Below are positions 1-64,000 of a stretch of DNA of 64,000 nt, in pieces. The first letter of the stretch is position 1. Every line of letters starts with the position of its first letter. Source of the DNA: Intrasporangiaceae bacterium URHB0013 (GTDB lineage: Bacteria; Actinomycetota; Actinomycetes; Actinomycetales; Dermatophilaceae); NCBI GenBank assembly GCA_000620545.1, contig JIBA01000013.1:496001-560000 (forward strand). Reading direction: 5' to 3'. The position numbers were made by a program, and so were the translations under genes. The notes beneath the pieces are model-generated. The model did not search any database. It was not told the origin of the DNA and saw only the letters and a list, made by a program, of their open reading frames with translations.

Positions 1-917
1 TCGTTGTACTTCGCCTTGTAGGCGGCCTGGAAGTCGGGAGCCACGTCCGGCGGGACGCACGGGCAGGTGATGATCGTGCCCTCGGCAGCGTCCTTGGCGT
101 TGTCGATGAAGGACTGGTCCTTGACGCCGTCGGCCACGACGAACGTGCCCTTCCAGCCGGCGTCGCGCAGCTGCTTGATGAGCGGCGCGGCCTCGGGCGA
201 GTAACCACCGAAGAAGAGCGCGTCGGCGCCCGAGCTCGTCACCTTCGTGACGGAGGCGCTGAAGTCGGTCTGCTTCTGCTGGATGGTGTCGTTGCCGACG
301 ACCTGCGCGCCGAGGTCCTTGCGGACGATGTCGGCCAGGCCCTTGCCGTACTCGGACGCGTCGTCGATGACGTAGGTCTTCGTCGACTTGACGGTGTCCT
401 TGATGTACTTGGCGGCGGCGGGACCCTGCGTCGCGTCGTTGCCGAGCGCGCGGAAGAACGTCTTCCAGCCGTTGTCGGCCAGAGCCGGGTTCGTCGCCGA
501 CGGCGTGATGGTGACGAGGCCTGCCTCGTTGAACGCCGGGTCGGCGGCCTTGGACTCGCCGGAGAACGCAGGACCCACGATGCCGACGACCTTCTTGTCG
601 TCGATGGCCTTCTTGGCCAGGGCCGGGGCCTGCGTGGGGTCGCCCTGCGAGTCGTAGTTCTCGAGGGTGACCTTGCAGTTCGGGTTCTTCTTGTTGTAGT
701 CGTCGAGGGCGAGGTTCACGCCGTTCTGGATGTAGATGCCCAGGTTGGCGTTCGGGCCGGTGAGGGCGCCGAACATGCCGATCTTCTGGTCGCAAGCAGC
801 CTGCGAGGCCCCACCGGAGCCGCCTGCCGCCGGGGTTTCGCCACCCTTGGTGCCACAGGCACCGAGGGCAAGTGCTGCGACCGCGAGCGGCACAGCGAAC
901 TTGAGGGTAGAACGCAC
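1..917 (-). CDS. Branched-chain amino acid ABC transporter substrate-binding lipoprotein, C-terminus cut by window edge
   Basis: Extracytoplasmic binding protein of the LivJ/LivK family, which delivers leucine, isoleucine, valine or related amino acids to an ABC importer. The protein opens with a short basic stretch, a hydrophobic segment and a lipobox (ALGAC), so the mature protein is probably a lipoprotein on the outer face of the membrane. A Gly/Ser/Ala linker follows, then the periplasmic-binding fold with the usual IGMFGALTGPNA and FRALGNDATQG blocks. The GTG start at 917 has a good ribosome binding site (AGGAGG) a few bases upstream. The reading frame is open to the left edge, so the C-terminus and the permease and ATPase genes, if adjacent, lie outside. 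Substrate is inferred from family only. Confidence 0.9.
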   Translation of the reverse strand, partial: MRSTLKFAVPLAVAALALGACGTKGGETPAAGGSGGASQAACDQKIGMFGALTGPNANLGIYIQNGVNLALDDYNKKNPNCKVTLENYDSQGDPTQAPALAKKAIDDKKVVGIVGPAFSGESKAADPAFNEAGLVTITPSATNPALADNGWKTFFRALGNDATQGPAAAKYIKDTVKSTKTYVIDDASEYGKGLADIVRKDLGAQVVGNDTIQQKQTDFSASVTKVTSSGADALFFGGYSPEAAPLIKQLRDAGWKGTFVVADGVKDQSFIDNAKDAAEGTIITCPCVPPDVAPDFQAAYKAKYN

Positions 918-1068
918 GGGTGTCCTCCTGATGTCACACATCCCTCAGTCGAGGGCTGAGACGGAGACTAGGCCGAAACCCGTGCCGCGGTCACCACAAA
1001 CCGCTGATCGGTGACCGTGTCGTGACCTCCGAGGACCCGGCGCGGGACGATGTTCGGCGCCGGGCGCG

Positions 1069-1785
1069 TCAGGACGCCGGAAAACCGTTGATGACGGCCT
1101 CGGCGACCTCTTTCATCCCGAGTCGGCGGTCCATCGCGGTCTTCTGGATCCAGCGGAAGGCGTCGGACTCGCTCAGCTTGAGCTGGCTCATGAGCACGCC
1201 CTTGGCCCGGTCGACGAGCTTGCGGGTCTCGAGCCGCTCGCCCAGGTCGGCGATCTCGGCCTCGAGGGCCTTGAGCTCCTGCCAGCGGGACGTGGCGATG
1301 TCGATGGCCGGGCGCAGGTCGTCGGCGGTGAACGGCTTGACGATGTAGGCCATCACGCCGGCGTCACGGGCGCGCTCGACGAGCTCGGTCTGCGAGAAGG
1401 CGGTGAGCATGATGACGGGGCACAGCTTGGACTCGTGCAGCTGCTCGGCGGCCGAGAGCCCGTCGAGCACGGGCATCTTCACGTCCATGATGACGAGGTC
1501 GGGCTTGACCTCCCTGGCGAGCTCGACGGCCTGCTCGCCGTTGCTGGCCTGGCCGACGACGTCGTAGCCCTGCTCGCCGAGCATCTCGACGAGGTCGAGA
1601 CGGATGAGCGCCTCGTCCTCCGCGACGAGGATGCGGGTGGCCCCGGACACCGCGGCGCCCGGACCGGAGGCGGTCTCGGGAGTCTGCGACGCCTCTGAGG
1701 ACGCCTCGGGGGCCCCCGGGGACATGGAGGCCCCGGCTGCGGTGGCGGGGGTCGGCTTGGGCGTGGTGCTCTCGTCAGTGCTCAC
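1069..1785 (-). CDS. pdtaR: ANTAR-domain response regulator, PdtaR type
   Basis: A 238-residue transcription antitermination regulator. After a Pro/Thr/Ala-rich N-terminal stretch of about 55 residues comes a receiver domain ([14 protein letters not shown]; phosphoacceptor Asp in [13 protein letters not shown]; Lys in YIVKPF). A coiled coil and a C-terminal ANTAR RNA-binding domain follow ([10 protein letters not shown], then a conserved AMDRRLGM region). In mycobacteria the counterpart PdtaR is phosphorylated by the histidine kinase PdtaS and binds RNA hairpins. No kinase gene is in this window. The GTG at 1785 is chosen because TACGCT ends exactly six bases upstream, the spacing of a leaderless promoter. 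The long unconserved N-terminal tail is unusual, so a later start is possible. Confidence 0.88.
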
Positions 1786-1791
1786 GGGCAA

Positions 1792-1797
1792 AGCGTA
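1792..1797 (-). promoter_or_regulatory. Probable -10 element of pdtaR (leaderless)
   Basis: TACGCT on the minus strand, six bases before the GTG at 1785. No ribosome binding site lies in between. The same geometry recurs at other genes in the window. Confidence 0.45.
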
Positions 1798-1913
1798 GCC
1801 GGGGCCAGGTTTCGGGCGCGTTTCGGGGACCGTCACCGAGGCGTCACGGCAGCCGCGGCCGGGATGATGTCTGCGCGGCCGGTCCGACGCGGCGCCGGCG
1901 AGGGCGCCGAGGG

Positions 1914-1996
<83 letters not shown>

Positions 1997-2010
1997 GGGA
2001 GTGCCGCGCC

Positions 2011-2016
2011 AGCATA
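2011..2016 (-). promoter_or_regulatory. Possible -10 element for tRNA-Leu
   Basis: TATGCT on the minus strand, 14 bases before the mature 5' end of tRNA-Leu, suits a short 5' leader that RNase P would remove. No clear -35 is seen. Confidence 0.3.
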
Positions 2017-2177
2017 CCTGCGCAGCGGCGGGAGCAGGCCACCGCTCGGCGCAGGAGCGGCACGTCCACCCACCGGGCGCCGAGGTGTGCCGTCGGGACC
2101 GCCCGGCGGGACACGGGGTCACTCGTTCGGAGGCCGCAGGCTGCGTGGTCCCGGACGTCGTCGGCTGAGCGACGCGC

Positions 2178-3635
2178 TCAGCTCGTGACCTCCTCCGGCC
2201 GGTACGCGGGGGCAGCCCGGTTGACGGCGTCGCCGACCCGGTGGACGCGCAGCGCGTTCGTCGAGCCCGGGATGCCGGGGGGTGAGCCGGCCACGATGAC
2301 GACGCGGTCGCCCTCGGCCACGCGACCCTCGGGCATGAGCTTGAGGTCGACCTGCATCGCGAACTGGTCGGTGTGGTGCATGCGGGGCACGAGGTAGGTC
2401 TCGAGGCCCCAGACGAGCGCGAGGCGCGAGCGGACGCGGGGCTCGGAGGTGAACGCGAGCATGGGCAGCCGTGGGCGCATGCGGGCCATGCGCGTCGCCG
2501 AACCACCGGTCTCGGTGAAGGTGATGAGGAACTTCGCGCCGACGACCTCGCCGATGTCGGCGGCGGCCTTGGTCACCGCTCCCCCGACCGTCTTGGGGTT
2601 GGTCTTCATCGGGGCGATCTTGTCGAAGCCGTGGACCTCGGTGGACTCGATGATCCGGGCCATCGTGCGCACCGAGTCGATCGGCCACGCGCCGACGGAC
2701 GTCTCGCCCGAGAGCATGAGCGCATCGGCGCCGTCGAGCACCGCGTTGGCGGCATCGGAGGCCTCGGCGCGGGTGGGACGGGGGTTCTCGATCATCGACT
2801 CGAGCACCTGGGTGGCGACGATGACCGGCTTGGCCTCGCGACGCGCGAGCTCGATCGCCCGCTTCTGCACGAGTGGCACGTCCTCGAGGGGCATCTCGAC
2901 GCCGAGGTCACCACGGGCGACCATGATGCCGTCGAAGGCCGCCACGATGCCCTCGAGGTTGTCGACGGCCTGCGGCTTCTCGATCTTGGCGATGACCGGG
3001 ATGCGGTCGCCGAACTCGTCCATGATCGCGTGGACGTCGACGATGTCGTCGGCCGAGCGCACGAACGACAGCGCGATCATGTCGACACCGAGCCGCATGC
3101 CGAAGCGGAGGTCCTCGCGGTCCTTGTCGGACAGGGCCGGGACGCTGACCGCGACACCCGGCAGGTTGATGCCCTTGTTGTTGCTGACCTGACCGCCGAT
3201 GACGGTCTCGGTCAGCACGTCGGTGTCGGTCACCTCGACGGCGCGCAGCATGACCTTGCCGTCGTCGATGAGCAGCAGGTCACCCGGGCTCACGTCGCCG
3301 GGCAGCCCGTCGTACGTCGTGCCCACGATGGAGTCGTCGCCGTCGACCTCGCGCGTCGTGATGGTGAAACGCTGGCCGGGGCTCAGCGTCACCGGGCCGC
3401 CGGAGAAGCGGCCGGTGCGGATCTTCGGGCCCTGGAGGTCGACGAGGATGCCGACAGCGCGGCCGGAGGCGTCGCCCGCGGCGCGGACGTCGCGGTAGAC
3501 CTGCTCGTGGACCGAGTGGTCGCCGTGCGAGAGGTTGAGGCGGGCGACGTCCATGCCGGCGTCCACGAGGGCGCGCAGCTGGGAGGGGGATGAGGTCTTG
3601 GGTCCGATCGTGCAGACGATCTTGGCGCGACGCAT
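2178..3635 (-). CDS. pyk: Pyruvate kinase
   Basis: Converts phosphoenolpyruvate and ADP to pyruvate and ATP, the last step of glycolysis, in the cytoplasm. The 485-residue product has the normal length and shows the family blocks in order: RAKIVCTIGPKTSSP at the start, ARLNLSHGDH, the metal and substrate region IAKIEKPQAVDNL, the MVARGDLGVEMP block, and LMLSGETSVGAWP, followed by the C-terminal allosteric domain. The ATG at 3635 is preceded by TAAGGT ending six bases upstream. This can be read either as a leaderless -10 or, less well, as a weak ribosome binding site. It stands alone between tRNA-Leu and gltD. Confidence 0.97.
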   Translation of the reverse strand: MRRAKIVCTIGPKTSSPSQLRALVDAGMDVARLNLSHGDHSVHEQVYRDVRAAGDASGRAVGILVDLQGPKIRTGRFSGGPVTLSPGQRFTITTREVDGDDSIVGTTYDGLPGDVSPGDLLLIDDGKVMLRAVEVTDTDVLTETVIGGQVSNNKGINLPGVAVSVPALSDKDREDLRFGMRLGVDMIALSFVRSADDIVDVHAIMDEFGDRIPVIAKIEKPQAVDNLEGIVAAFDGIMVARGDLGVEMPLEDVPLVQKRAIELARREAKPVIVATQVLESMIENPRPTRAEASDAANAVLDGADALMLSGETSVGAWPIDSVRTMARIIESTEVHGFDKIAPMKTNPKTVGGAVTKAAADIGEVVGAKFLITFTETGGSATRMARMRPRLPMLAFTSEPRVRSRLALVWGLETYLVPRMHHTDQFAMQVDLKLMPEGRVAEGDRVVIVAGSPPGIPGSTNALRVHRVGDAVNRAAPAYRPEEVTS

Positions 3636-3641
3636 GATTCA

Positions 3642-3647
3642 ACCTTA
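3642..3647 (-). promoter_or_regulatory. Probable -10 element of pyk (leaderless)
   Basis: TAAGGT on the minus strand, six bases before the pyk ATG. The AAGG inside it could also serve as a weak ribosome binding site, so the reading is not unique. Confidence 0.4.
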
Positions 3648-3740
3648 TGGGTGCTGTGACGTGGGTCACCACGCGGGTTCGTCCTGTGGGACGAGCCGAC
3701 GTGGTCTCGGGCTGAGTTCCGTTGTGGCGGTGGATGATCG

Positions 3741-3785
3741 CGCCCGTATGCCGTGTCGCCGAGGTGGCGACACGGCATACGGGCG
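3741..3785 (-). terminator. Strong hairpin terminator downstream of gltD, built on an inverted GTATGCCG/CGGCATAC pair
   Basis: A perfect 20-base-pair stem (3741-3760 with 3766-3785) around a five-base loop, lying just beyond the gltD stop codon. There is no U-tract, which is common for actinobacterial terminators. Each arm carries one copy of the octamer that is overrepresented across the window. Lying in the pyk-gltD gap, the hairpin would stop gltBD transcripts before pyk. Confidence 0.75.
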
Positions 3786-3799
3786 GGTGCGAGAGGCGG

Positions 3800-5257
3800 T
3801 CAGACGGTGAGCGGGCGGTCGGTCGGCGCGATCGGGCGCGGCAGCGAGCTCGACCCCGTAAGCCAGGCGTCGACGCCCGCTGCGGCGGCGCGGCCCTCGG
3901 CGATGGCCCAGACGATGAGCGACTGCCCCCGACCGGCGTCGCCGGCGACGAAGACCCCGGGGACCGAGCTCATGAAGTTCGTGTCCCGCGTGACGTTGCT
4001 GCGCTCGTCGAGGGCGACGCCGAGCTGCTCGACGACACCCGGCCCCTGCGGGCCGAGGAAGCCCATCGCGAGGAGGACGAGCTGCGCGGGGATCTCGCGC
4101 TCGGTGCCCGGCTTGGAGCTCAGCCTGCCGTCGACCAGCTCGACCTCGGTGAGGCGCAGCGCCGCGACGTTGCCGTCGTCGTCGCCGACGAACTCCGTGG
4201 TGCTGACGGCATACATCCGCTCGCCCCCCTCCTCGTGGGCGCTCGCCACGCGGTAGAGCATCGGGTAGGTCGGCCACGGCTGGTTGGCGGGGCGCTCCTC
4301 CCCCGGCTGCGGCAAGATCTCGAGACTCGTGACGGAGGCGGCACCCTGGCGGTGCGCGGTGCCGATGCAGTCGGCGCCGGTGTCACCGCCACCGATGACG
4401 ACGACGTGCTTGTCGGTGGCGAGGATCTGGCCCTCGACCTGCTCGCCGAGCGCCGCGCGGTTGCCCTGCGGGAGGTAGTCCATCGCCTGGTGGATGCCGC
4501 CGAGCCGGCGGCCCGGCACGTCGAGGTCGCGCGGGACGGTGGCCCCGAGCGCGAGCACGACGGCGTCGTAGCGGTCCCGCAGCTGGCGGCCGGTGATGTC
4601 GACGCCGACGTTCATGCCGTTGCGGAAACGGGTGCCCTCGGCGGCCATCTGGTCGAGACGCCGGTCGAGCACCGACTTCTCCATCTTGAACTCGGGGATG
4701 CCGTAGCGCAGCAGGCCACCGGGCTTGTCGGCCCGCTCGAACACGGCGACGGTGTGACCCGCGCGCGTCAGCTGCTGGGCAGCCGCGAGACCCGCGGGCC
4801 CGGACCCGACGACGGCCACGGTCTTGCCCGACAGCCGCTCGGGCGGGAGCGGCTTGACGAGGTCCTCGTCGAAGGCGCGCTCGATCGTCGTGACCTCGAC
4901 CTGCTTGATCGTCACCGCCGGCTGGTTGATGCCGAGCACGCACGCGGTCTCGCACGGCGCCGGACAGAGCCGCCCGGTGAACTCCGGGAAGTTGTTCGTC
5001 GCGTGGAGCCGCTCGATGGCGTCGGACCAGTCCCCACGCCAGGCGAGGTTGTTCCACTCGGGGATGAGGTTGCCGAGCGGGCAGCCAGAGTGGCAGAAGG
5101 GGATGCCGCAGTCCATGCACCGGCCGGCCTGGCGCTGGAGCTGCCCGAGCTCCTGCTCCTCGTAGACCTCCTTCCAGTCCCGGATGCGCACCGGGACGGG
5201 ACGTCGGGTCGGGAGCTCGCGCTCGCGGGTGGTGAGAAAGCCCTGGGGGTCAGCCAC
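3800..5257 (-). CDS. gltD: Glutamate synthase (NADPH) small subunit
   Basis: The electron-input subunit of GOGAT: it oxidises NADPH through FAD and passes electrons to GltB for glutamate formation. The 485-residue product has an N-terminal iron-sulfur module (Cys47, Cys50, Cys55, Cys59, plus CPAPCETAC). An FAD-binding Rossmann motif ([10 protein letters not shown]) and an NADPH-binding motif ([11 protein letters not shown]) follow, and near the end is the second FAD motif ([18 protein letters not shown]). The GTG at 5257 overlaps the gltB stop by eight bases and sits behind GGAGG inside gltB, so the two are translationally coupled. It is the last gene of the gltBD operon. Confidence 0.96.
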
Positions 5258-8200
5258 GGGAAGCCTCCATGATCCGGTTCCACACTTCGGGTCCGTCGAG
5301 GTCGAGGCCCTGCGCCTCCGCCTCGGCTCGCACGTCGAGAACGCGCTGGTAGTCGCGCGGCAGCACGAGCGTGAAGCGCTCGCGCGCGCTCGACCAGTTG
5401 TCGAGCAGGCCACCGGCCACGGGTGACTCGGTCCAGCTCACGTGGGCCTCGAGCAGCTCGCGGAGTGGCTCCGCGTCGTCGGACCGCAGCGGCACGAGGT
5501 CGACCATCTCGCGGTTCACGAGGTCCTCGTCGAGGTCGAGGACGTAGGCCACGCCACCGGACATGCCGGCCGCGAAGTTGCGCCCGGTCCGGCCCAGCAC
5601 GACGGCCGTGCCACCCGTCATGTACTCGCAACCGTGGTCACCGACGCCCTCGACGACCGCCTGGGCACCGGAGTTGCGCACGCAGAAGCGCTCGCCGACG
5701 ATGCCGCGCAGGAACAGCTGGCCCGCCGTGGCTCCGTAGCCGATGACGTTGCCGCCGATGACGTTCTGCTCGGCCACGAGCGCGGCCTCACGGTGGGGGC
5801 GGACGACGACGCGGCCGCCGGAGAGTCCCTTGCCGATGTAGTCGTTGGCGTCGCCGAAGAGCTGCATCGTGATGCCGGCCGGGAGGAACGCCCCGAAGGA
5901 CTGCCCGCCGGAGCCGGTCATCGTCAGCTCGATCGTGTTGTCGGCGAGACCGTGGGGGTGCGCCTTGGTCACGTGGTGGCCGAGCATCGTGCCGACCGTG
6001 CGGTTGACGTTGCGCACGGCGATCTCGGTGCGCACCGGCTCGCCGCTCTCGATCGCCGACAGGGCACGGCTGAGCAGCTCGTTGTCGAGCGCCTTGTCGA
6101 GCCCGTGGTCCTGGGTGGCCGACCGGTGGAGGGTGCCGCCCGTGGGGTTGTCGGCCACGGCGAGGATCGGGCTCAGGTCGAGGCCGGACGCCTTCCAGTG
6201 GGCGATCGCCTTGTCGAGGTCGAGGCTGCCGACCTGGCCGACGGCCTCCTCGATCGAGCGGAAGCCGAGCGAGGCGAGGTGCTCGCGCACCTCCTCCGCG
6301 ATGTACTCGAAGAAGGTCTCGACGAACTCCGGCTTGCCGGAGAACCGCGAGCGCAGCTCCGGGTTCTGCGTCGCGATCCCGACCGGACAGGTGTCGAGGT
6401 GGCAGACGCGCATCATGATGCAGCCCGACACGACCAGCGGCGCCGTGGCGAAACCGAACTCCTCGGCTCCGAGCAGGGCAGCGACGACGACGTCGCGGCC
6501 GGTCTTCAGCTGCCCGTCGACCTGGACGACGATCCGGTCGCGCAGGCCGTTGAGCACGAGCGTCTGCTGGGCCTCGGCCAGGCCGAGCTCCCACGGCGCA
6601 CCGGCGTGCTTGAGGGAGGTCAGCGGGGAGGCGCCCGTGCCCCCGTCGTGGCCCGAGATGAGCACGACGTCGGCGTGCGCCTTGGACACCCCTGCTGCGA
6701 CCGTGCCCACCCCGATCTCGGACACGAGCTTGACGTGCACGCGGGCCGACGGGTTGGCGTTCTTGAGGTCGTGGATCAGCTGCGCCAGGTCCTCGATCGA
6801 GTAGATGTCGTGGTGCGGCGGAGGCGAGATGAGCCCCACGCCCGGTGTCGAGTGCCGCGTCTTGGCCACCCATGGGTAGACCTTGTGGCCGGGCAGCTGT
6901 CCGCCCTCACCGGGCTTGGCGCCCTGGGCCATCTTGATCTGGATGTCGTCCGAGTGGGTGAGGTAGAGACTCGTCACGCCGAAGCGGCCGGACGCGACCT
7001 GCTTGACGGCCGAGCGCCGTTCGGGGTCGAGCAGACGGTCGATGTCCTCCCCGCCCTCACCGGTGTTGGAACGACCACCGAGGTGGTTCATCGCGATCGC
7101 GAGCGTCTCGTGCGCCTCTTCGGAGATCGAGCCGTAGCTCATCGCGCCGGTGTTGAAGCGCTTGACGATCTCGCTGACCGGCTCGACCTCCTCGATCGGC
7201 ACGGGCAGTCGCCCCGTGACCCCCGTCGGGCGGAAGTTCATGAGACCGCGCAGCGTCATCAGGCGCGAGGTCTGGTCGTCGACGCGACCGGTGTACTGCT
7301 TGAAGATGTCGTAGCGACGCTGGCGCGTCGAGTGCTGCAGGCGGAAGACCGTCTCGGGGTCGAAGAGGTGCGGCTCGCCCTCACGACGCCACTGGTACTC
7401 GCCGCCGACCTCGAGGGTGCGGTGCGGCTGGTGGACGCCGTCCGGCGGGTAGGCCCGCGCGTGGCGCTCGGCCGTCTCGCGGGCGATGACGTCGAGGCCG
7501 ACGCCGCCGAGCTGGGAGACCGTGCCGGTGAAGTAGCGGTCGACGAGGGTCTGGGCCAGACCGATGGCCTCGAAGACCTGGGCGCCACGGTACGACGCGA
7601 CGGTCGAGATGCCCATCTTCGACATGACCTTGAGGACGCCCTTGCCGAGCGCCTTGATGAGGTTGGCGACGGCCTTCTCGGCGGTCACGCCCTCGATCTC
7701 GCCGGCCCGGACGAGATCCTCGACCGTCTCCATCGCGAGGTAGGGGTTGACCGCGGCCGCGCCGAAACCGATGAGCAGGGCCACGTGGTGGACCTCGCGC
7801 ACGTCGCCGGCCTCGACGAGCAGCCCCACCTGGGTGCGGGTCTTCTCGCGGATGAGGTGGTGGTGCACCGCGGCCGTGAGCAGCAGCGACGGGATGGGCG
7901 CGAGGTCGCGGCCCGAGTCCCGGTCGGAGAGCACGACGAAGCGCGCGCCGCGCGCGATGGCCTGCGAGACCTCGGCGAAGATCTCCTCGAGGCGGTCGCG
8001 CATGGCGCCCGCACCCCCGGTGACGTCGTAGAGGCCACGCACGACGTGCGTGGCGTAGCCCGGAAGGTCGCCGTCGGCGTTGATGTGCACGATCTTGGCC
8101 AGCTCGTCGTTGTCGATGACCGGGAAGTCGAGGACGAGCTGGCGGGCGTGCGACGGCGACGCCGACAGGGCGTTGCCCTCGGGGCCCATGTACGTGCCCA

Positions 8201-9815
8201 GCGAGGTGACGAGCTCCTCCCGGATCGCGTCCAGCGGAGGGTTGGTCACCTGGGCGAAGAGCTGCGTGAAGTAGTCGAAGAGCAGGCGCGGTCGCGACGA
8301 CAGGACGGCGATGGGGGTGTCGGTGCCCATCGAGCCGAGCGCCTCGCCGCCGGACCGGGCCATGGGCGTCAGGAGGATGCGCAGCTCCTCGGCGGTGTAG
8401 CCGAAGGTCTGTTGACGGCGCGCGACCGAGGCCGCCGTGTGGACGATGTGCTCACGCTCCGGCAGGTCGTCGAGGTGGATGAGACCGGCGTGCAGCCACT
8501 CGGCGTACGGCTTCGCGGCGGCGAGCTGGGTCTTGATCTCCTCGTCGGTGACGATGCGGCCGTGCTCGGTGTCGACGAGGAACATCTTGCCGGGCTGGAG
8601 CCGGCCACGCTGGACGATGGTGGCGGGGTCGAGCTCGAGCACCCCGGACTCCGACGCCAGCACGACGAGGCCGTCGTCGGTCACGGTGTAACGGCCGGGA
8701 CGTAGGCCGTTGCGGTCGAGGACCGCGCCCACGAGCGTGCCGTCGCTGAAGCAGACGTTCGCGGGCCCGTCCCAGGGCTCCATGAACGTCGAGTGGAACT
8801 CGTAGAAGGCCTTGCGGGCCGGGTCCATCGTGGCGTGGTTCTCCCAGGCCTCGGGGATCATCATGAGCACCGCGTGCGGGAGTGAGCGGCCGCCGAGGTG
8901 GAGCAGCTCGAGGGCCTCGTCGAAGCTGGCCGAGTCGGACGCCTCGGGCGTGCAGATCGGGAAGATCCGCTGGAGGTCGCCCGGGATGATGTCGGACGTC
9001 AGCAGGCTCTCACGGGCGTGCATCCAGTTGCGGTTGCCCTTGACGGTGTTGATCTCGCCGTTGTGGGCGATGAACCGGTACGGGTGGGCGAGCGGCCACG
9101 ACGGGAACGTGTTCGTCGAGAAGCGCGAGTGCACGAGAGCGAGCTCACTGGCGAACCGCGGGTCGGACAGGTCGGGGAAGAACGGCTCGAGCTGACCGGT
9201 CGTCAGCATGCCCTTGTAGACGATGGTGCGCGAGCTCAGCGAGGCGAAGTAGACGTCGACCTCGTGCTCGGCGCGCTTGCGCAGGCAGAAGGCGAGCCGG
9301 TCCAGGCCGAGGGCCACCTGGCGGCCGATCGAGCTGCTGACGAAGAGCTGCTCGAAGAACGGCATGCACTCGCGCGCGACGGTGCCCACGAGGTCAGCCT
9401 CGACCGGCACCTCGCGCCAACCGAGCACCTTGAGGTTCTCGGCGGCTGCCAGCTCCTCGACGCGGCTCTTGACCGCCGCCCGCTGGGCGGGGTCCTGCGG
9501 CAGGAAGGCGATGCCCGCCGCATACGCGCCGATGTTCGGCAGGGTGAACGGGACGTTGGCCCGGAAGAACTCGTCAGGGATCTGCGTCAGGATGCCGGCG
9601 CCGTCACCGACGAGCGGGTCGGCGCCCGTGGCACCGCGGTGGTCGAGGTTGCGCAGTGCCGTGAGGGCGTGGTCGACGATGTCGTGCCCTGCTCTCCCCC
9701 GCATCGTCGCGATGAGCGCCACACCACAGGCGTCGTGCTCAAACTCGCGGCGGTAGAGACCGGAGTTCTCCGGGTGTGCACTGAAGAGGGCCCGGGGGCG
9801 GGTGTGCGGCGGCAT
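5250..9815 (-). CDS. gltB: Glutamate synthase (NADPH) large subunit
   Basis: Makes two glutamates from glutamine and 2-oxoglutarate, the main ammonium-assimilation route together with glutamine synthetase. At 1521 residues it has the usual length. It begins with a 29-residue propeptide before the catalytic Cys30 of the Ntn amidotransferase domain ([10 protein letters not shown]). The central and FMN-binding synthase domains follow ([19 protein letters not shown]), then the [3Fe-4S] cysteines in [15 protein letters not shown], and the C-terminal GXGXG beta-helix ([23 protein letters not shown]). The ATG at 9815 is preferred over upstream in-frame starts because AGAAGGA lies eight bases before it. 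Transcribed first in gltBD. Confidence 0.97.
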
Positions 9816-9953
9816 GTTCACCGTCCTTCTGCTGGGTCCAGACGGCGACCGCGACGGGGCCACGCGACATGACTGAGGGCATGTGGACGGCACTGGCCAC
9901 AGGCGTTGCGCCCGACGATATCGGAGGGACCGCTCGTCCTACCTGTTGATACG

Positions 9954-9964
9954 GCGGATTCCGC
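9954..9964. promoter_or_regulatory. Short palindrome upstream of gltB, possible regulator site
   Basis: GCGGA-T-TCCGC lies about 140 bases upstream of the gltB start, within the 200-base gap between gltB and lgt. The gap must hold the gltBD promoter, but I see no convincing -35/-10 pair. A palindrome this short could be chance. Confidence 0.2.
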
Positions 9965-10015
9965 ATCCTGAGACGTCGTGCTCACGTCGCGTGTCGGGAC
10001 ATGAACGCCAACGCA

Positions 10016-11074
10016 TCAGGTCTGCGCCGGACGGTCCACCTTCGTCTCACCGGGAACGGTGTCGTTCGGCCCGTTTCCGGTCGCTGCGACCGCAGGATCT
10101 TCGGTCCCCTCGTCAGCCGTGCCCTCGGCGGCCTCGGCGGCCTCGGCGTTGCCCTCCGGGTGCTCGCTGTGTTCGGCGGTGTCGGCGCCGTCGCCCGTGG
10201 TGGGGACCACGGGCTGCTCCATCCGGCCGAACCGCCGCCACAGGTAGACGCCGAGCAGGAACACGAGGACGGAGACCCAGGTGTTGACGCGCTGGCCGAG
10301 GATGAGGTTGGCCGAGTCGCTGCGCATGTTCTCGATGACGATGCGGCCGACGGGGTAGCCCATGACGTACGCCGCGAACACCTGGCCGGCCTTGAGCGGA
10401 CGGCTTCGGCCGAGCCAGATGAGGAAGGCCGCGAGCAGCAGGCACCAGAGCGCCTCGTAGAGGAACGTCGGGTGGAAGTAGCCCTTGACGACCGGGCTGC
10501 CCTGCGCGTCGACGACGGCACGGCCGAGCGAGGTGTCCCACTCGTAGATGCGCAGCTTCCACGGCAGGTCGGTGGGTGCGCCGTAGATCTCGTTGTTGAA
10601 CCAGTTGCCGAAGCGGCCCATCGCCTGGGCGATGGCGACCCCGGGCGCCGCGGCGTCGACGAAGTCGCGGAAGGAGACGCCGTTCCTGCGGCAGCCGATC
10701 CAGGCCCCCACGGCACCGAGGGCGATGGCACCCCAGATGCCGAGCCCGCCCTCGTAGATCGCGAACGCCTTCCACGGGTCGCCGTTCTCACCGAAGTACG
10801 GCTGGGGCGTGGTGACGAGGTGGTAGATCCGCCCGCCGACGATGCCGAACGGCACGGCCCACGCGGAGATGTCGATGGCGACGCCCTTGCGGTGCCCGCG
10901 GGCCTCGAGGCGCTTCTGGGTCAGCCACACGGCGACGACGATCCCGGCCAGGATGCAGAGGGCATACCCCCGGACCGGCAGCGGGCCGAGGTGCCAGACA
11001 CCGACGCTGGGGGACGGGATCTCTGCCGGCAGGGCTGCACCGAGCACGGCCGGCGCGCCGGCCAACAGGCTCAT
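10016..11074 (-). CDS. lgt: Prolipoprotein diacylglyceryl transferase with acidic C-terminal tail
   Basis: Transfers diacylglycerol from phosphatidylglycerol to the lipobox cysteine of prolipoproteins in the membrane, the first step of lipoprotein maturation. The 352-residue product shows the multi-spanning Lgt core, including GPLPVRGYALCILAG near the N-terminus and the signature block AQAMGRFGNWFNNEIYG (which contains the substrate-binding Arg and Asn), followed by HPTFLYEALW. About 70 residues after the last membrane segment form a Glu/Ala/Thr-rich acidic tail, common in actinobacterial Lgt and probably disordered. The ATG overlaps the trpA stop (ATGA), making it the distal gene of the trp operon. 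It would serve lipoproteins such as those encoded at 1-917 and 60.3-61.3 kb. Confidence 0.95.
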   Translation of the reverse strand: MSLLAGAPAVLGAALPAEIPSPSVGVWHLGPLPVRGYALCILAGIVVAVWLTQKRLEARGHRKGVAIDISAWAVPFGIVGGRIYHLVTTPQPYFGENGDPWKAFAIYEGGLGIWGAIALGAVGAWIGCRRNGVSFRDFVDAAAPGVAIAQAMGRFGNWFNNEIYGAPTDLPWKLRIYEWDTSLGRAVVDAQGSPVVKGYFHPTFLYEALWCLLLAAFLIWLGRSRPLKAGQVFAAYVMGYPVGRIVIENMRSDSANLILGQRVNTWVSVLVFLLGVYLWRRFGRMEQPVVPTTGDGADTAEHSEHPEGNAEAAEAAEGTADEGTEDPAVAATGNGPNDTVPGETKVDRPAQT

Positions 11075-11871
11075 GACCGGCTCCGGCGGACGCCGTCGGC
11101 GAGCTCGCGGGCCAGGGCGCCGAGCGCCTTGAGCCCCTGCTCCTCGGAGTCGGCCTCGGTGAGGCAGCGCACGAGCGCCGAGCCCACGATGACGCCGTCC
11201 GCGAAGCGGCCGACCTCGGCCGCCTGGTCGCCGGTCGAGACGCCGATCCCGACGCAGACCGGCAGGTCGGTGTGCTCGCGGGTGCGGGACACCAGCGCGT
11301 CGGCCGCCTCGCCGACGCTCGCCCGGGCACCGGTGACACCCATGACGGCGGTCGCGTAGACGAAGCCGCGGCACTGGGAGGTCACCGCCTCGAGGCGCTC
11401 GGGCGTCGAGCTCGGCGCGACGAGGAAGACCTTGTCGAGGTCGTGGGCGTCGGCCGCGCTGATCCACTCGCCCGCCTCGTCGGGAATGAGGTCAGGCGTG
11501 ATGAGGCCGGCTCCCCCGGCCGCCACGAGGTCGGCGGCGAAGCGCTCGACGCCGTAGCGCAGGACGGGGTTCCAGTAGGTCATGACGAGCGCACCTGCGC
11601 CGGCGCCGGAGACCTCACGGGCGGCGGTGAAGATGTCCTTCAGGCGCACCCCACCGGCCAGGGCCCGCACGGCGGCATCCTGGATGACCGGTCCGTCCAT
11701 GACCGGGTCGCTGTAGGGCACGCCGATCTCGACGACGTCGACACCGGACTCCACGAGCACCGCCATCGCTGCGATCGAGCCCTCGACCGACGGGAAGCCG
11801 ACCGGGAGGTAGCCGATGAGCGCCGCGCGGTTCTCGGCGCGGCACTTCTCGAGGACGGGACCGACGCTCAC
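11071..11871 (-). CDS. trpA: Tryptophan synthase alpha chain
   Basis: Cleaves indole-3-glycerol phosphate and channels indole to TrpB. A TIM barrel of 266 residues with the catalytic region [19 protein letters not shown] (Glu and Asp of the retro-aldol reaction) and the phosphate-binding end [16 protein letters not shown]. The start is the GTG at 11871, which overlaps the trpB stop codon by four bases (GTGA). Upstream in-frame residues belong to the trpB region and are not conserved. It lies between trpB and lgt. Confidence 0.96.
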
Positions 11872-13127
11872 TGCTGCACCCCCAGGCCCTTGGCTCCGTC
11901 GTCGTCGGGCAGGCGGGCCGAACCGTCGCCCCCGATGAGGCCGAACCACTCGGCCGCCGTGTGGACGTCCTTGTCGCCGCGCCCCGAGAGGTTGACGAGC
12001 AGGACCGCGTCGCGGCCGAGCTCACGCCCGACCTGCATCGCGCCGGCCAGGGCGTGCGCGCTCTCGATCGCGGGCAGGATGCCCTCGGTGCGCGACAGCA
12101 GCGAGAACGCCTCCATCGCCTCGACGTCGGTGACCGCGCGGTACTCCGCGCGCCCCGACTCGAGCAGGTGCGCGTGCTCGGGACCGACGCTCGGGTAGTC
12201 GAGACCTGCGGACACGCTGTGCGACTCGACGGTCTGGCCGTCCTCGTCCTGCATGACGTAGGTGAAGGCGCCGTGGAGCACCCCGGGGATGCCGGCGGAG
12301 AAGCGCGCGGCGTGCTTGCCGGACTCGACGCCCTCGCCGCCCGCCTCGAGACCGATGAGGCGCACCGAGCCGTCGTCGATGAAGCGGTGGAAGATGCCCA
12401 TCGCGTTGGAGCCACCGCCGACACAGGCGAGCACGGCGTCGGGCAGGCGACCGACGAGGTCGAGCACCTGCTGGCGTGCCTCGACTCCGATGACGCGGTG
12501 GAAGTCGCGGACCATCTCCGGGAAGGGGTGGGGACCGGTGACCGTGCCGAGGACGTAGTGGGTGGTCCCGACGTTGGCCACCCAGTCGCGGAACGCCTCG
12601 TTGACCGCGTCCTTCAGGGTCTTGCTGCCGTGGTCGACGGCGACCACCTCGGCGCCGAGCAGGCGCATGCGGGCCACGTTGAGGGCCTGGCGCTCGGTGT
12701 CCTTGCGGCCCATGTAGATGACGCACTCGAGACCGAGCAGCGCTGCTGCCGTGGCCGTCGCGACACCGTGCTGGCCCGCTCCTGTCTCGGCGATGACGCG
12801 GGTCTTGCCCATCCGCCTGGTGAGCAGCGCCTGGCCGAGGACGTTGTTGATCTTGTGCGACCCGGTGTGGTTGAGGTCCTCGCGCTTGAGGATGACCCGG
12901 GCGCCGCCGCAGTGCTCAGCGAAGCGCGGCACCTCGGTGATGATGCTCGGCCGTCCCGTGTAGGTCCGCTGGAGGCGCTCGAGCTCACCGACGAACTCCG
13001 GGTCCACGACGGCCTTGCGCCAGACCTCCTCGAGCTGCTCGAGGGCGGGGATGAGGGCCTCGGGGACGTAGCGCCCTCCGAAACCCCCGAAGCGGCCGTA
13101 TGCCGGCACGTTGGACGTGGTGGTCAT
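11868..13127 (-). CDS. trpB: Tryptophan synthase beta chain
   Basis: PLP enzyme that condenses indole with serine to give tryptophan. The 419-residue protein begins with the conserved [14 protein letters not shown] block. The PLP lysine is in [12 protein letters not shown], the substrate site in [12 protein letters not shown], and the phosphate loop in [10 protein letters not shown]. The ATG at 13127 is chosen over the GTG six bases earlier because GGAGAG is about eight bases from the ATG but only two from the GTG. The trpC stop lies two bases before it, so translation is coupled. Confidence 0.96.
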
Positions 13128-13129
13128 GC

Positions 13130-13957
13130 TCACTCTCCTGCCGCGCCGGGGCGGACCGAGGCCCGGACCGCGGTCGCCGCGTCGATGAAGCCGCGAATGG
13201 CGGCCTCGGGGTGGCCGTCCTTGACGAGGGCCTCGCCGACCAGCACGGCACCGGCGCCCGCGCGCACGTAGGCGGCGACGTCGTCCGGACCGCCGACCCC
13301 GGACTCGGCCACGCCGACGACACCCTCGGGAACGCGCGGCAGCAGGTCGATGACCGTGCGGGGGCTGACCTCGAGGGTCTTGAGGTCGCGGGCGTTGACG
13401 CCGACGAGCACCGGGTCGAGCGCGAGGGCCCGGTCGAGCTCGGCGGCGTCGTGCACCTCCACGAGGACCGTCATGCCGAGCTCACGGGCCTGCTCGTGCA
13501 GGTCACGCAGGAGAGCGTCGTCGAGAGCAGCCACGATGAGGAGGATGAGGTCGGCGCCGTGGGCTCGCGCCTCGGTGACCTGATAGCCGTCGACCATGAA
13601 GTCCTTGCGCAGCAAGGGAGTCCGAACAGCAGCACGCACGTCGTCGAGGTCGCTGAGACTGCCCGAGAACCGACGCTCCTCGGTGAGCACGCTGATGGCG
13701 CTCGCGCCGCCGGCTGCATACGCACGCGCCAGCAGCCCGGGCTCCGGGATCCGGGCCAGCGCCCCCTTGCTCGGGCTGGAGCGCTTCACCTCGGCGATGA
13801 CGGCGACGCCGTCGGCGGAGCGGATGGCCGGCATGGGGTCGAGAGCAGGCGCCACCGACGTGAGCCGCGCCTCGAGGTCAGGCAGGGGCAGGGCGGCACG
13901 ACGGCGTCCGAGATCCTCGCGGACGCCGCTGATGATCCCGTCGAGAACCGTCGGCAC
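13130..13957 (-). CDS. trpC: Indole-3-glycerol phosphate synthase
   Basis: Closes the indole ring from CdRP in tryptophan synthesis. A 275-residue TIM barrel with the family blocks [13 protein letters not shown] (catalytic Lys), [35 protein letters not shown] and [14 protein letters not shown]. The GTG at 13957 gives the normal N-terminus ([15 protein letters not shown]). Longer in-frame translation would run into the preceding gene. It follows the HGxxPAAW gene by five bases and precedes trpB by two. Confidence 0.95.
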
Positions 13958-13962
13958 TGCTC

Positions 13963-14232
13963 TCAGCTCTTGCCGAGGGTCTCGGCGCCCGCCTCGTCGG
14001 GGGCGTCGACGAGCGGGCCCGACTGCGCGTGGTGTCCCTTGCTGCCGTAGCCGGCCATGGACATCGTCTTGCCGGCGGCGATGCCGAGCACGATGACGGC
14101 GGCGCCGATGATGGCAAGGATCAGGCTGGGGAGGACGAACGCAACGGCCGCGATGGCGGTGCCGAGCAGGATGACCCCGACCCCGGTCCATGCCGCGACG
14201 CTGTGCCCGTGGTCCTCGTGCTGCTCTTCCAT
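13963..14232 (-). CDS. HGxxPAAW-family small membrane protein
   Basis: An 89-residue protein of unknown function that sits inside trp operons of Micrococcales and relatives. It has a short hydrophilic N-terminus carrying the family motif ([10 protein letters not shown], with Ser-Val in place of the usual xxP), two hydrophobic helices ([16 protein letters not shown] and [18 protein letters not shown]), and a hydrophilic tail. The ATG at 14232 has GAGAGGAC upstream. Its fixed position between the Trp-associated membrane protein and trpC suggests a link to the operon, but no role is known to me. Confidence 0.8.
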
Positions 14233-14289
14233 GGCGTCCTCTCTGGTCCGGGTCGGCTCCACTCCCGTGCGGGCCGACACCCCATTCTG

Positions 14290-14895
14290 TCAGGTCTCGT
14301 CAGGGGCGTCGCGCAGGGTCGGGTCCCGTCCCTCGGACAGCTCGTCCCATGTCGTGCGGACCTCTCCGCGCGGGCCGCTCGCGGGCGTGTCACCGCGTTC
14401 GTACCGGCCCGAGAGCCCGCCCCACGTCCGGCTGGAGACCGCGGCCAGCGCAGAGCCCACGGCGAGCAGCGCCGCGGCACCCGCAGCGAGCCAGACCCAC
14501 CCGGTGGCCGTGCCGGTGGCGGAAGGAGCCGTCGTGCGGGCGAGCTCGCGGGCGACGGCGTCGGCCACCGTGCCGACGGGCCGCAGCGCCACGAGGACGG
14601 TCATCGCGAGCGCCCCCAGCGAGGCCAGCACGATGACGGCCGCGGCGACCGCACGGATGAGGCGCCCGCCGGTCATGAGGCCGAGCAGCGCAAGGATGCA
14701 GACCGCCGTGAGCCCGACCACGCCCGGTGCCGCTGCGCCGCCCGTCACCTCGGTGACCGCCTGGCTCAGGACGTCCTTGGACTCACCGCTCGCCCACGTG
14801 CGCGTCGTGAGGCCCAGCAGCAGTGCCGCGGGGACGAGGACGACGAGGGCTGCGCGCTTCTTGTCGAGGGCGACGAGCTGGTGGCCGGAGGTCAT
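14290..14895 (-). CDS. Tryptophan-biosynthesis-associated membrane protein (TIGR02234-like)
   Basis: A 201-residue membrane protein with about four predicted membrane helices: [50 protein letters not shown] and [17 protein letters not shown]. It matches by position and helix pattern the membrane proteins found between trpE and trpC in actinobacteria. A transport or regulatory role in tryptophan metabolism has been guessed from that position, not shown. The ATG overlaps the trpE stop (ATGA). The C-terminal 50 residues are hydrophilic. Confidence 0.75.
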
Positions 14896-16475
14896 GCGCG
14901 AGGGCCCTCCAGGGGTCGGAGTCCGGCGGCGGCAGCCACGGCGCGCAGGGCGGCGGCGGCCTTGTTGAGCGTCTCCTCGTACTCGAGGTGCGGGACCGAG
15001 TCCGCCACGATGCCGGCGCCGGCCTGGACGTGGGCGCGCCCGTCCTTGATGAGCGCGGTGCGGATCGCGATGGCCATGTCGAGGTCGCCCGCGAAGTCGA
15101 GGTAGCCGACGACGCCACCGTAGAGACCGCGGCGCAGTCCCTCGTAGGCGTCGATGAGGGCCATGGCGCGCGGCTTCGGCGCCCCGCTCAGCGTGCCGGC
15201 GGGGAAGGTCGCGACGAGCGCGTCGTAGGCGCTCTGGCCGTCGCGCAGGTCGCCCACGACCGTCGACTCGATGTGCATGATGTGGCTGTAGCGCCGGATC
15301 GACATGAAGTCGACCGTGTCGACGGTGCCGGCGCGACAGATGCGCTGGAGGTCGTTGCGGGCGAGGTCGACGAGCATGAGGTGCTCGGCGCGCTCCTTGG
15401 CGTCGCCGAGCAGCTCCTCGGCGAGGTGCGCGTCGTGGTCGGGGCCCTTGCCGCGGGGCCGCGAACCGGCGATCGGATGGGTGATCGCCTGGCGCCCCGT
15501 CACCTTGATCAGGGCCTCGGGGCTCGAGCCGACGATGTCGTAGGCGGTGCCGTCGGGGTGCGGGAGCCGCAGGAGGTACATGTACGGGCTGGGGTTGCTC
15601 ACCCGCAGCGCGCGGTAGACGTCGAGGGCGTCAGCCCTGCACGGCACGGTCAAGCGCTGGGAGACCACGATCTGGAAGGCCTCACCGGCGCGGATCGCCT
15701 CCTTGGCCTTCTCGACCATCTCCTCGTACTCCGGCTGTGTGTGGCTGCTCGTCGGGTGGATCTCGATCGGCTCGATGGTGGCCACGGTGCTCGGCGCAGG
15801 TGCCGCGAGCTCGTCGGTCATCCGGTCGAGCCGGCTCACGGCGTCGGCCCAGGCGTCCTCGATGCGCTCGTCGGTCGCGTCCTGGTTGACGGCGTTGGCG
15901 ATGAGCAGCAGCGAGCCGTCGCTGTGGTCGAAGACGGCGAGGTCGGTGGCGAGCATCATCGCCACCTCGGGCAGGTCGAGGTCGTCGCGGCCGCCGTCGG
16001 GCACCTTCTCCCAGCGCCGGACGGCGTCATAGGTGATGGCACCGACGAGCCCGCCCGTCAGGGGCGGGAGCCCCGGCGTCCGCGGCGTCGCCAGGGCGGC
16101 GACGGTGTCGCGGACCGCCTCGGTCGGGTCTCCGTCGGTGGGCAGGCCGACCGGCGGCTCGCCGATCCAGTACGCCTGGCCGTGCCGCTCCGTCAGGGTC
16201 GCGGCGCTGCGAGCGCCCACGATGGAGTAGCGCGACCACACCCCGCCGTGCTCGGCGGACTCCAGCAGGAAGGTGCCGGGAGCATCCTTGGCGAGCTTGC
16301 GGTAGACGCCGACCGGCGTCTCCGCGTCGGCCAGCACGCGGCGGACGACCGGGATGACGCGGCGGTGCTCGAGGGCGAGCTCGGTGAACACCTCGAGGCT
16401 CGGCCAGGTGCGGCCCCACGCGAGGTCGGCGTGCGGTGCGGGCGCGGCGGCGAGCGAGGTGGTCGAGTCGGGCAC
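14892..16475 (-). CDS. trpE: Anthranilate synthase component I
   Basis: Converts chorismate and ammonia (from TrpG, not in the window) to anthranilate, the committed step of tryptophan synthesis. The 527-residue product has the N-terminal feedback region (FLLESAEHGGVWSRYS; the LLES and RYS positions bind tryptophan in the family). The C-terminal chorismate-binding domain follows (GEAFQIVVSQRL, GSSPEALIKV, HPIAGSRPRGK, LSGAPKPRAM). The GTG at 16475 is taken as start because CAGAAT ends six bases upstream, in the same arrangement as at hisI. I see no tryptophan-rich leader peptide or attenuator in the 110 bases before it. Confidence 0.95.
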   Translation of the reverse strand: MPDSTTSLAAAPAPHADLAWGRTWPSLEVFTELALEHRRVIPVVRRVLADAETPVGVYRKLAKDAPGTFLLESAEHGGVWSRYSIVGARSAATLTERHGQAYWIGEPPVGLPTDGDPTEAVRDTVAALATPRTPGLPPLTGGLVGAITYDAVRRWEKVPDGGRDDLDLPEVAMMLATDLAVFDHSDGSLLLIANAVNQDATDERIEDAWADAVSRLDRMTDELAAPAPSTVATIEPIEIHPTSSHTQPEYEEMVEKAKEAIRAGEAFQIVVSQRLTVPCRADALDVYRALRVSNPSPYMYLLRLPHPDGTAYDIVGSSPEALIKVTGRQAITHPIAGSRPRGKGPDHDAHLAEELLGDAKERAEHLMLVDLARNDLQRICRAGTVDTVDFMSIRRYSHIMHIESTVVGDLRDGQSAYDALVATFPAGTLSGAPKPRAMALIDAYEGLRRGLYGGVVGYLDFAGDLDMAIAIRTALIKDGRAHVQAGAGIVADSVPHLEYEETLNKAAAALRAVAAAAGLRPLEGPRA

Positions 16476-16481
16476 CGAGCC

Positions 16482-16487
16482 ATTCTG
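16482..16487 (-). promoter_or_regulatory. Probable -10 element of trpE (leaderless)
   Basis: CAGAAT on the minus strand followed by six bases and the GTG start. The same hexamer and spacing precede hisI, and both are followed by GGC. Confidence 0.45.
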
Positions 16488-16585
16488 GCCCACCCGGCAG
16501 TGTGCTGTGTCGTCGGCTCGACCGTCGAGAGGTTGCCTCGGGTCACCCGGGCCGGTCGCCGACCACCGGAACGGTGCTCCGACGG

Positions 16586-17008
16586 TCAGGGGGCGCTGTC
16601 GGGCTCCGGGGCGCCGTCGGGCTCGGGGGCGCCGACCGTGGCCGGCAGCACGCGCGCGTCGAAACAGGTCCGGTTCCCGGTGTGGCACGCCGCGCCGACC
16701 TGGTCGACGGTCACGAGGAGCGCGTCGCCGTCGCAGTCGAGGCGCACGCCCTTGACCCACTGCACGTGGCCGCTCGTGTCGCCCTTGCGCCAGTACTCCT
16801 GGCGGCTGCGGGACCAGAAGGTCACCCGTCCCTCCCCGAGGGTGCGCCGCAGGGCCTCGTCGTCCATCCAGCCGACCATGAGGACGTCGCCGGTGTCGTG
16901 CTGCTGCACCACCGCGGCCACGAGGCCGTGCTCGTCACGCTTGAGCAGGTCGGCGATCCGCGGGTCGAGCGTCGTCGGGTCGGGGGTCGGGTCGGAGGCG
17001 TCGGTCAC
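16586..17008 (-). CDS. hisI: Phosphoribosyl-AMP cyclohydrolase
   Basis: Third step of histidine synthesis: opens the purine ring of phosphoribosyl-AMP. The 140-residue product has the zinc and substrate blocks [39 protein letters not shown] and the Cys motif [10 protein letters not shown]. The C-terminal 20 residues are a Pro/Ala/Glu/Asp repeat tail outside the family core. The GTG at 17008 is chosen because CAGAAT ends six bases upstream. It is followed by trpE on the same strand after a 110-base gap, the usual actinobacterial his/trp arrangement. Confidence 0.95.
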
Positions 17009-17014
17009 CCGGCC

Positions 17015-17020
17015 ATTCTG
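17015..17020 (-). promoter_or_regulatory. Probable -10 element of hisI (leaderless)
   Basis: CAGAAT on the minus strand, six bases before the hisI GTG, with no ribosome binding site between. Confidence 0.45.
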
Positions 17021-17107
17021 CCGGGCGCGGGAGGCCTGGGATCGGTGCGGTCCCCGCTGGCGGACGGTTCGGCACGCCGCACGGGATCCGGCCGGGGGTC
17101 CGGCCTC

Positions 17108-17113
17108 TACGAT
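17108..17113 (+). promoter_or_regulatory. Probable -10 element of the hydrolase pseudogene (leaderless)
   Basis: TACGAT followed by six bases and the GTG at 17120. The promoter looks intact although the gene behind it is broken. Confidence 0.4.
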
Positions 17114-17119
17114 CGGCGC

Positions 17120-17550
17120 GTGGTGACCCAGCGCCCGAACCGGTCCGCGCTGCTGCTGCCCAGTCCGCTGCTCCCGGACTGGGTCCATGGTGGGCTGCGC
17201 GACGCCCTCGGTCGCCAGGGCTTCGCAGCCACCATCGCGTCAGCGCGTCTCGACGCGACGGAGGGGGCTGTCGACCTCGTGCCGCGCTCGGCCGAAGTTG
17301 TCGGTCCGGCGGGACCTGCCCACGTCTGGCGCTGGACTAGTTCGACGCAGAGCTGGCGGCGCCGACGGGCTGGGTCGACGGCCCCAATGCGTACCTGGCC
17401 TTCGGGGAGACCTACCGGGACGAGCGGACCTTCGCCGAGCAGCATCCCTGGCCCGTCGCGGACGCAGGCGGCCTGCACCTGGCCGTCCTCACCGAGCCCG
17501 ACGCGGTGGCCGCGCGCATCGCCGCTCTCGTCGAGCAGCTCTCCCTGTAG
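17120..17550 (+). pseudogene. Alpha/beta-hydrolase remnant (internal deletion and frameshift)
   Basis: Two fragments in different frames together resemble a small alpha/beta hydrolase. From GTG 17120 the first frame reads as an N-terminal part ([31 protein letters not shown], later VVGPAGPAHVW), ending where the nucleophile elbow should begin. From about 17341 the frame shifted by -1 reads FDAELAAPTGWVDGPNAYL, FGETYRDERTFAEQHPWP and HLAVLTEPDAVAARIAALVEQL, a typical C-terminal end, and stops at 17550. A TAG at 17338-17340 closes the second frame on its left side. The serine elbow and middle of the enzyme, about 100 residues, are missing. Inferred to be a decayed gene. A sequencing or assembly deletion is the alternative. 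Family assignment is by pattern only. Confidence 0.65.
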
Positions 17551-17556
17551 GTCCGC

Positions 17557-19368
17557 TCAGATCGCCTGCTGCTGGGCCACCCAGGAGTCGTGGAGCCTGG
17601 AATAGACACCCCCGAGGCGGACGAGCTCGGTGTGGTGGCCGCGCTCGACGATGCGGCCGGCGTCGACGACGATCACCTCGTCGGCGGCCTGCGCCGTCGA
17701 GAGCCGGTGCGCGATCGCGATGGACGTGCGGCCGCGGGTCAGCGAGTCGAGGGCGCGCTGGATCCGCACCTCGGTGCTCGGGTCGACGGCCGACGTCGCC
17801 TCGTCCAGGACGAGCAGGTCGGGGTCTGCGAGGTAGGCGCGTGCCAGCGCCACGAGCTGGCGCTCACCGGCCGACAGGGACTCCCCGCGCTGCCCGACGT
17901 CGGTCGCGAGACCGAGCGGAAGGGTGGAGACCCACGGGTCCAGCCCCAGCTCGGTGAGCGTGAGCCGCACGTCGTGCTCGCTCGCCTGCGGCCGGCCGAA
18001 CCGGATGTTGTCGAGGAGCGTGCCGCCGAAGAGGAAGCCTTCCTGCGGGACGAGCACGACGCGGGACCGCAGGGAGGAGAAGCGGATCGTGCGCAGGTCG
18101 ACGCCGTCGAGGAGCACCTGGCCGCTGCTGGAGTCCATGAGCCGGGTGAGCAGCTTGGCCAGCGTGGACTTGCCCGACCCGGTCTCGCCGACGATGGCGA
18201 TGCGACTGCGTGGCGCGATGGTCAGGTCGATGTCGTGGAGCACGGGCGCGCCACCGGGGTAGGCGAAGCCGACCTCGTTGAACTGCACGGTGATCGGCCC
18301 GCGCGGCAGCGTGACACCCGACTCCCCGGGATCGGACACGTCGGCCGGCGTGTCGATGATGCCGATGACCCGGCGCCAGCCTGCGACGGCGTTCTGCATC
18401 TCGTTGAGGATCTCCGTGGCCTGCTGCACCGGCTGGGTGAAGAGGTTGACGAGGAAGAGGAAGGCCAGCAGCTCACCCAGGGTCAGGCTGCCGCGGGCCG
18501 CGAGCACGGTGCCCACGACGAGGACGACGGCCGTCGTGAGCCCGGAGACGAGCTGTCCCGACGTGAAGGCCACGACGGAGCGGGCCTGAGCCCCGATCGC
18601 GGCCTTGCGATGGGCCTCGACGGCGGCGTCGATGCGCTCTGCCGTGCGGTCCTCGACGCCGTAGGCGCGGATCGCCTGCGCCCCGACGACGGCCTCGGAG
18701 ATCGCGCCGAGCATGTCACCGACCCGCTCCCGCACCCGGGTGTAGGCACGTCCGACGATGCCCTGGAACTTGCGGATGATGACGAACAGCGGCACGAAGC
18801 AGAGCCAGACGACGAGGCCGAGCAGCGGGCTGTAGACGACCATGAGCACCGTGGCGAGGGTGACCTGCGCGATGTTGATCATGAGCATGAGCCCGCCGAA
18901 CTGCACGAACATCGAGATCGTGTCGACGTCCGAGGTCACGCGCGAGACGAGCGAGCCACGCCGCTCGGTGTTCTGGGTCAGCATGGCGAGGTCGTGGATG
19001 TGTCGGAACGCCTTGCGCCGCAACGTCGCCAGGCCGCTCTCGGAAGCCCGGAAGAGCCGGACGTTGACGAAGTAGGCGGACACGGCCGTCACCGCGACGC
19101 CGGCGAGGGCGATGCCGATGTAGCCGGCGACGACCCGCATGTCGGGACCGCCGTCCGCGAGGATGCCCTCGTCGGTGATCCTCTGGACGACGAACGGCAC
19201 GAGCACGCGTCCGAGGGTGGAGAGCACGGCCAGCGCGACGGTGACCCAGATCCCCTTGCGCAGCTCGGGTGACAGCTCGACGCCGCGACGCAGCGTCTGC
19301 CACGTCGTCATGTTCTTGCCCGTCGCCACGCCGTGGTGCTCGACGAGGACCTGTGACCGCATGCTCAT
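17557..19368 (-). CDS. ABC exporter half-transporter, subunit with consensus Walker B
   Basis: A 603-residue fused membrane and ATPase protein of the type IV exporter family. About six helices occupy residues 40-330, and the nucleotide-binding domain has Walker A GETGSGKST, Q-loop VPQEG, signature LSAGERQLV, Walker B LLVLDEATSAVD and H-loop IAHRLS. The signature departs from LSGGQ, while the catalytic Glu and His are intact. The ATG at 19368 overlaps the stop of the preceding ABC gene and has GAGGAGG seven bases upstream. With that gene it should form a heterodimer. Substrate unknown; drug, lipid or peptide export are all possible. Confidence 0.92.
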   Translation of the reverse strand: MSMRSQVLVEHHGVATGKNMTTWQTLRRGVELSPELRKGIWVTVALAVLSTLGRVLVPFVVQRITDEGILADGGPDMRVVAGYIGIALAGVAVTAVSAYFVNVRLFRASESGLATLRRKAFRHIHDLAMLTQNTERRGSLVSRVTSDVDTISMFVQFGGLMLMINIAQVTLATVLMVVYSPLLGLVVWLCFVPLFVIIRKFQGIVGRAYTRVRERVGDMLGAISEAVVGAQAIRAYGVEDRTAERIDAAVEAHRKAAIGAQARSVVAFTSGQLVSGLTTAVVLVVGTVLAARGSLTLGELLAFLFLVNLFTQPVQQATEILNEMQNAVAGWRRVIGIIDTPADVSDPGESGVTLPRGPITVQFNEVGFAYPGGAPVLHDIDLTIAPRSRIAIVGETGSGKSTLAKLLTRLMDSSSGQVLLDGVDLRTIRFSSLRSRVVLVPQEGFLFGGTLLDNIRFGRPQASEHDVRLTLTELGLDPWVSTLPLGLATDVGQRGESLSAGERQLVALARAYLADPDLLVLDEATSAVDPSTEVRIQRALDSLTRGRTSIAIAHRLSTAQAADEVIVVDAGRIVERGHHTELVRLGGVYSRLHDSWVAQQQAI

Positions 19369-21260
19369 CGGGAGACCTCCTCGGCCGCTGCGCCGGCGCC
19401 CCGTTCGGGGCCGTCGCCGAGCTCGTCGTCGAGCTCGGCGTCGTGCTCCTCGCCGGCAGCGATCGCCTCACGCTCGGCCGCCTCGCGGGCGTATGCCGTG
19501 ACGAGTCGCTCGTAGCCGACGCACCGGCCCAGCAGGGCTTCGTGGCTGCCGTGGTCGACGACGCGGCCGCCCTCGAGGTAGACGATCTCGTCGGCGAGCA
19601 GGATCGTGGCCATCCGATAGGCGACGACGAGGACCGTCGTGCCCGAGCTCGCCTCACGGAGGCGGCCGAGGATGGCCTGTTCGACGCTGGGGTCGACCGC
19701 CGACGTGGCGTCGTCGAGGATGAGCAGCTGCGGCTCGCGGATCACCGCTCGCGCGAGCGCGATCCGCTGCCGCTGGCCACCCGAGAGGCTGGCGCCGCGC
19801 TCACCGACCCGGGTGTCCAGGGCGTCGGGCAGGTGCTCGACGAATCCTGCGCCCTGAGCCACGTGGAGGGCCCGCCAGACACTGTCGTCGTCGTGCTGCG
19901 CACCGAGTGTGATGTTGCCGCGCACGGTGTCGTCGAACATGAAGGTCTGCTGTGCGACGAGGGCGGCGACGTCACTGACGCCCCCGCGACGCACGTCACG
20001 CAGGTCGATGTCGTCGACGACCACCGCGCCGGAGTCGGGGTCGACGAGGCGCATGACGAGATTCGTCAGCGTGGACTTGCCACTTCCGGTGGGCCCGACC
20101 ACCGCGACGGTGGAGCCGGGCGCCACGTCGAGGGTGACGTCCACGAGAGCCGGGTTGACGTCGTCCTCGCCCTCCTCGGTCGTGATCTCGTAGGCGTACG
20201 CCAGACCCTCGGTCTGCACGTGGCTCGCGGAACCGGACGGCAGCGCCCGCGAGCCGAACGTCATGCTCCCGGAGGCGTCGAGGACCGCGGACACGCGGTT
20301 CCACCCGACGACGGCGCGGGGCAGCTCGGCCAGCACCCAGCCGAGGGCCCGGACCGGGAAGGCGAGGATCGAGAAGAGATAGGCGATCTGGACGACCTGG
20401 GCCGCCGTGATCTGACCGCTGCTCACCCGGAGGGTGCCGACGAAGAGGACGGCGAGCGTGCCGACGGTCGGGATGGCCTCGATGGCGGGGTCGAAGCGGC
20501 CGCGCGTGCGGCCGACCTCGATGTTGGCGTCTCGCAGCTCGTCCGTGACGGTCCGGAAGCGCTCGGCCTCGTGGTCCTCACGACCCAGTGACTTGACGAT
20601 GAGCGCAGCCTCGAAGCTCTCGTGCGCGACCTCGGAGACGTCGGCGCGCAGCTGCTGGGCCCGCGTGACGCGCGGGGACATCGCCCGCTGGAAGGCGACG
20701 TTGGCGAGGAAGAGCATGGGGAAGACCGTGAGGCCGACGACCGCGAGCCACGGGTCGACGACGACCATCTGGACGATGCCGAAGACGAGCATGACGACGA
20801 CCCCGAGCGCCATGGGCAGCGGCGCGAAGATGTTCCACGTCGCCTCCACGTCGGCATTCGCGTTGGACAGGAGCTGCCCCGACGGGTGCTTGTGGTGCCA
20901 GCTGAGCGGCAGCCGGAGGTACTGGCGCGTCACCCTGCGCCGGTAGATCGCGCCGAGGTTGTACATCGCGACCCCACCGGCGATGCGGCGGCCGATGACG
21001 CCGATGATCGTCGTCAGCACCACGGCGGCCATCACGCCGCCGATGAACCACAGCTGCTGCGCGCTGGCATGACCCGCCTCGATCGCCGGGGTGATGGCTC
21101 GCTGGACGACGAAGCCGATGGCGGCGGCCGTGAGGCTCGTCATGACGCCGTAGACGATGCTGCCGAGCACGGCGAGGGCGAACCAGCGGGGCTGGTCCTT
21201 GATGCCCCGGCCGATGACGGCCAGACCCTCCCGAAGGGTGGAGGTGGGCGGGACGTTCAC
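19365..21260 (-). CDS. ABC exporter half-transporter, subunit with degenerate ATPase site
   Basis: A 631-residue partner of the downstream ABC gene. Membrane helices lie in residues 25-320. The ATPase domain has an intact Walker A (GPTGSGKST) and signature (LSGGQRQRI), but Walker B reads LLILDDATSAVD with Asp in place of the catalytic Glu, and the H-loop His is replaced by Tyr (VVAYRMAT). These changes mark it as the degenerate-site subunit of a heterodimeric exporter. The C-terminus is a hydrophilic Glu/Ala-rich tail of about 40 residues. The GTG at 21260 follows GGGGAGC. First gene of the two-gene unit. Substrate unknown. Confidence 0.92.
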   Translation of the reverse strand: MNVPPTSTLREGLAVIGRGIKDQPRWFALAVLGSIVYGVMTSLTAAAIGFVVQRAITPAIEAGHASAQQLWFIGGVMAAVVLTTIIGVIGRRIAGGVAMYNLGAIYRRRVTRQYLRLPLSWHHKHPSGQLLSNANADVEATWNIFAPLPMALGVVVMLVFGIVQMVVVDPWLAVVGLTVFPMLFLANVAFQRAMSPRVTRAQQLRADVSEVAHESFEAALIVKSLGREDHEAERFRTVTDELRDANIEVGRTRGRFDPAIEAIPTVGTLAVLFVGTLRVSSGQITAAQVVQIAYLFSILAFPVRALGWVLAELPRAVVGWNRVSAVLDASGSMTFGSRALPSGSASHVQTEGLAYAYEITTEEGEDDVNPALVDVTLDVAPGSTVAVVGPTGSGKSTLTNLVMRLVDPDSGAVVVDDIDLRDVRRGGVSDVAALVAQQTFMFDDTVRGNITLGAQHDDDSVWRALHVAQGAGFVEHLPDALDTRVGERGASLSGGQRQRIALARAVIREPQLLILDDATSAVDPSVEQAILGRLREASSGTTVLVVAYRMATILLADEIVYLEGGRVVDHGSHEALLGRCVGYERLVTAYAREAAEREAIAAGEEHDAELDDELGDGPERGAGAAAEEVSR

Positions 21261-21343
21261 GGTGTGCTGCTCCCCTGACGGCGTGCGTGGTGACGGGCGT
21301 GGGACCCACGTGCTGACGTGCACGCGATCGACCACCCACTTTC

Positions 21344-22378
21344 TCACGTGCCCGTGACGACGCCGCCGCGGCTCCCTCTCTTCCAGAGCCACTCGGCATC
21401 CGGCGCCGCCCCGGGCTCCTCGCTCCGGACGAAGCCGAGCCGCGCCAGCACGCGCTGGCTCGCGACGTTGGCGGGCAGCGTGTGCGCGACGACGCCCAGC
21501 CCGGCGGCCTCGAACGAACGGCACATCGCAGACAGCACATCGGTCATCAGCCCGCTACCCCGGGCGGCGGGCACGAGGCCGTAGCCGACCTCGACGACAC
21601 CGTCCTCGGGGGGCCCGAAGCAGCCGATCGACCCGACGACCAGCCCGTCCGAGCGACGCACGACGTGTCGCGGCGTCCAGGGGCCCGGTCCCGAGGGCGG
21701 CATCATCCGTACCGCGTCGAGGTCGTCGCCTCGGGGGTAGCCGTCGGCCCAGTCGGGGCGAGACTCCCCCGCCAGCATCGCCGCGGCCTGCTCACGCGTC
21801 ACCGGCACGAGCCGAGCCTCGCGCGTCTCGACGGGTCCGTCGTCGATGGGCCGCACCGGCGCCCCGGTCGCGAGCCAGTGCCGCACCACGCCGTCGCGCT
21901 CGTCCTCCAGCACACCACCGCACGACGCGATGGTCCGCGCCGAGGCCGTGTTGGACAGGTCGCACGTCACGAGGACGGGATCGATCCGCCGACCGGCGGC
22001 CAGGCGCAGCGCGAGCCGCAGCGCGGCGCTCGCGACCCCCTGGCGCCGATGACCGGGCGCCACGGCATACCCGATGTGCCCGCCCTCGAGGAGGAGGGAC
22101 GGGGTGAGCGCATGGCGCACGGCGACGGTGCCGACCACGCGACCGTCGCGGAGGATCCACCGGTTCGAGGACGGCACCCGGCCCTCTGGAAGGGCTTCGT
22201 CGGACCGCTCCATCCGGCCGAGCCAGTCGACCCACTCCTCGAAGGCCCCGGGGTCGCGCAGTAGGTCACGGTCACCGGCGCGGTAGCCCGAGCCGTGGAT
22301 CGTGTCCCCGGCGAAGTCGTCGACCATCTGCCACCAGGACTCGGACAGGTCGACGGTGGGGCGCACGAGCTCGATCAC
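21344..22378 (-). CDS. Tandem GNAT-domain N-acetyltransferase
   Basis: A 344-residue protein with two GCN5-type acetyltransferase folds. The N-terminal copy (about 1-165) has GGHIGYAVAPGHRRQGVASA, a good acetyl-CoA loop (R/QxxGxG/A). The C-terminal copy (about 175-340) has VEVGYGLVPAARGSGLMTDV and ends with the family-typical NVASQRVLARLGF. Both could bind acetyl-CoA, although the second loop is less regular. Related tandem enzymes acetylate small molecules or protein N-termini; the substrate here cannot be told. The GTG at 22378 is supported by TAGGGT six bases upstream. It is divergent from the next gene. Confidence 0.85.
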   Translation of the reverse strand: MIELVRPTVDLSESWWQMVDDFAGDTIHGSGYRAGDRDLLRDPGAFEEWVDWLGRMERSDEALPEGRVPSSNRWILRDGRVVGTVAVRHALTPSLLLEGGHIGYAVAPGHRRQGVASAALRLALRLAAGRRIDPVLVTCDLSNTASARTIASCGGVLEDERDGVVRHWLATGAPVRPIDDGPVETREARLVPVTREQAAAMLAGESRPDWADGYPRGDDLDAVRMMPPSGPGPWTPRHVVRRSDGLVVGSIGCFGPPEDGVVEVGYGLVPAARGSGLMTDVLSAMCRSFEAAGLGVVAHTLPANVASQRVLARLGFVRSEEPGAAPDAEWLWKRGSRGGVVTGT

Positions 22379-22384
22379 CGTCCG

Positions 22385-22390
22385 ACCCTA
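22385..22390 (-). promoter_or_regulatory. Probable -10 element of the tandem GNAT gene (leaderless)
   Basis: TAGGGT on the minus strand, six bases before the GTG at 22378. Confidence 0.5.
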
Positions 22391-22452
22391 GGGACCGGGC
22401 CCCCTCGGAGGCCACCGCGTTCTCGTCGGCGCCGGCCTGAGAGGATGACGTC

Positions 22453-23094
22453 ATGACGCGCCACGCCCAGACCGAACGCCTCCTGCTCTGTGACGAGCTC
22501 GAGCGTCTCGGCCCGGACGAGCCGACGATGTGCGACGGCTGGGCCACCCGCGACCTCGCCGCGCACCTCGTCATCCGCGAGGGTCGCCCCGACCTCGCCG
22601 TGGGGCGCGTCCTCCCCTTCCTGGCGGGCCACCTCGAGCGCGAGCAGAGCAGGATGGCCCACGGCGACTACGCGGCCCTCGTCGACCGTGTCCGGCGCGG
22701 CGCTCCCCGGTGGAACCCGATGGCCCAGGCCAAGGTCGACGAGCTGACGAACCTCATCGAGTACTTCGTGCACCACGAGGACGTCCGCCGTGCCCAGCCG
22801 GACTGGCAGCCGCGCGAGCTGTCGCCGCAGCTGCAGGGCAAGCTCTGGTCATCGCTGCGCCGCTCGGCGCGGTTCATGTTCCGCCGTGCCGCGACCGGCA
22901 TCGTGCTCATCGCCGAGGGCCAGGGGAGGTATGCCGCCAGGCTGCCCGACCAGCACGGCACGGTCGTGCTGCGCGGCACCCCGGCCGAGCTCGTGCTCTA
23001 CGCCTACGGCCGCAAGGAGGTTGCCCGGGTCGAGTTCCAGGGCGACGCCGACGACATCGCCGCGCTCCAGGAGGCGGAGCTCGGCATCAGCTGA
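22453..23094 (+). CDS. TIGR03085-family protein (DinB/mycothiol-maleylpyruvate isomerase-like)
   Basis: A 213-residue protein of the actinobacterial TIGR03085 group, related to the metal-binding DinB/MDMPI fold. Visible are the N-terminal helix with the CDGWATRDLAAHLVIREGRPD block (metal-ligand His) and the second-ligand region IEYFVHHEDVRRAQP, followed by a C-terminal sterol-carrier-like part. Relatives use mycothiol as cofactor or work as thiol-dependent S-transferases; no substrate can be given. The ATG at 22453 has GAGAGG upstream. It converges with hisF, seven bases apart. Confidence 0.8.
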   Translation: MTRHAQTERLLLCDELERLGPDEPTMCDGWATRDLAAHLVIREGRPDLAVGRVLPFLAGHLEREQSRMAHGDYAALVDRVRRGAPRWNPMAQAKVDELTNLIEYFVHHEDVRRAQPDWQPRELSPQLQGKLWSSLRRSARFMFRRAATGIVLIAEGQGRYAARLPDQHGTVVLRGTPAELVLYAYGRKEVARVEFQGDADDIAALQEAELGIS

Positions 23095-23101
23095 CACACG
23101 G

Positions 23102-23875
23102 TCAGCGAACGGTGACGCCGGCCGTCCGCAGCGCGGCCTTGACGTCGCCGACGGTCAGCTCGCGGAAGTGGAAGACGCTTGCCGCGAGCACGGCGTCCGC
23201 TCCCGCCTCGACCGCCGGCGCGAAGTGCTCGACCCGGCCCGCGCCTCCGCTCGCGATGACGGGCACCGACACGGCCGCACGGACGCGACGGATCAGCTCG
23301 AGGTCGAAGCCGTCCTTGGTGCCGTCAGCGTCCATCGAGTTGAGCAGGATCTCACCGGCACCCAGCTCTGCGGCCCGGGCACACCACTCCACCGCGTCGA
23401 GGTCGACCGGCGTGCGGCCGCCGTGAGTCGTCATGACGAAGTCGTCGGTGGGCAGCCCGTCCTCACCGGTCCGTCGCCGGACGTCGGCCGACAGGACGAG
23501 CACCTGCGCGCCGAACCGGCTCGCGATCTCGGAGATCAGCTCGGGCCGGGCGATGGCGGCCGTGTTGACCCCGACCTTGTCGGCGCCGGCCCGGAGCAGG
23601 CGGTCGACGTCCTCGACGGTCCGGACGCCGCCGCCCACGGTGAGCGGGATGAAGACCTGCTCGGCCGTCCGGCGCACGACGTCGTACGTGGTCTCGCGGT
23701 CACCGCTGCTCGCCGTGACGTCGAGGAAGGTCAGCTCGTCGACGCCCTGGTCGTCGTAGAGCTTGGCCAGCTCGACGGGGTCGCCGGCGTCGCGGAGGTT
23801 CTCGAAGTTGACGCCCTTGACGACCCGTCCGGCGTCGACGTCGAGGCAGGCGATGACTCTCGTGGCGACGGGCAT
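23102..23875 (-). CDS. hisF: Imidazole glycerol phosphate synthase cyclase subunit
   Basis: Makes imidazole-glycerol phosphate and AICAR from PRFAR and ammonia supplied by HisH (not in the window). A 257-residue TIM barrel with the N-terminal catalytic Asp in [16 protein letters not shown], the second catalytic Asp in LSADVRRR, and phosphate-binding loops [15 protein letters not shown] and [14 protein letters not shown]. The ATG at 23875 has TAGATT six bases upstream and no ribosome binding site. It stands apart from hisI, hisG and hisE, so histidine genes are split over at least three sites in this window. Confidence 0.96.
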
Positions 23876-23881
23876 GCGACA

Positions 23882-23887
23882 AATCTA
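23882..23887 (-). promoter_or_regulatory. Probable -10 element of hisF (leaderless)
   Basis: TAGATT on the minus strand, six bases before the hisF ATG. Confidence 0.5.
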
Positions 23888-23916
23888 GGCCAGCCCGGGC
23901 GACCGCCAGGGATCGG

Positions 23917-23922
23917 TAGGGT
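23917..23922 (+). promoter_or_regulatory. Probable -10 element of the P-loop kinase gene (leaderless)
   Basis: TAGGGT on the plus strand, seven bases before the ATG at 23930. It is back to back with the hisF promoter within about 55 bases. Confidence 0.5.
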
Positions 23923-23929
23923 CGCGCCC

Positions 23930-24517
23930 ATGTGGGACGAGGTGACGCGCCCTCCGCGCGAGGAGCACGTGGCCGCCGTCGTGTCGCTCGCCCGCACGGC
24001 CGAGGCCCGCTGTGGCGACGTCGTGGTCGTGGCACTGGACGGGCCGAGCGGCGCGGGGAAGACGACGCTGGCCCACGGCATCGAGCTCGCGCTCGCGCCC
24101 ACGGGTCCGGTCGCCGTCGTGCACATGGACCACCTCTACCCCGGCTGGGACGGCCTGGCGCAGGCGCCCCGGCTGCTCACCGCCCAGGTCCTCGAGCCGC
24201 TGTCCCGCGGCGAGCGGGCGGCATACCGGCTGTGGAGCTGGGTGCGCGAGGAGTGGACGGGCACGCGCGAGGTGCCACCGTGCCGCTTCCTCGTCGTCGA
24301 GGGGTGCGGTTCCAGCGTGCAGCCGGCCGGGGGGTATGCCGCCGTGTCCGTCTTCGTGGACGCCGACACCGCGCTGCGGATGCGCCGTGGGATCGACCGC
24401 GACGGCGAGGGCTACCGACCCCAGTGGCAGCGCTGGGCCGACCAGGAGGCCGCGCTCTTCAGCGCCGACGCCACCAGGGAGCGCGCGGACCTCGTCCTCG
24501 ACACATCTAGTCTCTGA
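23930..24517 (+). CDS. Uridine-kinase-like P-loop phosphotransferase
   Basis: A 195-residue P-loop protein similar to bacterial uridine kinase or phosphoribulokinase-type enzymes. The nucleotide-binding loop is ALDGPSGAGKTTLA, and the acidic acceptor region is VVHMDHLYPGWDGL, where Asp would be the catalytic base. The FLVVEGCGSS strand follows, then a lid helix region with RRGIDRDG. The substrate is not evident and need not be uridine. The start is the ATG at 23930, seven bases after TAGGGT. Its stop TGA shares one base with the ATG of the MFS gene, so they form an operon. It carries two copies of the overrepresented octamer. Confidence 0.8.
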   Translation: MWDEVTRPPREEHVAAVVSLARTAEARCGDVVVVALDGPSGAGKTTLAHGIELALAPTGPVAVVHMDHLYPGWDGLAQAPRLLTAQVLEPLSRGERAAYRLWSWVREEWTGTREVPPCRFLVVEGCGSSVQPAGGYAAVSVFVDADTALRMRRGIDRDGEGYRPQWQRWADQEAALFSADATRERADLVLDTSSL

Positions 24518-25716
24518 TGGTGCCTCTACGAGACCGACCGATCCGCCCACTCCCGCCCGTCTGGGTGATGGCCCTGGCTCTCGTGGCGGTCGCCGCCAAC
24601 CTCCGGATCGCGATCACCAGCGTGCCTCCGCTGCTGGACGCGATCTCCGCCGACCTCGGACTCAGCCATGCAGCAGCGGGGGCGCTCACGACGCTGCCCG
24701 TCCTCTGCATGGGGCTCTTCGCGCCGGTCGCGAGCCGGATCGCCCACCACACCGGCGCGGCCGGCGCCGTCCTGGGCGCCGTTCTCAGCATCATCGTCGG
24801 CACGGCCAGCCGTTTCGCCGGCGACCACGTCGTCGTGCTCTACGCGGGCACCTTCCTCTGCGGCGTCGGCATCGCCGTGGCCGGGACGCTGCTGCCCCGG
24901 CTCGTCAAGACGTTCTTCCCGCCCGAGCGCGCCGGTGTCGTCACGGGCCTCTACATGCTGGCGATGATGGGCGGTGCGGCGCTCAGCTCGGCGCTCGCCG
25001 TCCCGCTCGCCGACCGCTTCGGCAGCTGGCAGGCCTCGCTCGGGTCGTGGTCGGTGATCGCGCTCGTCGGGGCGCTCGCCTGGGCGCCCTTCACCGTCCG
25101 GGCCAACCCCCACCACACGCCCGGAGAGGAGGGCCCCGGCCGGTTGCCGTGGCGGCACCCGACGGCATGGCTGGTCGCCGTCTACCTCACCCTCCAGTCC
25201 TGGTGCTTCTACTCGGCCGTGACGTGGCTGGCGCCCACCTACGTCGAGCTCGGCTGGTCCCGGGGATCGGCCGGCTACCTCGCGGCCGTCTTCAGTGGCG
25301 CCCAGCTCGTCTCGGGCCTGCTCGGTCCGGTCGTCAGCGACCGCACCAGGGACATGCGCCGGTTGCTGCTGCCGGCCGCAGCGCTCGGGATCGCCGGCTC
25401 CGTCGGCATCTGGCTGGCGCCCCTCACGGCGCCGTGGGCCTGGGCGGTCGTCACCGGCCTCGGCCAGGGTGCGGCGTTCTCGCTCGCGCTCGTCCTGCTC
25501 GTGCGCTACGCCCGCACCCCGGAGGCGAGCGGGCGCCTCACGGGCATGGCCTTCCTCATCTCCTACGGCATCGCCTCGATCGGACCGCTCTCCATGGGAC
25601 TCGTGCGCGACATGACCGGCAGCCTGGCGCTCGTCTGGGGCATCCTCGGCGTGATCGGGGTGGTCCAGACCTTCGTCGTCCTGCGGATGCGGCCCGACCT
25701 GCGCCGCGTCGACTGA
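24517..25716 (+). CDS. MFS permease, CynX/NimT-like
   Basis: A 399-residue, about twelve-helix major facilitator. The first helix carries VAANLRIAITSVPPLLDAI, the signature start of the CynX/NimT (cyanate / 2-nitroimidazole) group. The loop after helix 2 has VASRIAHHTG, and after helix 4 RLVKTFFPPERAG. A second half with similar topology begins near HPTAWLVAVYLTLQSWCFYS. Members export or import small anions and drugs; no substrate is predicted. The ATG at 24517 overlaps the kinase stop by one base. Confidence 0.85.
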   Translation: MVPLRDRPIRPLPPVWVMALALVAVAANLRIAITSVPPLLDAISADLGLSHAAAGALTTLPVLCMGLFAPVASRIAHHTGAAGAVLGAVLSIIVGTASRFAGDHVVVLYAGTFLCGVGIAVAGTLLPRLVKTFFPPERAGVVTGLYMLAMMGGAALSSALAVPLADRFGSWQASLGSWSVIALVGALAWAPFTVRANPHHTPGEEGPGRLPWRHPTAWLVAVYLTLQSWCFYSAVTWLAPTYVELGWSRGSAGYLAAVFSGAQLVSGLLGPVVSDRTRDMRRLLLPAAALGIAGSVGIWLAPLTAPWAWAVVTGLGQGAAFSLALVLLVRYARTPEASGRLTGMAFLISYGIASIGPLSMGLVRDMTGSLALVWGILGVIGVVQTFVVLRMRPDLRRVD

Positions 25717-25858
25717 GGCGGTCCTGCGGTCCCGGCACGCCCACCCGTGGGACTGGTGGTGCTCCTGTGCCGACCCAATTAGGGCGAAACGGCGTACAAG
25801 GGACGCTGCGCGAGGGCAGAATGCTCGCCGGACGTGCTGACTGCAAGGAGACGGACGA

Positions 25859-28800
25859 ATGCTGCCTCGCCCCACCCCGCTGACCGAGCGTGACCGCGAC
25901 GTCGACAGACGGACGATGGGCCGGGTGCTCTCCGCCCTCGTCGTCATGGCCCTCCTCGCGGGGGTGCCCGGTGTCGCCGCGGCCCCCGCCGCGTCCGCGG
26001 CCTCCACCCCCTCCCCCACTGCGCCCCCGACTGCGGCCTCTGCCGCGCCGCCGCTCTCCGTCGCCGCCACCGGGACGGCGCCGACTGCGGTCAGCCTGTC
26101 GGTCGTGGCGGGTCCGACGCGAGGCGGCACGACGGTCGACCTGTCGGGCACCGGCGTGGGCGCGACGACGACGGTGTGGTTCGGCTCGACCGCCGTCAGC
26201 CGGGTCACGAAGGTCTCGCTCACCCGGGTCCGGGTCGTCACCCCCGCGCACCCCGCCGGTGTGGCCAACGTCCGCGTCACCACCCCGGCGGGCACGTCGC
26301 CCGTCTCCTCGCGCTCCACGTTCGCGTTCGACCCCGTCCCGACCGTGTCCTCCCTGTCGTCGCGCGCCGCCACGACGCGCGGCGGGACGGTCGTGACGCT
26401 GACCGGCACCGGGCTCTACCGCGCGAGTGCCGTGCGCTTCGGCAGCACGCTCGCCACGGGCCTGACCCGACTGTCGGCGACGCAGGTCCGCGTGACGGTC
26501 CCGGCCCACGCGGCGGGTGCCGTCGACGTCCGCGTCACCACCCCGGGCGGCACCTCGCCGGTCGCCGCCGCCGCCCGTTTCACCTACACCGCCCCGCCGG
26601 TCGTCGCGCCGCCGACGGTCACGGGGCTCTCCGTCATGGCAGGACCTCTGGGCGGCGGGACGACCGTCGTCATCTCGGGGACCCGGTTCAGCGGGGCCAC
26701 GGCCGTCACCTTCGGGGCGACCCCGGCCCGCTTCACGTTGCTGTCCAGCACCCAGCTCCGCGCCACCTCGCCGGCTCGACCGGCCGGCCTCGTCAACGTG
26801 CACGTGCGGACCGCCGCCGGCAGCTCATACGGCTATTCCGCGAATGCCTTTGCCTACGAGGCGGTCCCGATGCTCACCGGGATATCGCCTGCATCCGGCC
26901 CCACGGCGGGGAACGCGACCGTCACCCTGTCGGGCACCGGCCTCAGCCGGGCCACCGCCGTGCACTTCGGGTCGACGACGACGACGAAGGTCGTGCGCGT
27001 CTCCGCGACCACGCTGCGCGTCACCACCCCGGCACGTCCGGTCGGCACCGTCGACGTGCGCGTGACGACTCCGGGCGGCACGTCTGCGGTGACCGCACGG
27101 GTGCGCTACGGCTACCAGGCTCCGCCGGCGGTCGCCTCGCTGTCGACCGTCGCGGGCCCGGTCGGGGGCGGCACCGTCGTCACGCTCACGGGGGCGCGGT
27201 TCGCGGGCGCGACCCGGGTCAGCTTCGGTGGCACGGCTGCCCGCTTCACCGTGCTGTCCGCCACGAGCATCCGGGCCACCGCGCCGGCCCACGCCGCCGG
27301 CGCCGTCGCCGTCCTCGTGACGACCCCCTACGGCACGTCACCGCAGCACGCCTCGGCCACCTTCGCCTTCGACCCGGTCCCGGCCATCACGTCGCTCTCC
27401 CCCCAGACCGGCCCACCGGCCGGCGGAACCGTCGTGACACTCACCGGCACCGGACTGGCCCGAGCCACGAGCGTCCGCTTCGGCTCGGTCCTCGCCACGA
27501 ACGTCGTCCGGATCTCGGCGACCACCGTGCGCGCCACGACACCGCGCCACGCCTCCGGGCCCGTCGACGTCCAGGTCACCACCCCCGGCGGCACGTCAGG
27601 CGTCGGAGTGGGAGCCCGGTACGCGTACGGCTCACCGCCGGTGGTCACCGGGCTGTCCGTCACGGCCGGTCCCCTGCCCGGCGGCACCGTCGTGACGATC
27701 TCGGGTGCCCACCTGGCCGAGGCCGGCTCCGTGCACTTCGGCTCCGTCGCCGCCACCGGTCTGGTCCGGGTCACGGACGGCAGCCTGCGGGTCACCGCCC
27801 CGGCCCAGGTCGAGGGGACCGTCGCCGTACGCGTCAGCAACGCCAACGGGACGAGCCCCGAGACCCCGGCCGGCAGGTTCACCTACGTGGGCGTGCCCGC
27901 CGTCTCCGCCCTGTCGGTCCCGGCCGGTCCCCTCCGCGGCGGCGTCGTGGTCACCGTCACGGGGACGCGCCTCGGGCTGGCGACCGGCGTGGACTTCGGT
28001 GGCGTGGCCGGCACCGGCCTCGTCCGCGTCTCCGACTCGACGCTGCGGATCACCGCACCGGCGCGGGCCGTCGGCGCCGTGGACGTCCGGGTCACGACCC
28101 CCGGCGGAGTCTCGCCCGTGGCGGCCGTGGCCCAGTTCACCTACCAGGCCGTGCCGACCGTCACCGCCGTCTCCCCCGCGCTCGCGCCCACGAAGGGCGG
28201 CGGCACCGTCACCCTGACCGGGACGGCATACGACCGGGTCTCGTCGGTGACCTTCGGCGGGGTGCCGGCCACCGCGGTGACGCGCCTCTCGGCGACGCAG
28301 CTGAGGGTCACCCTGCCGGCCCACGCCGAGAGCGACGTCGACGTGCGCGTCACGACGCCGGGAGGCACCTCGGTCGTCGTACCGGCCGGTCGCTTCTCCT
28401 TCCAGGACCCGCCCGTCGTCGCCTCGGTGTCCCCCGCCTCGGGGCCGCTGGCCGGTGGCACCGTGGTCACCCTGCGCGGCACGTCCTTCACCGACGTCCG
28501 TCAGGTGCTGTTCAACGGCGTCGCTGCGACGTCCTTCACCCGGGTCTCGGCGACCGAGCTGACCGCCGTCGTCCCGGCCCGCGTCGCGACGGGCACCATC
28601 CCGATGCGGGTCACCACCCGGGCGGGCACGGTCGTGCGCACCGACGCCTTCACCTACATCGCCGGCGCCAACCTCCGGCCCGGACAGTGGCTCTCGTCCG
28701 GGACCGCCCTGCGGTCCTCTACTGGCGCCTACGTGGCCACCATGCAGGCGGACGGCAACCTCGTCGTCACCACGTCGGCGGGCGTTCGCCGCTGGGCGAG

Positions 28801-29755
28801 CGGCACGACCGGTGCGGGCAACCGTCTCCAGGCCCGGGCCGACGGCAACATCGTCATGCTGCGCACCGACGGCACGGTCGCGTGGTCGAGCGGGACCAAC
28901 GGCTGGACCGGTGGCGGGCTCACGATCACGAATGACGGCCTGCTCCAGGTCCGCCAGGGCACGACGACCGTGTGGGACCACCGCGGCTACCGCTACGACC
29001 GGATGCTTCCGGGCCAGGTGCTGCAGCCCGGGGAGTCGATCGTCTCCACCGGCCTGGCGTGGCGGCTGACGATGCGCACGGACGGCAACCTCGTGCTGAC
29101 CTCGGCTGCCGGTGTCCGCTCCTGGGCCACCTTCACCACGGGGGCCGGCAGCACGGCCACGATGCAGACGGACGGCAACTTCGTCGTGCGCAACTCGCGC
29201 GGTGTCACGCTGTGGTCCACCGGGACGAGCGGGGCCGGGTCGGTGGTTCGCGTGCTGAGCAACGCCAACGTCGCGATCTACCGCTCCACCACCATCACGT
29301 GGGCGATCACGGGCGGCCCGGCCCCGTCGAGCTGGAAGTGCTACTCGCGGGCCACCCAGGACTGCATCGAGCGCTTCGGCTACTACGGCCAGCGCGCCTG
29401 GAACTACCCGGTGGACCCGTGGGGCAACAACTGCACGAACTTCTCCGCCTACCGTCTCTCGCGTGACGGCGTGTCGAACCCCGGCAACCTCGGCAACGCC
29501 ACGACGTGGGACACCAACGCCAGGGCCAAGGGCTTCGTCGTCGACCAGAAGCCACGCGTCGGCGACATCGCCCAGTGGAACTCCAACCACGTCGCGTACG
29601 TGGACTGGGTCAGCGCCGACGGCGACACGGTCGCGATCTCCGAAAGCGGCTACGGCGGCACCGTCCTCGGTGCGACGTACACCTCGATGAGTGGGCGCCG
29701 CATCCTCACGCGCGGCAGCTCCTCCTGGCCCTCGAACTTCATCCACTTCCGCTGA
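25859..29755 (+). CDS. Large secreted protein: ten IPT/TIG repeats, two bulb-type lectin domains, CHAP domain
   Basis: A 1298-residue exported protein. Residues 20-48 form a signal peptide (GRVLSALVVMALLAGVPG, then AAPAASAAS), followed by an Ala/Pro/Ser/Thr linker. Ten IPT/TIG immunoglobulin-like repeats of about 86 residues span about 77-937; each has a GP..GGT.VT..GTG strand, a FG strand and a DVRVTTPGGTS end. Residues 938-1155 are two bulb-type (mannose-binding) lectin domains with five QxDGNxV-like motifs (MQADGNLVV, MRTDGNLVL, MQTDGNFVV). Residues 1158-1298 form a CHAP domain with Cys1192 (GNNCTNFSAY) and His1244 (NHVAYVDWV), expected to cut peptidoglycan peptide bonds. The ATG at 25859 has AAGGAG eight bases upstream. 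A surface- or prey-directed glycan-binding cell-wall hydrolase is inferred. Confidence 0.9.
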   Translation: MLPRPTPLTERDRDVDRRTMGRVLSALVVMALLAGVPGVAAAPAASAASTPSPTAPPTAASAAPPLSVAATGTAPTAVSLSVVAGPTRGGTTVDLSGTGVGATTTVWFGSTAVSRVTKVSLTRVRVVTPAHPAGVANVRVTTPAGTSPVSSRSTFAFDPVPTVSSLSSRAATTRGGTVVTLTGTGLYRASAVRFGSTLATGLTRLSATQVRVTVPAHAAGAVDVRVTTPGGTSPVAAAARFTYTAPPVVAPPTVTGLSVMAGPLGGGTTVVISGTRFSGATAVTFGATPARFTLLSSTQLRATSPARPAGLVNVHVRTAAGSSYGYSANAFAYEAVPMLTGISPASGPTAGNATVTLSGTGLSRATAVHFGSTTTTKVVRVSATTLRVTTPARPVGTVDVRVTTPGGTSAVTARVRYGYQAPPAVASLSTVAGPVGGGTVVTLTGARFAGATRVSFGGTAARFTVLSATSIRATAPAHAAGAVAVLVTTPYGTSPQHASATFAFDPVPAITSLSPQTGPPAGGTVVTLTGTGLARATSVRFGSVLATNVVRISATTVRATTPRHASGPVDVQVTTPGGTSGVGVGARYAYGSPPVVTGLSVTAGPLPGGTVVTISGAHLAEAGSVHFGSVAATGLVRVTDGSLRVTAPAQVEGTVAVRVSNANGTSPETPAGRFTYVGVPAVSALSVPAGPLRGGVVVTVTGTRLGLATGVDFGGVAGTGLVRVSDSTLRITAPARAVGAVDVRVTTPGGVSPVAAVAQFTYQAVPTVTAVSPALAPTKGGGTVTLTGTAYDRVSSVTFGGVPATAVTRLSATQLRVTLPAHAESDVDVRVTTPGGTSVVVPAGRFSFQDPPVVASVSPASGPLAGGTVVTLRGTSFTDVRQVLFNGVAATSFTRVSATELTAVVPARVATGTIPMRVTTRAGTVVRTDAFTYIAGANLRPGQWLSSGTALRSSTGAYVATMQADGNLVVTTSAGVRRWASGTTGAGNRLQARADGNIVMLRTDGTVAWSSGTNGWTGGGLTITNDGLLQVRQGTTTVWDHRGYRYDRMLPGQVLQPGESIVSTGLAWRLTMRTDGNLVLTSAAGVRSWATFTTGAGSTATMQTDGNFVVRNSRGVTLWSTGTSGAGSVVRVLSNANVAIYRSTTITWAITGGPAPSSWKCYSRATQDCIERFGYYGQRAWNYPVDPWGNNCTNFSAYRLSRDGVSNPGNLGNATTWDTNARAKGFVVDQKPRVGDIAQWNSNHVAYVDWVSADGDTVAISESGYGGTVLGATYTSMSGRRILTRGSSSWPSNFIHFR
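26087..28667 (+). repeat. Ten tandem IPT/TIG-coding repeats of about 258 bp
   Basis: Ten in-frame copies, each about 86 codons. The protein period is regular, and most copies repeat the segment for VDVRVTTPGGTS nearly unchanged at DNA level. Copies 3, 5 and 7 diverge most in the final strand. Recombination between copies could change the stalk length. Confidence 0.85.
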
Positions 29756-29791
29756 CGGCGGCGCCCGAAGACCCGAAAGGCGTGGTCGTCG

Positions 29792-31105
29792 TCATCGGCG
29801 CCTGACGGGATCGTGTCGCCCGGCGTCCAGAAGGGTCATTGCCAGCTCGGCCCGGGCGGGCTTGAAGCGTCGGGTGGCCCGGAGAGCGAGCAGGGCGAGG
29901 TTGAGTCGGCGGTAGGCACTCACGCGGGCCCGGACGGCGGCCCGCTCCGCCCGGCCTGTTCCCTCGGTCGGCTCGACCCGATCGGTCCCTTCGACTCGGT
30001 GGACCCGCTCCCCCGAGGGCTGACCGTACGCGTCCAGGAAGCCCGCCCCCGCGGCGGCGGCCCGCGAGGGCGGTCGGCCGAGCCGGGCGCTGCGCACCTG
30101 CTCGTAGGCCAGGAACCGGCCGATGTCGGAGGCCGCGTCGCCGAGCGAGAGGGTGTCCAGGTCCAGGAGGCCGACGGCTCCCGGCAACCTCACCAGCTGG
30201 CCGGGCGTGAAGTCTCCGTGGCAGAGCACGAGCGGCCCGGGGTCGACGACGCCGAGGACCGAGGCGGAGGCAGAGAGCGCGCCGTCGACGCGCTCGGCCA
30301 CGTCGGGCCAGGCGGTCGCCACCAGCTGCTGCTCACGGCGGACGCGGCTGACGTGGGCCTCGGCCGACAGCCGAGGAAGCCGACCCAGGGGCGTGTGCGC
30401 ATGGAAGGCACGGAGGGCGCGGGCAGCCTCCTCGGGGGTCACCGGCAAGGGATCGGCGGTGCGGCCGTCGGAGACGCCCGGGGGCGTGAGCGACTCGAGG
30501 AAGGTGGTCCGCAGCGCGGCGCTCGCGCCGAGCAGCCTCGGCAGTCGCACCACGTCCCCGCCGGGGACGAGCACTTCGCGTGCGCCCATGGCATCCAGTG
30601 ACGCGGCGGCCGCGATGGCGTCCTCCGCGAGGGGGTAGACCTTGGCGTAGACCTCCACCCCGGCCACCTCGATCCGCAGCACGCAAGCACCTTCGCGCGG
30701 GTGGTGGACGACGACGGCTCGGTAGCCGGACGACGACGTGCCCGCTGCGAGCTCGGGCAGCATGCCGCCCAGGAGCGGCTCGGCCACGGCTCCCCGGAGC
30801 ACGCCTGCCAGCGTCGGCAGGAACGGGTCGTCTGGGAACTCCGCGACCGACACCTCCCCCTGGGAGTCGTGGACGAGCAAGGTCAGCTCCTCGACCGAGG
30901 AGTCCCCCACGAACCGGACACCCACCCGTGCTGCCACGTCGTCGGGGCCGCGGTAGAGCACGGTATGGGTCCGTGCCCGTGCCACCTGCCGGCCCGGACG
31001 GTGCGCCGCCACCCACTGCGCCGCCAAGAGCTCGCCCACCGAGGGGTCGGTCGCCCAGGGCGCCATCGGACGTCGGGTCGGTGTCGGGTGCTCGCCGGTC
31101 CTCAC
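29792..31105 (-). CDS. APH/maltokinase-like phosphotransferase (kinase D of the glycan cluster)
   Basis: A 437-residue protein of the aminoglycoside phosphotransferase fold. It has an N-terminal module with the cluster-specific DPFLPTL block (93-99), a presumed ATP Lys at 155 (EVYAKVY), the catalytic loop HGDFTPGQ (Asp298) and the metal motif LLDLD followed by DAASDIGRF. The loop ends in Gln rather than Asn, as in maltokinase-type sugar kinases. The first PGR motif seen in its paralogues is lost. The GTG at 31105 overlaps the ABC exporter stop (GTGA) and is preferred to the ATG at 31066, which has no ribosome binding site. Last gene of the operon. Substrate unknown; a sugar or glycolipid intermediate is inferred. 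Confidence 0.8.
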   Translation of the reverse strand: MRTGEHPTPTRRPMAPWATDPSVGELLAAQWVAAHRPGRQVARARTHTVLYRGPDDVAARVGVRFVGDSSVEELTLLVHDSQGEVSVAEFPDDPFLPTLAGVLRGAVAEPLLGGMLPELAAGTSSSGYRAVVVHHPREGACVLRIEVAGVEVYAKVYPLAEDAIAAAASLDAMGAREVLVPGGDVVRLPRLLGASAALRTTFLESLTPPGVSDGRTADPLPVTPEEAARALRAFHAHTPLGRLPRLSAEAHVSRVRREQQLVATAWPDVAERVDGALSASASVLGVVDPGPLVLCHGDFTPGQLVRLPGAVGLLDLDTLSLGDAASDIGRFLAYEQVRSARLGRPPSRAAAAGAGFLDAYGQPSGERVHRVEGTDRVEPTEGTGRAERAAVRARVSAYRRLNLALLALRATRRFKPARAELAMTLLDAGRHDPVRRR

Positions 31106-33003
31106 GCGGGCCCCCAGGACACGGCGCCCGGACCGTGGTCGGACGGGTCCGGGGAGGCTGCCTGACCGAAGAGGTCGGTATAGGGCCCGGGGCCGTAGGA
31201 GAGCACGTCCGGGGAGCCCTCCTGCACGATCCGCCCGTCGTCGAGCACGAGGATGCGGTCGGCGCAGCGGATGAGCTCGACATCGTGGGAGATGATGATC
31301 GTCGTCGTCCCGTCGATGAGCGTCCGCAGTGCCCCGATGACCTGTCTGGCCGCCTCCGGGTCCAGACCGGTCGTCGGCTCGTCGAGAACGAGCACGGGCG
31401 CGTCCCGGATGAAGGCACGCGCGACCGCGAGGCGCTGCCGTTGGCCGCCGGACAGGGTCGAGCCGCGCTCGCCCAGAACCGTCCGGTAGCCGTTGGGCAA
31501 CGCCGCGATGAACTCGTGGGCCTGCGCCAGCCGGGCGGCTCGCTCGATCCGCTCCGGGTCCGGGTCGTCGATCCCGTAGGCGATGTTCTCGGCCACCGTG
31601 CCGGTGAGCAGGAGCGTCTCCTGCAGGACGAGGCTGACCTGGCTGCGCAGTGAGGCGAGGGTGAACTCTCGCACGTCCATCCGGTCGATGGCCACCGTGC
31701 CCGAGTCGGGGTCGTAGAGCCGCGGGACGAGCTGGGCGACCGTGCTCTTCCCGGCGCCGCTCGGACCGATGAGGGCGACGACCTCGCCCGGCTCCGTGCT
31801 GAAGCTGATGCCGTGCAGGACCGTGCGTGCCTCGGCGTCGTCGGACTCGTCGTGTTCCGAGCGGTAGCTGAAGGTCACGTCGGTGAAGCTGAGGCGGCCC
31901 TCGAGCTTCGGGGCCGGCCGCGAGTGGGCGGTGTCCTCCACCGTGGGGTGGCGCTCCAGGAGCTCGTGGATCCGCTCGGTGCTGGCGATGAGCTTGCCGA
32001 CCTTGTACCACTCGCTGACGATCTTCCGCGACGGCTTGAACATGTTCTGGATGAGGAGCACGAACAGCACGAGCGTGCCCGGCGTGATCGCCCCTGTCTC
32101 GACGAGCCAGAAGCTGAGCCAGACCACACCGGCGATGGTGACGCCCTCGAAGACGGCGATCGCGAAGCTGAACTGGGCCTGGATCGTCGCGATCTTCAGC
32201 GAGGCGCGCATGCTCTGGTCGCTCTGCCTCGAGAAGTTCTCGAGGTCGACGTGCCCGCGGCCGTAGCTCTGCACGAGGCGGATGGAGGAGAGCATCTCCT
32301 GCGCCGTGGAGGCGAGGTCCCCCTCCTTGGAGCGCTGCTCCTTCGAGACCCGCTTGAGCCGTAGCGAGAAGAAGTTGGCCATGAGCGCGAGGATCGGCAC
32401 GACGACGACCGCGATGAGGGCCACCGCCCACGAGCGGGACAGGAGCACGACGAACGAACCGACGAGCAGGAGTGCGCTCGCGATGATGTTGCTCAGCGAC
32501 GCGACGACGAACTCCTCGACGACGAGCACGTCGCCCGTGACCCGGGTCAGCACGTCGCCGGTCCGCCGCTTGTCGTGGAACGCCATCGAGAGCCTCTGGA
32601 GCCGGTCGTACATCGTCACCCGGAGCCGGTAGCCGAGCTCGCGGCCGCCGCGGGCCAGGTACACCTCGGCCATCGAGTCAGCGCCCTTGTTGATGGCAGC
32701 GATGAGGATGATGGCCAGACCCAGCAGCAGGATGGTCTCGACGCGCTCGTTCGCGAGGACGGCCGGGAACCCCCGTTCCCGCAGGCTCGGCACCCGTCCC
32801 GTCACGAAGTCGATGGCGTAGGCGACGGGGAACGGCTCGAGGACGGCCGTGCCGGCTTCGAGGACCAGCATGACGAAGCCCATGACGTACGGCTTGTTGT
32901 CCCCGTGGTACCGGCGGACGAGCGCAAAGGCCCGGTGGGTGTCGGACCGCTTCGCGTGGCGTCCCGAGCGCCGCCGGCTCGCTCCCTCGCTGGGTGTGCT
33001 CAC
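31102..33003 (-). CDS. ABC exporter (fused membrane and ATPase domains) of the glycan cluster
   Basis: A 633-residue MsbA/type IV exporter-like protein. The N-terminal 35 residues are basic and hydrophilic; membrane helices span about 45-340. The ATPase has Walker [11 protein letters not shown]-loop VLQET, signature LSGGQRQRL, Walker [13 protein letters not shown] and H-loop IIISHD, all intact, so it can work as a homodimer. It lies between two kinase-like genes, seven bases after the first and overlapping the second, which points to export of the cluster's product. The start is uncertain: GTG 33003 gives the stated length, while GTG 33024 would overlap the previous gene by 14 bases. Neither has a clear ribosome binding site. 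Confidence 0.88.
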
Positions 33004-33010
33004 CCTCGTG

Positions 33011-34309
33011 TCAACCGCGGCCACGGTCCGTGTCCCGTCGATCGGCAGCCACTCGTCGGCCCTCGTCCACATACAGTCCCGGCAGCGGGGACGACGGCGA
33101 TCTCGCGAAGGCGCGCAGTGCCTTTCGCAGGAGCGGGACCGCGACGTAGAAGGCGACTCTCTCGGCGAACTGGTCGGGTGCCGTCGGCTGCGCGCGGTCG
33201 AGGTATGCCGCCACGAACGTCGCGCCGAGCGCCTCCGCGGCGCTCCTCCCGCCGGTCGCGCCGTCGCCACCCTGCCCGCCGGCCCGGATCGCGCCCTGAC
33301 GCAAGGAGGACACGAAGTTGCCGACGTCAGAGGCGGGGTCGGCCAGTCCGCAGTGATCGAGGTCGAGGATGGCAACGCGGTCCTCGGCCATGAGGAACTG
33401 GCTCGGCTTGCAGTCGCCGTGCACCAGCGAGACCGGCCCGGGCCCGGAACGCCACCCGAGGAGAAGGTGCGCCAGCCCGAGCAGGTGCTCGCCGGTTGCC
33501 CGGTCCACGGCCCGGATGGCCGTGGCGCGATCGACGAAACGGTGCAGCTCGCGGTCGACCGGACGTGGTCGACCGCTCGCCACTCTCCCCCGGTGCAGTG
33601 CCGCGAGGGCCTGCGCCGCGCGGGCCACGTCGGCGCCCCGCCTCTCCACCGCGACCGGCCCCCAGTCGTCGATGGCGAGCTGGTCTCCGGGGACGTGGCC
33701 CTGGACGACGACGGCGAGGTCGGGCAGGTGGGCCACGACGGGAGCCAGGACGAGCGGCGGTGGCAGGGCCAGGGCACCCAGGCCCCGTCCCTCTGCCGCG
33801 ACAGCCGCCGCCTTGGCGCCGTCGTGATAGACCTTCGCGACGTACGGGGTCGCCGTGGCCCCTCCTCCCGGGACCGTCACGAGCAAGGTGGCACGGCGGC
33901 CGGGGCGGTAGCGCAGCAGCCGGGTCTCGACCTTCGCGCGTCGCGGGATCCCCAGCGCGCGGGACAGCGCGGATCCCCCTCGGGCGGGGTCGAGTACCTC
34001 CGGCAGGGTCGGTAGCCCGGGATCGACCGGGAACGCGGTGACTCCGACGCCGTTGGGGAGCAGCACCCCCGGAGCGCCCTGCCCGGGAGGCGGCACGGTG
34101 GCGTGGAAGAGATCGGTGCCGCGACGGTAGAGCACCGTCGACGGTCGCCCGGGCTCGTACTTCGCGTCGGCAACGACGCAGCCGACCCCCGCGTCCTCAC
34201 CGAACGCCTCGTCCAGCATCGGCCCCATGAGGGCGGGGTCGAGCGCCTGGAGGAAGGTGGCGTACTGCGCGTGGAGGGAACCGACCGCGACGGCGGTCCC
34301 GTGGCTCAT
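33011..34309 (-). CDS. APH/maltokinase-like phosphotransferase (kinase C of the glycan cluster)
   Basis: A 432-residue kinase-fold protein. The N-terminal module has KYEPGR (50-55) and DPGLPTL (96-102). The kinase N-lobe begins at RYRPGRRATLLV (134-145) with a likely ATP Lys at 159 (YVAKVYHDG). The catalytic loop is HGDCKPSQ (Asp299), and the metal site AILDLDHCGLADPASDVGNF. As in kinase D the loop ends in Gln. A glycine-rich insert (GGQGGDGATGG) follows. The ATG at 34309 overlaps the stop of the upstream chimera (ATGA). It is a clear paralogue of kinases A and D and of the N-terminal half of the chimera. Substrate unknown. Confidence 0.82.
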   Translation of the reverse strand: MSHGTAVAVGSLHAQYATFLQALDPALMGPMLDEAFGEDAGVGCVVADAKYEPGRPSTVLYRRGTDLFHATVPPPGQGAPGVLLPNGVGVTAFPVDPGLPTLPEVLDPARGGSALSRALGIPRRAKVETRLLRYRPGRRATLLVTVPGGGATATPYVAKVYHDGAKAAAVAAEGRGLGALALPPPLVLAPVVAHLPDLAVVVQGHVPGDQLAIDDWGPVAVERRGADVARAAQALAALHRGRVASGRPRPVDRELHRFVDRATAIRAVDRATGEHLLGLAHLLLGWRSGPGPVSLVHGDCKPSQFLMAEDRVAILDLDHCGLADPASDVGNFVSSLRQGAIRAGGQGGDGATGGRSAAEALGATFVAAYLDRAQPTAPDQFAERVAFYVAVPLLRKALRAFARSPSSPLPGLYVDEGRRVAADRRDTDRGRG

Positions 34310-35781
34310 GAGGCCACCTCCGCGACACCGAAGACCGTCAGCAGCTGCTCGGCGGCACGGTCGACGTCGAAAGCCGTCTCGGCGGTCTCGCGGGCTCTCC
34401 TGCCCATGGTGCGTCGTCTGAGCGGGTCGCGCAGCAGCGCCTCGAGGTGGCCGACCAGCGCGGCGACGTCGTGAGCGGGGGCCAGCAGTCCGTTGTGGCC
34501 GTGGGACACCGCCTCGGCGACGCCGCCGACGTCCGTGGAGACGACGGGCAGCCCCGAGGCGAGTGCCTCGACGACGACGTTCGGCACGCCGTCGCGGTCC
34601 CCGTCCGCCGTGACGAACGGGGTCAGCGCGAAGAGGTCTGCGTCGCGCATGGCTCCGACGATCACGGAGCTGTCGTGCTCTCCGGCGAACGTCACGAGGT
34701 GGTCGAGACCGAGGGCATGCCGGGCAGCCTCGAGGTCCCCGCGCAGGGGCCCGTCCCCGTACACGGTGAGGTGGAAGGGCCCGACGTCGGAGAGTCGGGC
34801 GCAGGCCTGCAGCAGGTCGGCGAAGCCCTTCTTCTCGACGAGGCGCCCGACCGAGAGGATCTGCACGGCCTCTCCGTCACCGCCGCCGTCACCGCCGCCG
34901 TCACCGGCGCCGTCACGGCTGGGCGTGAACTGCCCGAGGTCGACGCCGTGGTGGATGACGCGCACCTTGTCCGCGGTCGCGGGGTCGAGGTGCGCGGTGA
35001 GGAACTCGACGTTGGCCCGGCAGCAGGTCAGCACACCGGTCGCGGACCCGGCCCGCGCCCGGAGGCTGTGCTCGGGGATCTGGTAGAGGTCCCGGGCGTG
35101 CGCGGTGACGCTGTACGGGATCCCGGTGAGGTGGTGGACGAGGAGTGCCACGAGGGCGGGGTCATGGGCGAACCGCTCAGCAGTGGGCACGGACGCCTCA
35201 CCGAGGAGGGAGGATGCGCTGGGGCCGGGTGCCAGGTCGGTCACCACCGCCCCCAGCTCCGGCCAGCACCCCACCAGCGGCGGCACGATCGCCGGCGTCG
35301 TGCCCGACCCGCCATCCAGGGACTCGTGGCTCTCGACGTAGGCACGGGAGCCGTCCGCGAGCACCTTGACGAAGACGGTGCGCCGAACGGACTCGAGCAC
35401 GACCTCGCAGCGGACGACGCAGCGCGAGCCCGGGCGGTAGCTCGTCGGCGTCGTGGCGCAGCACCGGACCGGCTCCCCGAAGAGCTCTTCGAGGCGACCG
35501 GCGACCCGCACCGGGTCAGCCACCTCGCCAAGCCCGGGGAGTGCCGGGTCGTCGACGAGATTCCTGCGGAGGACGGCGTCCCGTGTCGCCTCGAGCACGA
35601 CCACGTCACCCTGGCGGGCGCCGTAGGTCACCCTCGTGCGCAGCTCCGGCTCCCAACGGATCTGGTGCACGCCTCCCGGTCGGCACTCGGCCTCGACGAA
35701 GGGCTGGATGAGCCCGATCAGCGGATCCAGGTCGGCCCACTGAGTGCCCCGTGGGGCGGCCGGCCACGTCGTGTTCATCAT
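34306..35781 (-). CDS. Chimera: N-terminal half of an APH-like kinase fused to C-terminal half of a GT4 glycosyltransferase
   Basis: A 491-residue open frame. Residues 1 to about 200 match the N-terminal modules of kinases A and C (DPALPGL at 78-84, SYRPGSRCVV at 114-123, Lys139 in VFVKVL), but the HGD catalytic loop and the rest of the kinase are absent. From about residue 204 (FAHDPALVALLVHHLTGIPY) it is a GT4 glycosyltransferase that lacks its N-terminal Rossmann half. The donor-site half is complete (RVIHHGVDL, ILSVGRLVEKKGF, YGDGPLRGDL, GVPNVVVEALASGLPVVSTD). The join lies near 35160-35185 and is in frame. Probably the product of a deletion joining two adjacent genes. Neither activity is expected to survive unless complemented. 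Starts at ATG 35781, overlapping the previous stop. Confidence 0.75.
   Translation of the reverse strand: MMNTTWPAAPRGTQWADLDPLIGLIQPFVEAECRPGGVHQIRWEPELRTRVTYGARQGDVVVLEATRDAVLRRNLVDDPALPGLGEVADPVRVAGRLEELFGEPVRCCATTPTSYRPGSRCVVRCEVVLESVRRTVFVKVLADGSRAYVESHESLDGGSGTTPAIVPPLVGCWPELGAVVTDLAPGPSASSLLGEASVPTAERFAHDPALVALLVHHLTGIPYSVTAHARDLYQIPEHSLRARAGSATGVLTCCRANVEFLTAHLDPATADKVRVIHHGVDLGQFTPSRDGAGDGGGDGGGDGEAVQILSVGRLVEKKGFADLLQACARLSDVGPFHLTVYGDGPLRGDLEAARHALGLDHLVTFAGEHDSSVIVGAMRDADLFALTPFVTADGDRDGVPNVVVEALASGLPVVSTDVGGVAEAVSHGHNGLLAPAHDVAALVGHLEALLRDPLRRRTMGRRARETAETAFDVDRAAEQLLTVFGVAEVAS
34874..34915. repeat. Tandem 12-bp repeat in the GT4 part of the chimera
   Basis: About 3.5 copies of CCGTCACCGCCG, encoding a Gly/Asp-rich loop (DGAGDGGGDGGGDGE) just before the donor-binding Rossmann domain. 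The loop lies between the two Rossmann halves, where length change by slippage would be tolerated. Confidence 0.8.
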
Positions 35782-37166
35782 CCGTTCCCGCGGGTGCGCT
35801 CGGCGGTCTCGAGGCGCACGTCGACGCTCTCGACCCAGCCGGCCTCGTGGAGCGGGATCCGCCGACCCACCGCGCGCAGCTGGAAGAGGACGTCGTAGTG
35901 GCGGGCGCGGGCATGCCGTGCGGGCGGGCAGGGGCCGTAGCCGTCGAGGAAGGCGCCGACGAGGTCCGCAGCATCCCGCCCCTGGGTCTGCCCCCACCAC
36001 CGGAGGTCGGCGCTGAGCTTTCCGACGTCCAGGGCCGGGTCACCGACAGTGACCCGGTCGAAGTCGAGCAGAACCAGTCGCTGGTCGTCCTCGACGAGGA
36101 TGTTGTCGCACTTGAAGTCACCGTGCAGCACGTGTCCTGCCTCGTCGGGCAGCTCGAGCAGCTCGGTCACGGTGTCCTGGACCAGCGCTTCCAGCCGCCC
36201 GGCAGCGGCCGGCGCCAGCGCGGCCACGTGCTCGACGGCCCTCCTCGTGGCGCCGGCCTCGACGGCGGGATCCGACCGCCCTGCGCCGTGGGCTGTCCGC
36301 TCCTGCCACGCTGCGCCGCTCCCGACGTGCTCGTGGATGGCGCGGAGCGCGGCACCGCATCGGGTTGCCAGCGCCGCCGCCGTGTCGCTGCCGGTGGAAA
36401 TGACGCGCGAGAGCCGGGTCCCACCATGACCGGCCCAGAAGGCAACCCGGTGGGAGGCGCTGTAGCCGGCGGCACGAGCCGCTCTCGTTGGCCCGCCCCA
36501 GCGTGAAAGAGCCTCGGCCACAATGGTGCTCGCTTCAACCGATCGTCGTCCCGCGTCGTCTCGGTAGCACTTCGCGAACAGCCGGTGGGCCGCGTCGGCA
36601 CTCTCGACGAGCACCACGTGACGTTGGCCGGGGCGGTACCGGACCGGAGCCACGCTGAGACGCTCGTCAAAGGCGTTGAGATCGGCGTCGCCGAGCACGC
36701 GTGCCAGCCGAACCGGGTCGTAGACGTCGACCAGCTGCGGAAACGCGGGATCGACGGGCGCGAGGAGGACCCGCATGCCGGACGCGTCCGGCGGGAGCGC
36801 CAGCGTGGAGAACGGCCGACGTTGCGCGTCCGTCACCCGCGAGACCAGCGCGTCGGTGACCGCGGAGGCCGCCGCCGAGGAGGACCCCCAGGTCACCCAT
36901 GCCGGACGTGAGCCGACCTCGTCGCCGGTGACGTCGACGCCCACCGCGAGACTGCGTCCCGGCTTCAGCTTGGCGCGCGTCACCTCGGCTCGGACCGGGC
37001 CGAGGCCGCTGGGCAGGAGCGGGGTCAGGGCAGCGGTGAGGATCTCCGGCACTCCAGCGGCAAGGAACAGCCGAACCTCCTCGGGGGTGCTGCGACCGGC
37101 CACCACGTCGTGGGCCCCCGTCGGGCCCGCCAGATGCCGACCGGTCACCACCGGTGCTCTGGTCAT
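35778..37166 (-). CDS. APH-like phosphotransferase (kinase A of the glycan cluster)
   Basis: A 462-residue kinase-fold protein, the fullest version of the family in this cluster. The N-terminal module has KLKPGRS (66-72) and DPAFPQL (139-145). The kinase N-lobe starts at RYRPGQRHVVLV with Lys199 (LFAKCYRDD). The catalytic loop is HGDFKCDN (Asp350, Asn355), and the metal motif LLDFDRVTVGDPALDVGK. Unlike kinases C and D the loop ends in the Asn usual for APH enzymes. The ATG at 37166 overlaps the stop of the glycosyltransferase gene. Context argues for a sugar or glycoconjugate substrate; antibiotic resistance is less likely. Confidence 0.82.
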   Translation of the reverse strand: MTRAPVVTGRHLAGPTGAHDVVAGRSTPEEVRLFLAAGVPEILTAALTPLLPSGLGPVRAEVTRAKLKPGRSLAVGVDVTGDEVGSRPAWVTWGSSSAAASAVTDALVSRVTDAQRRPFSTLALPPDASGMRVLLAPVDPAFPQLVDVYDPVRLARVLGDADLNAFDERLSVAPVRYRPGQRHVVLVESADAAHRLFAKCYRDDAGRRSVEASTIVAEALSRWGGPTRAARAAGYSASHRVAFWAGHGGTRLSRVISTGSDTAAALATRCGAALRAIHEHVGSGAAWQERTAHGAGRSDPAVEAGATRRAVEHVAALAPAAAGRLEALVQDTVTELLELPDEAGHVLHGDFKCDNILVEDDQRLVLLDFDRVTVGDPALDVGKLSADLRWWGQTQGRDAADLVGAFLDGYGPCPPARHARARHYDVLFQLRAVGRRIPLHEAGWVESVDVRLETAERTRGNG

Positions 37167-38374
37167 GGCGCGATCGACTCGAGCTCGAGCTTCGGCCGCG
37201 CCCCGAGGCGGCTGGTGAGCCGGGCCACGGCGGCCTGTCGCCCACCCAGGTCCGGACTCTGGGTCGGGGACAACGTGCGCGTCAGGGCAATGCTGATCGC
37301 GTCGGTCACGGCCTGCGTGCCGAGCTGGTCGGGATCGAGCCAGCGGACCCATTCCCGCTCGGCGAAGAGGCGCGCGCGGATGCGCTGCTCGGCACTGGGG
37401 CCGCTTCGCGGGATCAGCAGTGCAGGAGTTCCCGCGTTGAGCAGCTCGACGGTCGTGTTGTAGCCGGCCATCGAGACGACGAGGTCGGCGCGAGCAATGC
37501 GACCGCCCCCATGGATTCGGCGTCGCACCTCGGTCATGGGATGCCCCTTCGCCTGGCGTCGCAGCTCCGCGACGTCCGATCCGGGCATGAACGGTCCCGT
37601 GACGAGGAGGAACCGCGCGCCGGTGTCCGCGTGCACCCCCTCGGCGGCGTCGAGCACGCTGCTCAGCATGGGGTACGCGTCGGCCCCACCGCCGGCGACC
37701 ACGAGGACCGTCGGGGGTGCACTGGTGCCCCGGTCCGGGACGACCGAGAGCCGCCTGGCCCGCCGGTGCGGGTCCTCGCACACGTAGCCGGAGTAGGTAA
37801 GACGCCGCGACACACGCTTCGGCCACGCGTACTGCTCCGCCACGTCCAGCACGTCGCGGGATCCGTAGACGAGGATCTCGTCGTAGAACTCGTCGAGGGC
37901 CTCGTAGGCGCCCTCCGCCGTCCAGCGGCGTCGCACGACCTCGGGGGCGTCGATGATGTCCCGCAGCCCGAGGACGACCTGGACCCGGTGGCTGCGCACC
38001 TTGCGCAGGGCAGGGACGAGCTCCCCCATCGCGCCGTGGGGCATGTGGTCCACGAGCAGGATGTCGGGGTCGAAGGCCCGGAGCGCGCTGACGATGAGCC
38101 GCCTGCGGAGCCCGAGGACGTCCCGAAAGGACGACGACAACGAGAGGGCCTCCCACTCCCCCGGCCCGGACTTGCGGATGCTCGGGAGCTTGAGGAAGTC
38201 ATGGCCCGGAGCCGTCGTGAAGAACTGCCCGAGCGGCGAGTCCGACAGGGTGAGGGCACTGGCTCCCGGTACTCGACGCAGGAACTCGTCGGCGAGCAGG
38301 GACGTGCGCCGCATGTGCCCCAACCCGAGCCCGTCCTGGGAGTAGATGACGATCCTCGGCTCGTGGCGACTCAC
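37163..38374 (-). CDS. MurG/GT28-like glycosyltransferase
   Basis: A 403-residue GT-B protein resembling the predicted glycosyltransferases of COG4671 and the MurG/GT28 group. The N-terminal glycine loop is IVIYSQDGLGLGHMRRTSLLA in outline (positions 8-28). The second domain has VLVVAGGGADAYPML. The donor site is SMAGYNTTVELLNAGTPAL with IPRSGPSAEQRIRA, where MurG-type enzymes bind the UDP-sugar. No membrane segment is seen, so it should act at the inner face of the membrane. The GTG at 38374 overlaps the epimerase stop (GTGA). The acceptor is unknown. Confidence 0.82.
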   Translation of the reverse strand: MSRHEPRIVIYSQDGLGLGHMRRTSLLADEFLRRVPGASALTLSDSPLGQFFTTAPGHDFLKLPSIRKSGPGEWEALSLSSSFRDVLGLRRRLIVSALRAFDPDILLVDHMPHGAMGELVPALRKVRSHRVQVVLGLRDIIDAPEVVRRRWTAEGAYEALDEFYDEILVYGSRDVLDVAEQYAWPKRVSRRLTYSGYVCEDPHRRARRLSVVPDRGTSAPPTVLVVAGGGADAYPMLSSVLDAAEGVHADTGARFLLVTGPFMPGSDVAELRRQAKGHPMTEVRRRIHGGGRIARADLVVSMAGYNTTVELLNAGTPALLIPRSGPSAEQRIRARLFAEREWVRWLDPDQLGTQAVTDAISIALTRTLSPTQSPDLGGRQAAVARLTSRLGARPKLELESIAP

Positions 38375-39390
38375 CGGATCCCACCACCCTGCAGGGACGA
38401 CGGCAGCCTCGCGACCACGTCCGGATCGACACCCTCGTCCTGCGGCCGTTCACGCAGGCTGCGGTGCCAGGCCACCTGGTGCTTCACGCCGAAGGGCAGG
38501 TCCGTCGTCGGACGCCAGCCCAGCGCTGCCTCGGCCGCCCGATTGTCTCCGTGCGTCTGCCGGGTGTCGCCCGGACGGTGCGGCAGCCGGGCCACGGACG
38601 CCTCACCGCGCACCTCCACCTCGAGCAGGCGCAGCACCTCGGGGACGGGCACCGGGGTGCCCCGTGCGATGTTGAGGATGGTCCCCGACGGGATCGGCGC
38701 CGTGACGGCGGCGACCACGGCCCGCGCGACGTCCCCCACGTAGGTGAAGTCGCGCAGCTGCACCTGGTCGCCGAACACCGACACCTCGCGCCCGTCGAGC
38801 AACGCCTCGGTGAAGCGGTGGATCGCCATGTCGGGGCGTTGGCGAGGGCCGTAGACGGAGAAGAAGCGCAGGGACACCGTGGGGACCCCGCGCTCCTGGG
38901 CATAGGCGCCGACCAGGCACTCGCCCGCGAGCTTGCTGACGCCGTACGGGCTGAGTGGGGCCAGCAGGCTCGACTCGTGCATGGGTTCGCGCGTCGGGCC
39001 GTAGACCGAGGAGCTCGATGCGTAGACGACGCGCGGGGCATGGACGCGTGCAGCCGCCTCGAGCAACCGCTGCGTGGCGAGGATGTTGCGCTCGACGTAC
39101 GTCGGGAACGCCTCGCCCCAGGACTTGCTGACGCCCGGCTCGGCTGCGAGGTGGACGACCGCGTCGACACCCTCGACCAGCGGCTCCAGCCGCGCCGTCG
39201 TGAGGTCGTCGAAGACCATCGTGAACGACGGGTTCTGCCGGAGACCCGCGATGTTGCGCAGCTTCACGGCCGGGTCATAGGTCTCGGAGAGCGCGTCGAC
39301 GGCCCTGACCTGCCACCCTTCGCTGAGCAGGAGCTCGGCGACGTGGCTGCCGATGAATCCAGCTGCGCCGGTTACGAGTACGAGGTTCAC
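38371..39390 (-). CDS. NAD-dependent nucleotide-sugar epimerase/dehydratase (extended SDR)
   Basis: A 339-residue extended short-chain dehydrogenase, closest in layout to UDP-glucose or UDP-glucuronate 4-epimerases. The NAD motif is VTGAAGFIGSHVAE; VDAVVHLAAEPGV, the catalytic ASSSSVYG Ser and YGVSKLAGE Tyr-Lys pair, and SLRFFSVYGPRQRPDMAI follow in order. It would supply an activated sugar to the glycosyltransferases behind it. The GTG at 39390 has a G-rich ribosome binding site (AGGGGGG) and gives the usual N-terminus. First gene of the seven-gene operon. Exact sugar specificity cannot be read. Confidence 0.88.
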   Translation of the reverse strand: MNLVLVTGAAGFIGSHVAELLLSEGWQVRAVDALSETYDPAVKLRNIAGLRQNPSFTMVFDDLTTARLEPLVEGVDAVVHLAAEPGVSKSWGEAFPTYVERNILATQRLLEAAARVHAPRVVYASSSSVYGPTREPMHESSLLAPLSPYGVSKLAGECLVGAYAQERGVPTVSLRFFSVYGPRQRPDMAIHRFTEALLDGREVSVFGDQVQLRDFTYVGDVARAVVAAVTAPIPSGTILNIARGTPVPVPEVLRLLEVEVRGEASVARLPHRPGDTRQTHGDNRAAEAALGWRPTTDLPFGVKHQVAWHRSLRERPQDEGVDPDVVARLPSSLQGGGIR

Positions 39391-39517
39391 GGGACCCCCC
39401 CTGGGTCCTCCCAAGGTCAACGCGACGCCCCAACGTCACGCACGAGTGAGTTGAACTTCGAGTCTCGCACCGCTGAAGTCCCCCGTCCAACGAATGGCCG
39501 AGGTGGTGGCGTGCCGC

Positions 39518-40057
39518 TCAGCCCCAGTAGTCGTCCATCGCCTCCGGGCCCTCGTCGGTCCCGGCGGGCGTACGCCGCTCGGTGACCGTGAGGCGGCCCC
39601 GGTAGAAGAGCATCGGCCGGCCGGACTCGCCGTCCTCGAGGTCGAGGACGCGCCCGATGACGACGTCGTGGTCACCGGCGACGTGGACCTGCTCGACCGA
39701 GCAGTGCACGCGCACGAGCACACCGGGCAGGCTCGGCCCGCCCTGCTCCGACGGGACCCAGTCCAGCGCGTCGAAGCGCGAGCCGTCTGCGGAGCCGAAC
39801 CGCGCGATGAGGTCACGCTGGTCGTGCCGGAGCACGTTGACGGTGAAGCGGCCCTCGTCACGCATCCGCGGCCACGACCGTCCCCGGTGGTCGGCGCAGA
39901 AGAGCACGAGCGGCGGATGCAGGGACGCCGACGCGAAGGACTGGCAGGCGAAACCGACAGGCTCCCCGCCCTTGGCGAACCCCGTCACGATCGTGACGCC
40001 CGTGGCGAAGTGGCCGAGCGCGTGGCGCATCCGCTCCGGTGTGGGCGCGCCCGTCAT
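39518..40057 (-). CDS. Flavin reductase-like domain protein
   Basis: A 179-residue protein of the FMN-binding split-barrel flavin reductase family, which passes electrons from NAD(P)H to free flavin, often for a partner monooxygenase. Blocks seen are LGHFATGVTIVTG, FACQSFASASLHPPLVLFC (FMN phosphate region), FTVNVLRHDQ and DHDVVIGRVLDLE. No oxygenase gene is adjacent. The ATG at 40057 overlaps the stop of the PH-domain gene, so the two are co-translated at the end of the rib-his cluster. Placement after riboflavin and his genes may be meaningful for flavin supply, but this is inference. Confidence 0.88.
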   Translation of the reverse strand: MTGAPTPERMRHALGHFATGVTIVTGFAKGGEPVGFACQSFASASLHPPLVLFCADHRGRSWPRMRDEGRFTVNVLRHDQRDLIARFGSADGSRFDALDWVPSEQGGPSLPGVLVRVHCSVEQVHVAGDHDVVIGRVLDLEDGESGRPMLFYRGRLTVTERRTPAGTDEGPEAMDDYWG

Positions 40058-40566
40058 GCGGGGTCCTCCGGGCGGTCGGGCTCACGTCCCTCGCCGAACG
40101 CCTGGACAAGGGCTGCGAGCCGCGAGGCCTCCCGGCCCGCCACGGGTCCGTCGGCCTTCTGGATCGCCATGACCGCGATGGTGTCGCCGTCCTCGAGGTC
40201 GAGGCTGACCCACGGTTCTCCGCCACCGAACTGGATGCCGACGACCTCCGACCACTCGAGCGTGCGGGTGACCACGAGGTTGCGCACGAGCAGACCTGCC
40301 CGGCTCGGGACCGCGGCGATCGACGCGTAGCGCCAGGCGACGAAGGCGACCGCCACACCGAGGCCGAAGAACATCAGCCGGTCGCCCAGACCCCAGCGAC
40401 CGCCCGCCTGCGCCGGCATGACGACGGCGATGATGCCGAAGAGGGCGAGGGAGCACCACACCACGCCGAGCGCCACGGCCCGGCCACGCTTGGGGCGGAA
40501 AGGCGCCCACGCCCCGGAGTCCGGAATGGGGTCCGGCGTCGGCTGGGACGAGGGCTCCTGCGTCAT
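40054..40566 (-). CDS. Two-helix membrane protein with bacterial PH domain
   Basis: A 170-residue protein with a Pro-rich N-terminus and two membrane helices (VALGVVWCSLALFGIIAVV and LMFFGLGVAVAFVAWRY). A cytoplasmic PH-like domain follows (GLLVRNLVVTRTLEWSEVVGIQF, then DTIAVMAIQKADG), as in the PF10756 group. Function unknown. The ATG at 40566 is chosen because GGAGG lies about eight bases upstream; the GTG just before it is too close. It follows hisG by 27 bases. Confidence 0.75.
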   Translation of the reverse strand: MTQEPSSQPTPDPIPDSGAWAPFRPKRGRAVALGVVWCSLALFGIIAVVMPAQAGGRWGLGDRLMFFGLGVAVAFVAWRYASIAAVPSRAGLLVRNLVVTRTLEWSEVVGIQFGGGEPWVSLDLEDGDTIAVMAIQKADGPVAGREASRLAALVQAFGEGREPDRPEDPA

Positions 40567-40593
40567 CACGTCACCTCCCTCGCCGTATCGCGT

Positions 40594-41439
40594 TCACAGC
40601 CGGCAGGCGGCGATGTCGGTGACGAGAATCGCCCGCGCGCCGAGGTCGTAGAGCTCGTCCATGAGGCGGTTGCGGCCGATGCGCGGGACCATGGCACGCA
40701 CGGCGACCCACGCCTCGTCCTGCATCGGCGAGACCGTCGGCGACTCGAGGCCCGGTGTCAGCTCGCACGCCCGGTCGACGAGCTGTCGCGGGCAGTCGTA
40801 GTCGAGCATGACGTAGGTGCGGGCGGTGATGACTCCGGCGATGCGTCGCTGGAGCACCTCGATGGCCTGTGCCTCGCCCGGGCGGTCGCCGCGGATGAGG
40901 ACGGCCTCCGACCGCAGGATCGGCTCACCGAAGACCTCGAGGCCCTGCTGCCGCAAGGTCGTCCCGGTCTCCACGACGTCGGCGATGCAGTCGGCGACGC
41001 CGAGGGTGATGGCCGTCTCGACGGCGCCGTCGAGGCGCACGACCTCGGCCGACAGCCCGCGCGCGGCGAGATCGGAGCGGACCAGCCCGGCATACGACGT
41101 CGCGACACGCTTGCCGGCGATGTCGTCGACGGTGGCCACGTGACCCGGCTTGCCGGCATACCGGAAGGTCGACGAACCGAAGCCGAGCGACATGACCTCG
41201 ACGGCGTCCGAGCCGGAGTCGAGCAGCAGGTCGCGGCCGGTGACCCCGGCGTCGACGGTGCCCGAGCCGACGTAGACCGCGATGTCGCGCGGACGCAGGT
41301 AGAAGAACTCGACGTCGTTCTCGGCGTCGGAGACGACGAGCTCCTTGGTGTCACGGCGGGTGCGGTAGCCCGCCTCGCGCAGCAGCTCGACGGTGGCGTC
41401 CGACAGGGAGCCCTTGTTGGGCACGGCGATTCTCAGCAT
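40594..41439 (-). CDS. hisG: ATP phosphoribosyltransferase, long form
   Basis: First and feedback-controlled step of histidine synthesis. The 281-residue length and the C-terminal ACT-like regulatory domain (QDEAWVAVRAMVP, LGARAILVTDI) make it the long form that works without HisZ. Catalytic core blocks are LRIAVPNKGSL, GVTGRDLLLDSG and the PRPP loop region CIADVVETGTTLRQQGL. The ATG at 41439 has GAGGA somewhat far upstream. It follows hisE closely, the usual actinobacterial hisE-hisG pair. It carries two copies of the octamer CGGCATAC. Confidence 0.96.
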   Translation of the reverse strand: MLRIAVPNKGSLSDATVELLREAGYRTRRDTKELVVSDAENDVEFFYLRPRDIAVYVGSGTVDAGVTGRDLLLDSGSDAVEVMSLGFGSSTFRYAGKPGHVATVDDIAGKRVATSYAGLVRSDLAARGLSAEVVRLDGAVETAITLGVADCIADVVETGTTLRQQGLEVFGEPILRSEAVLIRGDRPGEAQAIEVLQRRIAGVITARTYVMLDYDCPRQLVDRACELTPGLESPTVSPMQDEAWVAVRAMVPRIGRNRLMDELYDLGARAILVTDIAACRL

Positions 41440-41453
41440 GGAGTTGGCGGTCC

Positions 41454-41717
41454 TCAGAGGTGGGAGTAGACGTCGTCGAGCGTGATGCCCTTGGCGAGCA
41501 TGAGGACCTGGAGATGGTAGAGGAGCTGGCTGATCTCCTCGGCCGCCTCGTCGTTCGACTGGTACTCGGCAGCCATCCACACCTCGGCCGCCTCCTCGAC
41601 GATCTTCTTCCCGATGGCGTGGATGCCGGCGTCGAGCTGCGCCACCGTGCCCGAACCCTCGGGACGCGCCTGCGCCTTCTCGGCCAGCTCGGCATACAGC
41701 TGCTCAAACCTCTTCAC
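41454..41717 (-). CDS. hisE: Phosphoribosyl-ATP pyrophosphatase
   Basis: Second step of histidine synthesis; removes pyrophosphate from phosphoribosyl-ATP. An 87-residue all-helical MazG-like protein with [14 protein letters not shown] (metal-binding Glu residues) and [14 protein letters not shown]. The start GTG at 41717 is eight bases after TAGGCT, consistent with its own leaderless promoter even though it follows the rib operon on the same strand. hisG follows 14 bases downstream. Confidence 0.95.
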
Positions 41718-41725
41718 GGTGCCCC

Positions 41726-41731
41726 AGCCTA
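41726..41731 (-). promoter_or_regulatory. Possible -10 element of hisE (leaderless)
   Basis: TAGGCT on the minus strand, eight bases before the hisE GTG. It would separate hisEG expression from the riboflavin operon upstream. Confidence 0.4.
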
Positions 41732-41778
41732 CGGGCCCTGTGGCGGCGGTCCCGACGGGTGCTCACGAGGTGGCCTCC

Positions 41779-41802
41779 GAGCTCACGAGCTCACGAGCTC
41801 AC
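41779..41802. repeat. Three tandem copies of an 8-bp unit at the end of ribH
   Basis: GAGCTCAC repeated three times exactly, with the ribH stop codon inside the last unit. Since eight is not a multiple of three, slippage here could alter the ribH C-terminus; each unit provides a TGA on the minus strand. Confidence 0.8.
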
Positions 41803-42269
41803 GCACTGGGGACGGCTCGGAGGGCCACCACGGTGGCGACGGCCGCCGACGCGGCCTCGTGGCCCTTGTCCTCGGCCGACCCGGGCAGGCCCGCCCGGTC
41901 GAGCGCCTGCGCCTCGTCGTCGCAGGTGAGGACGCCGAAACCGATCGGCGTCGCCGTGCGGACCGACACCTCGGTGATGCCGACCGTGGCGGCCTGGCAG
42001 ACGTAGTCGAAGTGCGGCGTGCCGCCGCGGATGACGACGCCCAGCGCGACGAGCGCGTCGTAGCGGTCGGCGAGCGACGCGCACGCCACGGGCAGCTCGA
42101 AGGTGCCGGGCACGCGGATGACGTCGACCGTGGTGACGCCGGCGTCGGTGAGCCCGCGCTGGGCGCCCGCGAGCAGCCCACCCATGACCTGTTCGTGCCA
42201 GCTCGCCGCGACGACCGCGACCCGCAGCCCCCTGCCGTCGGTGGTGATGGTCGGGGCGCCGTCCTTCAT
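41799..42269 (-). CDS. ribH: 6,7-dimethyl-8-ribityllumazine synthase
   Basis: Penultimate step of riboflavin synthesis. The 156-residue product has the conserved [16 protein letters not shown], the [13 protein letters not shown] substrate loop, [17 protein letters not shown] (catalytic His) and [13 protein letters not shown]. It assembles as a pentamer or 60-mer capsid in the family. The ATG overlaps the ribBA stop (ATGA). Last rib gene of the operon. Confidence 0.96.
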
Positions 42270-43504
42270 GCCGTCTCCTTGCCGTGCCGGTCGCTGGGGA
42301 CCGGGATGTCGTGGCCCATCCGCTCACGCTTGGTCGTGAGGTACTGCTTGTTGTCCTCGCCCATCGGGCCGTGCAGCCGCTCCACGGCGACGACGTCGAG
42401 GCCGAGCTGGCGCAGCGCCGAGACCTTGGTGGGGTTGTTCGTCAGGAGCACGACCTCCGTCGCGCCGAGGTCGTGCAGGATGGCGGCACCCGCGGCGTAC
42501 TCCCTGGCGTCGACCGGCAGCCCCAGGGCCGTCTGGGCGTCGACGGTGTCGGCACCCAGGTCCTGCTGGGAGTAGGCGCGGAGCTTGTCGACGAGGCCGA
42601 CACCGCGACCCTCGTGGCCCCCGAGGTAGACCACGACGCCACCGTCGCGGCCGATGCGGGAGAGGGCCCCCTGCAGCTGGGGCCCGCAGTCGCAGCGCAG
42701 CGACCCGAAGGCGTCGCCGGTCAGGCACTCCGAGTGCAGCCGTGTCACGACAGGGCCAGAGCGGCCCAGACCCTGCAGCCCGCGCGGGCTGACGAGCGCG
42801 ACGTGCTCCTCGCCGGTCAGCGTGTCGCGGTAGCCGTGCGCCGTGAACGTGCCGTGGACCGTCGGGATGCGCGTCGTGGCGAGCCGCTCGACCCGGTCGA
42901 GGCGCTGGCGGTGGTCGATGAGCTGTTCGATGGTGATGACGGGCAGGCCGAACTCGCGGCCGAGCTCGACGACCGCGTCGAAGCGCATCATCGTGCCGTC
43001 GTCGTGGACGAGCTCGCCGATGACACCGACGGGTGAGAGACCCGCGAGACGCGTCAGGTCGACGGCCGCCTCGGTGTGGCCGGGGCGGGTCAGCACGCCA
43101 CCGTGGCGTGCCCGCAGCGGCAGGATGTGCCCGGGTCGGATGAGGTCCGCGGGCGTGGAGTCGACGTCGGCGAGCACCCGGACGGTGTGCAGCCGGTCGG
43201 CGGCGCTGATGCCCGTCGTCACGCCCACGGCGGCGTCGACCGACACCGTGTACGCGGTGCGCAGCGGGTCGCGGTTCTCGGCGACCATGAGCGGCAGCTC
43301 GAGCCGGTCGGCTACCCCGTCGGGCATCGGTGCGCAGAGGTAGCCGGACGAGTGGCGGACCGTCCATGCCATCCAGTCCTCGGTGGCGGTCTCGGCAGCG
43401 AGCACGAGGTCGCCCTCGTTCTCGCGGTCCTCGTCGTCGAGGACGAGGACCGGGCGCCCGGCCTGGAGTGCCTCGAGCGCGTCGTCGACGGTCGAGAGGC
43501 TCAT
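42266..43504 (-). CDS. ribBA: Bifunctional DHBP synthase / GTP cyclohydrolase II
   Basis: Two riboflavin-pathway enzymes in one chain of 412 residues. RibB (about 1-205) makes the four-carbon precursor from ribulose 5-phosphate: [42 protein letters not shown]. RibA (about 210-405) opens GTP: zinc Cys motif [38 protein letters not shown], and [14 protein letters not shown]. Both active sites look complete. The ATG overlaps the ribE stop and the stop overlaps ribH, so ribE-BA-H are translationally coupled. Confidence 0.97.
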
Positions 43505-44106
43505 CCCGCGACCTCTTGCCGATGGGTGAGCAGTCGCTCGACATACTTCGCGATGACGTCCACCTCGAGGTTGACGGCGTCGCCGACATCCTTCTGTCCC
43601 AAGGTCGTCAGCTCGAGCGTGGTGGGGATGAGCGAGACGCCGAAGGCGTCGTCACCGACGTGCGCGACGGTGAGCGAGACACCGTCGACGGTGATCGAGC
43701 CCTTCTCGACGACGTATGCCGCGAGGCTGGCCGGCAGCGTGAAGTCGACCGTCTCCCAGCGGTCCCCGGGCGTGCGCGCCGTGATGGTGGCGGTGCCGTC
43801 GACGTGCCCCTGGACGACGTGGCCGCCGAACCGGCCGTCGGCGGGCATGGCGCGCTCGAGGTTGACGCGGTCGCCGGGGCCCAGCGCACCCAGGCTGCTT
43901 CGCTCCAGGGTCTCGGCCATGACGTCGACGGTGAAGCCGGAGGCGTCGTGCTCGGTCACGGTGAGGCAGACCCCGTTGACGGCGATGGAGGCACCGTGGG
44001 CGGCGTCACTGACGACAAGGGGGCCGTCGATGCGCAGCACGGCCGACTCGCGGCCGTGCTCGATGGCGGCGACGGTGCCGAGCTCCTCGACGATTCCGGT
44101 GAACAT
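43501..44106 (-). CDS. ribE: Riboflavin synthase alpha chain
   Basis: Dismutates two lumazine molecules to riboflavin. The 201-residue product has two lumazine-binding barrels, the first starting MFTGIVEELG with GASIAVNGVCLTV, the second starting GGHVVQGHVDGTA with GSITVDGVSLTV. The ATG at 44106 has GAGGAG upstream and matches the invariant family N-terminus. It follows ribD by ten bases. Confidence 0.96.
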   Translation of the reverse strand: MFTGIVEELGTVAAIEHGRESAVLRIDGPLVVSDAAHGASIAVNGVCLTVTEHDASGFTVDVMAETLERSSLGALGPGDRVNLERAMPADGRFGGHVVQGHVDGTATITARTPGDRWETVDFTLPASLAAYVVEKGSITVDGVSLTVAHVGDDAFGVSLIPTTLELTTLGQKDVGDAVNLEVDVIAKYVERLLTHRQEVAG

Positions 44107-44116
44107 GTCTGTCTCC

Positions 44117-45217
44117 TCAGCGTTGCGCGTGCGCGTGGGGGTGGGCGCTGTCCCGCGCATCGGTGGTCGGGACGACTGTGGTCGGCGCGTCGGTGCTCGG
44201 CACGTCAGTGGTCGGGACGGCGTGGATGCGCACGTCTCCCCCGACGACCGTCACGTCGACGAGCTGGAGTCGGCGGACGTCCGAGATGGACGCGATGCCG
44301 AGGTCGGCCACTGCGGCCCGGCCGGCACCGAGCAGAGCGGGGGCGACGTAGGCATACACGTCGTCGACGAGCCCGGCGCGGAGGAACGCGGCGGCCAGGG
44401 TCGGGCCACCCTCCAGCCACACGTCGCGGACGCCCTTGTGCCACAGCAGATCCAGGGCTTCGCGGGGGTCCTGGGTGCTGAGGTGGACCACCTCGCCGGG
44501 GGCCTCGTGCAGACGCGCTGTCGCAGGCACGTCGCGACGGCCCATGACGGCGCGCACCGGCTGGTGGTCGAGCACGGAACCGTCGGGCGTCCGGACGGTC
44601 AGTCGCGGGTCGTCGGTGAGCACCGTTCCGGTGCCGACGAGGACGGCGTCGCGGGTGGCGCGCAACAGGTGCACGTCGGCGCGGGCGGCCTCACCGGTGA
44701 TCCACTGGCTCGTGCCGTCCGTCGCGGCGCTCCTGCCGTCGAGGGTCGTGGCGACCTTCCACGTCACGAGCGGGCGGCCGAGAGCCACGCTGCGTGCCCA
44801 GCGGTCGTTGAGGGCTGCCGCCTCGTCGGCGAGCACACCTCCGGTCACATGGACACCGCCGGCGTGCAACCGCTCGGCGCCTCCTGAGGCGTCCGGGTTG
44901 GGGTCGGACTGGGCGAAGACGACGCGCGCGACCCCGGCCTCGACGAGCGCGTCCGCACAGGGGCCGGTGCGACCGGTGTGCGAGCACGGCTCGAGCGTGA
45001 CGTAGGCGGTCGCTCCTCGGGCTGCGGCACCCGCCGCGCGCAGGGCCTCGATCTCGGCGTGCGGCGTGCCGGCGCCGTGGTGGTGGCCCTCCCCGACGAC
45101 GGTGCCGTCGGCCGCCACGACGACACAGCCGACCCGCGGGTTGGGGTCGGGCCACGGCCCGGAGGCGGCGAGCTGCAGGGCTCGTCGCATCCAGGCCGTT
45201 GCTGCCGTGTCACCCAT
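44117..45217 (-). CDS. ribD: Bifunctional riboflavin deaminase/reductase
   Basis: Deaminates and reduces the pyrimidine intermediate of riboflavin synthesis. The 366-residue protein has an N-terminal cytidine-deaminase-like domain with zinc ligands in HAEIEALRAAG and PCSHTGRTGPC. A C-terminal DHFR-like reductase domain follows (VTWKVATTLDGRSAATDGTSQWI, VWLEGGPTLAAAFL). The last 35 residues are a Thr/Pro/Asp repeat and a His/Ala tail, outside the family. The ATG at 45217 lies three bases after the ribM stop. Confidence 0.95.
   Translation of the reverse strand: MGDTAATAWMRRALQLAASGPWPDPNPRVGCVVVAADGTVVGEGHHHGAGTPHAEIEALRAAGAAARGATAYVTLEPCSHTGRTGPCADALVEAGVARVVFAQSDPNPDASGGAERLHAGGVHVTGGVLADEAAALNDRWARSVALGRPLVTWKVATTLDGRSAATDGTSQWITGEAARADVHLLRATRDAVLVGTGTVLTDDPRLTVRTPDGSVLDHQPVRAVMGRRDVPATARLHEAPGEVVHLSTQDPREALDLLWHKGVRDVWLEGGPTLAAAFLRAGLVDDVYAYVAPALLGAGRAAVADLGIASISDVRRLQLVDVTVVGGDVRIHAVPTTDVPSTDAPTTVVPTTDARDSAHPHAHAQR
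44158..44217. repeat. Four imperfect 15-bp tandem repeats in the ribD tail
   Basis: Four copies of a unit like CGTCGGTGGTCGGGA (44158-44172, 44173-44187, 44188-44202, 44203-44217), encoding VPTTD / VPSTD / APTTV / VPTTD at the RibD C-terminus. The period is a multiple of three, so copy-number change keeps the frame. Confidence 0.8.
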
Positions 45218-45220
45218 GTG

Positions 45221-45979
45221 TCAGCTCGACGTCCCGGCCAGCTGCGGCTCGACGTCGGGCTCGTTCACGCGCGAGGCCTTGACCCACTGGGTGAAGCCGT
45301 AGACGACGAAGAGGCCGTAGAACGTGTAGAGCACACCGGTCGGCACGTAGTCGGTCGCGAAGGCGAACGGCACGCCGACGAGGTCGACGGCGATCCAGGC
45401 GAGCCAGAACTCGTTCCAGCCGCGAGCCATCGCGTACGTCGCGACGATGGAGCCGACGAAGATCCAGGCGTCGCACCAGTAGAACCACCACTCGGGGGTG
45501 AAGAACGGGTTCGGGGAGAGGTTCCAGAGCCAGACGAACGCCTGGTGCACGACGACCGTCGCCACGAGCCAGAAGACGACGAGGGCGATGCGTTCGCGGC
45601 TCGTGGCCCACCGTGGGGTGATGGCCACGCCGCTCGAGTCGTCGGCGTGGTTGAGCCTGCGTACCTGCGACCAGCGCCACCAGCCGTAGATGCTCGTGAC
45701 GATGAAGAACACCTGGCGCCCGGCCTGCCCGAAGAGCGGGATGCGCTCGTCGGCGCCGAACACGGCGCCGAGGTACACGAAGAAGAGCATGATGTTCGCG
45801 AGGATCCCCACGGGCCACGCCCAGACCCACCGGCGCATGCCGAGGTAGGCGGAGGCGAGCCCGATGAGGACGCCGATCAGCTCGAGCCAGTGCAGCTGGT
45901 AGGGGCCGATGGGGATCGTGGCGTCAATGGCCTGCTGGAAGACGTTCTTCGTCTGGTCGGCCAGAGCTAGAGCCTGCAT
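45221..45979 (-). CDS. ribM: PnuC-family vitamin transporter in the FMN-riboswitch operon, likely riboflavin uptake
   Basis: A 252-residue membrane protein with about seven helices and the PnuC-family features WLELIGVLIGLASAYLGMRR, VWAWPVGILANIMLFFVYL, FIVTSIYGWWRW and EWWFYWCDAWIFVGS. PnuC proteins usually take up nicotinamide riboside, but members encoded behind FMN riboswitches in Streptomyces and Corynebacterium (RibM/PnuX) carry riboflavin. Position here as first gene of ribM-D-E-BA-H supports the latter. The ATG at 45979 has AAGGA about eleven bases upstream. Specificity is inferred from context. Confidence 0.8.
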   Translation of the reverse strand: MQALALADQTKNVFQQAIDATIPIGPYQLHWLELIGVLIGLASAYLGMRRWVWAWPVGILANIMLFFVYLGAVFGADERIPLFGQAGRQVFFIVTSIYGWWRWSQVRRLNHADDSSGVAITPRWATSRERIALVVFWLVATVVVHQAFVWLWNLSPNPFFTPEWWFYWCDAWIFVGSIVATYAMARGWNEFWLAWIAVDLVGVPFAFATDYVPTGVLYTFYGLFVVYGFTQWVKASRVNEPDVEPQLAGTSS

Positions 45980-46099
45980 GTGGTGTTCGTCCTTGGTCGT
46001 TCGTCGTGGCACGGACGAACTCCGGGGTACCTCCACACGCCCACGCGGTCCGGGCTGGTACGGGCGATGCCGACTGCCCAGGCCACGACGGCCTGTTTC

Positions 46100-46222
46100 G
46101 TGCTGCCTCCCATCCGGACTTTCACCGTCGGTCCCGGAATTTCACCAGGTCAACCGGCCGCTGGCTGCGGTCGGGTCGCGGACTGTCACCGCCGGCTCGG
46201 AATTACACCGACCCCGGAGCAC
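46100..46222 (-). promoter_or_regulatory. FMN riboswitch (RFN element)
   Basis: The minus strand carries the conserved RFN core in order: P1 arm GTGCTCC...GGCAGCAC, GGTCGGTGTAATTCC, GGTGACAGTCCGCGACC, CGGTTGACCTGGTGAAATTCC and CCGACGGTGAAAGTCCGGATG. It lies 120 bases before ribM and controls the riboflavin operon. In the known class FMN binding lowers expression. No U-tract terminator follows; a short AGGCC/GGCCT hairpin at 46080-46094 and G/C-rich pairing near the ribM start are the only visible platform, so the mode of control is not clear. Confidence 0.95.
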
Positions 46223-46230
46223 GTACAGCC

Positions 46231-46236
46231 AGTATG
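46231..46236 (-). promoter_or_regulatory. Probable -10 element of the rib operon
   Basis: TGCATACT (extended -10, hexamer CATACT) on the minus strand. Initiation would fall one to three bases before the P1 helix of the FMN riboswitch, as expected for a riboswitch transcript. No clear -35. Confidence 0.5.
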
Positions 46237-46337
46237 CACCCGTCCGGAGGCAGGGCGCACGCCCCGTCCGCGTGACCGCCGCCACCCCGGTGACCGGCGC
46301 GCTCCACCGGTGGATCGCTCGCCCCTGACGGGGAAGG

Positions 46338-46994
46338 TCAGTGCGCGTGCTCGCGGGCGAGGGCGCGGAGCTCGTCGACCGCCGCAGCGGCGTCGCCGGC
46401 ACCGTAGACCGCGGAGCCGGCGACGAACACGTCGGCTCCGGCCTCGGCGCACTGCTCGATCGTGTCGGCGCTGACCCCGCCGTCGACCTGGACCCAGATC
46501 TCGCCGCCGTGGCGCCGCACGGCATCGTGGACCTGCCGGACCTTCGGCATCTGGTCGGCCATGAAGGACTGCCCGCCGAAGCCGGGCTCGACCGTCATGA
46601 CGAGCACCATGTCGAGGTCGGGCAGGAGGTCCTCGTAGGGCGCGAACTCGGTCCCGGGCTTGAGCGCCATCGCCGAACGGGCACCAGCAGCACGCAGTGC
46701 CCGGGCCAGGGTCCGGGGGTCGCGCGCAGCCTCCACGTGGAAGGTCACCGACTGGCACCCCGCCTCGGCATACATCGGTGCCCACCGGTCGGGGTCCTCG
46801 ATCATCAGGTGGGCGTCGATGGGGATCGAGCTCACCTTCAGCAGCGCCTCGACGACGGGGAGGCCCAGAGTGAGGTTGGGGACGAAGTGGGCGTCCATGA
46901 CGTCGACGTGCGCCCAGTCGGCGTTCGCGATGCGTCCCAGCTCGGCCTCGAGGTTGGCGAAGTCGGCGGACAGGATGCTCGGGGAGATCTGCAC
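46338..46994 (-). CDS. rpe: Ribulose-phosphate 3-epimerase
   Basis: Interconverts ribulose 5-phosphate and xylulose 5-phosphate in the pentose phosphate pathway. A 218-residue TIM barrel with [54 protein letters not shown] and [10 protein letters not shown], which together hold the metal ligands and catalytic Asp pair. The GTG at 46994 is preferred to the one at 47000 because TAGGCT ends six bases before it. Its product, ribulose 5-phosphate, is also a precursor for RibB in the next operon. Confidence 0.95.
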
Positions 46995-47000
46995 GCCCAC

Positions 47001-47006
47001 AGCCTA
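47001..47006 (-). promoter_or_regulatory. Probable -10 element of rpe (leaderless)
   Basis: TAGGCT on the minus strand, six bases before the GTG at 46994; it decides that start. Confidence 0.5.
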
Positions 47007-47022
47007 GGGCGGGGCCACCGGC

Positions 47023-47805
47023 TCAGCTCGCGGCCTTCGTCCAGACGGACACGTGCGACTCGGAGTCCGCGGTGAAGGGGGCGCGCGTCCAGTCGGCCCA
47101 CCGGTCGCGCAGCGTCAGGCCGGCGATCCGGGCCATGAGGTCGAGCTCCGACGGCCACACGTAACGGTGCGCGGACGCCGAGTAGGTCGCGACCTCCCGG
47201 CCATCGTCGTCCTCCCGCACCCCGGCTCGGACGTCGTGGTGCGAGACCGAGCGCTGGGTGACGACGTCGATGGTGTCGAAGCCGACGTGCCGACCGCCGA
47301 CGTGGAAGGGCACCGCGGTCTGCCCGGGCGGCATCCGACGCAGCTGGGGCACGAAGACCTCGACGACGAACGCCCCGCCCGGCGCGAGCTGCGCTGCGAC
47401 GGTGCAGAAGCACTCCACCTGCTCGTCCTGCGTCAGCAGGTTGGTGATCGTGTTGTAGACGAGGTACGCCAGGCGATACCCGCTACCGACCCGAGTGGTC
47501 GCCATGTCGCCGATCACGCCCGGCAGCCGGTCTCCGCCGGGCTTGCGACGCAGCTCTCGGACCATGGCCTCCGAGACGTCGATGCCGTGGACCTCGACAC
47601 GGCGCGCCGCGAGGGGCAGCGCAACGCGACCGGTGCCGATCGCGAGCTCGAGCGCGGGGCCGGCTCCTGCGATCTCGTGCAGCACGTCGACGGTCGGGCC
47701 GAGCACGGCCGGCTCGAACATGTGGGCCGAGCCCGCGTCGTAGGTGGGCGCGACCCGCTCGTCGAAGGGGGTGGGCTCGAGCTCGCCCATGGCGTATGCC
47801 GTCAT
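47023..47805 (-). CDS. SAM-dependent class I methyltransferase
   Basis: A 260-residue methyltransferase. Motif I is ALELAIGTGRVALPLA, motif II EVHGIDVSEAMV, and YLVYNTITNLLTQDEQV and LAPGGAFVVEVFVP follow. The C-terminal part, RYVWPSELDLMARIAGLTLRDRW, is the usual end of the UbiE/bioC-like group. The substrate is unknown. The ATG at 47805 has CAGAGT six bases upstream and no ribosome binding site. It lies between rsmB and rpe on the same strand. Confidence 0.85.
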   Translation of the reverse strand: MTAYAMGELEPTPFDERVAPTYDAGSAHMFEPAVLGPTVDVLHEIAGAGPALELAIGTGRVALPLAARRVEVHGIDVSEAMVRELRRKPGGDRLPGVIGDMATTRVGSGYRLAYLVYNTITNLLTQDEQVECFCTVAAQLAPGGAFVVEVFVPQLRRMPPGQTAVPFHVGGRHVGFDTIDVVTQRSVSHHDVRAGVREDDDGREVATYSASAHRYVWPSELDLMARIAGLTLRDRWADWTRAPFTADSESHVSVWTKAAS

Positions 47806-47811
47806 GGCCCC

Positions 47812-47817
47812 ACTCTG
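47812..47817 (-). promoter_or_regulatory. Possible -10 element of the methyltransferase gene (leaderless)
   Basis: CAGAGT on the minus strand, six bases before the ATG at 47805. Confidence 0.4.
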
Positions 47818-47854
47818 CCCACGGGCAGCCCTGGGCGCGAGCGGGTTTCAGGCA

Positions 47855-49405
47855 CTACCGCTTGCGCAGCAGGGCGAAGAACATGGCGTCGGTGCCGTGG
47901 ACGTGCGGCCAGAGCTGCACGTACGGCCCCTCGCCGAGTCCGGGCAGCTCGCGCCCCGACGCGTCGACGAAGAGCGGACGCACATCGACGAGCTCGACGT
48001 CGTCACGGCGCTTGAGGATGTCGGTGACGACGAAACGGGTCTCGTTGAGGTGCGGGCTGCACGTGGCGTAGCCGAGCAGTCCGCCCGGCGCCGTCGCGTC
48101 GATGCCGGACGTGAGCAGCTCGCGCTGCAGCCCGGCGAGGGCTGCGACGTCTCCGGGGCCTCGCCGCCAGCGCGCCTCTGGTCGTCGCCGCAGCGCACCG
48201 AGACCGGTGCACGGCGCATCGATGAGGACGCGGCTGAAGCCGGCCGGCTCGAGCTCGCCGAGGTCGCGACCGTCTCCGTGGCGCACCTTGAGACTGGTGC
48301 CCACCTCTCGCGCCTCGGCCCGCGCGGCGGCAAGGGTCTGCCAGACCAGGTCGGCGCGGTGCTCACTGATCTCGTTGGCCACGAAGGGGATCCGTCGCTG
48401 GATGGCGAGGGCTGCGAGCAGCCCGGCCTTGCCCCCCGGTCCGGCACAGAGGTCGAGCCAGCGCTCGTGCCGGGCCGCCTCGCCCTGGACGTCGGCCGCC
48501 GCGAGCGCGAGGACGAGCAGCTGGGAGCCCTCGTCCTGCACCGCTGCGCGCCCGTCGCGGACGGCTGCGATGGCCCCGGGGTCCCCCTCGGGCAGGGTGG
48601 CCCCGACCGGACTGAGACCGGAACGCTCGGCGCCGGAGTCCTCCAGCTCGTCGAGCGACGCGAGGCCGGGACGCGCGGCGAGCGACACCTTCGCGGCGGC
48701 GTTGTCGCTCTCGAGCAGGGCGGTCAGCGACTCCTCGACGTCGGCCGGGCCCGTGCTGCCGTGCCCGATGAGGGCGGCCCGCAGCGCCTTGGCGATCCAG
48801 ACCGGGTGCGAGGTGCGACGTGCGAGCCGCTCGACGGGGTCGGCGATCCCGTCGCTCACCAGGTCGACCCATGCATCGGGTTCGCGCTCGCTGATCCGTC
48901 GCATGACCGCGTTGACGAAGCCGGCGGCCCCGGCCCCGTTGACCTGCCGGGCCAGGGCCACGGTCTCGTCGACCGCCGCATGACTGGGCACCCGCATGCC
49001 GAGCAGCTGGTGCGCCCCGAGACGGAGTGTGTCGAGGACGTTGGCATCGATCTTGTCGACAGGGCGGCCCGCTGCCGAGGCGATGATCGCGTCGTAGAGT
49101 CCGGCCTGGCGGGTCGCACCGTAGACCAGCTCTGTGGCGAAGCCCGCGTCACGGCCGCTGATCCGCTTGTCGCGTAGGAGCTTCGGCAGCGCGAGGTTGG
49201 CGTAGGCGCCGTCCGCGATCTCACGCATCGCGGTGTAGGCGGCGAGCCTCGGTGCGTCGGTGCGGCGCGCCCGTTCGGAGGGTCTCTGCTCGGAGCGGTG
49301 CCGGGCCGAGCGCTCGCGCGCTGGTGGCCGCTGGCGCTCACCCCGTCGCCCGTCGCCTCGGGGAGCCTCTCCCCCGGTACGGGAGTCTCGTCGCTCGTCA
49401 CCCAT
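47855..49405 (-). CDS. rsmB: 16S rRNA (cytosine-5) methyltransferase, RsmB type
   Basis: Methylates C967 of 16S rRNA in E. coli numbering. The 516-residue protein begins with about 55 charged residues, then a NusB-like RNA-binding domain ([40 protein letters not shown]). The SAM-dependent domain has [36 protein letters not shown] and the catalytic Cys in [13 protein letters not shown]. The ATG at 49405 overlaps the fmt stop by eight bases. Third gene of def-fmt-rsmB. Confidence 0.94.
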
Positions 49406-50345
49406 GGCCGACCAGCTCCCCCGTCTCGATGCGTGTGCCGCGCGCCCAGTCGGCCGCGGGCATGGGCTTCTTGCCGTGCCCCTGCACGGTGCCCAGGCGG
49501 ACGGGCCCGGTGCCGGTGCCGACGAGGACGGCCTTCTTCGTGACGAGAAGCTGCCCGGCGGCCACCGGCTCGCCGGCCGGGACGTCGTCGGGGGCGACGA
49601 CCGTCACCGGTGAGACCTTGAGCCGCTCGCCACGGAAGGTGGTCCAGGCACCGGGTGCGGGCGTGCAGCCCCGCACCAGCCGGTCCACCGCGCTCGCCGG
49701 TCGGGTCCACACGATGCGGGCGTCCTCGACCCCGATCTTGGGTGCGAGCGAGACGCCCTCGGACGGCTGTGGAACCGCGACGAGGTCACCGGACTCCAGC
49801 CCGTCCAGCGTCGCGACGAGGAGGCCCGCTCCGGCCGTCGACAGCCGGTCGAGCAGGTCGCCCGCGGTGTCGGTCGGACGGATCGTCTCGGTCATGACGC
49901 CGAGGACGGGCCCGGTGTCGAGGCCGCGCTCGATGACGAAGGTCGACGCACCGGTGACCTCGTCGCCGGCCAGAATGGCGTGCTGCACGGGTGCGGCCCC
50001 GCGCCAGGCGGGCAGCAGCGAGAAGTGCAGGTTGATCCAGCCGAGGCGCGGGATGGTGAGCGCGTCGGGCGGGATGAGGTTGCCGTAGGCCACGACGGGG
50101 CACGCATCGGGCGCGAGCGCCGCGAGGCTCTCGAGGAAGGCCGGGTCCTTGACGCGGGCCGGCGCGAGCACCGGGATCCCGAGCTCCTCGGCACGGCGGC
50201 GCACGGGCGAGGCCTCCAGCCGTCGACCACGGCCGGAGGGGGCGTCGGGCCGGGTGACGACGCCGACCAGCTCGTGGCTCGAGGCCGCCACGGCGTCGAG
50301 ACTCGGCACCGCCGCCTGGGGGGTGCCTGCGAACACGACTCTCAT
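49398..50345 (-). CDS. fmt: Methionyl-tRNA formyltransferase
   Basis: Formylates initiator Met-tRNA with 10-formyl-THF. The 315-residue product has [16 protein letters not shown], the loop [10 protein letters not shown], the catalytic Asn in [30 protein letters not shown], and the catalytic Asp in GLDTGPVL, followed by the C-terminal tRNA-binding domain. The ATG at 50345 lies one base after the def stop. Confidence 0.96.
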
Positions 50346-50346
50346 G

Positions 50347-50892
50347 TCACATCGCCCGGCCGAAGGTCGAATGGGGGCTGATCCGTACCTCCGGCGGGTC
50401 CTCGGCGAACCACTCCGCCTCGCGGATGGCGCGCATCGCCTCGCGGCGTGTCTCGGGGTCGAGCCGGTCGAGGAAGAGGATGCCGTCGAGGTGGTCGGTC
50501 TCGTGCTGGACGCAGCGAGCGAGCAGCTGGGTGCCCTCGAGCACGACCGGCTCGCCCCACATGTTCTGCCCCCGGGCCACGACCGACAGGGCCCGCTTGG
50601 TGTCGAACGCCAGACCCGGGATCGAGAGGCAGCCCTCGGGTCCGTCCTGCTCGTCGGTCGAGAGGTCGAGGACGGGGTTGACGAGATGACCGAGCACCCC
50701 GTCGACCCAGTAGGTGAAGACCCGCAGGCCGACCCCGATCTGCGGGGCGGCCAGACCGGCGCCGGGGGCGTCGAGCATGGTGTCCTCGAGGTCCTTGACG
50801 AGGACACGCAGCTGTTTGTCGAAGTCGGTGACCTCGGCGGCGGCGGTCCGCAGGACCGGGTCACCGAAGAGTCGGATGTCCTTGATCGACAC
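50347..50892 (-). CDS. def: Peptide deformylase
   Basis: Removes the formyl group from nascent proteins. The 181-residue metalloenzyme shows all three motifs: [18 protein letters not shown] (metal Cys) and QHETDHLDG (HExxH). The GTG at 50892 has GGAG six bases upstream. It begins the def-fmt-rsmB operon, with a candidate promoter overlapping the end of the neighbouring MFS gene. Confidence 0.95.
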
Positions 50893-50928
50893 AGGTCTCC
50901 AGGGGTCGGGAGTGCGTGGGGCGCCGCC

Positions 50929-50934
50929 AGTCTA
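50929..50934 (-). promoter_or_regulatory. Candidate -10 element of the def-fmt-rsmB operon
   Basis: TAGACT on the minus strand about 36 bases before the def start, overlapping the stop codon of the upstream MFS gene. It would give a short leader with the GGAG ribosome binding site. Confidence 0.35.
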
Positions 50935-52230
50935 GGACCGCGAGGGTTCGCCGGCCTCGGCGCCGGTCCCGGCTCCGTCCTGGCTCCCGGGCGCGTCCGG
51001 GTCCTCGCTGCTGCGCCCGAGCTCGCGCACCGAGCGGGACAGCAGCGCCGCGAGCGAGATCACGACGTAGACACCGGCGCTGACGAGCATCAGCGTCTCC
51101 GTCTCCACCGTCGTCGCGAGCCAGCCGTAGAGGAAGGTGCCGATGGGGATGGCGACGAACGACCCCAGCGCGTCGTAGCTCGACACCCGCGAGAGCACGT
51201 GGACGGGAACGTGCTCGTGCAGGGCGGTGCTCCATCCGACGCCGAAGACCTCGACGGCGGCCCCGGCGAGAAAGAAGCCGATCGCGACGGGGAGCACCGC
51301 CGGCGCCGCCCCGAGCAGCACCATGGGCACGGCGACGACGCAGATCGCGAGCATCCCCGCTCGCAGTGGCCGCTTGAGCTGCAGCCGCAGCATGACGAGG
51401 GTCATCAGGACGGTGCCGATGGCCTCGGCGCTCAGCACGAGCCCCCAGCCCGCCTCGCCGATGGAGGCCGTCGACTTCGCGATGAGCGGGCCCAGCACCC
51501 CGATGACGCCGGCGTGGATGGCGTTCGTCAGCCCGAAGGCGAGCACCACGACCCAGAGCCACTCGCGCCGGGTGAACTCGCTCCACCCCTCGCGCAGCTC
51601 GCGGACCATCGAGTGTCGCGGCCCGGTGACCTCCTGCGAGCGGCGCGGCAGACCGACACGGCTGAGGCAGACGATGGCGACGGCATACGTCAGCGCGTCG
51701 ATGGCCAGCGCCCACCCGGGTCCGACGCCCACGACGAGGAGGCCGGCGATGGCCGGTCCGACGATGGACAGGCCGCTGCGGCTGAACGACAGCAGCGCGT
51801 TTGCCTGCTGCAGCTTCGTGCGGTCGACGACTTGCGGGACGATCCCCATCATCGCGGGCATCGTGAACGCCGAGACGGCGCCGTTGACACCCTCGATCAC
51901 CGTCAGCTGGGTCAGCGTCGCGTCGCCACTGATGATGAGGTACGCGGCGAGCGCCTGGGTGAGGAACGTGAGCACGTGCGAGACCTGGAGCACGACGATG
52001 CGCGAGAAGCGGTCGGCGACGACCCCGCCCACGAGGAGGAAGACGACCATCGTCAGGGTGCGCACTCCCAGCACCTGCGCGAGTGCTCCCGCCGACTGGT
52101 CGATGTGCAGCACGGCGAAGGCGAGGGCGACGGGCACCATGACCGAGCCCGTCGTCGAGACGGTGCGTGCCGCGAAGTACCACGCGAACCGGCGCTCCGA
52201 GAGGACGCCCATCGAGTCCCGGACCTTCAT
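50932..52230 (-). CDS. MFS exporter co-transcribed with an ArsR-type regulator
   Basis: A 432-residue, about twelve-helix major facilitator of the MFS_3/enterobactin-exporter-like group. It has [24 protein letters not shown] at the start and the loop motif [13 protein letters not shown]; repeated half-topology resumes near [19 protein letters not shown]. The C-terminal 30 residues are hydrophilic (Asp/Gly/Ser). The ATG overlaps the regulator stop (ATGA), so the pair forms a regulator-efflux operon. The inducing compound and substrate are unknown. Confidence 0.86.
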
Positions 52231-52763
52231 GAGGGCTGCTCCTCACTCGCGAGCCGGAAGGCTGCGATGGACAGGGCGGCCCGGATGGTGCCGTCGGTGC
52301 GCGGCGGTCGGGCGGAGGCGTGCAGCAGGGTGCTGGCCTCGTCGACGAGCGCCGTGACCTTGTCCCACACCTCGGGCTCCACCCAGAGGTCCGCATCGGT
52401 GAAGCGGCTCTGCGTTCCGGGCGCGCGCTCGAGGAAACGCCGGGGGATCATGTCGGCGAGGACCCGGACGTAGGCCAGTCGGTCCTCGTCGTGGGTGGCC
52501 TGTGGCCGCGCGACCGGCGCGTCCCACCGGTGGCGGTACTTCTTGGCCCGCCCGCCCCGGACCGACTCCTCCCCCGCGACCTCGAGCAGACCCGCGGCGT
52601 GCAGCAGGCGCAGGTGGTAGCTGGCGTTGGCCTGGGTGACGTCGAGCTCCCGCGCGACCTCCGCCGCGCTGAGCTCGGCGCCCGTCAGCAGCGAGAGCAT
52701 CTGCAGGCGGAGCGGGTGGGCCGTGGCGCGCAGCTCGCTGATCCGTACTTCCTCCAAAGACAT
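52227..52763 (-). CDS. ArsR-family helix-turn-helix repressor
   Basis: A 178-residue regulator whose N-terminal 75 residues are a winged helix-turn-helix (AHPLRLQMLSLL, LSAAEVARELDVTQANASYH, HLRLLHAAGLLEV). The longer C-terminal half has no metal-binding Cys cluster, so a small-molecule or protein signal is more likely than arsenic-type metals. The ATG at 52763 lies seven bases after CATACT and has no ribosome binding site. It probably represses itself and the MFS gene through the inverted repeat flanking its promoter. Confidence 0.85.
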   Translation of the reverse strand: MSLEEVRISELRATAHPLRLQMLSLLTGAELSAAEVARELDVTQANASYHLRLLHAAGLLEVAGEESVRGGRAKKYRHRWDAPVARPQATHDEDRLAYVRVLADMIPRRFLERAPGTQSRFTDADLWVEPEVWDKVTALVDEASTLLHASARPPRTDGTIRAALSIAAFRLASEEQPS

Positions 52764-52815
52764 GTTTGGGAGTATGCCCTCCGCGCTGCCCGACCGTCAA
52801 GCATCTCTTTGGAGG
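52751..52815. promoter_or_regulatory. Inverted repeat flanking the ArsR promoter, probable operator
   Basis: CCTCCAAAGA at 52751-52760 and its exact complement TCTTTGGAGG at 52806-52815, extending to 13 of 14 matched positions. One arm lies in codons 2-5 of the regulator, the other just upstream of the -35. The arms are about 55 bases apart, on opposite sides of the promoter. Confidence 0.5.
52771..52800 (-). promoter_or_regulatory. Promoter of the ArsR-MFS operon (leaderless)
   Basis: Minus-strand -35 TTGACG (52795-52800), 18-base spacer, -10 CATACT (52771-52776), then seven bases to the ATG. It is the clearest complete sigma-70-type promoter in the window. Confidence 0.6.
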
Positions 52816-52862
52816 TGGGCTGGGTCAGACCCGCGGGCGGAGTCGAGCACGACGCCGCTCGT

Positions 52863-54143
52863 TCAGCGATCGGCCGGCTCGTCGGCAGAGTGGTCCCGCT
52901 CGACGTCGAAGATGAAGCCCTGGGCCCGCAGCCGTTCGACGAGGACCTCCCCGAGCGCCGTGGCCGGGGTGCACACGCCGGTCCGGCGGGGCAGGCCCTC
53001 GTCGCGCGCGAGGGCGAGCACCGTCTGGCCGAACATGATCGCCGTGCCGCCGTAGCCGGGGTCGTGGTCGGCGCCGACCCGGGTGCGGTAGCGGGCCCCG
53101 GTCGTGGTCGTCGAGCGGATGTCGAGCCGGAACCGGCCCGCGGCCTGCGCCTCGGGGCTCGGGCCCTCGCCGGGCCTCGGCAGGAAGCGGTCGAGAACAG
53201 CCCGGGTCGGCCGGAAGGCCATCCCCGCCACGACGCCGCCGAGGCCCACGGCCATGCCTCCGGCCAGGACCGGCGACATCGGTCCGGACCCGAAGTCGGT
53301 GGCCTCGCGGTAGCGCAGGGCGCGGCCGTAGGACCAGTCGCTGAGGGTGTTGGACAGGCGCACGATGCGGGTGTTGAACGCGGCCATGACGAACGGTCCG
53401 GTCCACCGCCCGGTCGACGGGTGCCGCTCGACGGGCACGAGCCGTCGCAACCGACCGAGGGCGCCCGTGGCCGGGCGCCGCCCGGAGGACGGCTCCTCCG
53501 CGCGCCGAGGGCTCAACGCGTAAGGGTCCCCGAGCACCGTGCGGGCCTCGGCGTCCGCGCGTGCCGTGATGGCCTGCTGCCGGGCCGAGTCGATGGTGCC
53601 GCCGGAGAAGCCACCTCTGAGCGAGCGGACGAGGAGCGTCGTCTCGGCCAGGGTGCCCTCGCCGTCGGAGGCGACGCGCTGGGCCGTCGTGAGGACGCCG
53701 AGGTCGGACGGGATGGAGTCGAAGCCACACGCGTGCACGATGGCCGCACCGGTCTCCCGGGCCCTCGCATCGAGCTCGTCGAGGGACCACCGGACGAAGA
53801 GCAGCTCACCCGTCAGGTCGGCGTAGTGCGTCCCCGCCTCCGCGCAGGCCCGTGCCACCTCCTTGCCGTACCTCGCGTACGGACCGACGGTCGTGGCGAG
53901 CACGCGGGTGCGAGCCGCCAGCGCGCGCAGTGACGGACCGTCCGTCGCGTCGACCGCCACGAGCTCCCAGGAGGAGGCAGCCCGACCGAGCTCGATGCGC
54001 AGTGCCTCGAGCTTGGGTCGTGAGCGGCCCGCGAGTGCGATCCGCACGTCGGGCCCGGCGTGCTGGGCGAGATGGGCGGCGGTCAGGGCCCCGACGAAGC
54101 CGGTGGCGCCGTAGAGGACGATGTCGAGCTCGCGTTCGGGCAT
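52863..54143 (-). CDS. Saccharopine dehydrogenase-like / trans-acting enoyl reductase family protein
   Basis: A 426-residue Rossmann oxidoreductase. The NAD(P) loop is IVLYGATGFVGALTAAHL, followed by IALAGRSRPKLEAL and TTVGPYARYGKEV; CGFDSIPSDLGVL and GGFSGGTIDSARQQA are conserved in the family. A central hydrophobic stretch (MSPVLAGGMAVGLGGVVAG) may be a membrane or lipid contact. Mycobacterial relatives reduce lipid intermediates, e.g. the phenolphthiocerol enoyl reductase; no lipid cluster is seen here. The ATG at 54143 has CAGAGT six bases upstream. Confidence 0.82.
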   Translation of the reverse strand: MPERELDIVLYGATGFVGALTAAHLAQHAGPDVRIALAGRSRPKLEALRIELGRAASSWELVAVDATDGPSLRALAARTRVLATTVGPYARYGKEVARACAEAGTHYADLTGELLFVRWSLDELDARARETGAAIVHACGFDSIPSDLGVLTTAQRVASDGEGTLAETTLLVRSLRGGFSGGTIDSARQQAITARADAEARTVLGDPYALSPRRAEEPSSGRRPATGALGRLRRLVPVERHPSTGRWTGPFVMAAFNTRIVRLSNTLSDWSYGRALRYREATDFGSGPMSPVLAGGMAVGLGGVVAGMAFRPTRAVLDRFLPRPGEGPSPEAQAAGRFRLDIRSTTTTGARYRTRVGADHDPGYGGTAIMFGQTVLALARDEGLPRRTGVCTPATALGEVLVERLRAQGFIFDVERDHSADEPADR

Positions 54144-54149
54144 GCCGTC

Positions 54150-54155
54150 ACTCTG
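54150..54155 (-). promoter_or_regulatory. Possible -10 element of the saccharopine dehydrogenase-like gene (leaderless)
   Basis: CAGAGT on the minus strand, six bases before the ATG at 54143. Confidence 0.4.
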
Positions 54156-54176
54156 TCACGGCGACGCCGCGGCCGG

Positions 54177-56213
54177 TCAGAACGTGTCGAGCGGGTCGAC
54201 CCGCACGGCCACGACCTCGGATTCCTTGCGCGCCGAGCGAAAGGCCTTGAGCGCCAGCAGGGCCCGGGTGAGGGACTCGGTCTCGGACGCCGGCGCCCGG
54301 ACGAGCACGTGGTGATCGGCCAGGGAACGCTCGGGCTCGCCGTCGACGGGGAGCCGCCGAGGCGCGCCCCCCGGCTGGGCGAGCCGCACGGGGCCGAGCA
54401 CCTGGGCGGTGCCGGGCAGGTCGGCCTGCTCGAGCGCCTCCTCGAGGGCGCGCCGCCCGCCGGTCAGCTGGGCCACGCGCACGGCCGGCGGCAGGCCGAG
54501 CTCGCGCCGCTCGGCCAGCTCGCGCGCCGCGAGCCACGCAGGGTCCCACCGCACGAGCGCCTCGACGGCCGGCAGCGCGACCGCCTCCGGGGCGCCGCTC
54601 AGCACGACGGCACGCCCCTCCCGGGCCAGGGCGGCGGCGGCCATCCACCGGCGCAGCGCCTCGAGGGGTGCATCGAGCACGGGCAGGTCGAGGCTTGCCC
54701 AGGCGTCGAGCAGCAGCACCGCGGTGTAGCCGCCGTCGGCCACCGGCTCAGCTCCTGGGGTGGCGATGACGAGCGACGGCTGGCGACCGACCGTGGCCAG
54801 CACCTCGCCGGAGCCCGACGTCAGCACCGGGAAACCCGGGAAGGCTCGACCGATCTCCTCGGCGGTGCGTCGGGCGCCGGTGATCGACGAGCGCAACCGA
54901 TGGGACCCGCAGTGACCGCACTCGAAGCCGTGGCCGGCGAGGGCGAGACCGCACCACCGGCAGGTCGGGGCGGTCCCCGCGGCACCGAGCGCGACCGGGC
55001 CCTGGCACCGGGCGCACCGCACCGGGGTCCGGCACTCCGCACAGCTGAGCGACGGGAGGTAGCCACGCCGGGGCACCTGCACGAGCACCGGCCCGTCGAC
55101 GAGCGCGTCCTTGGCGACGCGCCAGGCCCGGGAGGGGAGGTGGGCGCGGGCGGCCGGCCCGTCGCGTTCCTCGTCGACACCCTCCCCCGCGATCGTCACG
55201 CGCGGCGCCGCCACGCGCACGGTCGCGGCATCGGCCTCGACCGGCACCAGCGCCCCGGTCTCGACCACCACCTGCACGCGCAGGCTCCTGGCGTAGCCAC
55301 CGGTGAGCAGGGCTGCCCCCGTCGCGGCGGCCCGCAGCCCGAGCACGACGCCGACGTGGTGGTACGGCGCACGCGGCTCGGCGAGCAGGTCGTCACCGTC
55401 GTCCCACCAGGCGAGGAGCCCGAGGTCGTGGACGGGGGCGAAGGCCGCAGCGCGCGTGCCGATGACGACGCGGACATGGCCGCGGAGCGCCTTGAGCCAG
55501 GCGGTGTAGCGCGCCTGCGGCCCTTGGTCGGAGGTGAGCCGCACGTGCCGGCCCTTGCCGAGGACCGAGGTCAGGGCGGCGTCGAGGCGGTCGACGTCCC
55601 GGTGGTCGGGCACGACGACGAGCGCGCCGCGCCCCACAGCCGCCGCCGTGGCGACGGCGACCGCCATCGCCGCCGGCCAGTCCGCCTCCCCGGTGCGACC
55701 GGGAAGCGCGGTCCACGCCGCCGCCGGGCCCTCCCCGGCCGCGACGCGACGCAGCCACGCCGCACCGGCCGGGTAGGCCGCCCACGGACCGGGGTCGGGT
55801 GCCGCCACCTCGTCCTGGACCGGGCACTCCATCGGGAGGTTGCGCTCGGCCGTGGCGTGGCGTTTCGGCACGGCCAGACGCAGGACATCGCTGAGCGTGC
55901 CGGCATACCGGTCGGCGACGGCGCGGCAGGTTGCGAGGACCTCGGGGGTCAGCACCGGCTCGGGGCTGACCACGCGTCGCAGGGGCGTCAGGCGGCCGTC
56001 GTGCTGGGCCTCGTCGCGACGCTCGACGACGAAGCCGTCGAGCTCGCGTCCCGAGAACCGGACGCGCACGCGGGCGCCCGGGACCGCGTGCGCGTCGAGC
56101 TCGTCGGGAACGGCGTACTCGAAGACGCGATCCAGGTGCGCGAGCGGGGTCTCCACCACGACGGCAGCGACCGGCCGTCCGGCCGGTCGCTGTCTCGTCT
56201 CGTCGTCGCCCAC
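54177..56213 (-). CDS. priA: Primosomal protein N' (PriA), degenerate helicase form
   Basis: Replication-restart protein of 678 residues. The N-terminal DNA-binding domain is clear (VVVETPLAHLDRVFEYAVPDEL in outline, positions 17-38). The zinc region is complete, with four CxxC pairs (CAEC, CARC, CRWC, CGHC). The helicase motifs are not: the Walker A position reads LPGRTGEADWPAAMA with no GKT, and the DEEH box reads WWDDGDD. Actinobacterial PriA is often so reduced and annotated as probably inactive. It may still act as a primosome scaffold. The GTG at 56213 has TAGATT seven bases upstream. Confidence 0.9.
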   Translation of the reverse strand: MGDDETRQRPAGRPVAAVVVETPLAHLDRVFEYAVPDELDAHAVPGARVRVRFSGRELDGFVVERRDEAQHDGRLTPLRRVVSPEPVLTPEVLATCRAVADRYAGTLSDVLRLAVPKRHATAERNLPMECPVQDEVAAPDPGPWAAYPAGAAWLRRVAAGEGPAAAWTALPGRTGEADWPAAMAVAVATAAAVGRGALVVVPDHRDVDRLDAALTSVLGKGRHVRLTSDQGPQARYTAWLKALRGHVRVVIGTRAAAFAPVHDLGLLAWWDDGDDLLAEPRAPYHHVGVVLGLRAAATGAALLTGGYARSLRVQVVVETGALVPVEADAATVRVAAPRVTIAGEGVDEERDGPAARAHLPSRAWRVAKDALVDGPVLVQVPRRGYLPSLSCAECRTPVRCARCQGPVALGAAGTAPTCRWCGLALAGHGFECGHCGSHRLRSSITGARRTAEEIGRAFPGFPVLTSGSGEVLATVGRQPSLVIATPGAEPVADGGYTAVLLLDAWASLDLPVLDAPLEALRRWMAAAALAREGRAVVLSGAPEAVALPAVEALVRWDPAWLAARELAERRELGLPPAVRVAQLTGGRRALEEALEQADLPGTAQVLGPVRLAQPGGAPRRLPVDGEPERSLADHHVLVRAPASETESLTRALLALKAFRSARKESEVVAVRVDPLDTF

Positions 56214-56220
56214 GGGGGCG

Positions 56221-56226
56221 AATCTA
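56221..56226 (-). promoter_or_regulatory. Probable -10 element of priA (leaderless)
   Basis: TAGATT on the minus strand, seven bases before the priA GTG and just after the metK stop. Confidence 0.45.
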
Positions 56227-56229
56227 GCC

Positions 56230-57453
<1,224 letters not shown>

Positions 57454-57531
57454 TTGAACTCTCCCTGGCTCGGGTGCGTGGTGATGTGCGTGCTTCCGGG
57501 CGCGCGGTGGCTCGGTGGCGCTTGGGGCGAG

Positions 57532-57537
57532 AGTCTA
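57532..57537 (-). promoter_or_regulatory. Candidate -10 element of metK
   Basis: TAGACT on the minus strand about 80 bases before metK, just after the coaBC stop; it would give a 70-base leader with a normal ribosome binding site. Confidence 0.3.
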
Positions 57538-57541
57538 GTGC

Positions 57542-58801
57542 TCAGTCCAGCAGTGGCGAGATGGCGTCCCAGAGCGCGTCGGCGACGACGTCCTTGGAGG
57601 CCGGACCGACGGTGGTCGCCTCGTCGCTGCCGCGGCGGAGGAGGTGCACCGTCGTGTCGTCCTTGCCGAACGTCAGGTCGGCGCCCACCTCGTTGACGAC
57701 CTGCAGGTCGCTGCCCTTGCGGAGGAACTTCGCCCTGGCGTGGTCCATGACACTGCCGTTCGCGTCGCCCGTCTCGGCGGCGAAGCTGACGATGAAGGGA
57801 GCGCCCGTCCCCCGGGCCTCCCGGGCTGCGACCAGCCCGCGGACGATGTCGGGGTTCTCGACGAGCTCGACCCGCAGGCCGGCCTCGCGATCGGAGGACT
57901 TCTTGATCTTGCTCTCGCTCACGGACACGGGCCGGAAGTCGGCCGGAGCAGCGGCCATGACGACCACGTCGGCGTCGGCGGCCGCCTCCTCGACGGCACG
58001 CTGCAGCTCGAGGGTCGTCTCGACGTGCACGACGTCGATGCCGTCGGGCACCGCCAGCGACACGTTGGCGGCCACGAGGGTGACCTTCGCCCCCCGGTCG
58101 GCGGCCGCACGTGCGACGGCGACGCCCTGCTTGCCCGAGGAGCGGTTGCCCAGGTAGCGCACGGGGTCGAGCGGCTCCCGCGTGCCGCCGGCGGACACGA
58201 CGACGCGACGACCCTCGAGGTCGCGGGCTCCACCCACGGCTCCACCCCCGGCTTCGTGCACCGGGGCTGCGCGCCCACTGTCGACGATGGCGAGGCATGC
58301 GGCATACAGCTGCTCAGGCTCGGGCAGGCGACCGGCGCCGATGTCCTTGCCCGTGAGTCGCCCCACGGCGGGGTCGATGACGTGCGCACCGCGCTCGCGC
58401 AACGTGGCGACGTTGGCCTGGGTGGCCGGGTGCTCCCACATCTCGGTGTGCATGGCCGGAGCGAAGGCGACCGGGCACCGGGCGGTGAGCAGGGTGTTGG
58501 TCAGGAGGTCGTCGGCGAGGCCGTGGGCGGCCTTCGCGAGGAGGTCGGCCGTGGCCGGGGCGACGACGACGAGGTCGGCCGACTGACCGATGCGGACGTG
58601 CGGGACCTCGTGGACCGAGGTCCACACCTCCGTGCTGACGGGCTTGCCGGAGAGGGCCGACCACGTCGGCGCCCCCACGAACTGGAGCGCCGCCGCGGTG
58701 GGCACGACCGTGACGTCATGCCCGTGCTCGGTGAAGAGCCGGAGCAGGGAGCAGGCCTTGTAGGCGGCGATGCCGCCGCTCACACCGAGGACGACACGCA
58801 T
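57542..58801 (-). CDS. coaBC: Bifunctional phosphopantothenoylcysteine decarboxylase / phosphopantothenate-cysteine ligase
   Basis: Two consecutive steps of coenzyme A synthesis in one chain of 419 residues. The N-terminal flavin-dependent CoaC domain has VVLGVSGGIAAYKACSLLR, VVAPATADLLAKAAHG and the catalytic His in FAPAMHTEMW. The C-terminal CoaB domain has VVSAGGTREPLDPVRYLGN (18 or so residues of the nucleotide loop), RSSGKQGVAVA and NEVGADLTFGKDDT. The ATG at 58801 has GGGAG upstream. It follows rpoZ by 25 bases. Confidence 0.96.
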   Translation of the reverse strand: MRVVLGVSGGIAAYKACSLLRLFTEHGHDVTVVPTAAALQFVGAPTWSALSGKPVSTEVWTSVHEVPHVRIGQSADLVVVAPATADLLAKAAHGLADDLLTNTLLTARCPVAFAPAMHTEMWEHPATQANVATLRERGAHVIDPAVGRLTGKDIGAGRLPEPEQLYAACLAIVDSGRAAPVHEAGGGAVGGARDLEGRRVVVSAGGTREPLDPVRYLGNRSSGKQGVAVARAAADRGAKVTLVAANVSLAVPDGIDVVHVETTLELQRAVEEAAADADVVVMAAAPADFRPVSVSESKIKKSSDREAGLRVELVENPDIVRGLVAAREARGTGAPFIVSFAAETGDANGSVMDHARAKFLRKGSDLQVVNEVGADLTFGKDDTTVHLLRRGSDEATTVGPASKDVVADALWDAISPLLD

Positions 58802-58826
58802 CCGCTGCTCCCGACCCCTCGGGTGC

Positions 58827-59090
58827 TCAGGCCTCGGTGGGCGTCGAGGTCAGCAGTCCCTCGTTGATCTCGCGCAGCGAGATCGACAGCGGCTTCTCGT
58901 GGACCTCGGTCTCGACGAGCGGGCCGACGTAGTCGAGCAGGCCCTCCTGCAGCTGCGAGTAGTAGGCGTTGATCTGGCGAGCGCGCTTGGCGGAGTAGAT
59001 GACGAGCGCGTACTTCGAGTCGGCGGCGGTCAGGAGGTCGTCGATCGGCGGGTTGGTGATGCCGATGGGAGCAGCCTGGGTACCGGACAC
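58827..59090 (-). CDS. rpoZ: DNA-directed RNA polymerase omega subunit
   Basis: Small accessory subunit that helps fold beta'. The 87-residue protein has the actinobacterial form: an N-terminal [20 protein letters not shown] block (start of the conserved omega helix), [15 protein letters not shown] and a Leu-rich C-terminus. The start at 59090 is a GTG with GAGA a few bases upstream. It lies between gmk and coaBC as in most actinobacteria. Confidence 0.95.
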
Positions 59091-59191
59091 TGTGATCTCG
59101 TTTCGTTGGTTTCAGCGGGCTTGAGCTGCGTGCCGCGACGTCGACCGCCGTGCGGTCGTGAACCGTCGGCTGGCACACATCACGTCGGGAC

Positions 59192-59815
59192 TCACCGGTC
59201 GGCGCGTCCCGATCTCATCAATGATACGAGTTCTTCGCTCGCCCGACGAACATCGTCGTTGACGATGACCTCGTCGAACTCGCTCTGGGCGGCCAGCTCG
59301 GCCCGGGCGGTGGACAGCCGGCGCTCACGCTCGGCCTCGTCCTCCGTGCCACGGCCGACCAGCCGGCGGACCAGCTCCTCCCAGCTCGGCGGCGCGAGGA
59401 AGACGAACAGGGCGTCGGGCCAGGTGTCACGCACCTGGCGCGCGCCCTGCAGGTCGATCTCGAGCAGCGCGTCCCGGCCCTCGCGGATGACGCGCTCGAC
59501 CGGACCCCGGGGGGTGCCGTACTTCGCCGCGCCGTGCACGACGGCGTACTCGAGGAACTGTCCCGCCTCGACGAGGCGGTCGAACTCGCGGTCGTCGACG
59601 AAGTGGTAGTGCACCCCGTCGACCTCGCCCGGGCGAGGACGGCGGGTCGTCATCGAGACGGAGAACCACACGCCCGGGAAGTGGGTGCGCACATAGGCGG
59701 CGATGGTGCCCTTGCCGACCGCGGTCGGCCCGGCCAGCACCGTGAGCCGACCCCTCGGCGATCCGGCTGGGTCGTGCAGTGGCTCCGCGGGCGACGTCGC
59801 GTCAGGCGACATCAC
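59192..59815 (-). CDS. gmk: Guanylate kinase
   Basis: Phosphorylates GMP to GDP. The 207-residue product has the P-loop LAGPTAVGKGTIAAYV, the GMP-binding SMTTRRPRPGEVDGVHYHFV, and LEIDLQGARQVR. The P-loop has Thr-Ala-Val where many relatives have Ser-Gly-Val, an accepted actinobacterial variant. The GTG at 59815 overlaps the mihF stop (GTGA), with an ATG codon directly after as alternative start. Confidence 0.95.
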   Translation of the reverse strand: MMSPDATSPAEPLHDPAGSPRGRLTVLAGPTAVGKGTIAAYVRTHFPGVWFSVSMTTRRPRPGEVDGVHYHFVDDREFDRLVEAGQFLEYAVVHGAAKYGTPRGPVERVIREGRDALLEIDLQGARQVRDTWPDALFVFLAPPSWEELVRRLVGRGTEDEAERERRLSTARAELAAQSEFDEVIVNDDVRRASEELVSLMRSGRADR

Positions 59816-60129
59816 GGCTTCTCGAAGCGGCGCAGCAGTGCCGCGACCTGGTTGGAGCCGAGGCCTCGGACCCGTCGGGACTCGGCGATGCCGACCTCCG
59901 CCATGATCGCCTTGGCGCGCACCCGGCCGACGCCGGGCATCGACTCGAGCAGCTCGGTGACCTTCATCTTGCCGATGACCGGATCGGCCTTGCCGTCCTC
60001 GAGGACCTCGGCGAGCGAGCCGCTGGAGTACTTCAGCCGGTTCTTGACCGCCGCTCGCTCCCGACGTGCGGCTGCAGCCTTCTCGAGGGCTGCGGCCCGT
60101 TGCTCAGGGGTGAGCGGTGGAAGCGCCAC
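59812..60129 (-). CDS. mihF: Integration host factor, actinobacterial type
   Basis: A 105-residue nucleoid-associated DNA-bending protein, unrelated in fold to E. coli IHF. It has a charged N-terminal helix (PEQRAAALEKAAAARRERAA) and the helix-hairpin-helix-like core SMPGVGRVRAKAIMAEVGI with RRVRGLGSNQ. The GTG at 60129 has AGGAG ten bases upstream and fits the usual length. It is translationally coupled to gmk. Confidence 0.93.
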   Translation of the reverse strand: MALPPLTPEQRAAALEKAAAARRERAAVKNRLKYSSGSLAEVLEDGKADPVIGKMKVTELLESMPGVGRVRAKAIMAEVGIAESRRVRGLGSNQVAALLRRFEKP

Positions 60130-60282
60130 GGTCTTCGGTCTCCTTGCTGCCTGCCGGGAGCGACCTGCACCCCCGTCGTTCCTCACGCCTCGCGTGTTGT
60201 CTCCGCCGAACCTAGCGATCCGGCCGTGGGCGCCGCAAACGCGGGGCCCGCGGAGACGCCTGCCAGCGCGCCCTGCTGCCAC

Positions 60283-60669
60283 TCAGCTGCCGAGGTCGAC
60301 CCCGCACGTCTCCCTGGCATGGGTCTCGACCCGCCTGGCCGAGCTCTCGAAGCCCTGCATCTGCGTCGTCAGGGCGGTCAGGTCCGCGTCGGCCACCGTG
60401 AACTTCTCGACGAGGACCCGTAGTGACGCCCAGTCGGCCTTGACCTCCTCTGGCGCGTTCGCCTCGATCTGCGTGATGGTCGTCGCGACGCGGGCGGCCC
60501 TCGCCGGGTCCTCGAGGGCCTGCCCGACGTTCTTCCAGTCCGCCTCGGCCGCGGTGACGGCGTCGCAGTACGGGCCGGTGGACGTCGACGAGCAGGCCGC
60601 GAGTGGCAGGGCGGACAGGAGCAGCGCGAGGGCCACCGAGGGTCCCCTGCTCGTGGCGGTCGTTCGCAT
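60283..60669 (-). CDS. Small secreted lipoprotein A (paralogue of the next gene)
   Basis: A 128-residue predicted lipoprotein of unknown function: signal VALALLLSALPLAACSS with the lipobox LAAC. A helical domain of about 95 residues follows, with Cys near its start (YCDAVTAAEADWKN) and end (ETHARETCGVDLGS) that could pair. It shares its layout and C-terminal ETHA..TCGVD with the neighbouring lipoprotein. The ATG at 60669 has TACGGT six bases upstream, again with no ribosome binding site. It lies between pyrF and mihF, where related genomes usually have no such genes as far as I know. Confidence 0.75.
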   Translation of the reverse strand: MRTTATSRGPSVALALLLSALPLAACSSTSTGPYCDAVTAAEADWKNVGQALEDPARAARVATTITQIEANAPEEVKADWASLRVLVEKFTVADADLTALTTQMQGFESSARRVETHARETCGVDLGS

Positions 60670-60675
60670 CGCCCC

Positions 60676-60681
60676 ACCGTA
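60676..60681 (-). promoter_or_regulatory. Probable -10 element of lipoprotein A (leaderless)
   Basis: TACGGT on the minus strand, six bases before the ATG. It overlaps a copy of the octamer CGGCATAC. Confidence 0.4.
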
Positions 60682-60810
60682 TGCCGTGTCGTGGGCGTCG
60701 CTCGCCGAGGCGCGCACGAGCGGCCGGTCCTCGACGGACACTCGGGCAGACGGACAGACGGTGCTGGGGTGGTGCGGTCGACCTCCCGCCGCGTGTTCGG
60801 TGCCGAGGGG

Positions 60811-61290
60811 TCAGGAGATGTCGACGCCGCAGGTCTTCTTGGCGTGGGTCTCGATCTTCGTGCCGGCAGCGTCCATCTTCTCGGTCGAGGTGGCCAGGGC
60901 CTTCTGGTCCCCCGACGCGGCCGCGTCGACGAAGGCGATGAAGTCCCCCCAGGCCGCCTTGACCTCGGCCGGGGCTGCGGCCTCGATCTTCTGGAGCACG
61001 AGCTTGCCCCGCTCGAGGGCGGTCGCGTCGCTGAGCTTGTCCGACATGGACTCGAGCTCCTGCTGCCCCGACTTCAGCACCGTGCAGTAGGCAGCGTCAG
61101 CCGGTGCGACGCTGCCGGAGGTCGTGCTCGGGGAGGACGACGTGGACGACGCGACGGAGGTGGAGGACGTGGACGTGCCGGCGCCGGTGGACGGGGCTGT
61201 GGGGCCGGAGCTGCACGCGGCGGCGAGCGGGATCGTCGCGGTGGTGGCGACGATGACGAGCAGTCGGCGCACGCGCCCTGTGTGAGGCAT
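60811..61290 (-). CDS. Small secreted lipoprotein B (paralogue of the previous gene)
   Basis: A 159-residue predicted lipoprotein. The signal is RRLLVIVATTATIPLAAACSS with lipobox AAAC (positions about 8-28), followed by a 35-residue Ser/Thr/Gly linker that could cross the cell wall. A helical domain of about 90 residues carries two Cys (AAYCTVLKSG and ETHAKKTCGVDIS). It is clearly related to lipoprotein A over the C-terminal domain, so the pair arose by tandem duplication. The ATG at 61290 is likely but lies in a short tandem repeat, and an in-frame GTG eight codons earlier cannot be excluded. Function unknown. Confidence 0.72.
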   Translation of the reverse strand: MPHTGRVRRLLVIVATTATIPLAAACSSGPTAPSTGAGTSTSSTSVASSTSSSPSTTSGSVAPADAAYCTVLKSGQQELESMSDKLSDATALERGKLVLQKIEAAAPAEVKAAWGDFIAFVDAAASGDQKALATSTEKMDAAGTKIETHAKKTCGVDIS

Positions 61291-61310
61291 ACCAGAGGCA
61301 TACCAGAGGC
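61284..61310. repeat. Two and a half copies of an 11-bp repeat at the lipoprotein B start
   Basis: GAGGCATACCA repeated directly across the start codon region; each full unit contains GGCATAC. On the minus strand it gives two ATG codons eleven bases apart in different frames. Confidence 0.75.
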
Positions 61311-61349
61311 ACACCCGGCTGGGAAGAGCCTGGGACGCGAGCGACGTCG

Positions 61350-62189
61350 TCAGCGCAGGGAGTCGACGATCCGCGCCGCCCGGTCCACGAGGTGGCCGAC
61401 GTCGGGACCGGCCCGGAGGATCTCGCGGCTCGAGGCGGCCAGCACCTGGGTGTGCGCAGGGCCGAAGGTCGACGCGAGCGAGTCGACCGTCCCGCCCTGT
61501 GCGCCGAACCCGGGGGCGAGCACGGGCGTCGCGGCCGCGACGAGGTCGAGTCCGAGCTCGTGCACGGCCGGGCCCACCGTGGCGCCGATGACGAGGCCCA
61601 CGCTGCCCAGCTCGCCGCGCGCCCGGGCAGGCGCGTTGTCGCCGCTCGCTCCGTTCACGACCGACGCCGCGACCGACTCGCCGCCACGTACGGCGTGCTG
61701 CACGCCGGCGCCCTCCGGGTTCGAGGTGAGCGCGAGGACGAAGAGGCCGCGGCCTGCCTGCTCGGCGAGGTCGATCGCGGGTCGCAGCGACTCGTAGCCG
61801 AGGTAGGGACTGACCGTCAGGGCGTCCGGCGGGGCGACGGCGTGCGGTCCGAGATAGGCCTCGGCGTATGCCGTCATGGTCGACCCGATGTCACCGCGCT
61901 TGGCGTCGAGGATCGTCAGGGTCCCCGCCTGCCGGAGCTCGGTGAGCACCCGCTCGAGCACGGCGATCCCGCGGCTGCCGAAGACCTCGAAGAAGGCGGA
62001 CTGCGGTTTGACCGCAGCGACGCGGCCGGCGAACGCCTCCACGCACGTCAGGGCGAACCGTTCGAGCCCGGCGAGGTCGTAGGACAGGCCCCATGACTCG
62101 ACCAGGGCCCGGTGCGGGTCGATCCCGGCGCAGAGGGGGCCGTGGGTCGTCATGGCGTCCTGGAGGCGCGCTCCGAAGGCCTGGCTCAT
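61350..62189 (-). CDS. pyrF: Orotidine 5'-phosphate decarboxylase, type 2
   Basis: Last step of UMP synthesis. The 279-residue length and the order of motifs mark the type 2 form of actinobacteria: GPLCAGIDPHRALVESWGL, VKPQSAFFEVFG, catalytic LTILDAKRGDIGSTM and the phosphate-binding VLAPGFGAQGG. The ATG at 62189 has GGAG eight bases upstream. It is third in pyrK-pyrD-pyrF, 43 bases after pyrD. Confidence 0.96.
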   Translation of the reverse strand: MSQAFGARLQDAMTTHGPLCAGIDPHRALVESWGLSYDLAGLERFALTCVEAFAGRVAAVKPQSAFFEVFGSRGIAVLERVLTELRQAGTLTILDAKRGDIGSTMTAYAEAYLGPHAVAPPDALTVSPYLGYESLRPAIDLAEQAGRGLFVLALTSNPEGAGVQHAVRGGESVAASVVNGASGDNAPARARGELGSVGLVIGATVGPAVHELGLDLVAAATPVLAPGFGAQGGTVDSLASTFGPAHTQVLAASSREILRAGPDVGHLVDRAARIVDSLR

Positions 62190-62232
62190 CGTGGGTCTCC
62201 GTACGGGTCGGTGGCTGGTCGGTGGCTGGTCG

Positions 62233-63183
62233 TCAGCGGCCGTGCGCGACGGCGACGGCGTCGGTGAAGCGGTCGAAGCCCTTGGCCTCGAGCAGCTCGC
62301 ACAGCTCGCGCAGGACTCGGACCGGAGCCGACGGGTCGTGGAAGGCCGCGGTGCCCACCTGGACCGCGCTCGCACCCGCCGCCACCAGCTCGAGGGCATC
62401 GCGCCCGGTGCGCACTCCCCCCACGCCGAGAATGGGAACGGTCGGGATGCGCCCCTCGAACATCGCCTGACGCACCTGCCAGATTGCGCGCACCGCGACC
62501 GGGCGGATGCCCGGTCCGGAGAGGCCACCGGTGACACCGCCGAGCTGCGGGCGCATCCGGTCCGTGTCGATGACCATGCCGAGCAGCGTGTTGATCATCG
62601 TCAGGCCGTCGGCACCGGCCTTGACGCACGCGGCAGCGATGGCCGTGATGTCGGTGACGTCGGGGCTCAGCTTGGCGAAGACCGGGATGTCACGCGGGAG
62701 CTGCTCACGCACCAGCGCGATGACCTTGGCGGAGGCCATCGGGTCGCAGGCGAACACGAGGCCGCGGTTGGCGACGTTGGGGCAGGAGATGTTCACCTCC
62801 ACGCCGACGACGGCGTCGAAGGCCCGACTGGCCCGTAGCGTCGCGGCGACGTGGGCGTACTCCGTGCTCGAGCTGCCGGCGATCGAGGGCAGCACGCGGG
62901 CGCCGACGGACCTGAGCCAGGGCAGGTCCTCGTCGACGAAGGCCTCGATGCCGGGGCCCTGAAGACCGATCGAGTTCAGCATCCCGGACGGCGTCTCGGC
63001 CATGCGCGGCGTGCCGCGGCCGGATCGAGGGTCGGCCATCACGGATTTCGTCACGAACGCGCCGAGATCGGCGACGTCGAAGAAGCGGTGCAGCTCCTTG
63101 CCGTTCGCAGCGCATCCCGAGGCCGTCATGAGGGGGTTGGGCAGCCGGTGACCGCCACCGAGGTCGACGGAGAGGTCCACCAT
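62233..63183 (-). CDS. pyrD: Dihydroorotate dehydrogenase, class 1B catalytic subunit
   Basis: Oxidises dihydroorotate to orotate with FMN. The 316-residue product has NPLMTASGCAANGKEL at the start, the catalytic Cys in VEVNISCPNV, VFAKLSPDVTDIT, NTLLGM and the FMN phosphate loop ILGVGGVRTGRDALE. The adjacent pyrK makes it the NAD-linked class 1B enzyme. The ATG at 63183 shares one base with the pyrK stop (TGATG). Confidence 0.96.
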   Translation of the reverse strand: MVDLSVDLGGGHRLPNPLMTASGCAANGKELHRFFDVADLGAFVTKSVMADPRSGRGTPRMAETPSGMLNSIGLQGPGIEAFVDEDLPWLRSVGARVLPSIAGSSSTEYAHVAATLRASRAFDAVVGVEVNISCPNVANRGLVFACDPMASAKVIALVREQLPRDIPVFAKLSPDVTDITAIAAACVKAGADGLTMINTLLGMVIDTDRMRPQLGGVTGGLSGPGIRPVAVRAIWQVRQAMFEGRIPTVPILGVGGVRTGRDALELVAAGASAVQVGTAAFHDPSAPVRVLRELCELLEAKGFDRFTDAVAVAHGR

Positions 63184-64000
63184 CAGTGACCACCCACCTT
63201 GGGGGCGCCGACGGCGTCGTCCGGCACGCGGGCGTGACCTCCGTCGAAGGCGTCCCAGCGGACGCGGTCGCCGCGGAAGACGGGGCCCTCGACACAGGAG
63301 CGCAGCATCCGGGTCCTGCCGTCGGAGCCGACGACCGGCATGACGCACGTCATGCACACACCGACACCGCAGGCCATCGACTCCTCGACGGCCACCTGGG
63401 CCACGGCGCCGTGCGTCTGGGCCACGCGCGTGATCGACTCGAGCATCCCCATGGGTCCGCAGCCGTACACGACGCCGGCCTTCGTGCGCTCGATGATCCC
63501 TGGCAGCGGGTCGCTGACCCAGCCCTGCTGTCCCGCTGATCCGTCGTCGGTCGTCACCGTGACGCCGTCGCAGCTGTGGCTGGCCTCGACCACGCCGAAG
63601 AGGCGGTCCTCGCTCGCGGCACCGAGGACCATCTCGACGTGGCACCCGCGCTGGCGCAGCTCTGCTGCGAGCCAGAAGAGCGGAGCACTGCCGTAGCCGC
63701 CGCCGACGAGGACACAGGCGACCGGTTCGGTGGGCAGCGGGAACGCCTTGCCGAGCGGACCGACGACGTCGACGGTGTCGTGCGGCACGCGCTCGACGAT
63801 CCACCGCGTGCCGACCCCCACGGCGGAGACGACGATCTCGACGGTGCCGCCGTAGGTGCCGCTCGGGCTGACCTTGTGGATCGAGAAGGACCTCCGCAAC
63901 AGCGTCCCCGACGACTCGCCGCCGACCGCGAGCGCGACGAACTGGCCGGGGCGGGCGAGCTCGGCAACACCGGGGGCGACGAGCGTGATGTGCTGGTAGG
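63183..64000 (-). CDS. pyrK: Dihydroorotate dehydrogenase electron transfer subunit, N-terminus cut by window edge
   Basis: Ferredoxin-reductase-like subunit that passes electrons from PyrD to NAD+ through FAD and a [2Fe-2S] cluster. Visible are the FAD region (ARPGQFVALAVGG, then RRSFSIHKV), the NAD domain (VLVGGGYGSAPLFWLAAEL, VYGCGPMGMLESI) and the cluster Cys residues in CGVGVCMTCVMP with a last Cys in RSCVEGPVF. The frame is open to the right edge; the first residues lie outside. It is translationally coupled to pyrD. Confidence 0.95.
   Translation of the reverse strand, partial: YQHITLVAPGVAELARPGQFVALAVGGESSGTLLRRSFSIHKVSPSGTYGGTVEIVVSAVGVGTRWIVERVPHDTVDVVGPLGKAFPLPTEPVACVLVGGGYGSAPLFWLAAELRQRGCHVEMVLGAASEDRLFGVVEASHSCDGVTVTTDDGSAGQQGWVSDPLPGIIERTKAGVVYGCGPMGMLESITRVAQTHGAVAQVAVEESMACGVGVCMTCVMPVVGSDGRTRMLRSCVEGPVFRGDRVRWDAFDGGHARVPDDAVGAPKVGGH

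What the first reader, a model, noticed from the sequence alone, without database searches (positions are those of the whole stretch)
3746..61873. Overrepresented octamer CGGCATAC / GTATGCCG, uptake-sequence-like in density and codon effect
By reading both strands I find 22 copies: at 3746, 3774, 4208, 13098, 19491, 22064, 22929, 24220, 24334, 28225, 33203, 41089, 41155, 41691, 43714, 46767, 47794, 51682, 55902, 58301, 60679 and 61866 (position of the GGCATAC/GTATGCC core), about one per 3 kb and on both strands in similar number. Base composition at about 70% G+C predicts roughly two (my estimate). Nineteen are inside genes of unrelated function, and all encode Tyr-Ala as TAT-GCC (11) or Ala-Tyr as GCA-TAC (8), where TAC and GCC would be preferred. 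Where the preceding codon ends in C, TAC-GCC is used instead (e.g. the TIGR03085 gene near 23001). One inverted pair forms a terminator hairpin, as uptake sequences do in Haemophilus and Neisseria. Possible meanings: DNA uptake signal, chromosome-maintenance or repair motif, methyltransferase target, or a codon-pair effect.
Basis: partly seen in the sequence, partly recalled or inferred. Interest (0 to 1): 0.8.

Follow-up and report, generated by a model that had tools for sequence, protein, structure and literature searches.

The report
DNA-uptake-like word in soil actinobacteria
An eight-letter DNA word occurs about two thousand times in this soil actinobacterium and is frequent in many relatives, with dialects and losses like the 'self-DNA' labels known from Neisseria and Haemophilus, which suggests that selective uptake of own-kind DNA may also have evolved in Gram-positive bacteria.

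Summary
In detail: 22 exact CGGCATAC in the window (shuffle mean 0.94) and 1,988 in the 4.57 Mb genome, 1,011/977 by strand.

It is not codon-pair bias. Synonymous shuffling predicts 13.9 against 124 in genes. Intergenic density is threefold the coding density. TAT or GCA codons inside the motif survive synonymous change between congeners at 73-83%, against 16-20% outside.

The word reaches 150 copies per Mb in 61 of 119 family genomes (30 of 53 genera); none of 228 genomes from 18 other families of the order reaches 100. Some relatives carry variants: CGGCATCC is one clade nested among CGGCATAC genomes. Others lack it. Inverted hairpin pairs are in fourfold excess. A phage-satellite-like insert is motif-poor.

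This matches the DNA uptake sequences of Neisseriaceae. The best explanation is an uptake sequence, probably read during Flp/Tad-pilus transformation (ComEA, ComEC and tad loci are present). No uptake was measured, no receptor was found, and the link to the tad-2 locus is loose. The listed searches showed no uptake sequence reported for Actinobacteria.

The parts
3746..3753 (-). motif copy 1, left arm of inverted-pair hairpin, intergenic
   Evidence: same in 5 of 5 congeners
3773..3780 (+). motif copy 2, right arm of inverted-pair hairpin, intergenic
   Evidence: same in 4 of 5 congeners
3738..3792 (-). terminator-like hairpin built on the inverted motif pair (55 nt folded on the - strand, -46.1 kcal/mol), just past the called - strand gene 3800-5257
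   Evidence: fold; one of 23 such places in the genome; genes
4207..4214 (+). motif copy 3, genic, TAT-GCC
   Evidence: same in 1 of 5 congeners
13098..13105 (-). motif copy 4, genic, GCA-TAC
   Evidence: same in 5 of 5 congeners
19491..19498 (-). motif copy 5, genic, GCA-TAC
   Evidence: same in 5 of 5 congeners
22063..22070 (+). motif copy 6, genic, TAT-GCC
   Evidence: same in 5 of 5 congeners
22929..22936 (-). motif copy 7, genic, TAT-GCC
   Evidence: in none of 5 congeners
24219..24226 (+). motif copy 8, genic, GCA-TAC
   Evidence: same in 1 of 5 congeners
24334..24341 (-). motif copy 9, genic, TAT-GCC
   Evidence: same in 5 of 5 congeners
28224..28231 (+). motif copy 10, genic, GCA-TAC
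   Evidence: same in 3 of 5 congeners
33203..33210 (-). motif copy 11, outside called genes
   Evidence: not alignable in 5 of 5 congeners
41088..41095 (+). motif copy 12, genic, TAT-GCC
   Evidence: same in 2 of 5 congeners
41154..41161 (+). motif copy 13, genic, TAT-GCC
   Evidence: same in 4 of 5 congeners
41690..41697 (+). motif copy 14, genic, TAT-GCC
   Evidence: same in 4 of 5 congeners
43714..43721 (-). motif copy 15, genic, GCA-TAC
   Evidence: same in 5 of 5 congeners
46766..46773 (+). motif copy 16, genic, TAT-GCC
   Evidence: same in 1 of 5 congeners
47794..47801 (-). motif copy 17, genic, GCA-TAC
   Evidence: same in 5 of 5 congeners
51681..51688 (+). motif copy 18, genic, TAT-GCC
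   Evidence: same in 4 of 5 congeners
55901..55908 (+). motif copy 19, genic, TAT-GCC
   Evidence: same in 5 of 5 congeners
58300..58307 (+). motif copy 20, genic, TAT-GCC
   Evidence: same in 5 of 5 congeners
60679..60686 (-). motif copy 21, genic, GCA-TAC
   Evidence: same in 5 of 5 congeners
61866..61873 (-). motif copy 22, genic, GCA-TAC
   Evidence: in none of 5 congeners

Best explanation
CGGCATAC (extended form RCGGCATACG between genes) is a DNA uptake sequence of the family Dermatophilaceae/Intrasporangiaceae (Actinomycetota). Proposed mechanism: competent cells make an Flp/Tad-type pilus. A filament-borne or surface DNA-binding protein, not yet identified, prefers double-stranded DNA carrying the word. 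That DNA goes through ComEA and ComEC and is recombined into the chromosome. Because fragments with the word enter more often, alleles that carry it replace alleles that do not (molecular drive), so copies build up on both strands wherever the protein code and intergenic DNA tolerate them. A change of receptor specificity gives a dialect. Loss of transformation lets the word decay to background. Shown here: the word's enrichment, exactness, strand symmetry, synonymous conservation, dialects, absence in scattered relatives, hairpin pairs, and the presence of ComEA, ComEC and tad loci. Inferred: that the word is what uptake recognises, that the Tad pilus carries the receptor, and that drive is the cause.
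For: Abundance: 1,988 copies, reversed control 248; in genes 124 against 13.9 by synonymous shuffling, the top of all 8-mers. Sharp word: exact 171 against 6.8 by Markov, single-mismatch words at 0-2.8 times expectation. Intergenic 0.90/kb, coding 0.30/kb. No significant strand bias: 1,011/977, eight blocks of 58 kb from 13/17 to 16/8, 64,269/64,041 summed over the 61 rich family genomes. Maintained: motif TAT kept in 38 of 52 comparisons with tyrosine kept, 11 of 69 outside; motif GCA 29 of 35 against 92 of 467. Restricted and patchy: 61 of 119 family genomes at 150 or more copies per Mb; none of 228 other genomes of the order reaches 100 per Mb. Dialects: CGGCATCC in G034, 90 against 17.1 in genes and 2.89/kb between genes, and in G024, 41 in 60 kb, 1.37/kb between genes against 0.53; CGCATACC in G028, 23 against 2.2; CGTCATAC, CGCCATAC and CGGCATAC together in a 20.7 kb Flexivirga locus. 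The two CGGCATCC genomes form one supported clade inside CGGCATAC genomes. Hairpin pairs: 23 places against about 6 expected. Motif-poor insert: an 11 kb satellite-like insert in G015 has 1 copy, expected 10.3. Machinery: ComEC in 52 of 53 genomes, ComEA and three tad loci in the own genome; in Micrococcus luteus two tad loci and ComEC are needed for transformation (PMC4322843, passages).
Against: One search for natural competence in Intrasporangiaceae listed a single, unrelated-looking paper, so I have no uptake data. ComEC and tad loci also occur in motif-less genera, so machinery does not predict the word. On the tree of 21 genomes the presence of CGGCATAC is no more clustered than shuffled labels (7 changes, shuffled mean 7.1). 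G055 has 1,624 copies but no TadA-2 orthologue. G034 and G028, both with a dialect, have a disrupted or incomplete tad-2 locus in the stretches read. No receptor candidate was found; PilT-type ATPases are above cut-off in 1 of 53. In G024 CGGCATCC was not among the seven top words of the synonymous shuffle of 40 kb. Depletion in accessory DNA of congeners is only a trend (4 against 8.9 expected, P 0.058). In Neisseriaceae single-mismatch copies are more numerous than exact ones in the examples given (PMC3630211 section 11); here they show only a modest excess (323 against 242 in genes).
Confidence: 0.68

Rival explanations
1. The word is the recognition site of another DNA-processing system: a Chi-like recombination hotspot, a segregation or translocation guide of the KOPS type, or a nucleoid-protein site, kept by selection.
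For: High density, exact word and synonymous conservation would also follow from selection for a chromosome-wide protein site; the word is family-specific.
Against: Chi and KOPS are strand-biased along the replichore (recalled); here no significant bias was seen. Absence in whole genera, a dialect switch inside the clade and hairpin pairs are not expected of a site needed for chromosome upkeep.
Confidence: 0.18
2. Methylation-linked word, as discussed for HIP1 of cyanobacteria: an orphan methyltransferase and a repair bias keep the word frequent.
For: HIP1 is likewise very frequent and lineage-bound and is discussed with orphan methyltransferases (PMC4390886, start of abstract in the listing).
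Against: HIP1 is a palindrome, CGGCATAC is not. Restriction would favour avoidance (recalled). A one-base repair bias should deplete one neighbour word; the deficits seen are small and spread over positions 3 and 4. No methyltransferase was searched for.
Confidence: 0.09
3. Codon-pair or codon-context bias (Tyr-Ala as TAT-GCC, Ala-Tyr as GCA-TAC).
For: In the window 19 of 22 copies are in these two codon pairs. Such biases exist in relatives: CGTACG-type words of Streptomyces and Streptosporangiales are enriched in genes and rare between genes. G|TAY|GCG|G also favours TAT, 6 of 8.
Against: Context outside the codon pair decides: G|TAY|GCC|G has TAT 71 of 103, all other Tyr-Ala pairs 45 of 252; CG|GCN|TAY has GCA 35 of 89, all others 8 of 264. 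Intergenic density is higher than genic.
Confidence: 0.02
4. Copies of a short mobile or structural repeat (REP-, MITE- or terminator-like).
For: Some copies sit in hairpins.
Against: Little beyond about 10 bases is conserved around copies; 124 of 171 sampled copies are inside genes.
Confidence: 0.02

Closest known systems
DNA uptake sequence (DUS) of Neisseriaceae
   Same: Thousands of exact copies (943 to 5,918 per genome in the examples there), dialects that follow phylogeny, family members without an obvious DUS, inverted pairs linked to terminators (PMC3630211, abstract and sections 6 and 11 read).
   Different: Unrelated word, 8 to 10 bases; Actinobacteria; PilT-type pilus ATPase above cut-off in only 1 of 53 genomes, ComP not searched; fewer single-mismatch copies; inverted pairs a small share (23 plus 12 places among 1,988 sites); uptake not shown.
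Uptake signal sequence (USS) of Pasteurellaceae, receptor predicted as minor pilin ComN/PpdA
   Same: Short over-represented word, two dialects, pilus-linked uptake (PMC12616744, start of abstract and passages; PMC1939737, passages).
   Different: Different word and phylum; USS has AT-rich helical flanks (recalled), here only one weak base on each side.
Flp/Tad-pilus transformation of Micrococcus luteus
   Same: Actinobacterium; two tad loci, ComEA and ComEC (PMC4322843, passages); the own genome has ComEA, ComEC and three tad loci.
   Different: The phrase 'uptake sequence' does not occur in that paper's main text; no word-specific uptake is described in the passages seen. That the M. luteus loci are orthologues of the tad loci here was not tested.
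HIP1 of cyanobacteria
   Same: Lineage-wide over-represented octamer (PMC4390886, start of abstract in the listing).
   Different: Palindromic and discussed with methyltransferases; CGGCATAC is not a palindrome.

Membership tests
DNA uptake sequence (DUS/USS) | Hundreds to thousands of exact copies, far above any compositional null | tested here: met
   1,988 against 248 reversed; 124 against 13.9 by synonymous shuffle
DNA uptake sequence (DUS/USS) | Copies on both strands without polarity | tested here: met
   1,011/977, 8 blocks from 13/17 to 16/8, 64,269/64,041 over 61 genomes
DNA uptake sequence (DUS/USS) | Dialects in related genera, following phylogeny; some relatives without it | tested here: met
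   CGGCATCC one clade, 99/97 support, but presence of CGGCATAC itself is not clustered on that 21-genome tree
DNA uptake sequence (DUS/USS) | Inverted pairs as terminator hairpins in excess | tested here: met
   23 places against about 6 in one order, 12 against about 6 in the other; only the window pair was folded, and only its gene context was checked
DNA uptake sequence (DUS/USS) | Depletion in mobile or accessory DNA | tested here: inconclusive
   G015 insert 1 against 10.3, G034 insert 0 against 4.5 (inserts chosen after the fact); congener accessory DNA 4 against 8.9, P 0.058
DNA uptake sequence (DUS/USS) | Transformation machinery present | tested here: met
   ComEC 52 of 53, ComEA in the own genome, tad loci; also present in motif-less genomes
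DNA uptake sequence (DUS/USS) | Pilus-borne receptor that binds the word (ComP type) | tested here: inconclusive
   PilT above cut-off in 1 of 53; ComP itself not searched; no candidate found; no binding test possible
DNA uptake sequence (DUS/USS) | Uptake or transformation enhanced by the word | not testable with these tools
   needs an experiment
Codon-pair bias | Enrichment explained by the dicodon, confined to genes | tested here: not met
Chi / KOPS type guide | Strand polarity relative to replication | tested here: not met
   no full replichore map could be made
HIP1 / methyltransferase-linked palindrome | Palindromic word | tested here: not met
   direct reading: CGGCATAC and its complement GTATGCCG differ
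HIP1 / methyltransferase-linked palindrome | Methylation at the word | not testable with these tools
   no methylome available

The most novel reading that the evidence does not exclude
A third, independently evolved DNA uptake sequence system and the first in a Gram-positive (monoderm) phylum: self-DNA recognition by a word-specific receptor on an Flp/Tad pilus, split into genus-level dialects, lost repeatedly, and attacked by phage satellites that integrate into the pilus ATPase gene.
Probability: 0.48. Interest if true: 0.92.

Novelty: new variant of a known kind. Interest (0 to 1): 0.8.

Why it matters
In the passages seen here uptake sequences are described for Pasteurellaceae and Neisseriaceae (PMC1939737, PMC3630211, PMC10526031). 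Finding the same pattern in Actinobacteria would mean that sex limited to own kind arose again, probably with a different pilus. It would give the Flp/Tad transformation machinery a specific ligand, suggest which soil genera are transformable, and allow the old question (molecular drive or selection for kin DNA) to be tested in an independent case. The dialect switch between close genera offers a natural experiment for finding the receptor.

Tried and rejected
Codon-pair bias: rejected.

PilT-type type IV pilus as the correlate: rejected. TIGR01420 above cut-off in 1 of 53 (G033); high-scoring but partial or related matches also in G013 and G054.

ComEC as the correlate: present in 52 of 53. 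ComEA: SLBB plus helix-hairpin-helix protein in the own genome; similar proteins by eye in 8 of the 9 other loci called, motif-rich and motif-poor alike (nothing was called in L159).

Tad-2 locus as the correlate: weak. TadA-2 in 25 of 27 motif-rich genomes (three of them in pieces or partial) against 10 of 17 motif-poor ones, Fisher P 0.017 without correction for kinship. I left out 9 of the 53: three dialect genomes (G024, G034, G028), three with the doubtful CGGCGTAC word or its genus (G048, G056, G111), three of intermediate count (G027, G109, G110).

CGGCGTAC in G048 and G056: first taken for a dialect, then dropped. It is enriched in genes but not denser between genes, and CGTACG-type words are also enriched in genes of Streptomyces and Streptosporangiales.

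Depletion of one-mismatch neighbours: suggested, withdrawn after a better null (323 observed against 242; deficits remain at positions 3 and 4).

A plasmid search with window 20000-40000 gave one Microbacterium hisF match of no use. The Kineococcus paper (PMC2587704, passages) held nothing on such words.

The first run of the gene caller timed out and was repaired. The gene caller is my own codon-based one, without a ribosome-site model; starts may be off. It called no genes in G022.

Full report
1. The observation. CGGCATAC occurs 22 times in the 64 kb window at the places given, 12 on the + and 10 on the - strand; dinucleotide shuffles give 0.94 on average and never reach 22 in 100. An order-2 model expects 0.83. 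Nineteen copies are in called genes, all as TAT-GCC (11) or GCA-TAC (8); 3746, 3773 and 33203 are not. In the whole genome (4,567,713 bases, 17 contigs) there are 1,011 + 977 copies, and the word read backwards occurs 248 times. The 9 genomes of the genus held, the own one included, have 1,423 (a 74% complete one) to 2,358 copies.

2. Null models. In 464 kb of contiguous sequence (400 kb fetched plus the window) there are 171 copies, 94 and 77 by strand, at 0.30/kb in genes and 0.90/kb between genes. Shuffling synonymous codons inside each gene predicts 13.9 genic copies (sd 3.8, maximum 22 in 30 shuffles); 124 are observed, the highest score of all 8-mers. The choice of codon depends on bases outside the codon pair: G|TAY|GCC|G has TAT in 71 of 103, C|TAY|GCC|G in 10 of 51, G|TAY|GCC|C in 3 of 16, and all Tyr-Ala pairs outside the full context in 45 of 252; CG|GCN|TAY uses GCA in 35 of 89, all other Ala-Tyr pairs in 8 of 264. 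The one other context that favours TAT is small: G|TAY|GCG|G, 6 of 8. By Markov expectation the exact word is 25 times enriched, and the 24 single-mismatch words lie between 0 and 2.8 times. With motif codons held fixed, single-mismatch words in genes show a modest excess, 323 against 242. Between genes the word extends to R-CGGCATAC-G (A 24 and G 14 of 46 before it; G 37 of 46 after it). Little beyond that is conserved.

3. Maintenance. Against five congeners (85-89% identity over the 53 kb that align) 14 or 15 of 20-21 alignable window sites are identical, while other 8-mers with three A/T are kept at 39-50%. The clearest figure is synonymous: TAT codons inside the motif are kept in 38 of 52 comparisons in which tyrosine is kept, TAT outside it in 11 of 69; GCA inside 29 of 35, outside 92 of 467 (comparisons with a changed amino acid, 3, 1, 5 and 55, set aside). 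These come from 11 and 8 motif codons and 17 and 138 others, seen in five related genomes, so they are not independent; the effect is still large.

4. Strand and place. Strands are even over the genome, between 13/17 and 16/8 in eight blocks of 58 kb, and 64,269 to 64,041 over the 61 rich genomes of the family. Spacing is near random (coefficient of variation 0.93). Inverted pairs GTATGCCG-N(3-30)-CGGCATAC occur at 23 places, about 6 expected (P about 1e-7); the opposite order at 12 places (P 0.02). Many of the 23 have complementary letters between the arms as well, by eye. The window pair folds at -46.1 kcal/mol, z -8.4, and lies about 20 bases past the end of a called - strand gene.

5. Distribution. 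The HisF search names the neighbours: Terrabacter tumescens 96% and Humibacillus xanthopallidus 94% identical, then Knoellia, Tetrasphaera and others. In held loci of about 20.8 kb the word occurs 7 times in Terrabacter, 14 in Humibacillus, 14 in Knoellia, 11 in Tetrasphaera, 8 in Nostocoides and 9 in Flexivirga, but 0, 0 and 1 times in three Phycicoccus and 0 in Mobilicoccus. Of 119 family genomes 61 have at least 150 copies per Mb, 8 have 60-150, and 50 fewer; 30 of 53 genera have a rich genome. In the order sample of 248 genomes, the 228 outside the family have at most 177 copies each, none over 100 per Mb, and at most about four times their reversed control, on small counts (read from the table).

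6. Dialects and losses. In 140 kb of G034, CGGCATCC occurs 140 times: 90 in genes against 17.1 expected, 2.89/kb between genes against 0.73 in genes. Its sister G024 has 41 in 60 kb, 1.37/kb between genes against 0.53, although in the first 40 kb the word was not among the top seven of the synonymous shuffle. G028 has CGCATACC, 23 in genes against 2.2, shared with one named metagenome bin, L031 (8 copies in 12.7 kb). A 20.7 kb Flexivirga locus carries CGTCATAC, CGCCATAC and CGGCATAC together. A TadA-TadB-TadC tree of 21 of the 53 genomes (32 left out) puts the two CGGCATCC genomes in one clade (99/97) inside a 98/97 clade with CGGCATAC genomes, and motif-poor genomes in several places: G076 beside G033 and G102, G009 beside G052, G018 beside G012. 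Presence of CGGCATAC needs 7 changes on this tree, as many as shuffled labels (mean 7.1). So either the word is old in the family with many losses, or it was gained several times; the tree does not tell which. It is one locus, so horizontal transfer of tad genes could distort it.

7. Machinery. The own genome has ComEA with SLBB and helix-hairpin-helix domains beside ComEC and three tad loci. The third, here called tad-2, is TadA-TadB-TadC-Flp-TadE-TadF-TadG-like, followed further on by a protein that I read as PrfB (Flp, TadF and PrfB are named by likeness and recall: Pfam gave no match for the first two and PrfB was not scanned). In Micrococcus luteus two tad loci and ComEC are needed for transformation (PMC4322843, passages). 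TadA-2 is present, in some genomes in pieces, in 25 of 27 motif-rich and 10 of 17 motif-poor genomes. Exceptions in both directions are listed under evidence against.

8. Attacked pilus genes. In G015 an 11 kb insert with a large serine integrase, a primase and a phage major head protein splits tadA-2 right after ...GGTQAG, which I read as its nucleotide-binding loop (from recall). In G025 tadA-2 ends at the same place. In G111 another insert of 16 kb splits it near residue 138. Mobile elements repeatedly integrate into transformation genes (PMC4774983, passages), which is indirect support for tad-2 being a transformation gene. The G015 insert has 1 motif copy, 10.3 expected (P 0.0004); the 6 kb replacement in G034 has 0 copies of its dialect, 4.5 expected (P 0.011), though the neighbouring tadABC genes lack it too. 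These inserts were looked at after they were found, not drawn at random. In the motif-poor G076, whose congeners G033 and G102 are rich, Flp, TadE, TadF and the TadG-like gene were not found in the 40 kb read around tadABC, and comEC is frameshifted in the assembly (a sequencing error is not excluded).

9. Reading. Density, exactness, strand symmetry, permissive placing, intergenic hairpin pairs, dialects, relatives without the word, and scarcity in inserts together resemble the published portrait of the Neisseriaceae DUS (PMC3630211, abstract and sections 6 and 11). I know of no other class that shares all of these. I therefore put DNA uptake sequence first at 0.68. What is not shown: uptake, receptor, and the role of the Tad pilus.

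10. Novelty. Ten paper searches were made; five of them listed only part of their hits (15 of 189, 12 of 31, 12 of 19, 6 of 20, 10 of 30). No title or abstract start listed reports an uptake sequence in Actinobacteria. One paper says none has been reported for mycobacteria (PMC10526031, passage). The library holds open-licence papers only, so subscription papers and preprints are not excluded.

Noticed in passing
L241-L242 (G015 contig 43, about 9847-20886): Phage-satellite-like insert (large serine integrase, primase, major head protein) splits the pilus ATPase gene tadA-2 right after GGTQAG; in G025 (L253, about 10523) tadA-2 ends at the same codon.
   Followed up: partly
L243-L244 (G111 contig 2, about 3246810-3262930): A second, 16 kb insert splits tadA-2 near residue 138; only one short protein was called inside it.
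   Followed up: no
L224 9063-11458 (G076): comEC is frameshifted in the assembly of a genome that has almost no motif copies while two congeners have over a thousand.
   Followed up: partly
L163 14441-14899 (own genome): A secreted-looking lamin-tail-domain protein (PF00932) lies just downstream of the tad-2 locus; no like protein stood beside tad-2 in the other loci listed.
   Followed up: no
L233 3597-4658 (G034): A 353-residue protein of tandem 13-residue repeats (DWQRQLFQKPLVP) sits in the DNA that replaced flp-tadE-tadF.
   Followed up: no
L119, L164, L165, L181-L184 (G048); L122, L166, L190-L192 (G056): CGGCGTAC and other CGTACG-type words are strongly enriched in genes but not denser between genes; CGTACG-type words are also enriched in genes of Streptomyces and Streptosporangiales, so a codon-context effect is likely.
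   Followed up: partly
L246 9698-10146 (G033) and L259 10347-10553 (G047): Extra short tadA-2 fragments (81-87% alike) lie away from the intact gene, perhaps remnants or attachment sites of mobile elements.
   Followed up: no
L114 (G031 contig 1, 1-20000), L120 (G049), L112 (G027): Over-represented 8-mers that dropped out or ranked lower when a spread filter was applied look like CRISPR or tandem repeats (for example CAGTTCGA, 28 copies in L114).
   Followed up: no
L045 (Rhodococcus spongiicola): ATTGGACG and overlapping words occur 10 to 12 times in 20.8 kb, expected 0.3 to 0.4; not examined.
   Followed up: no
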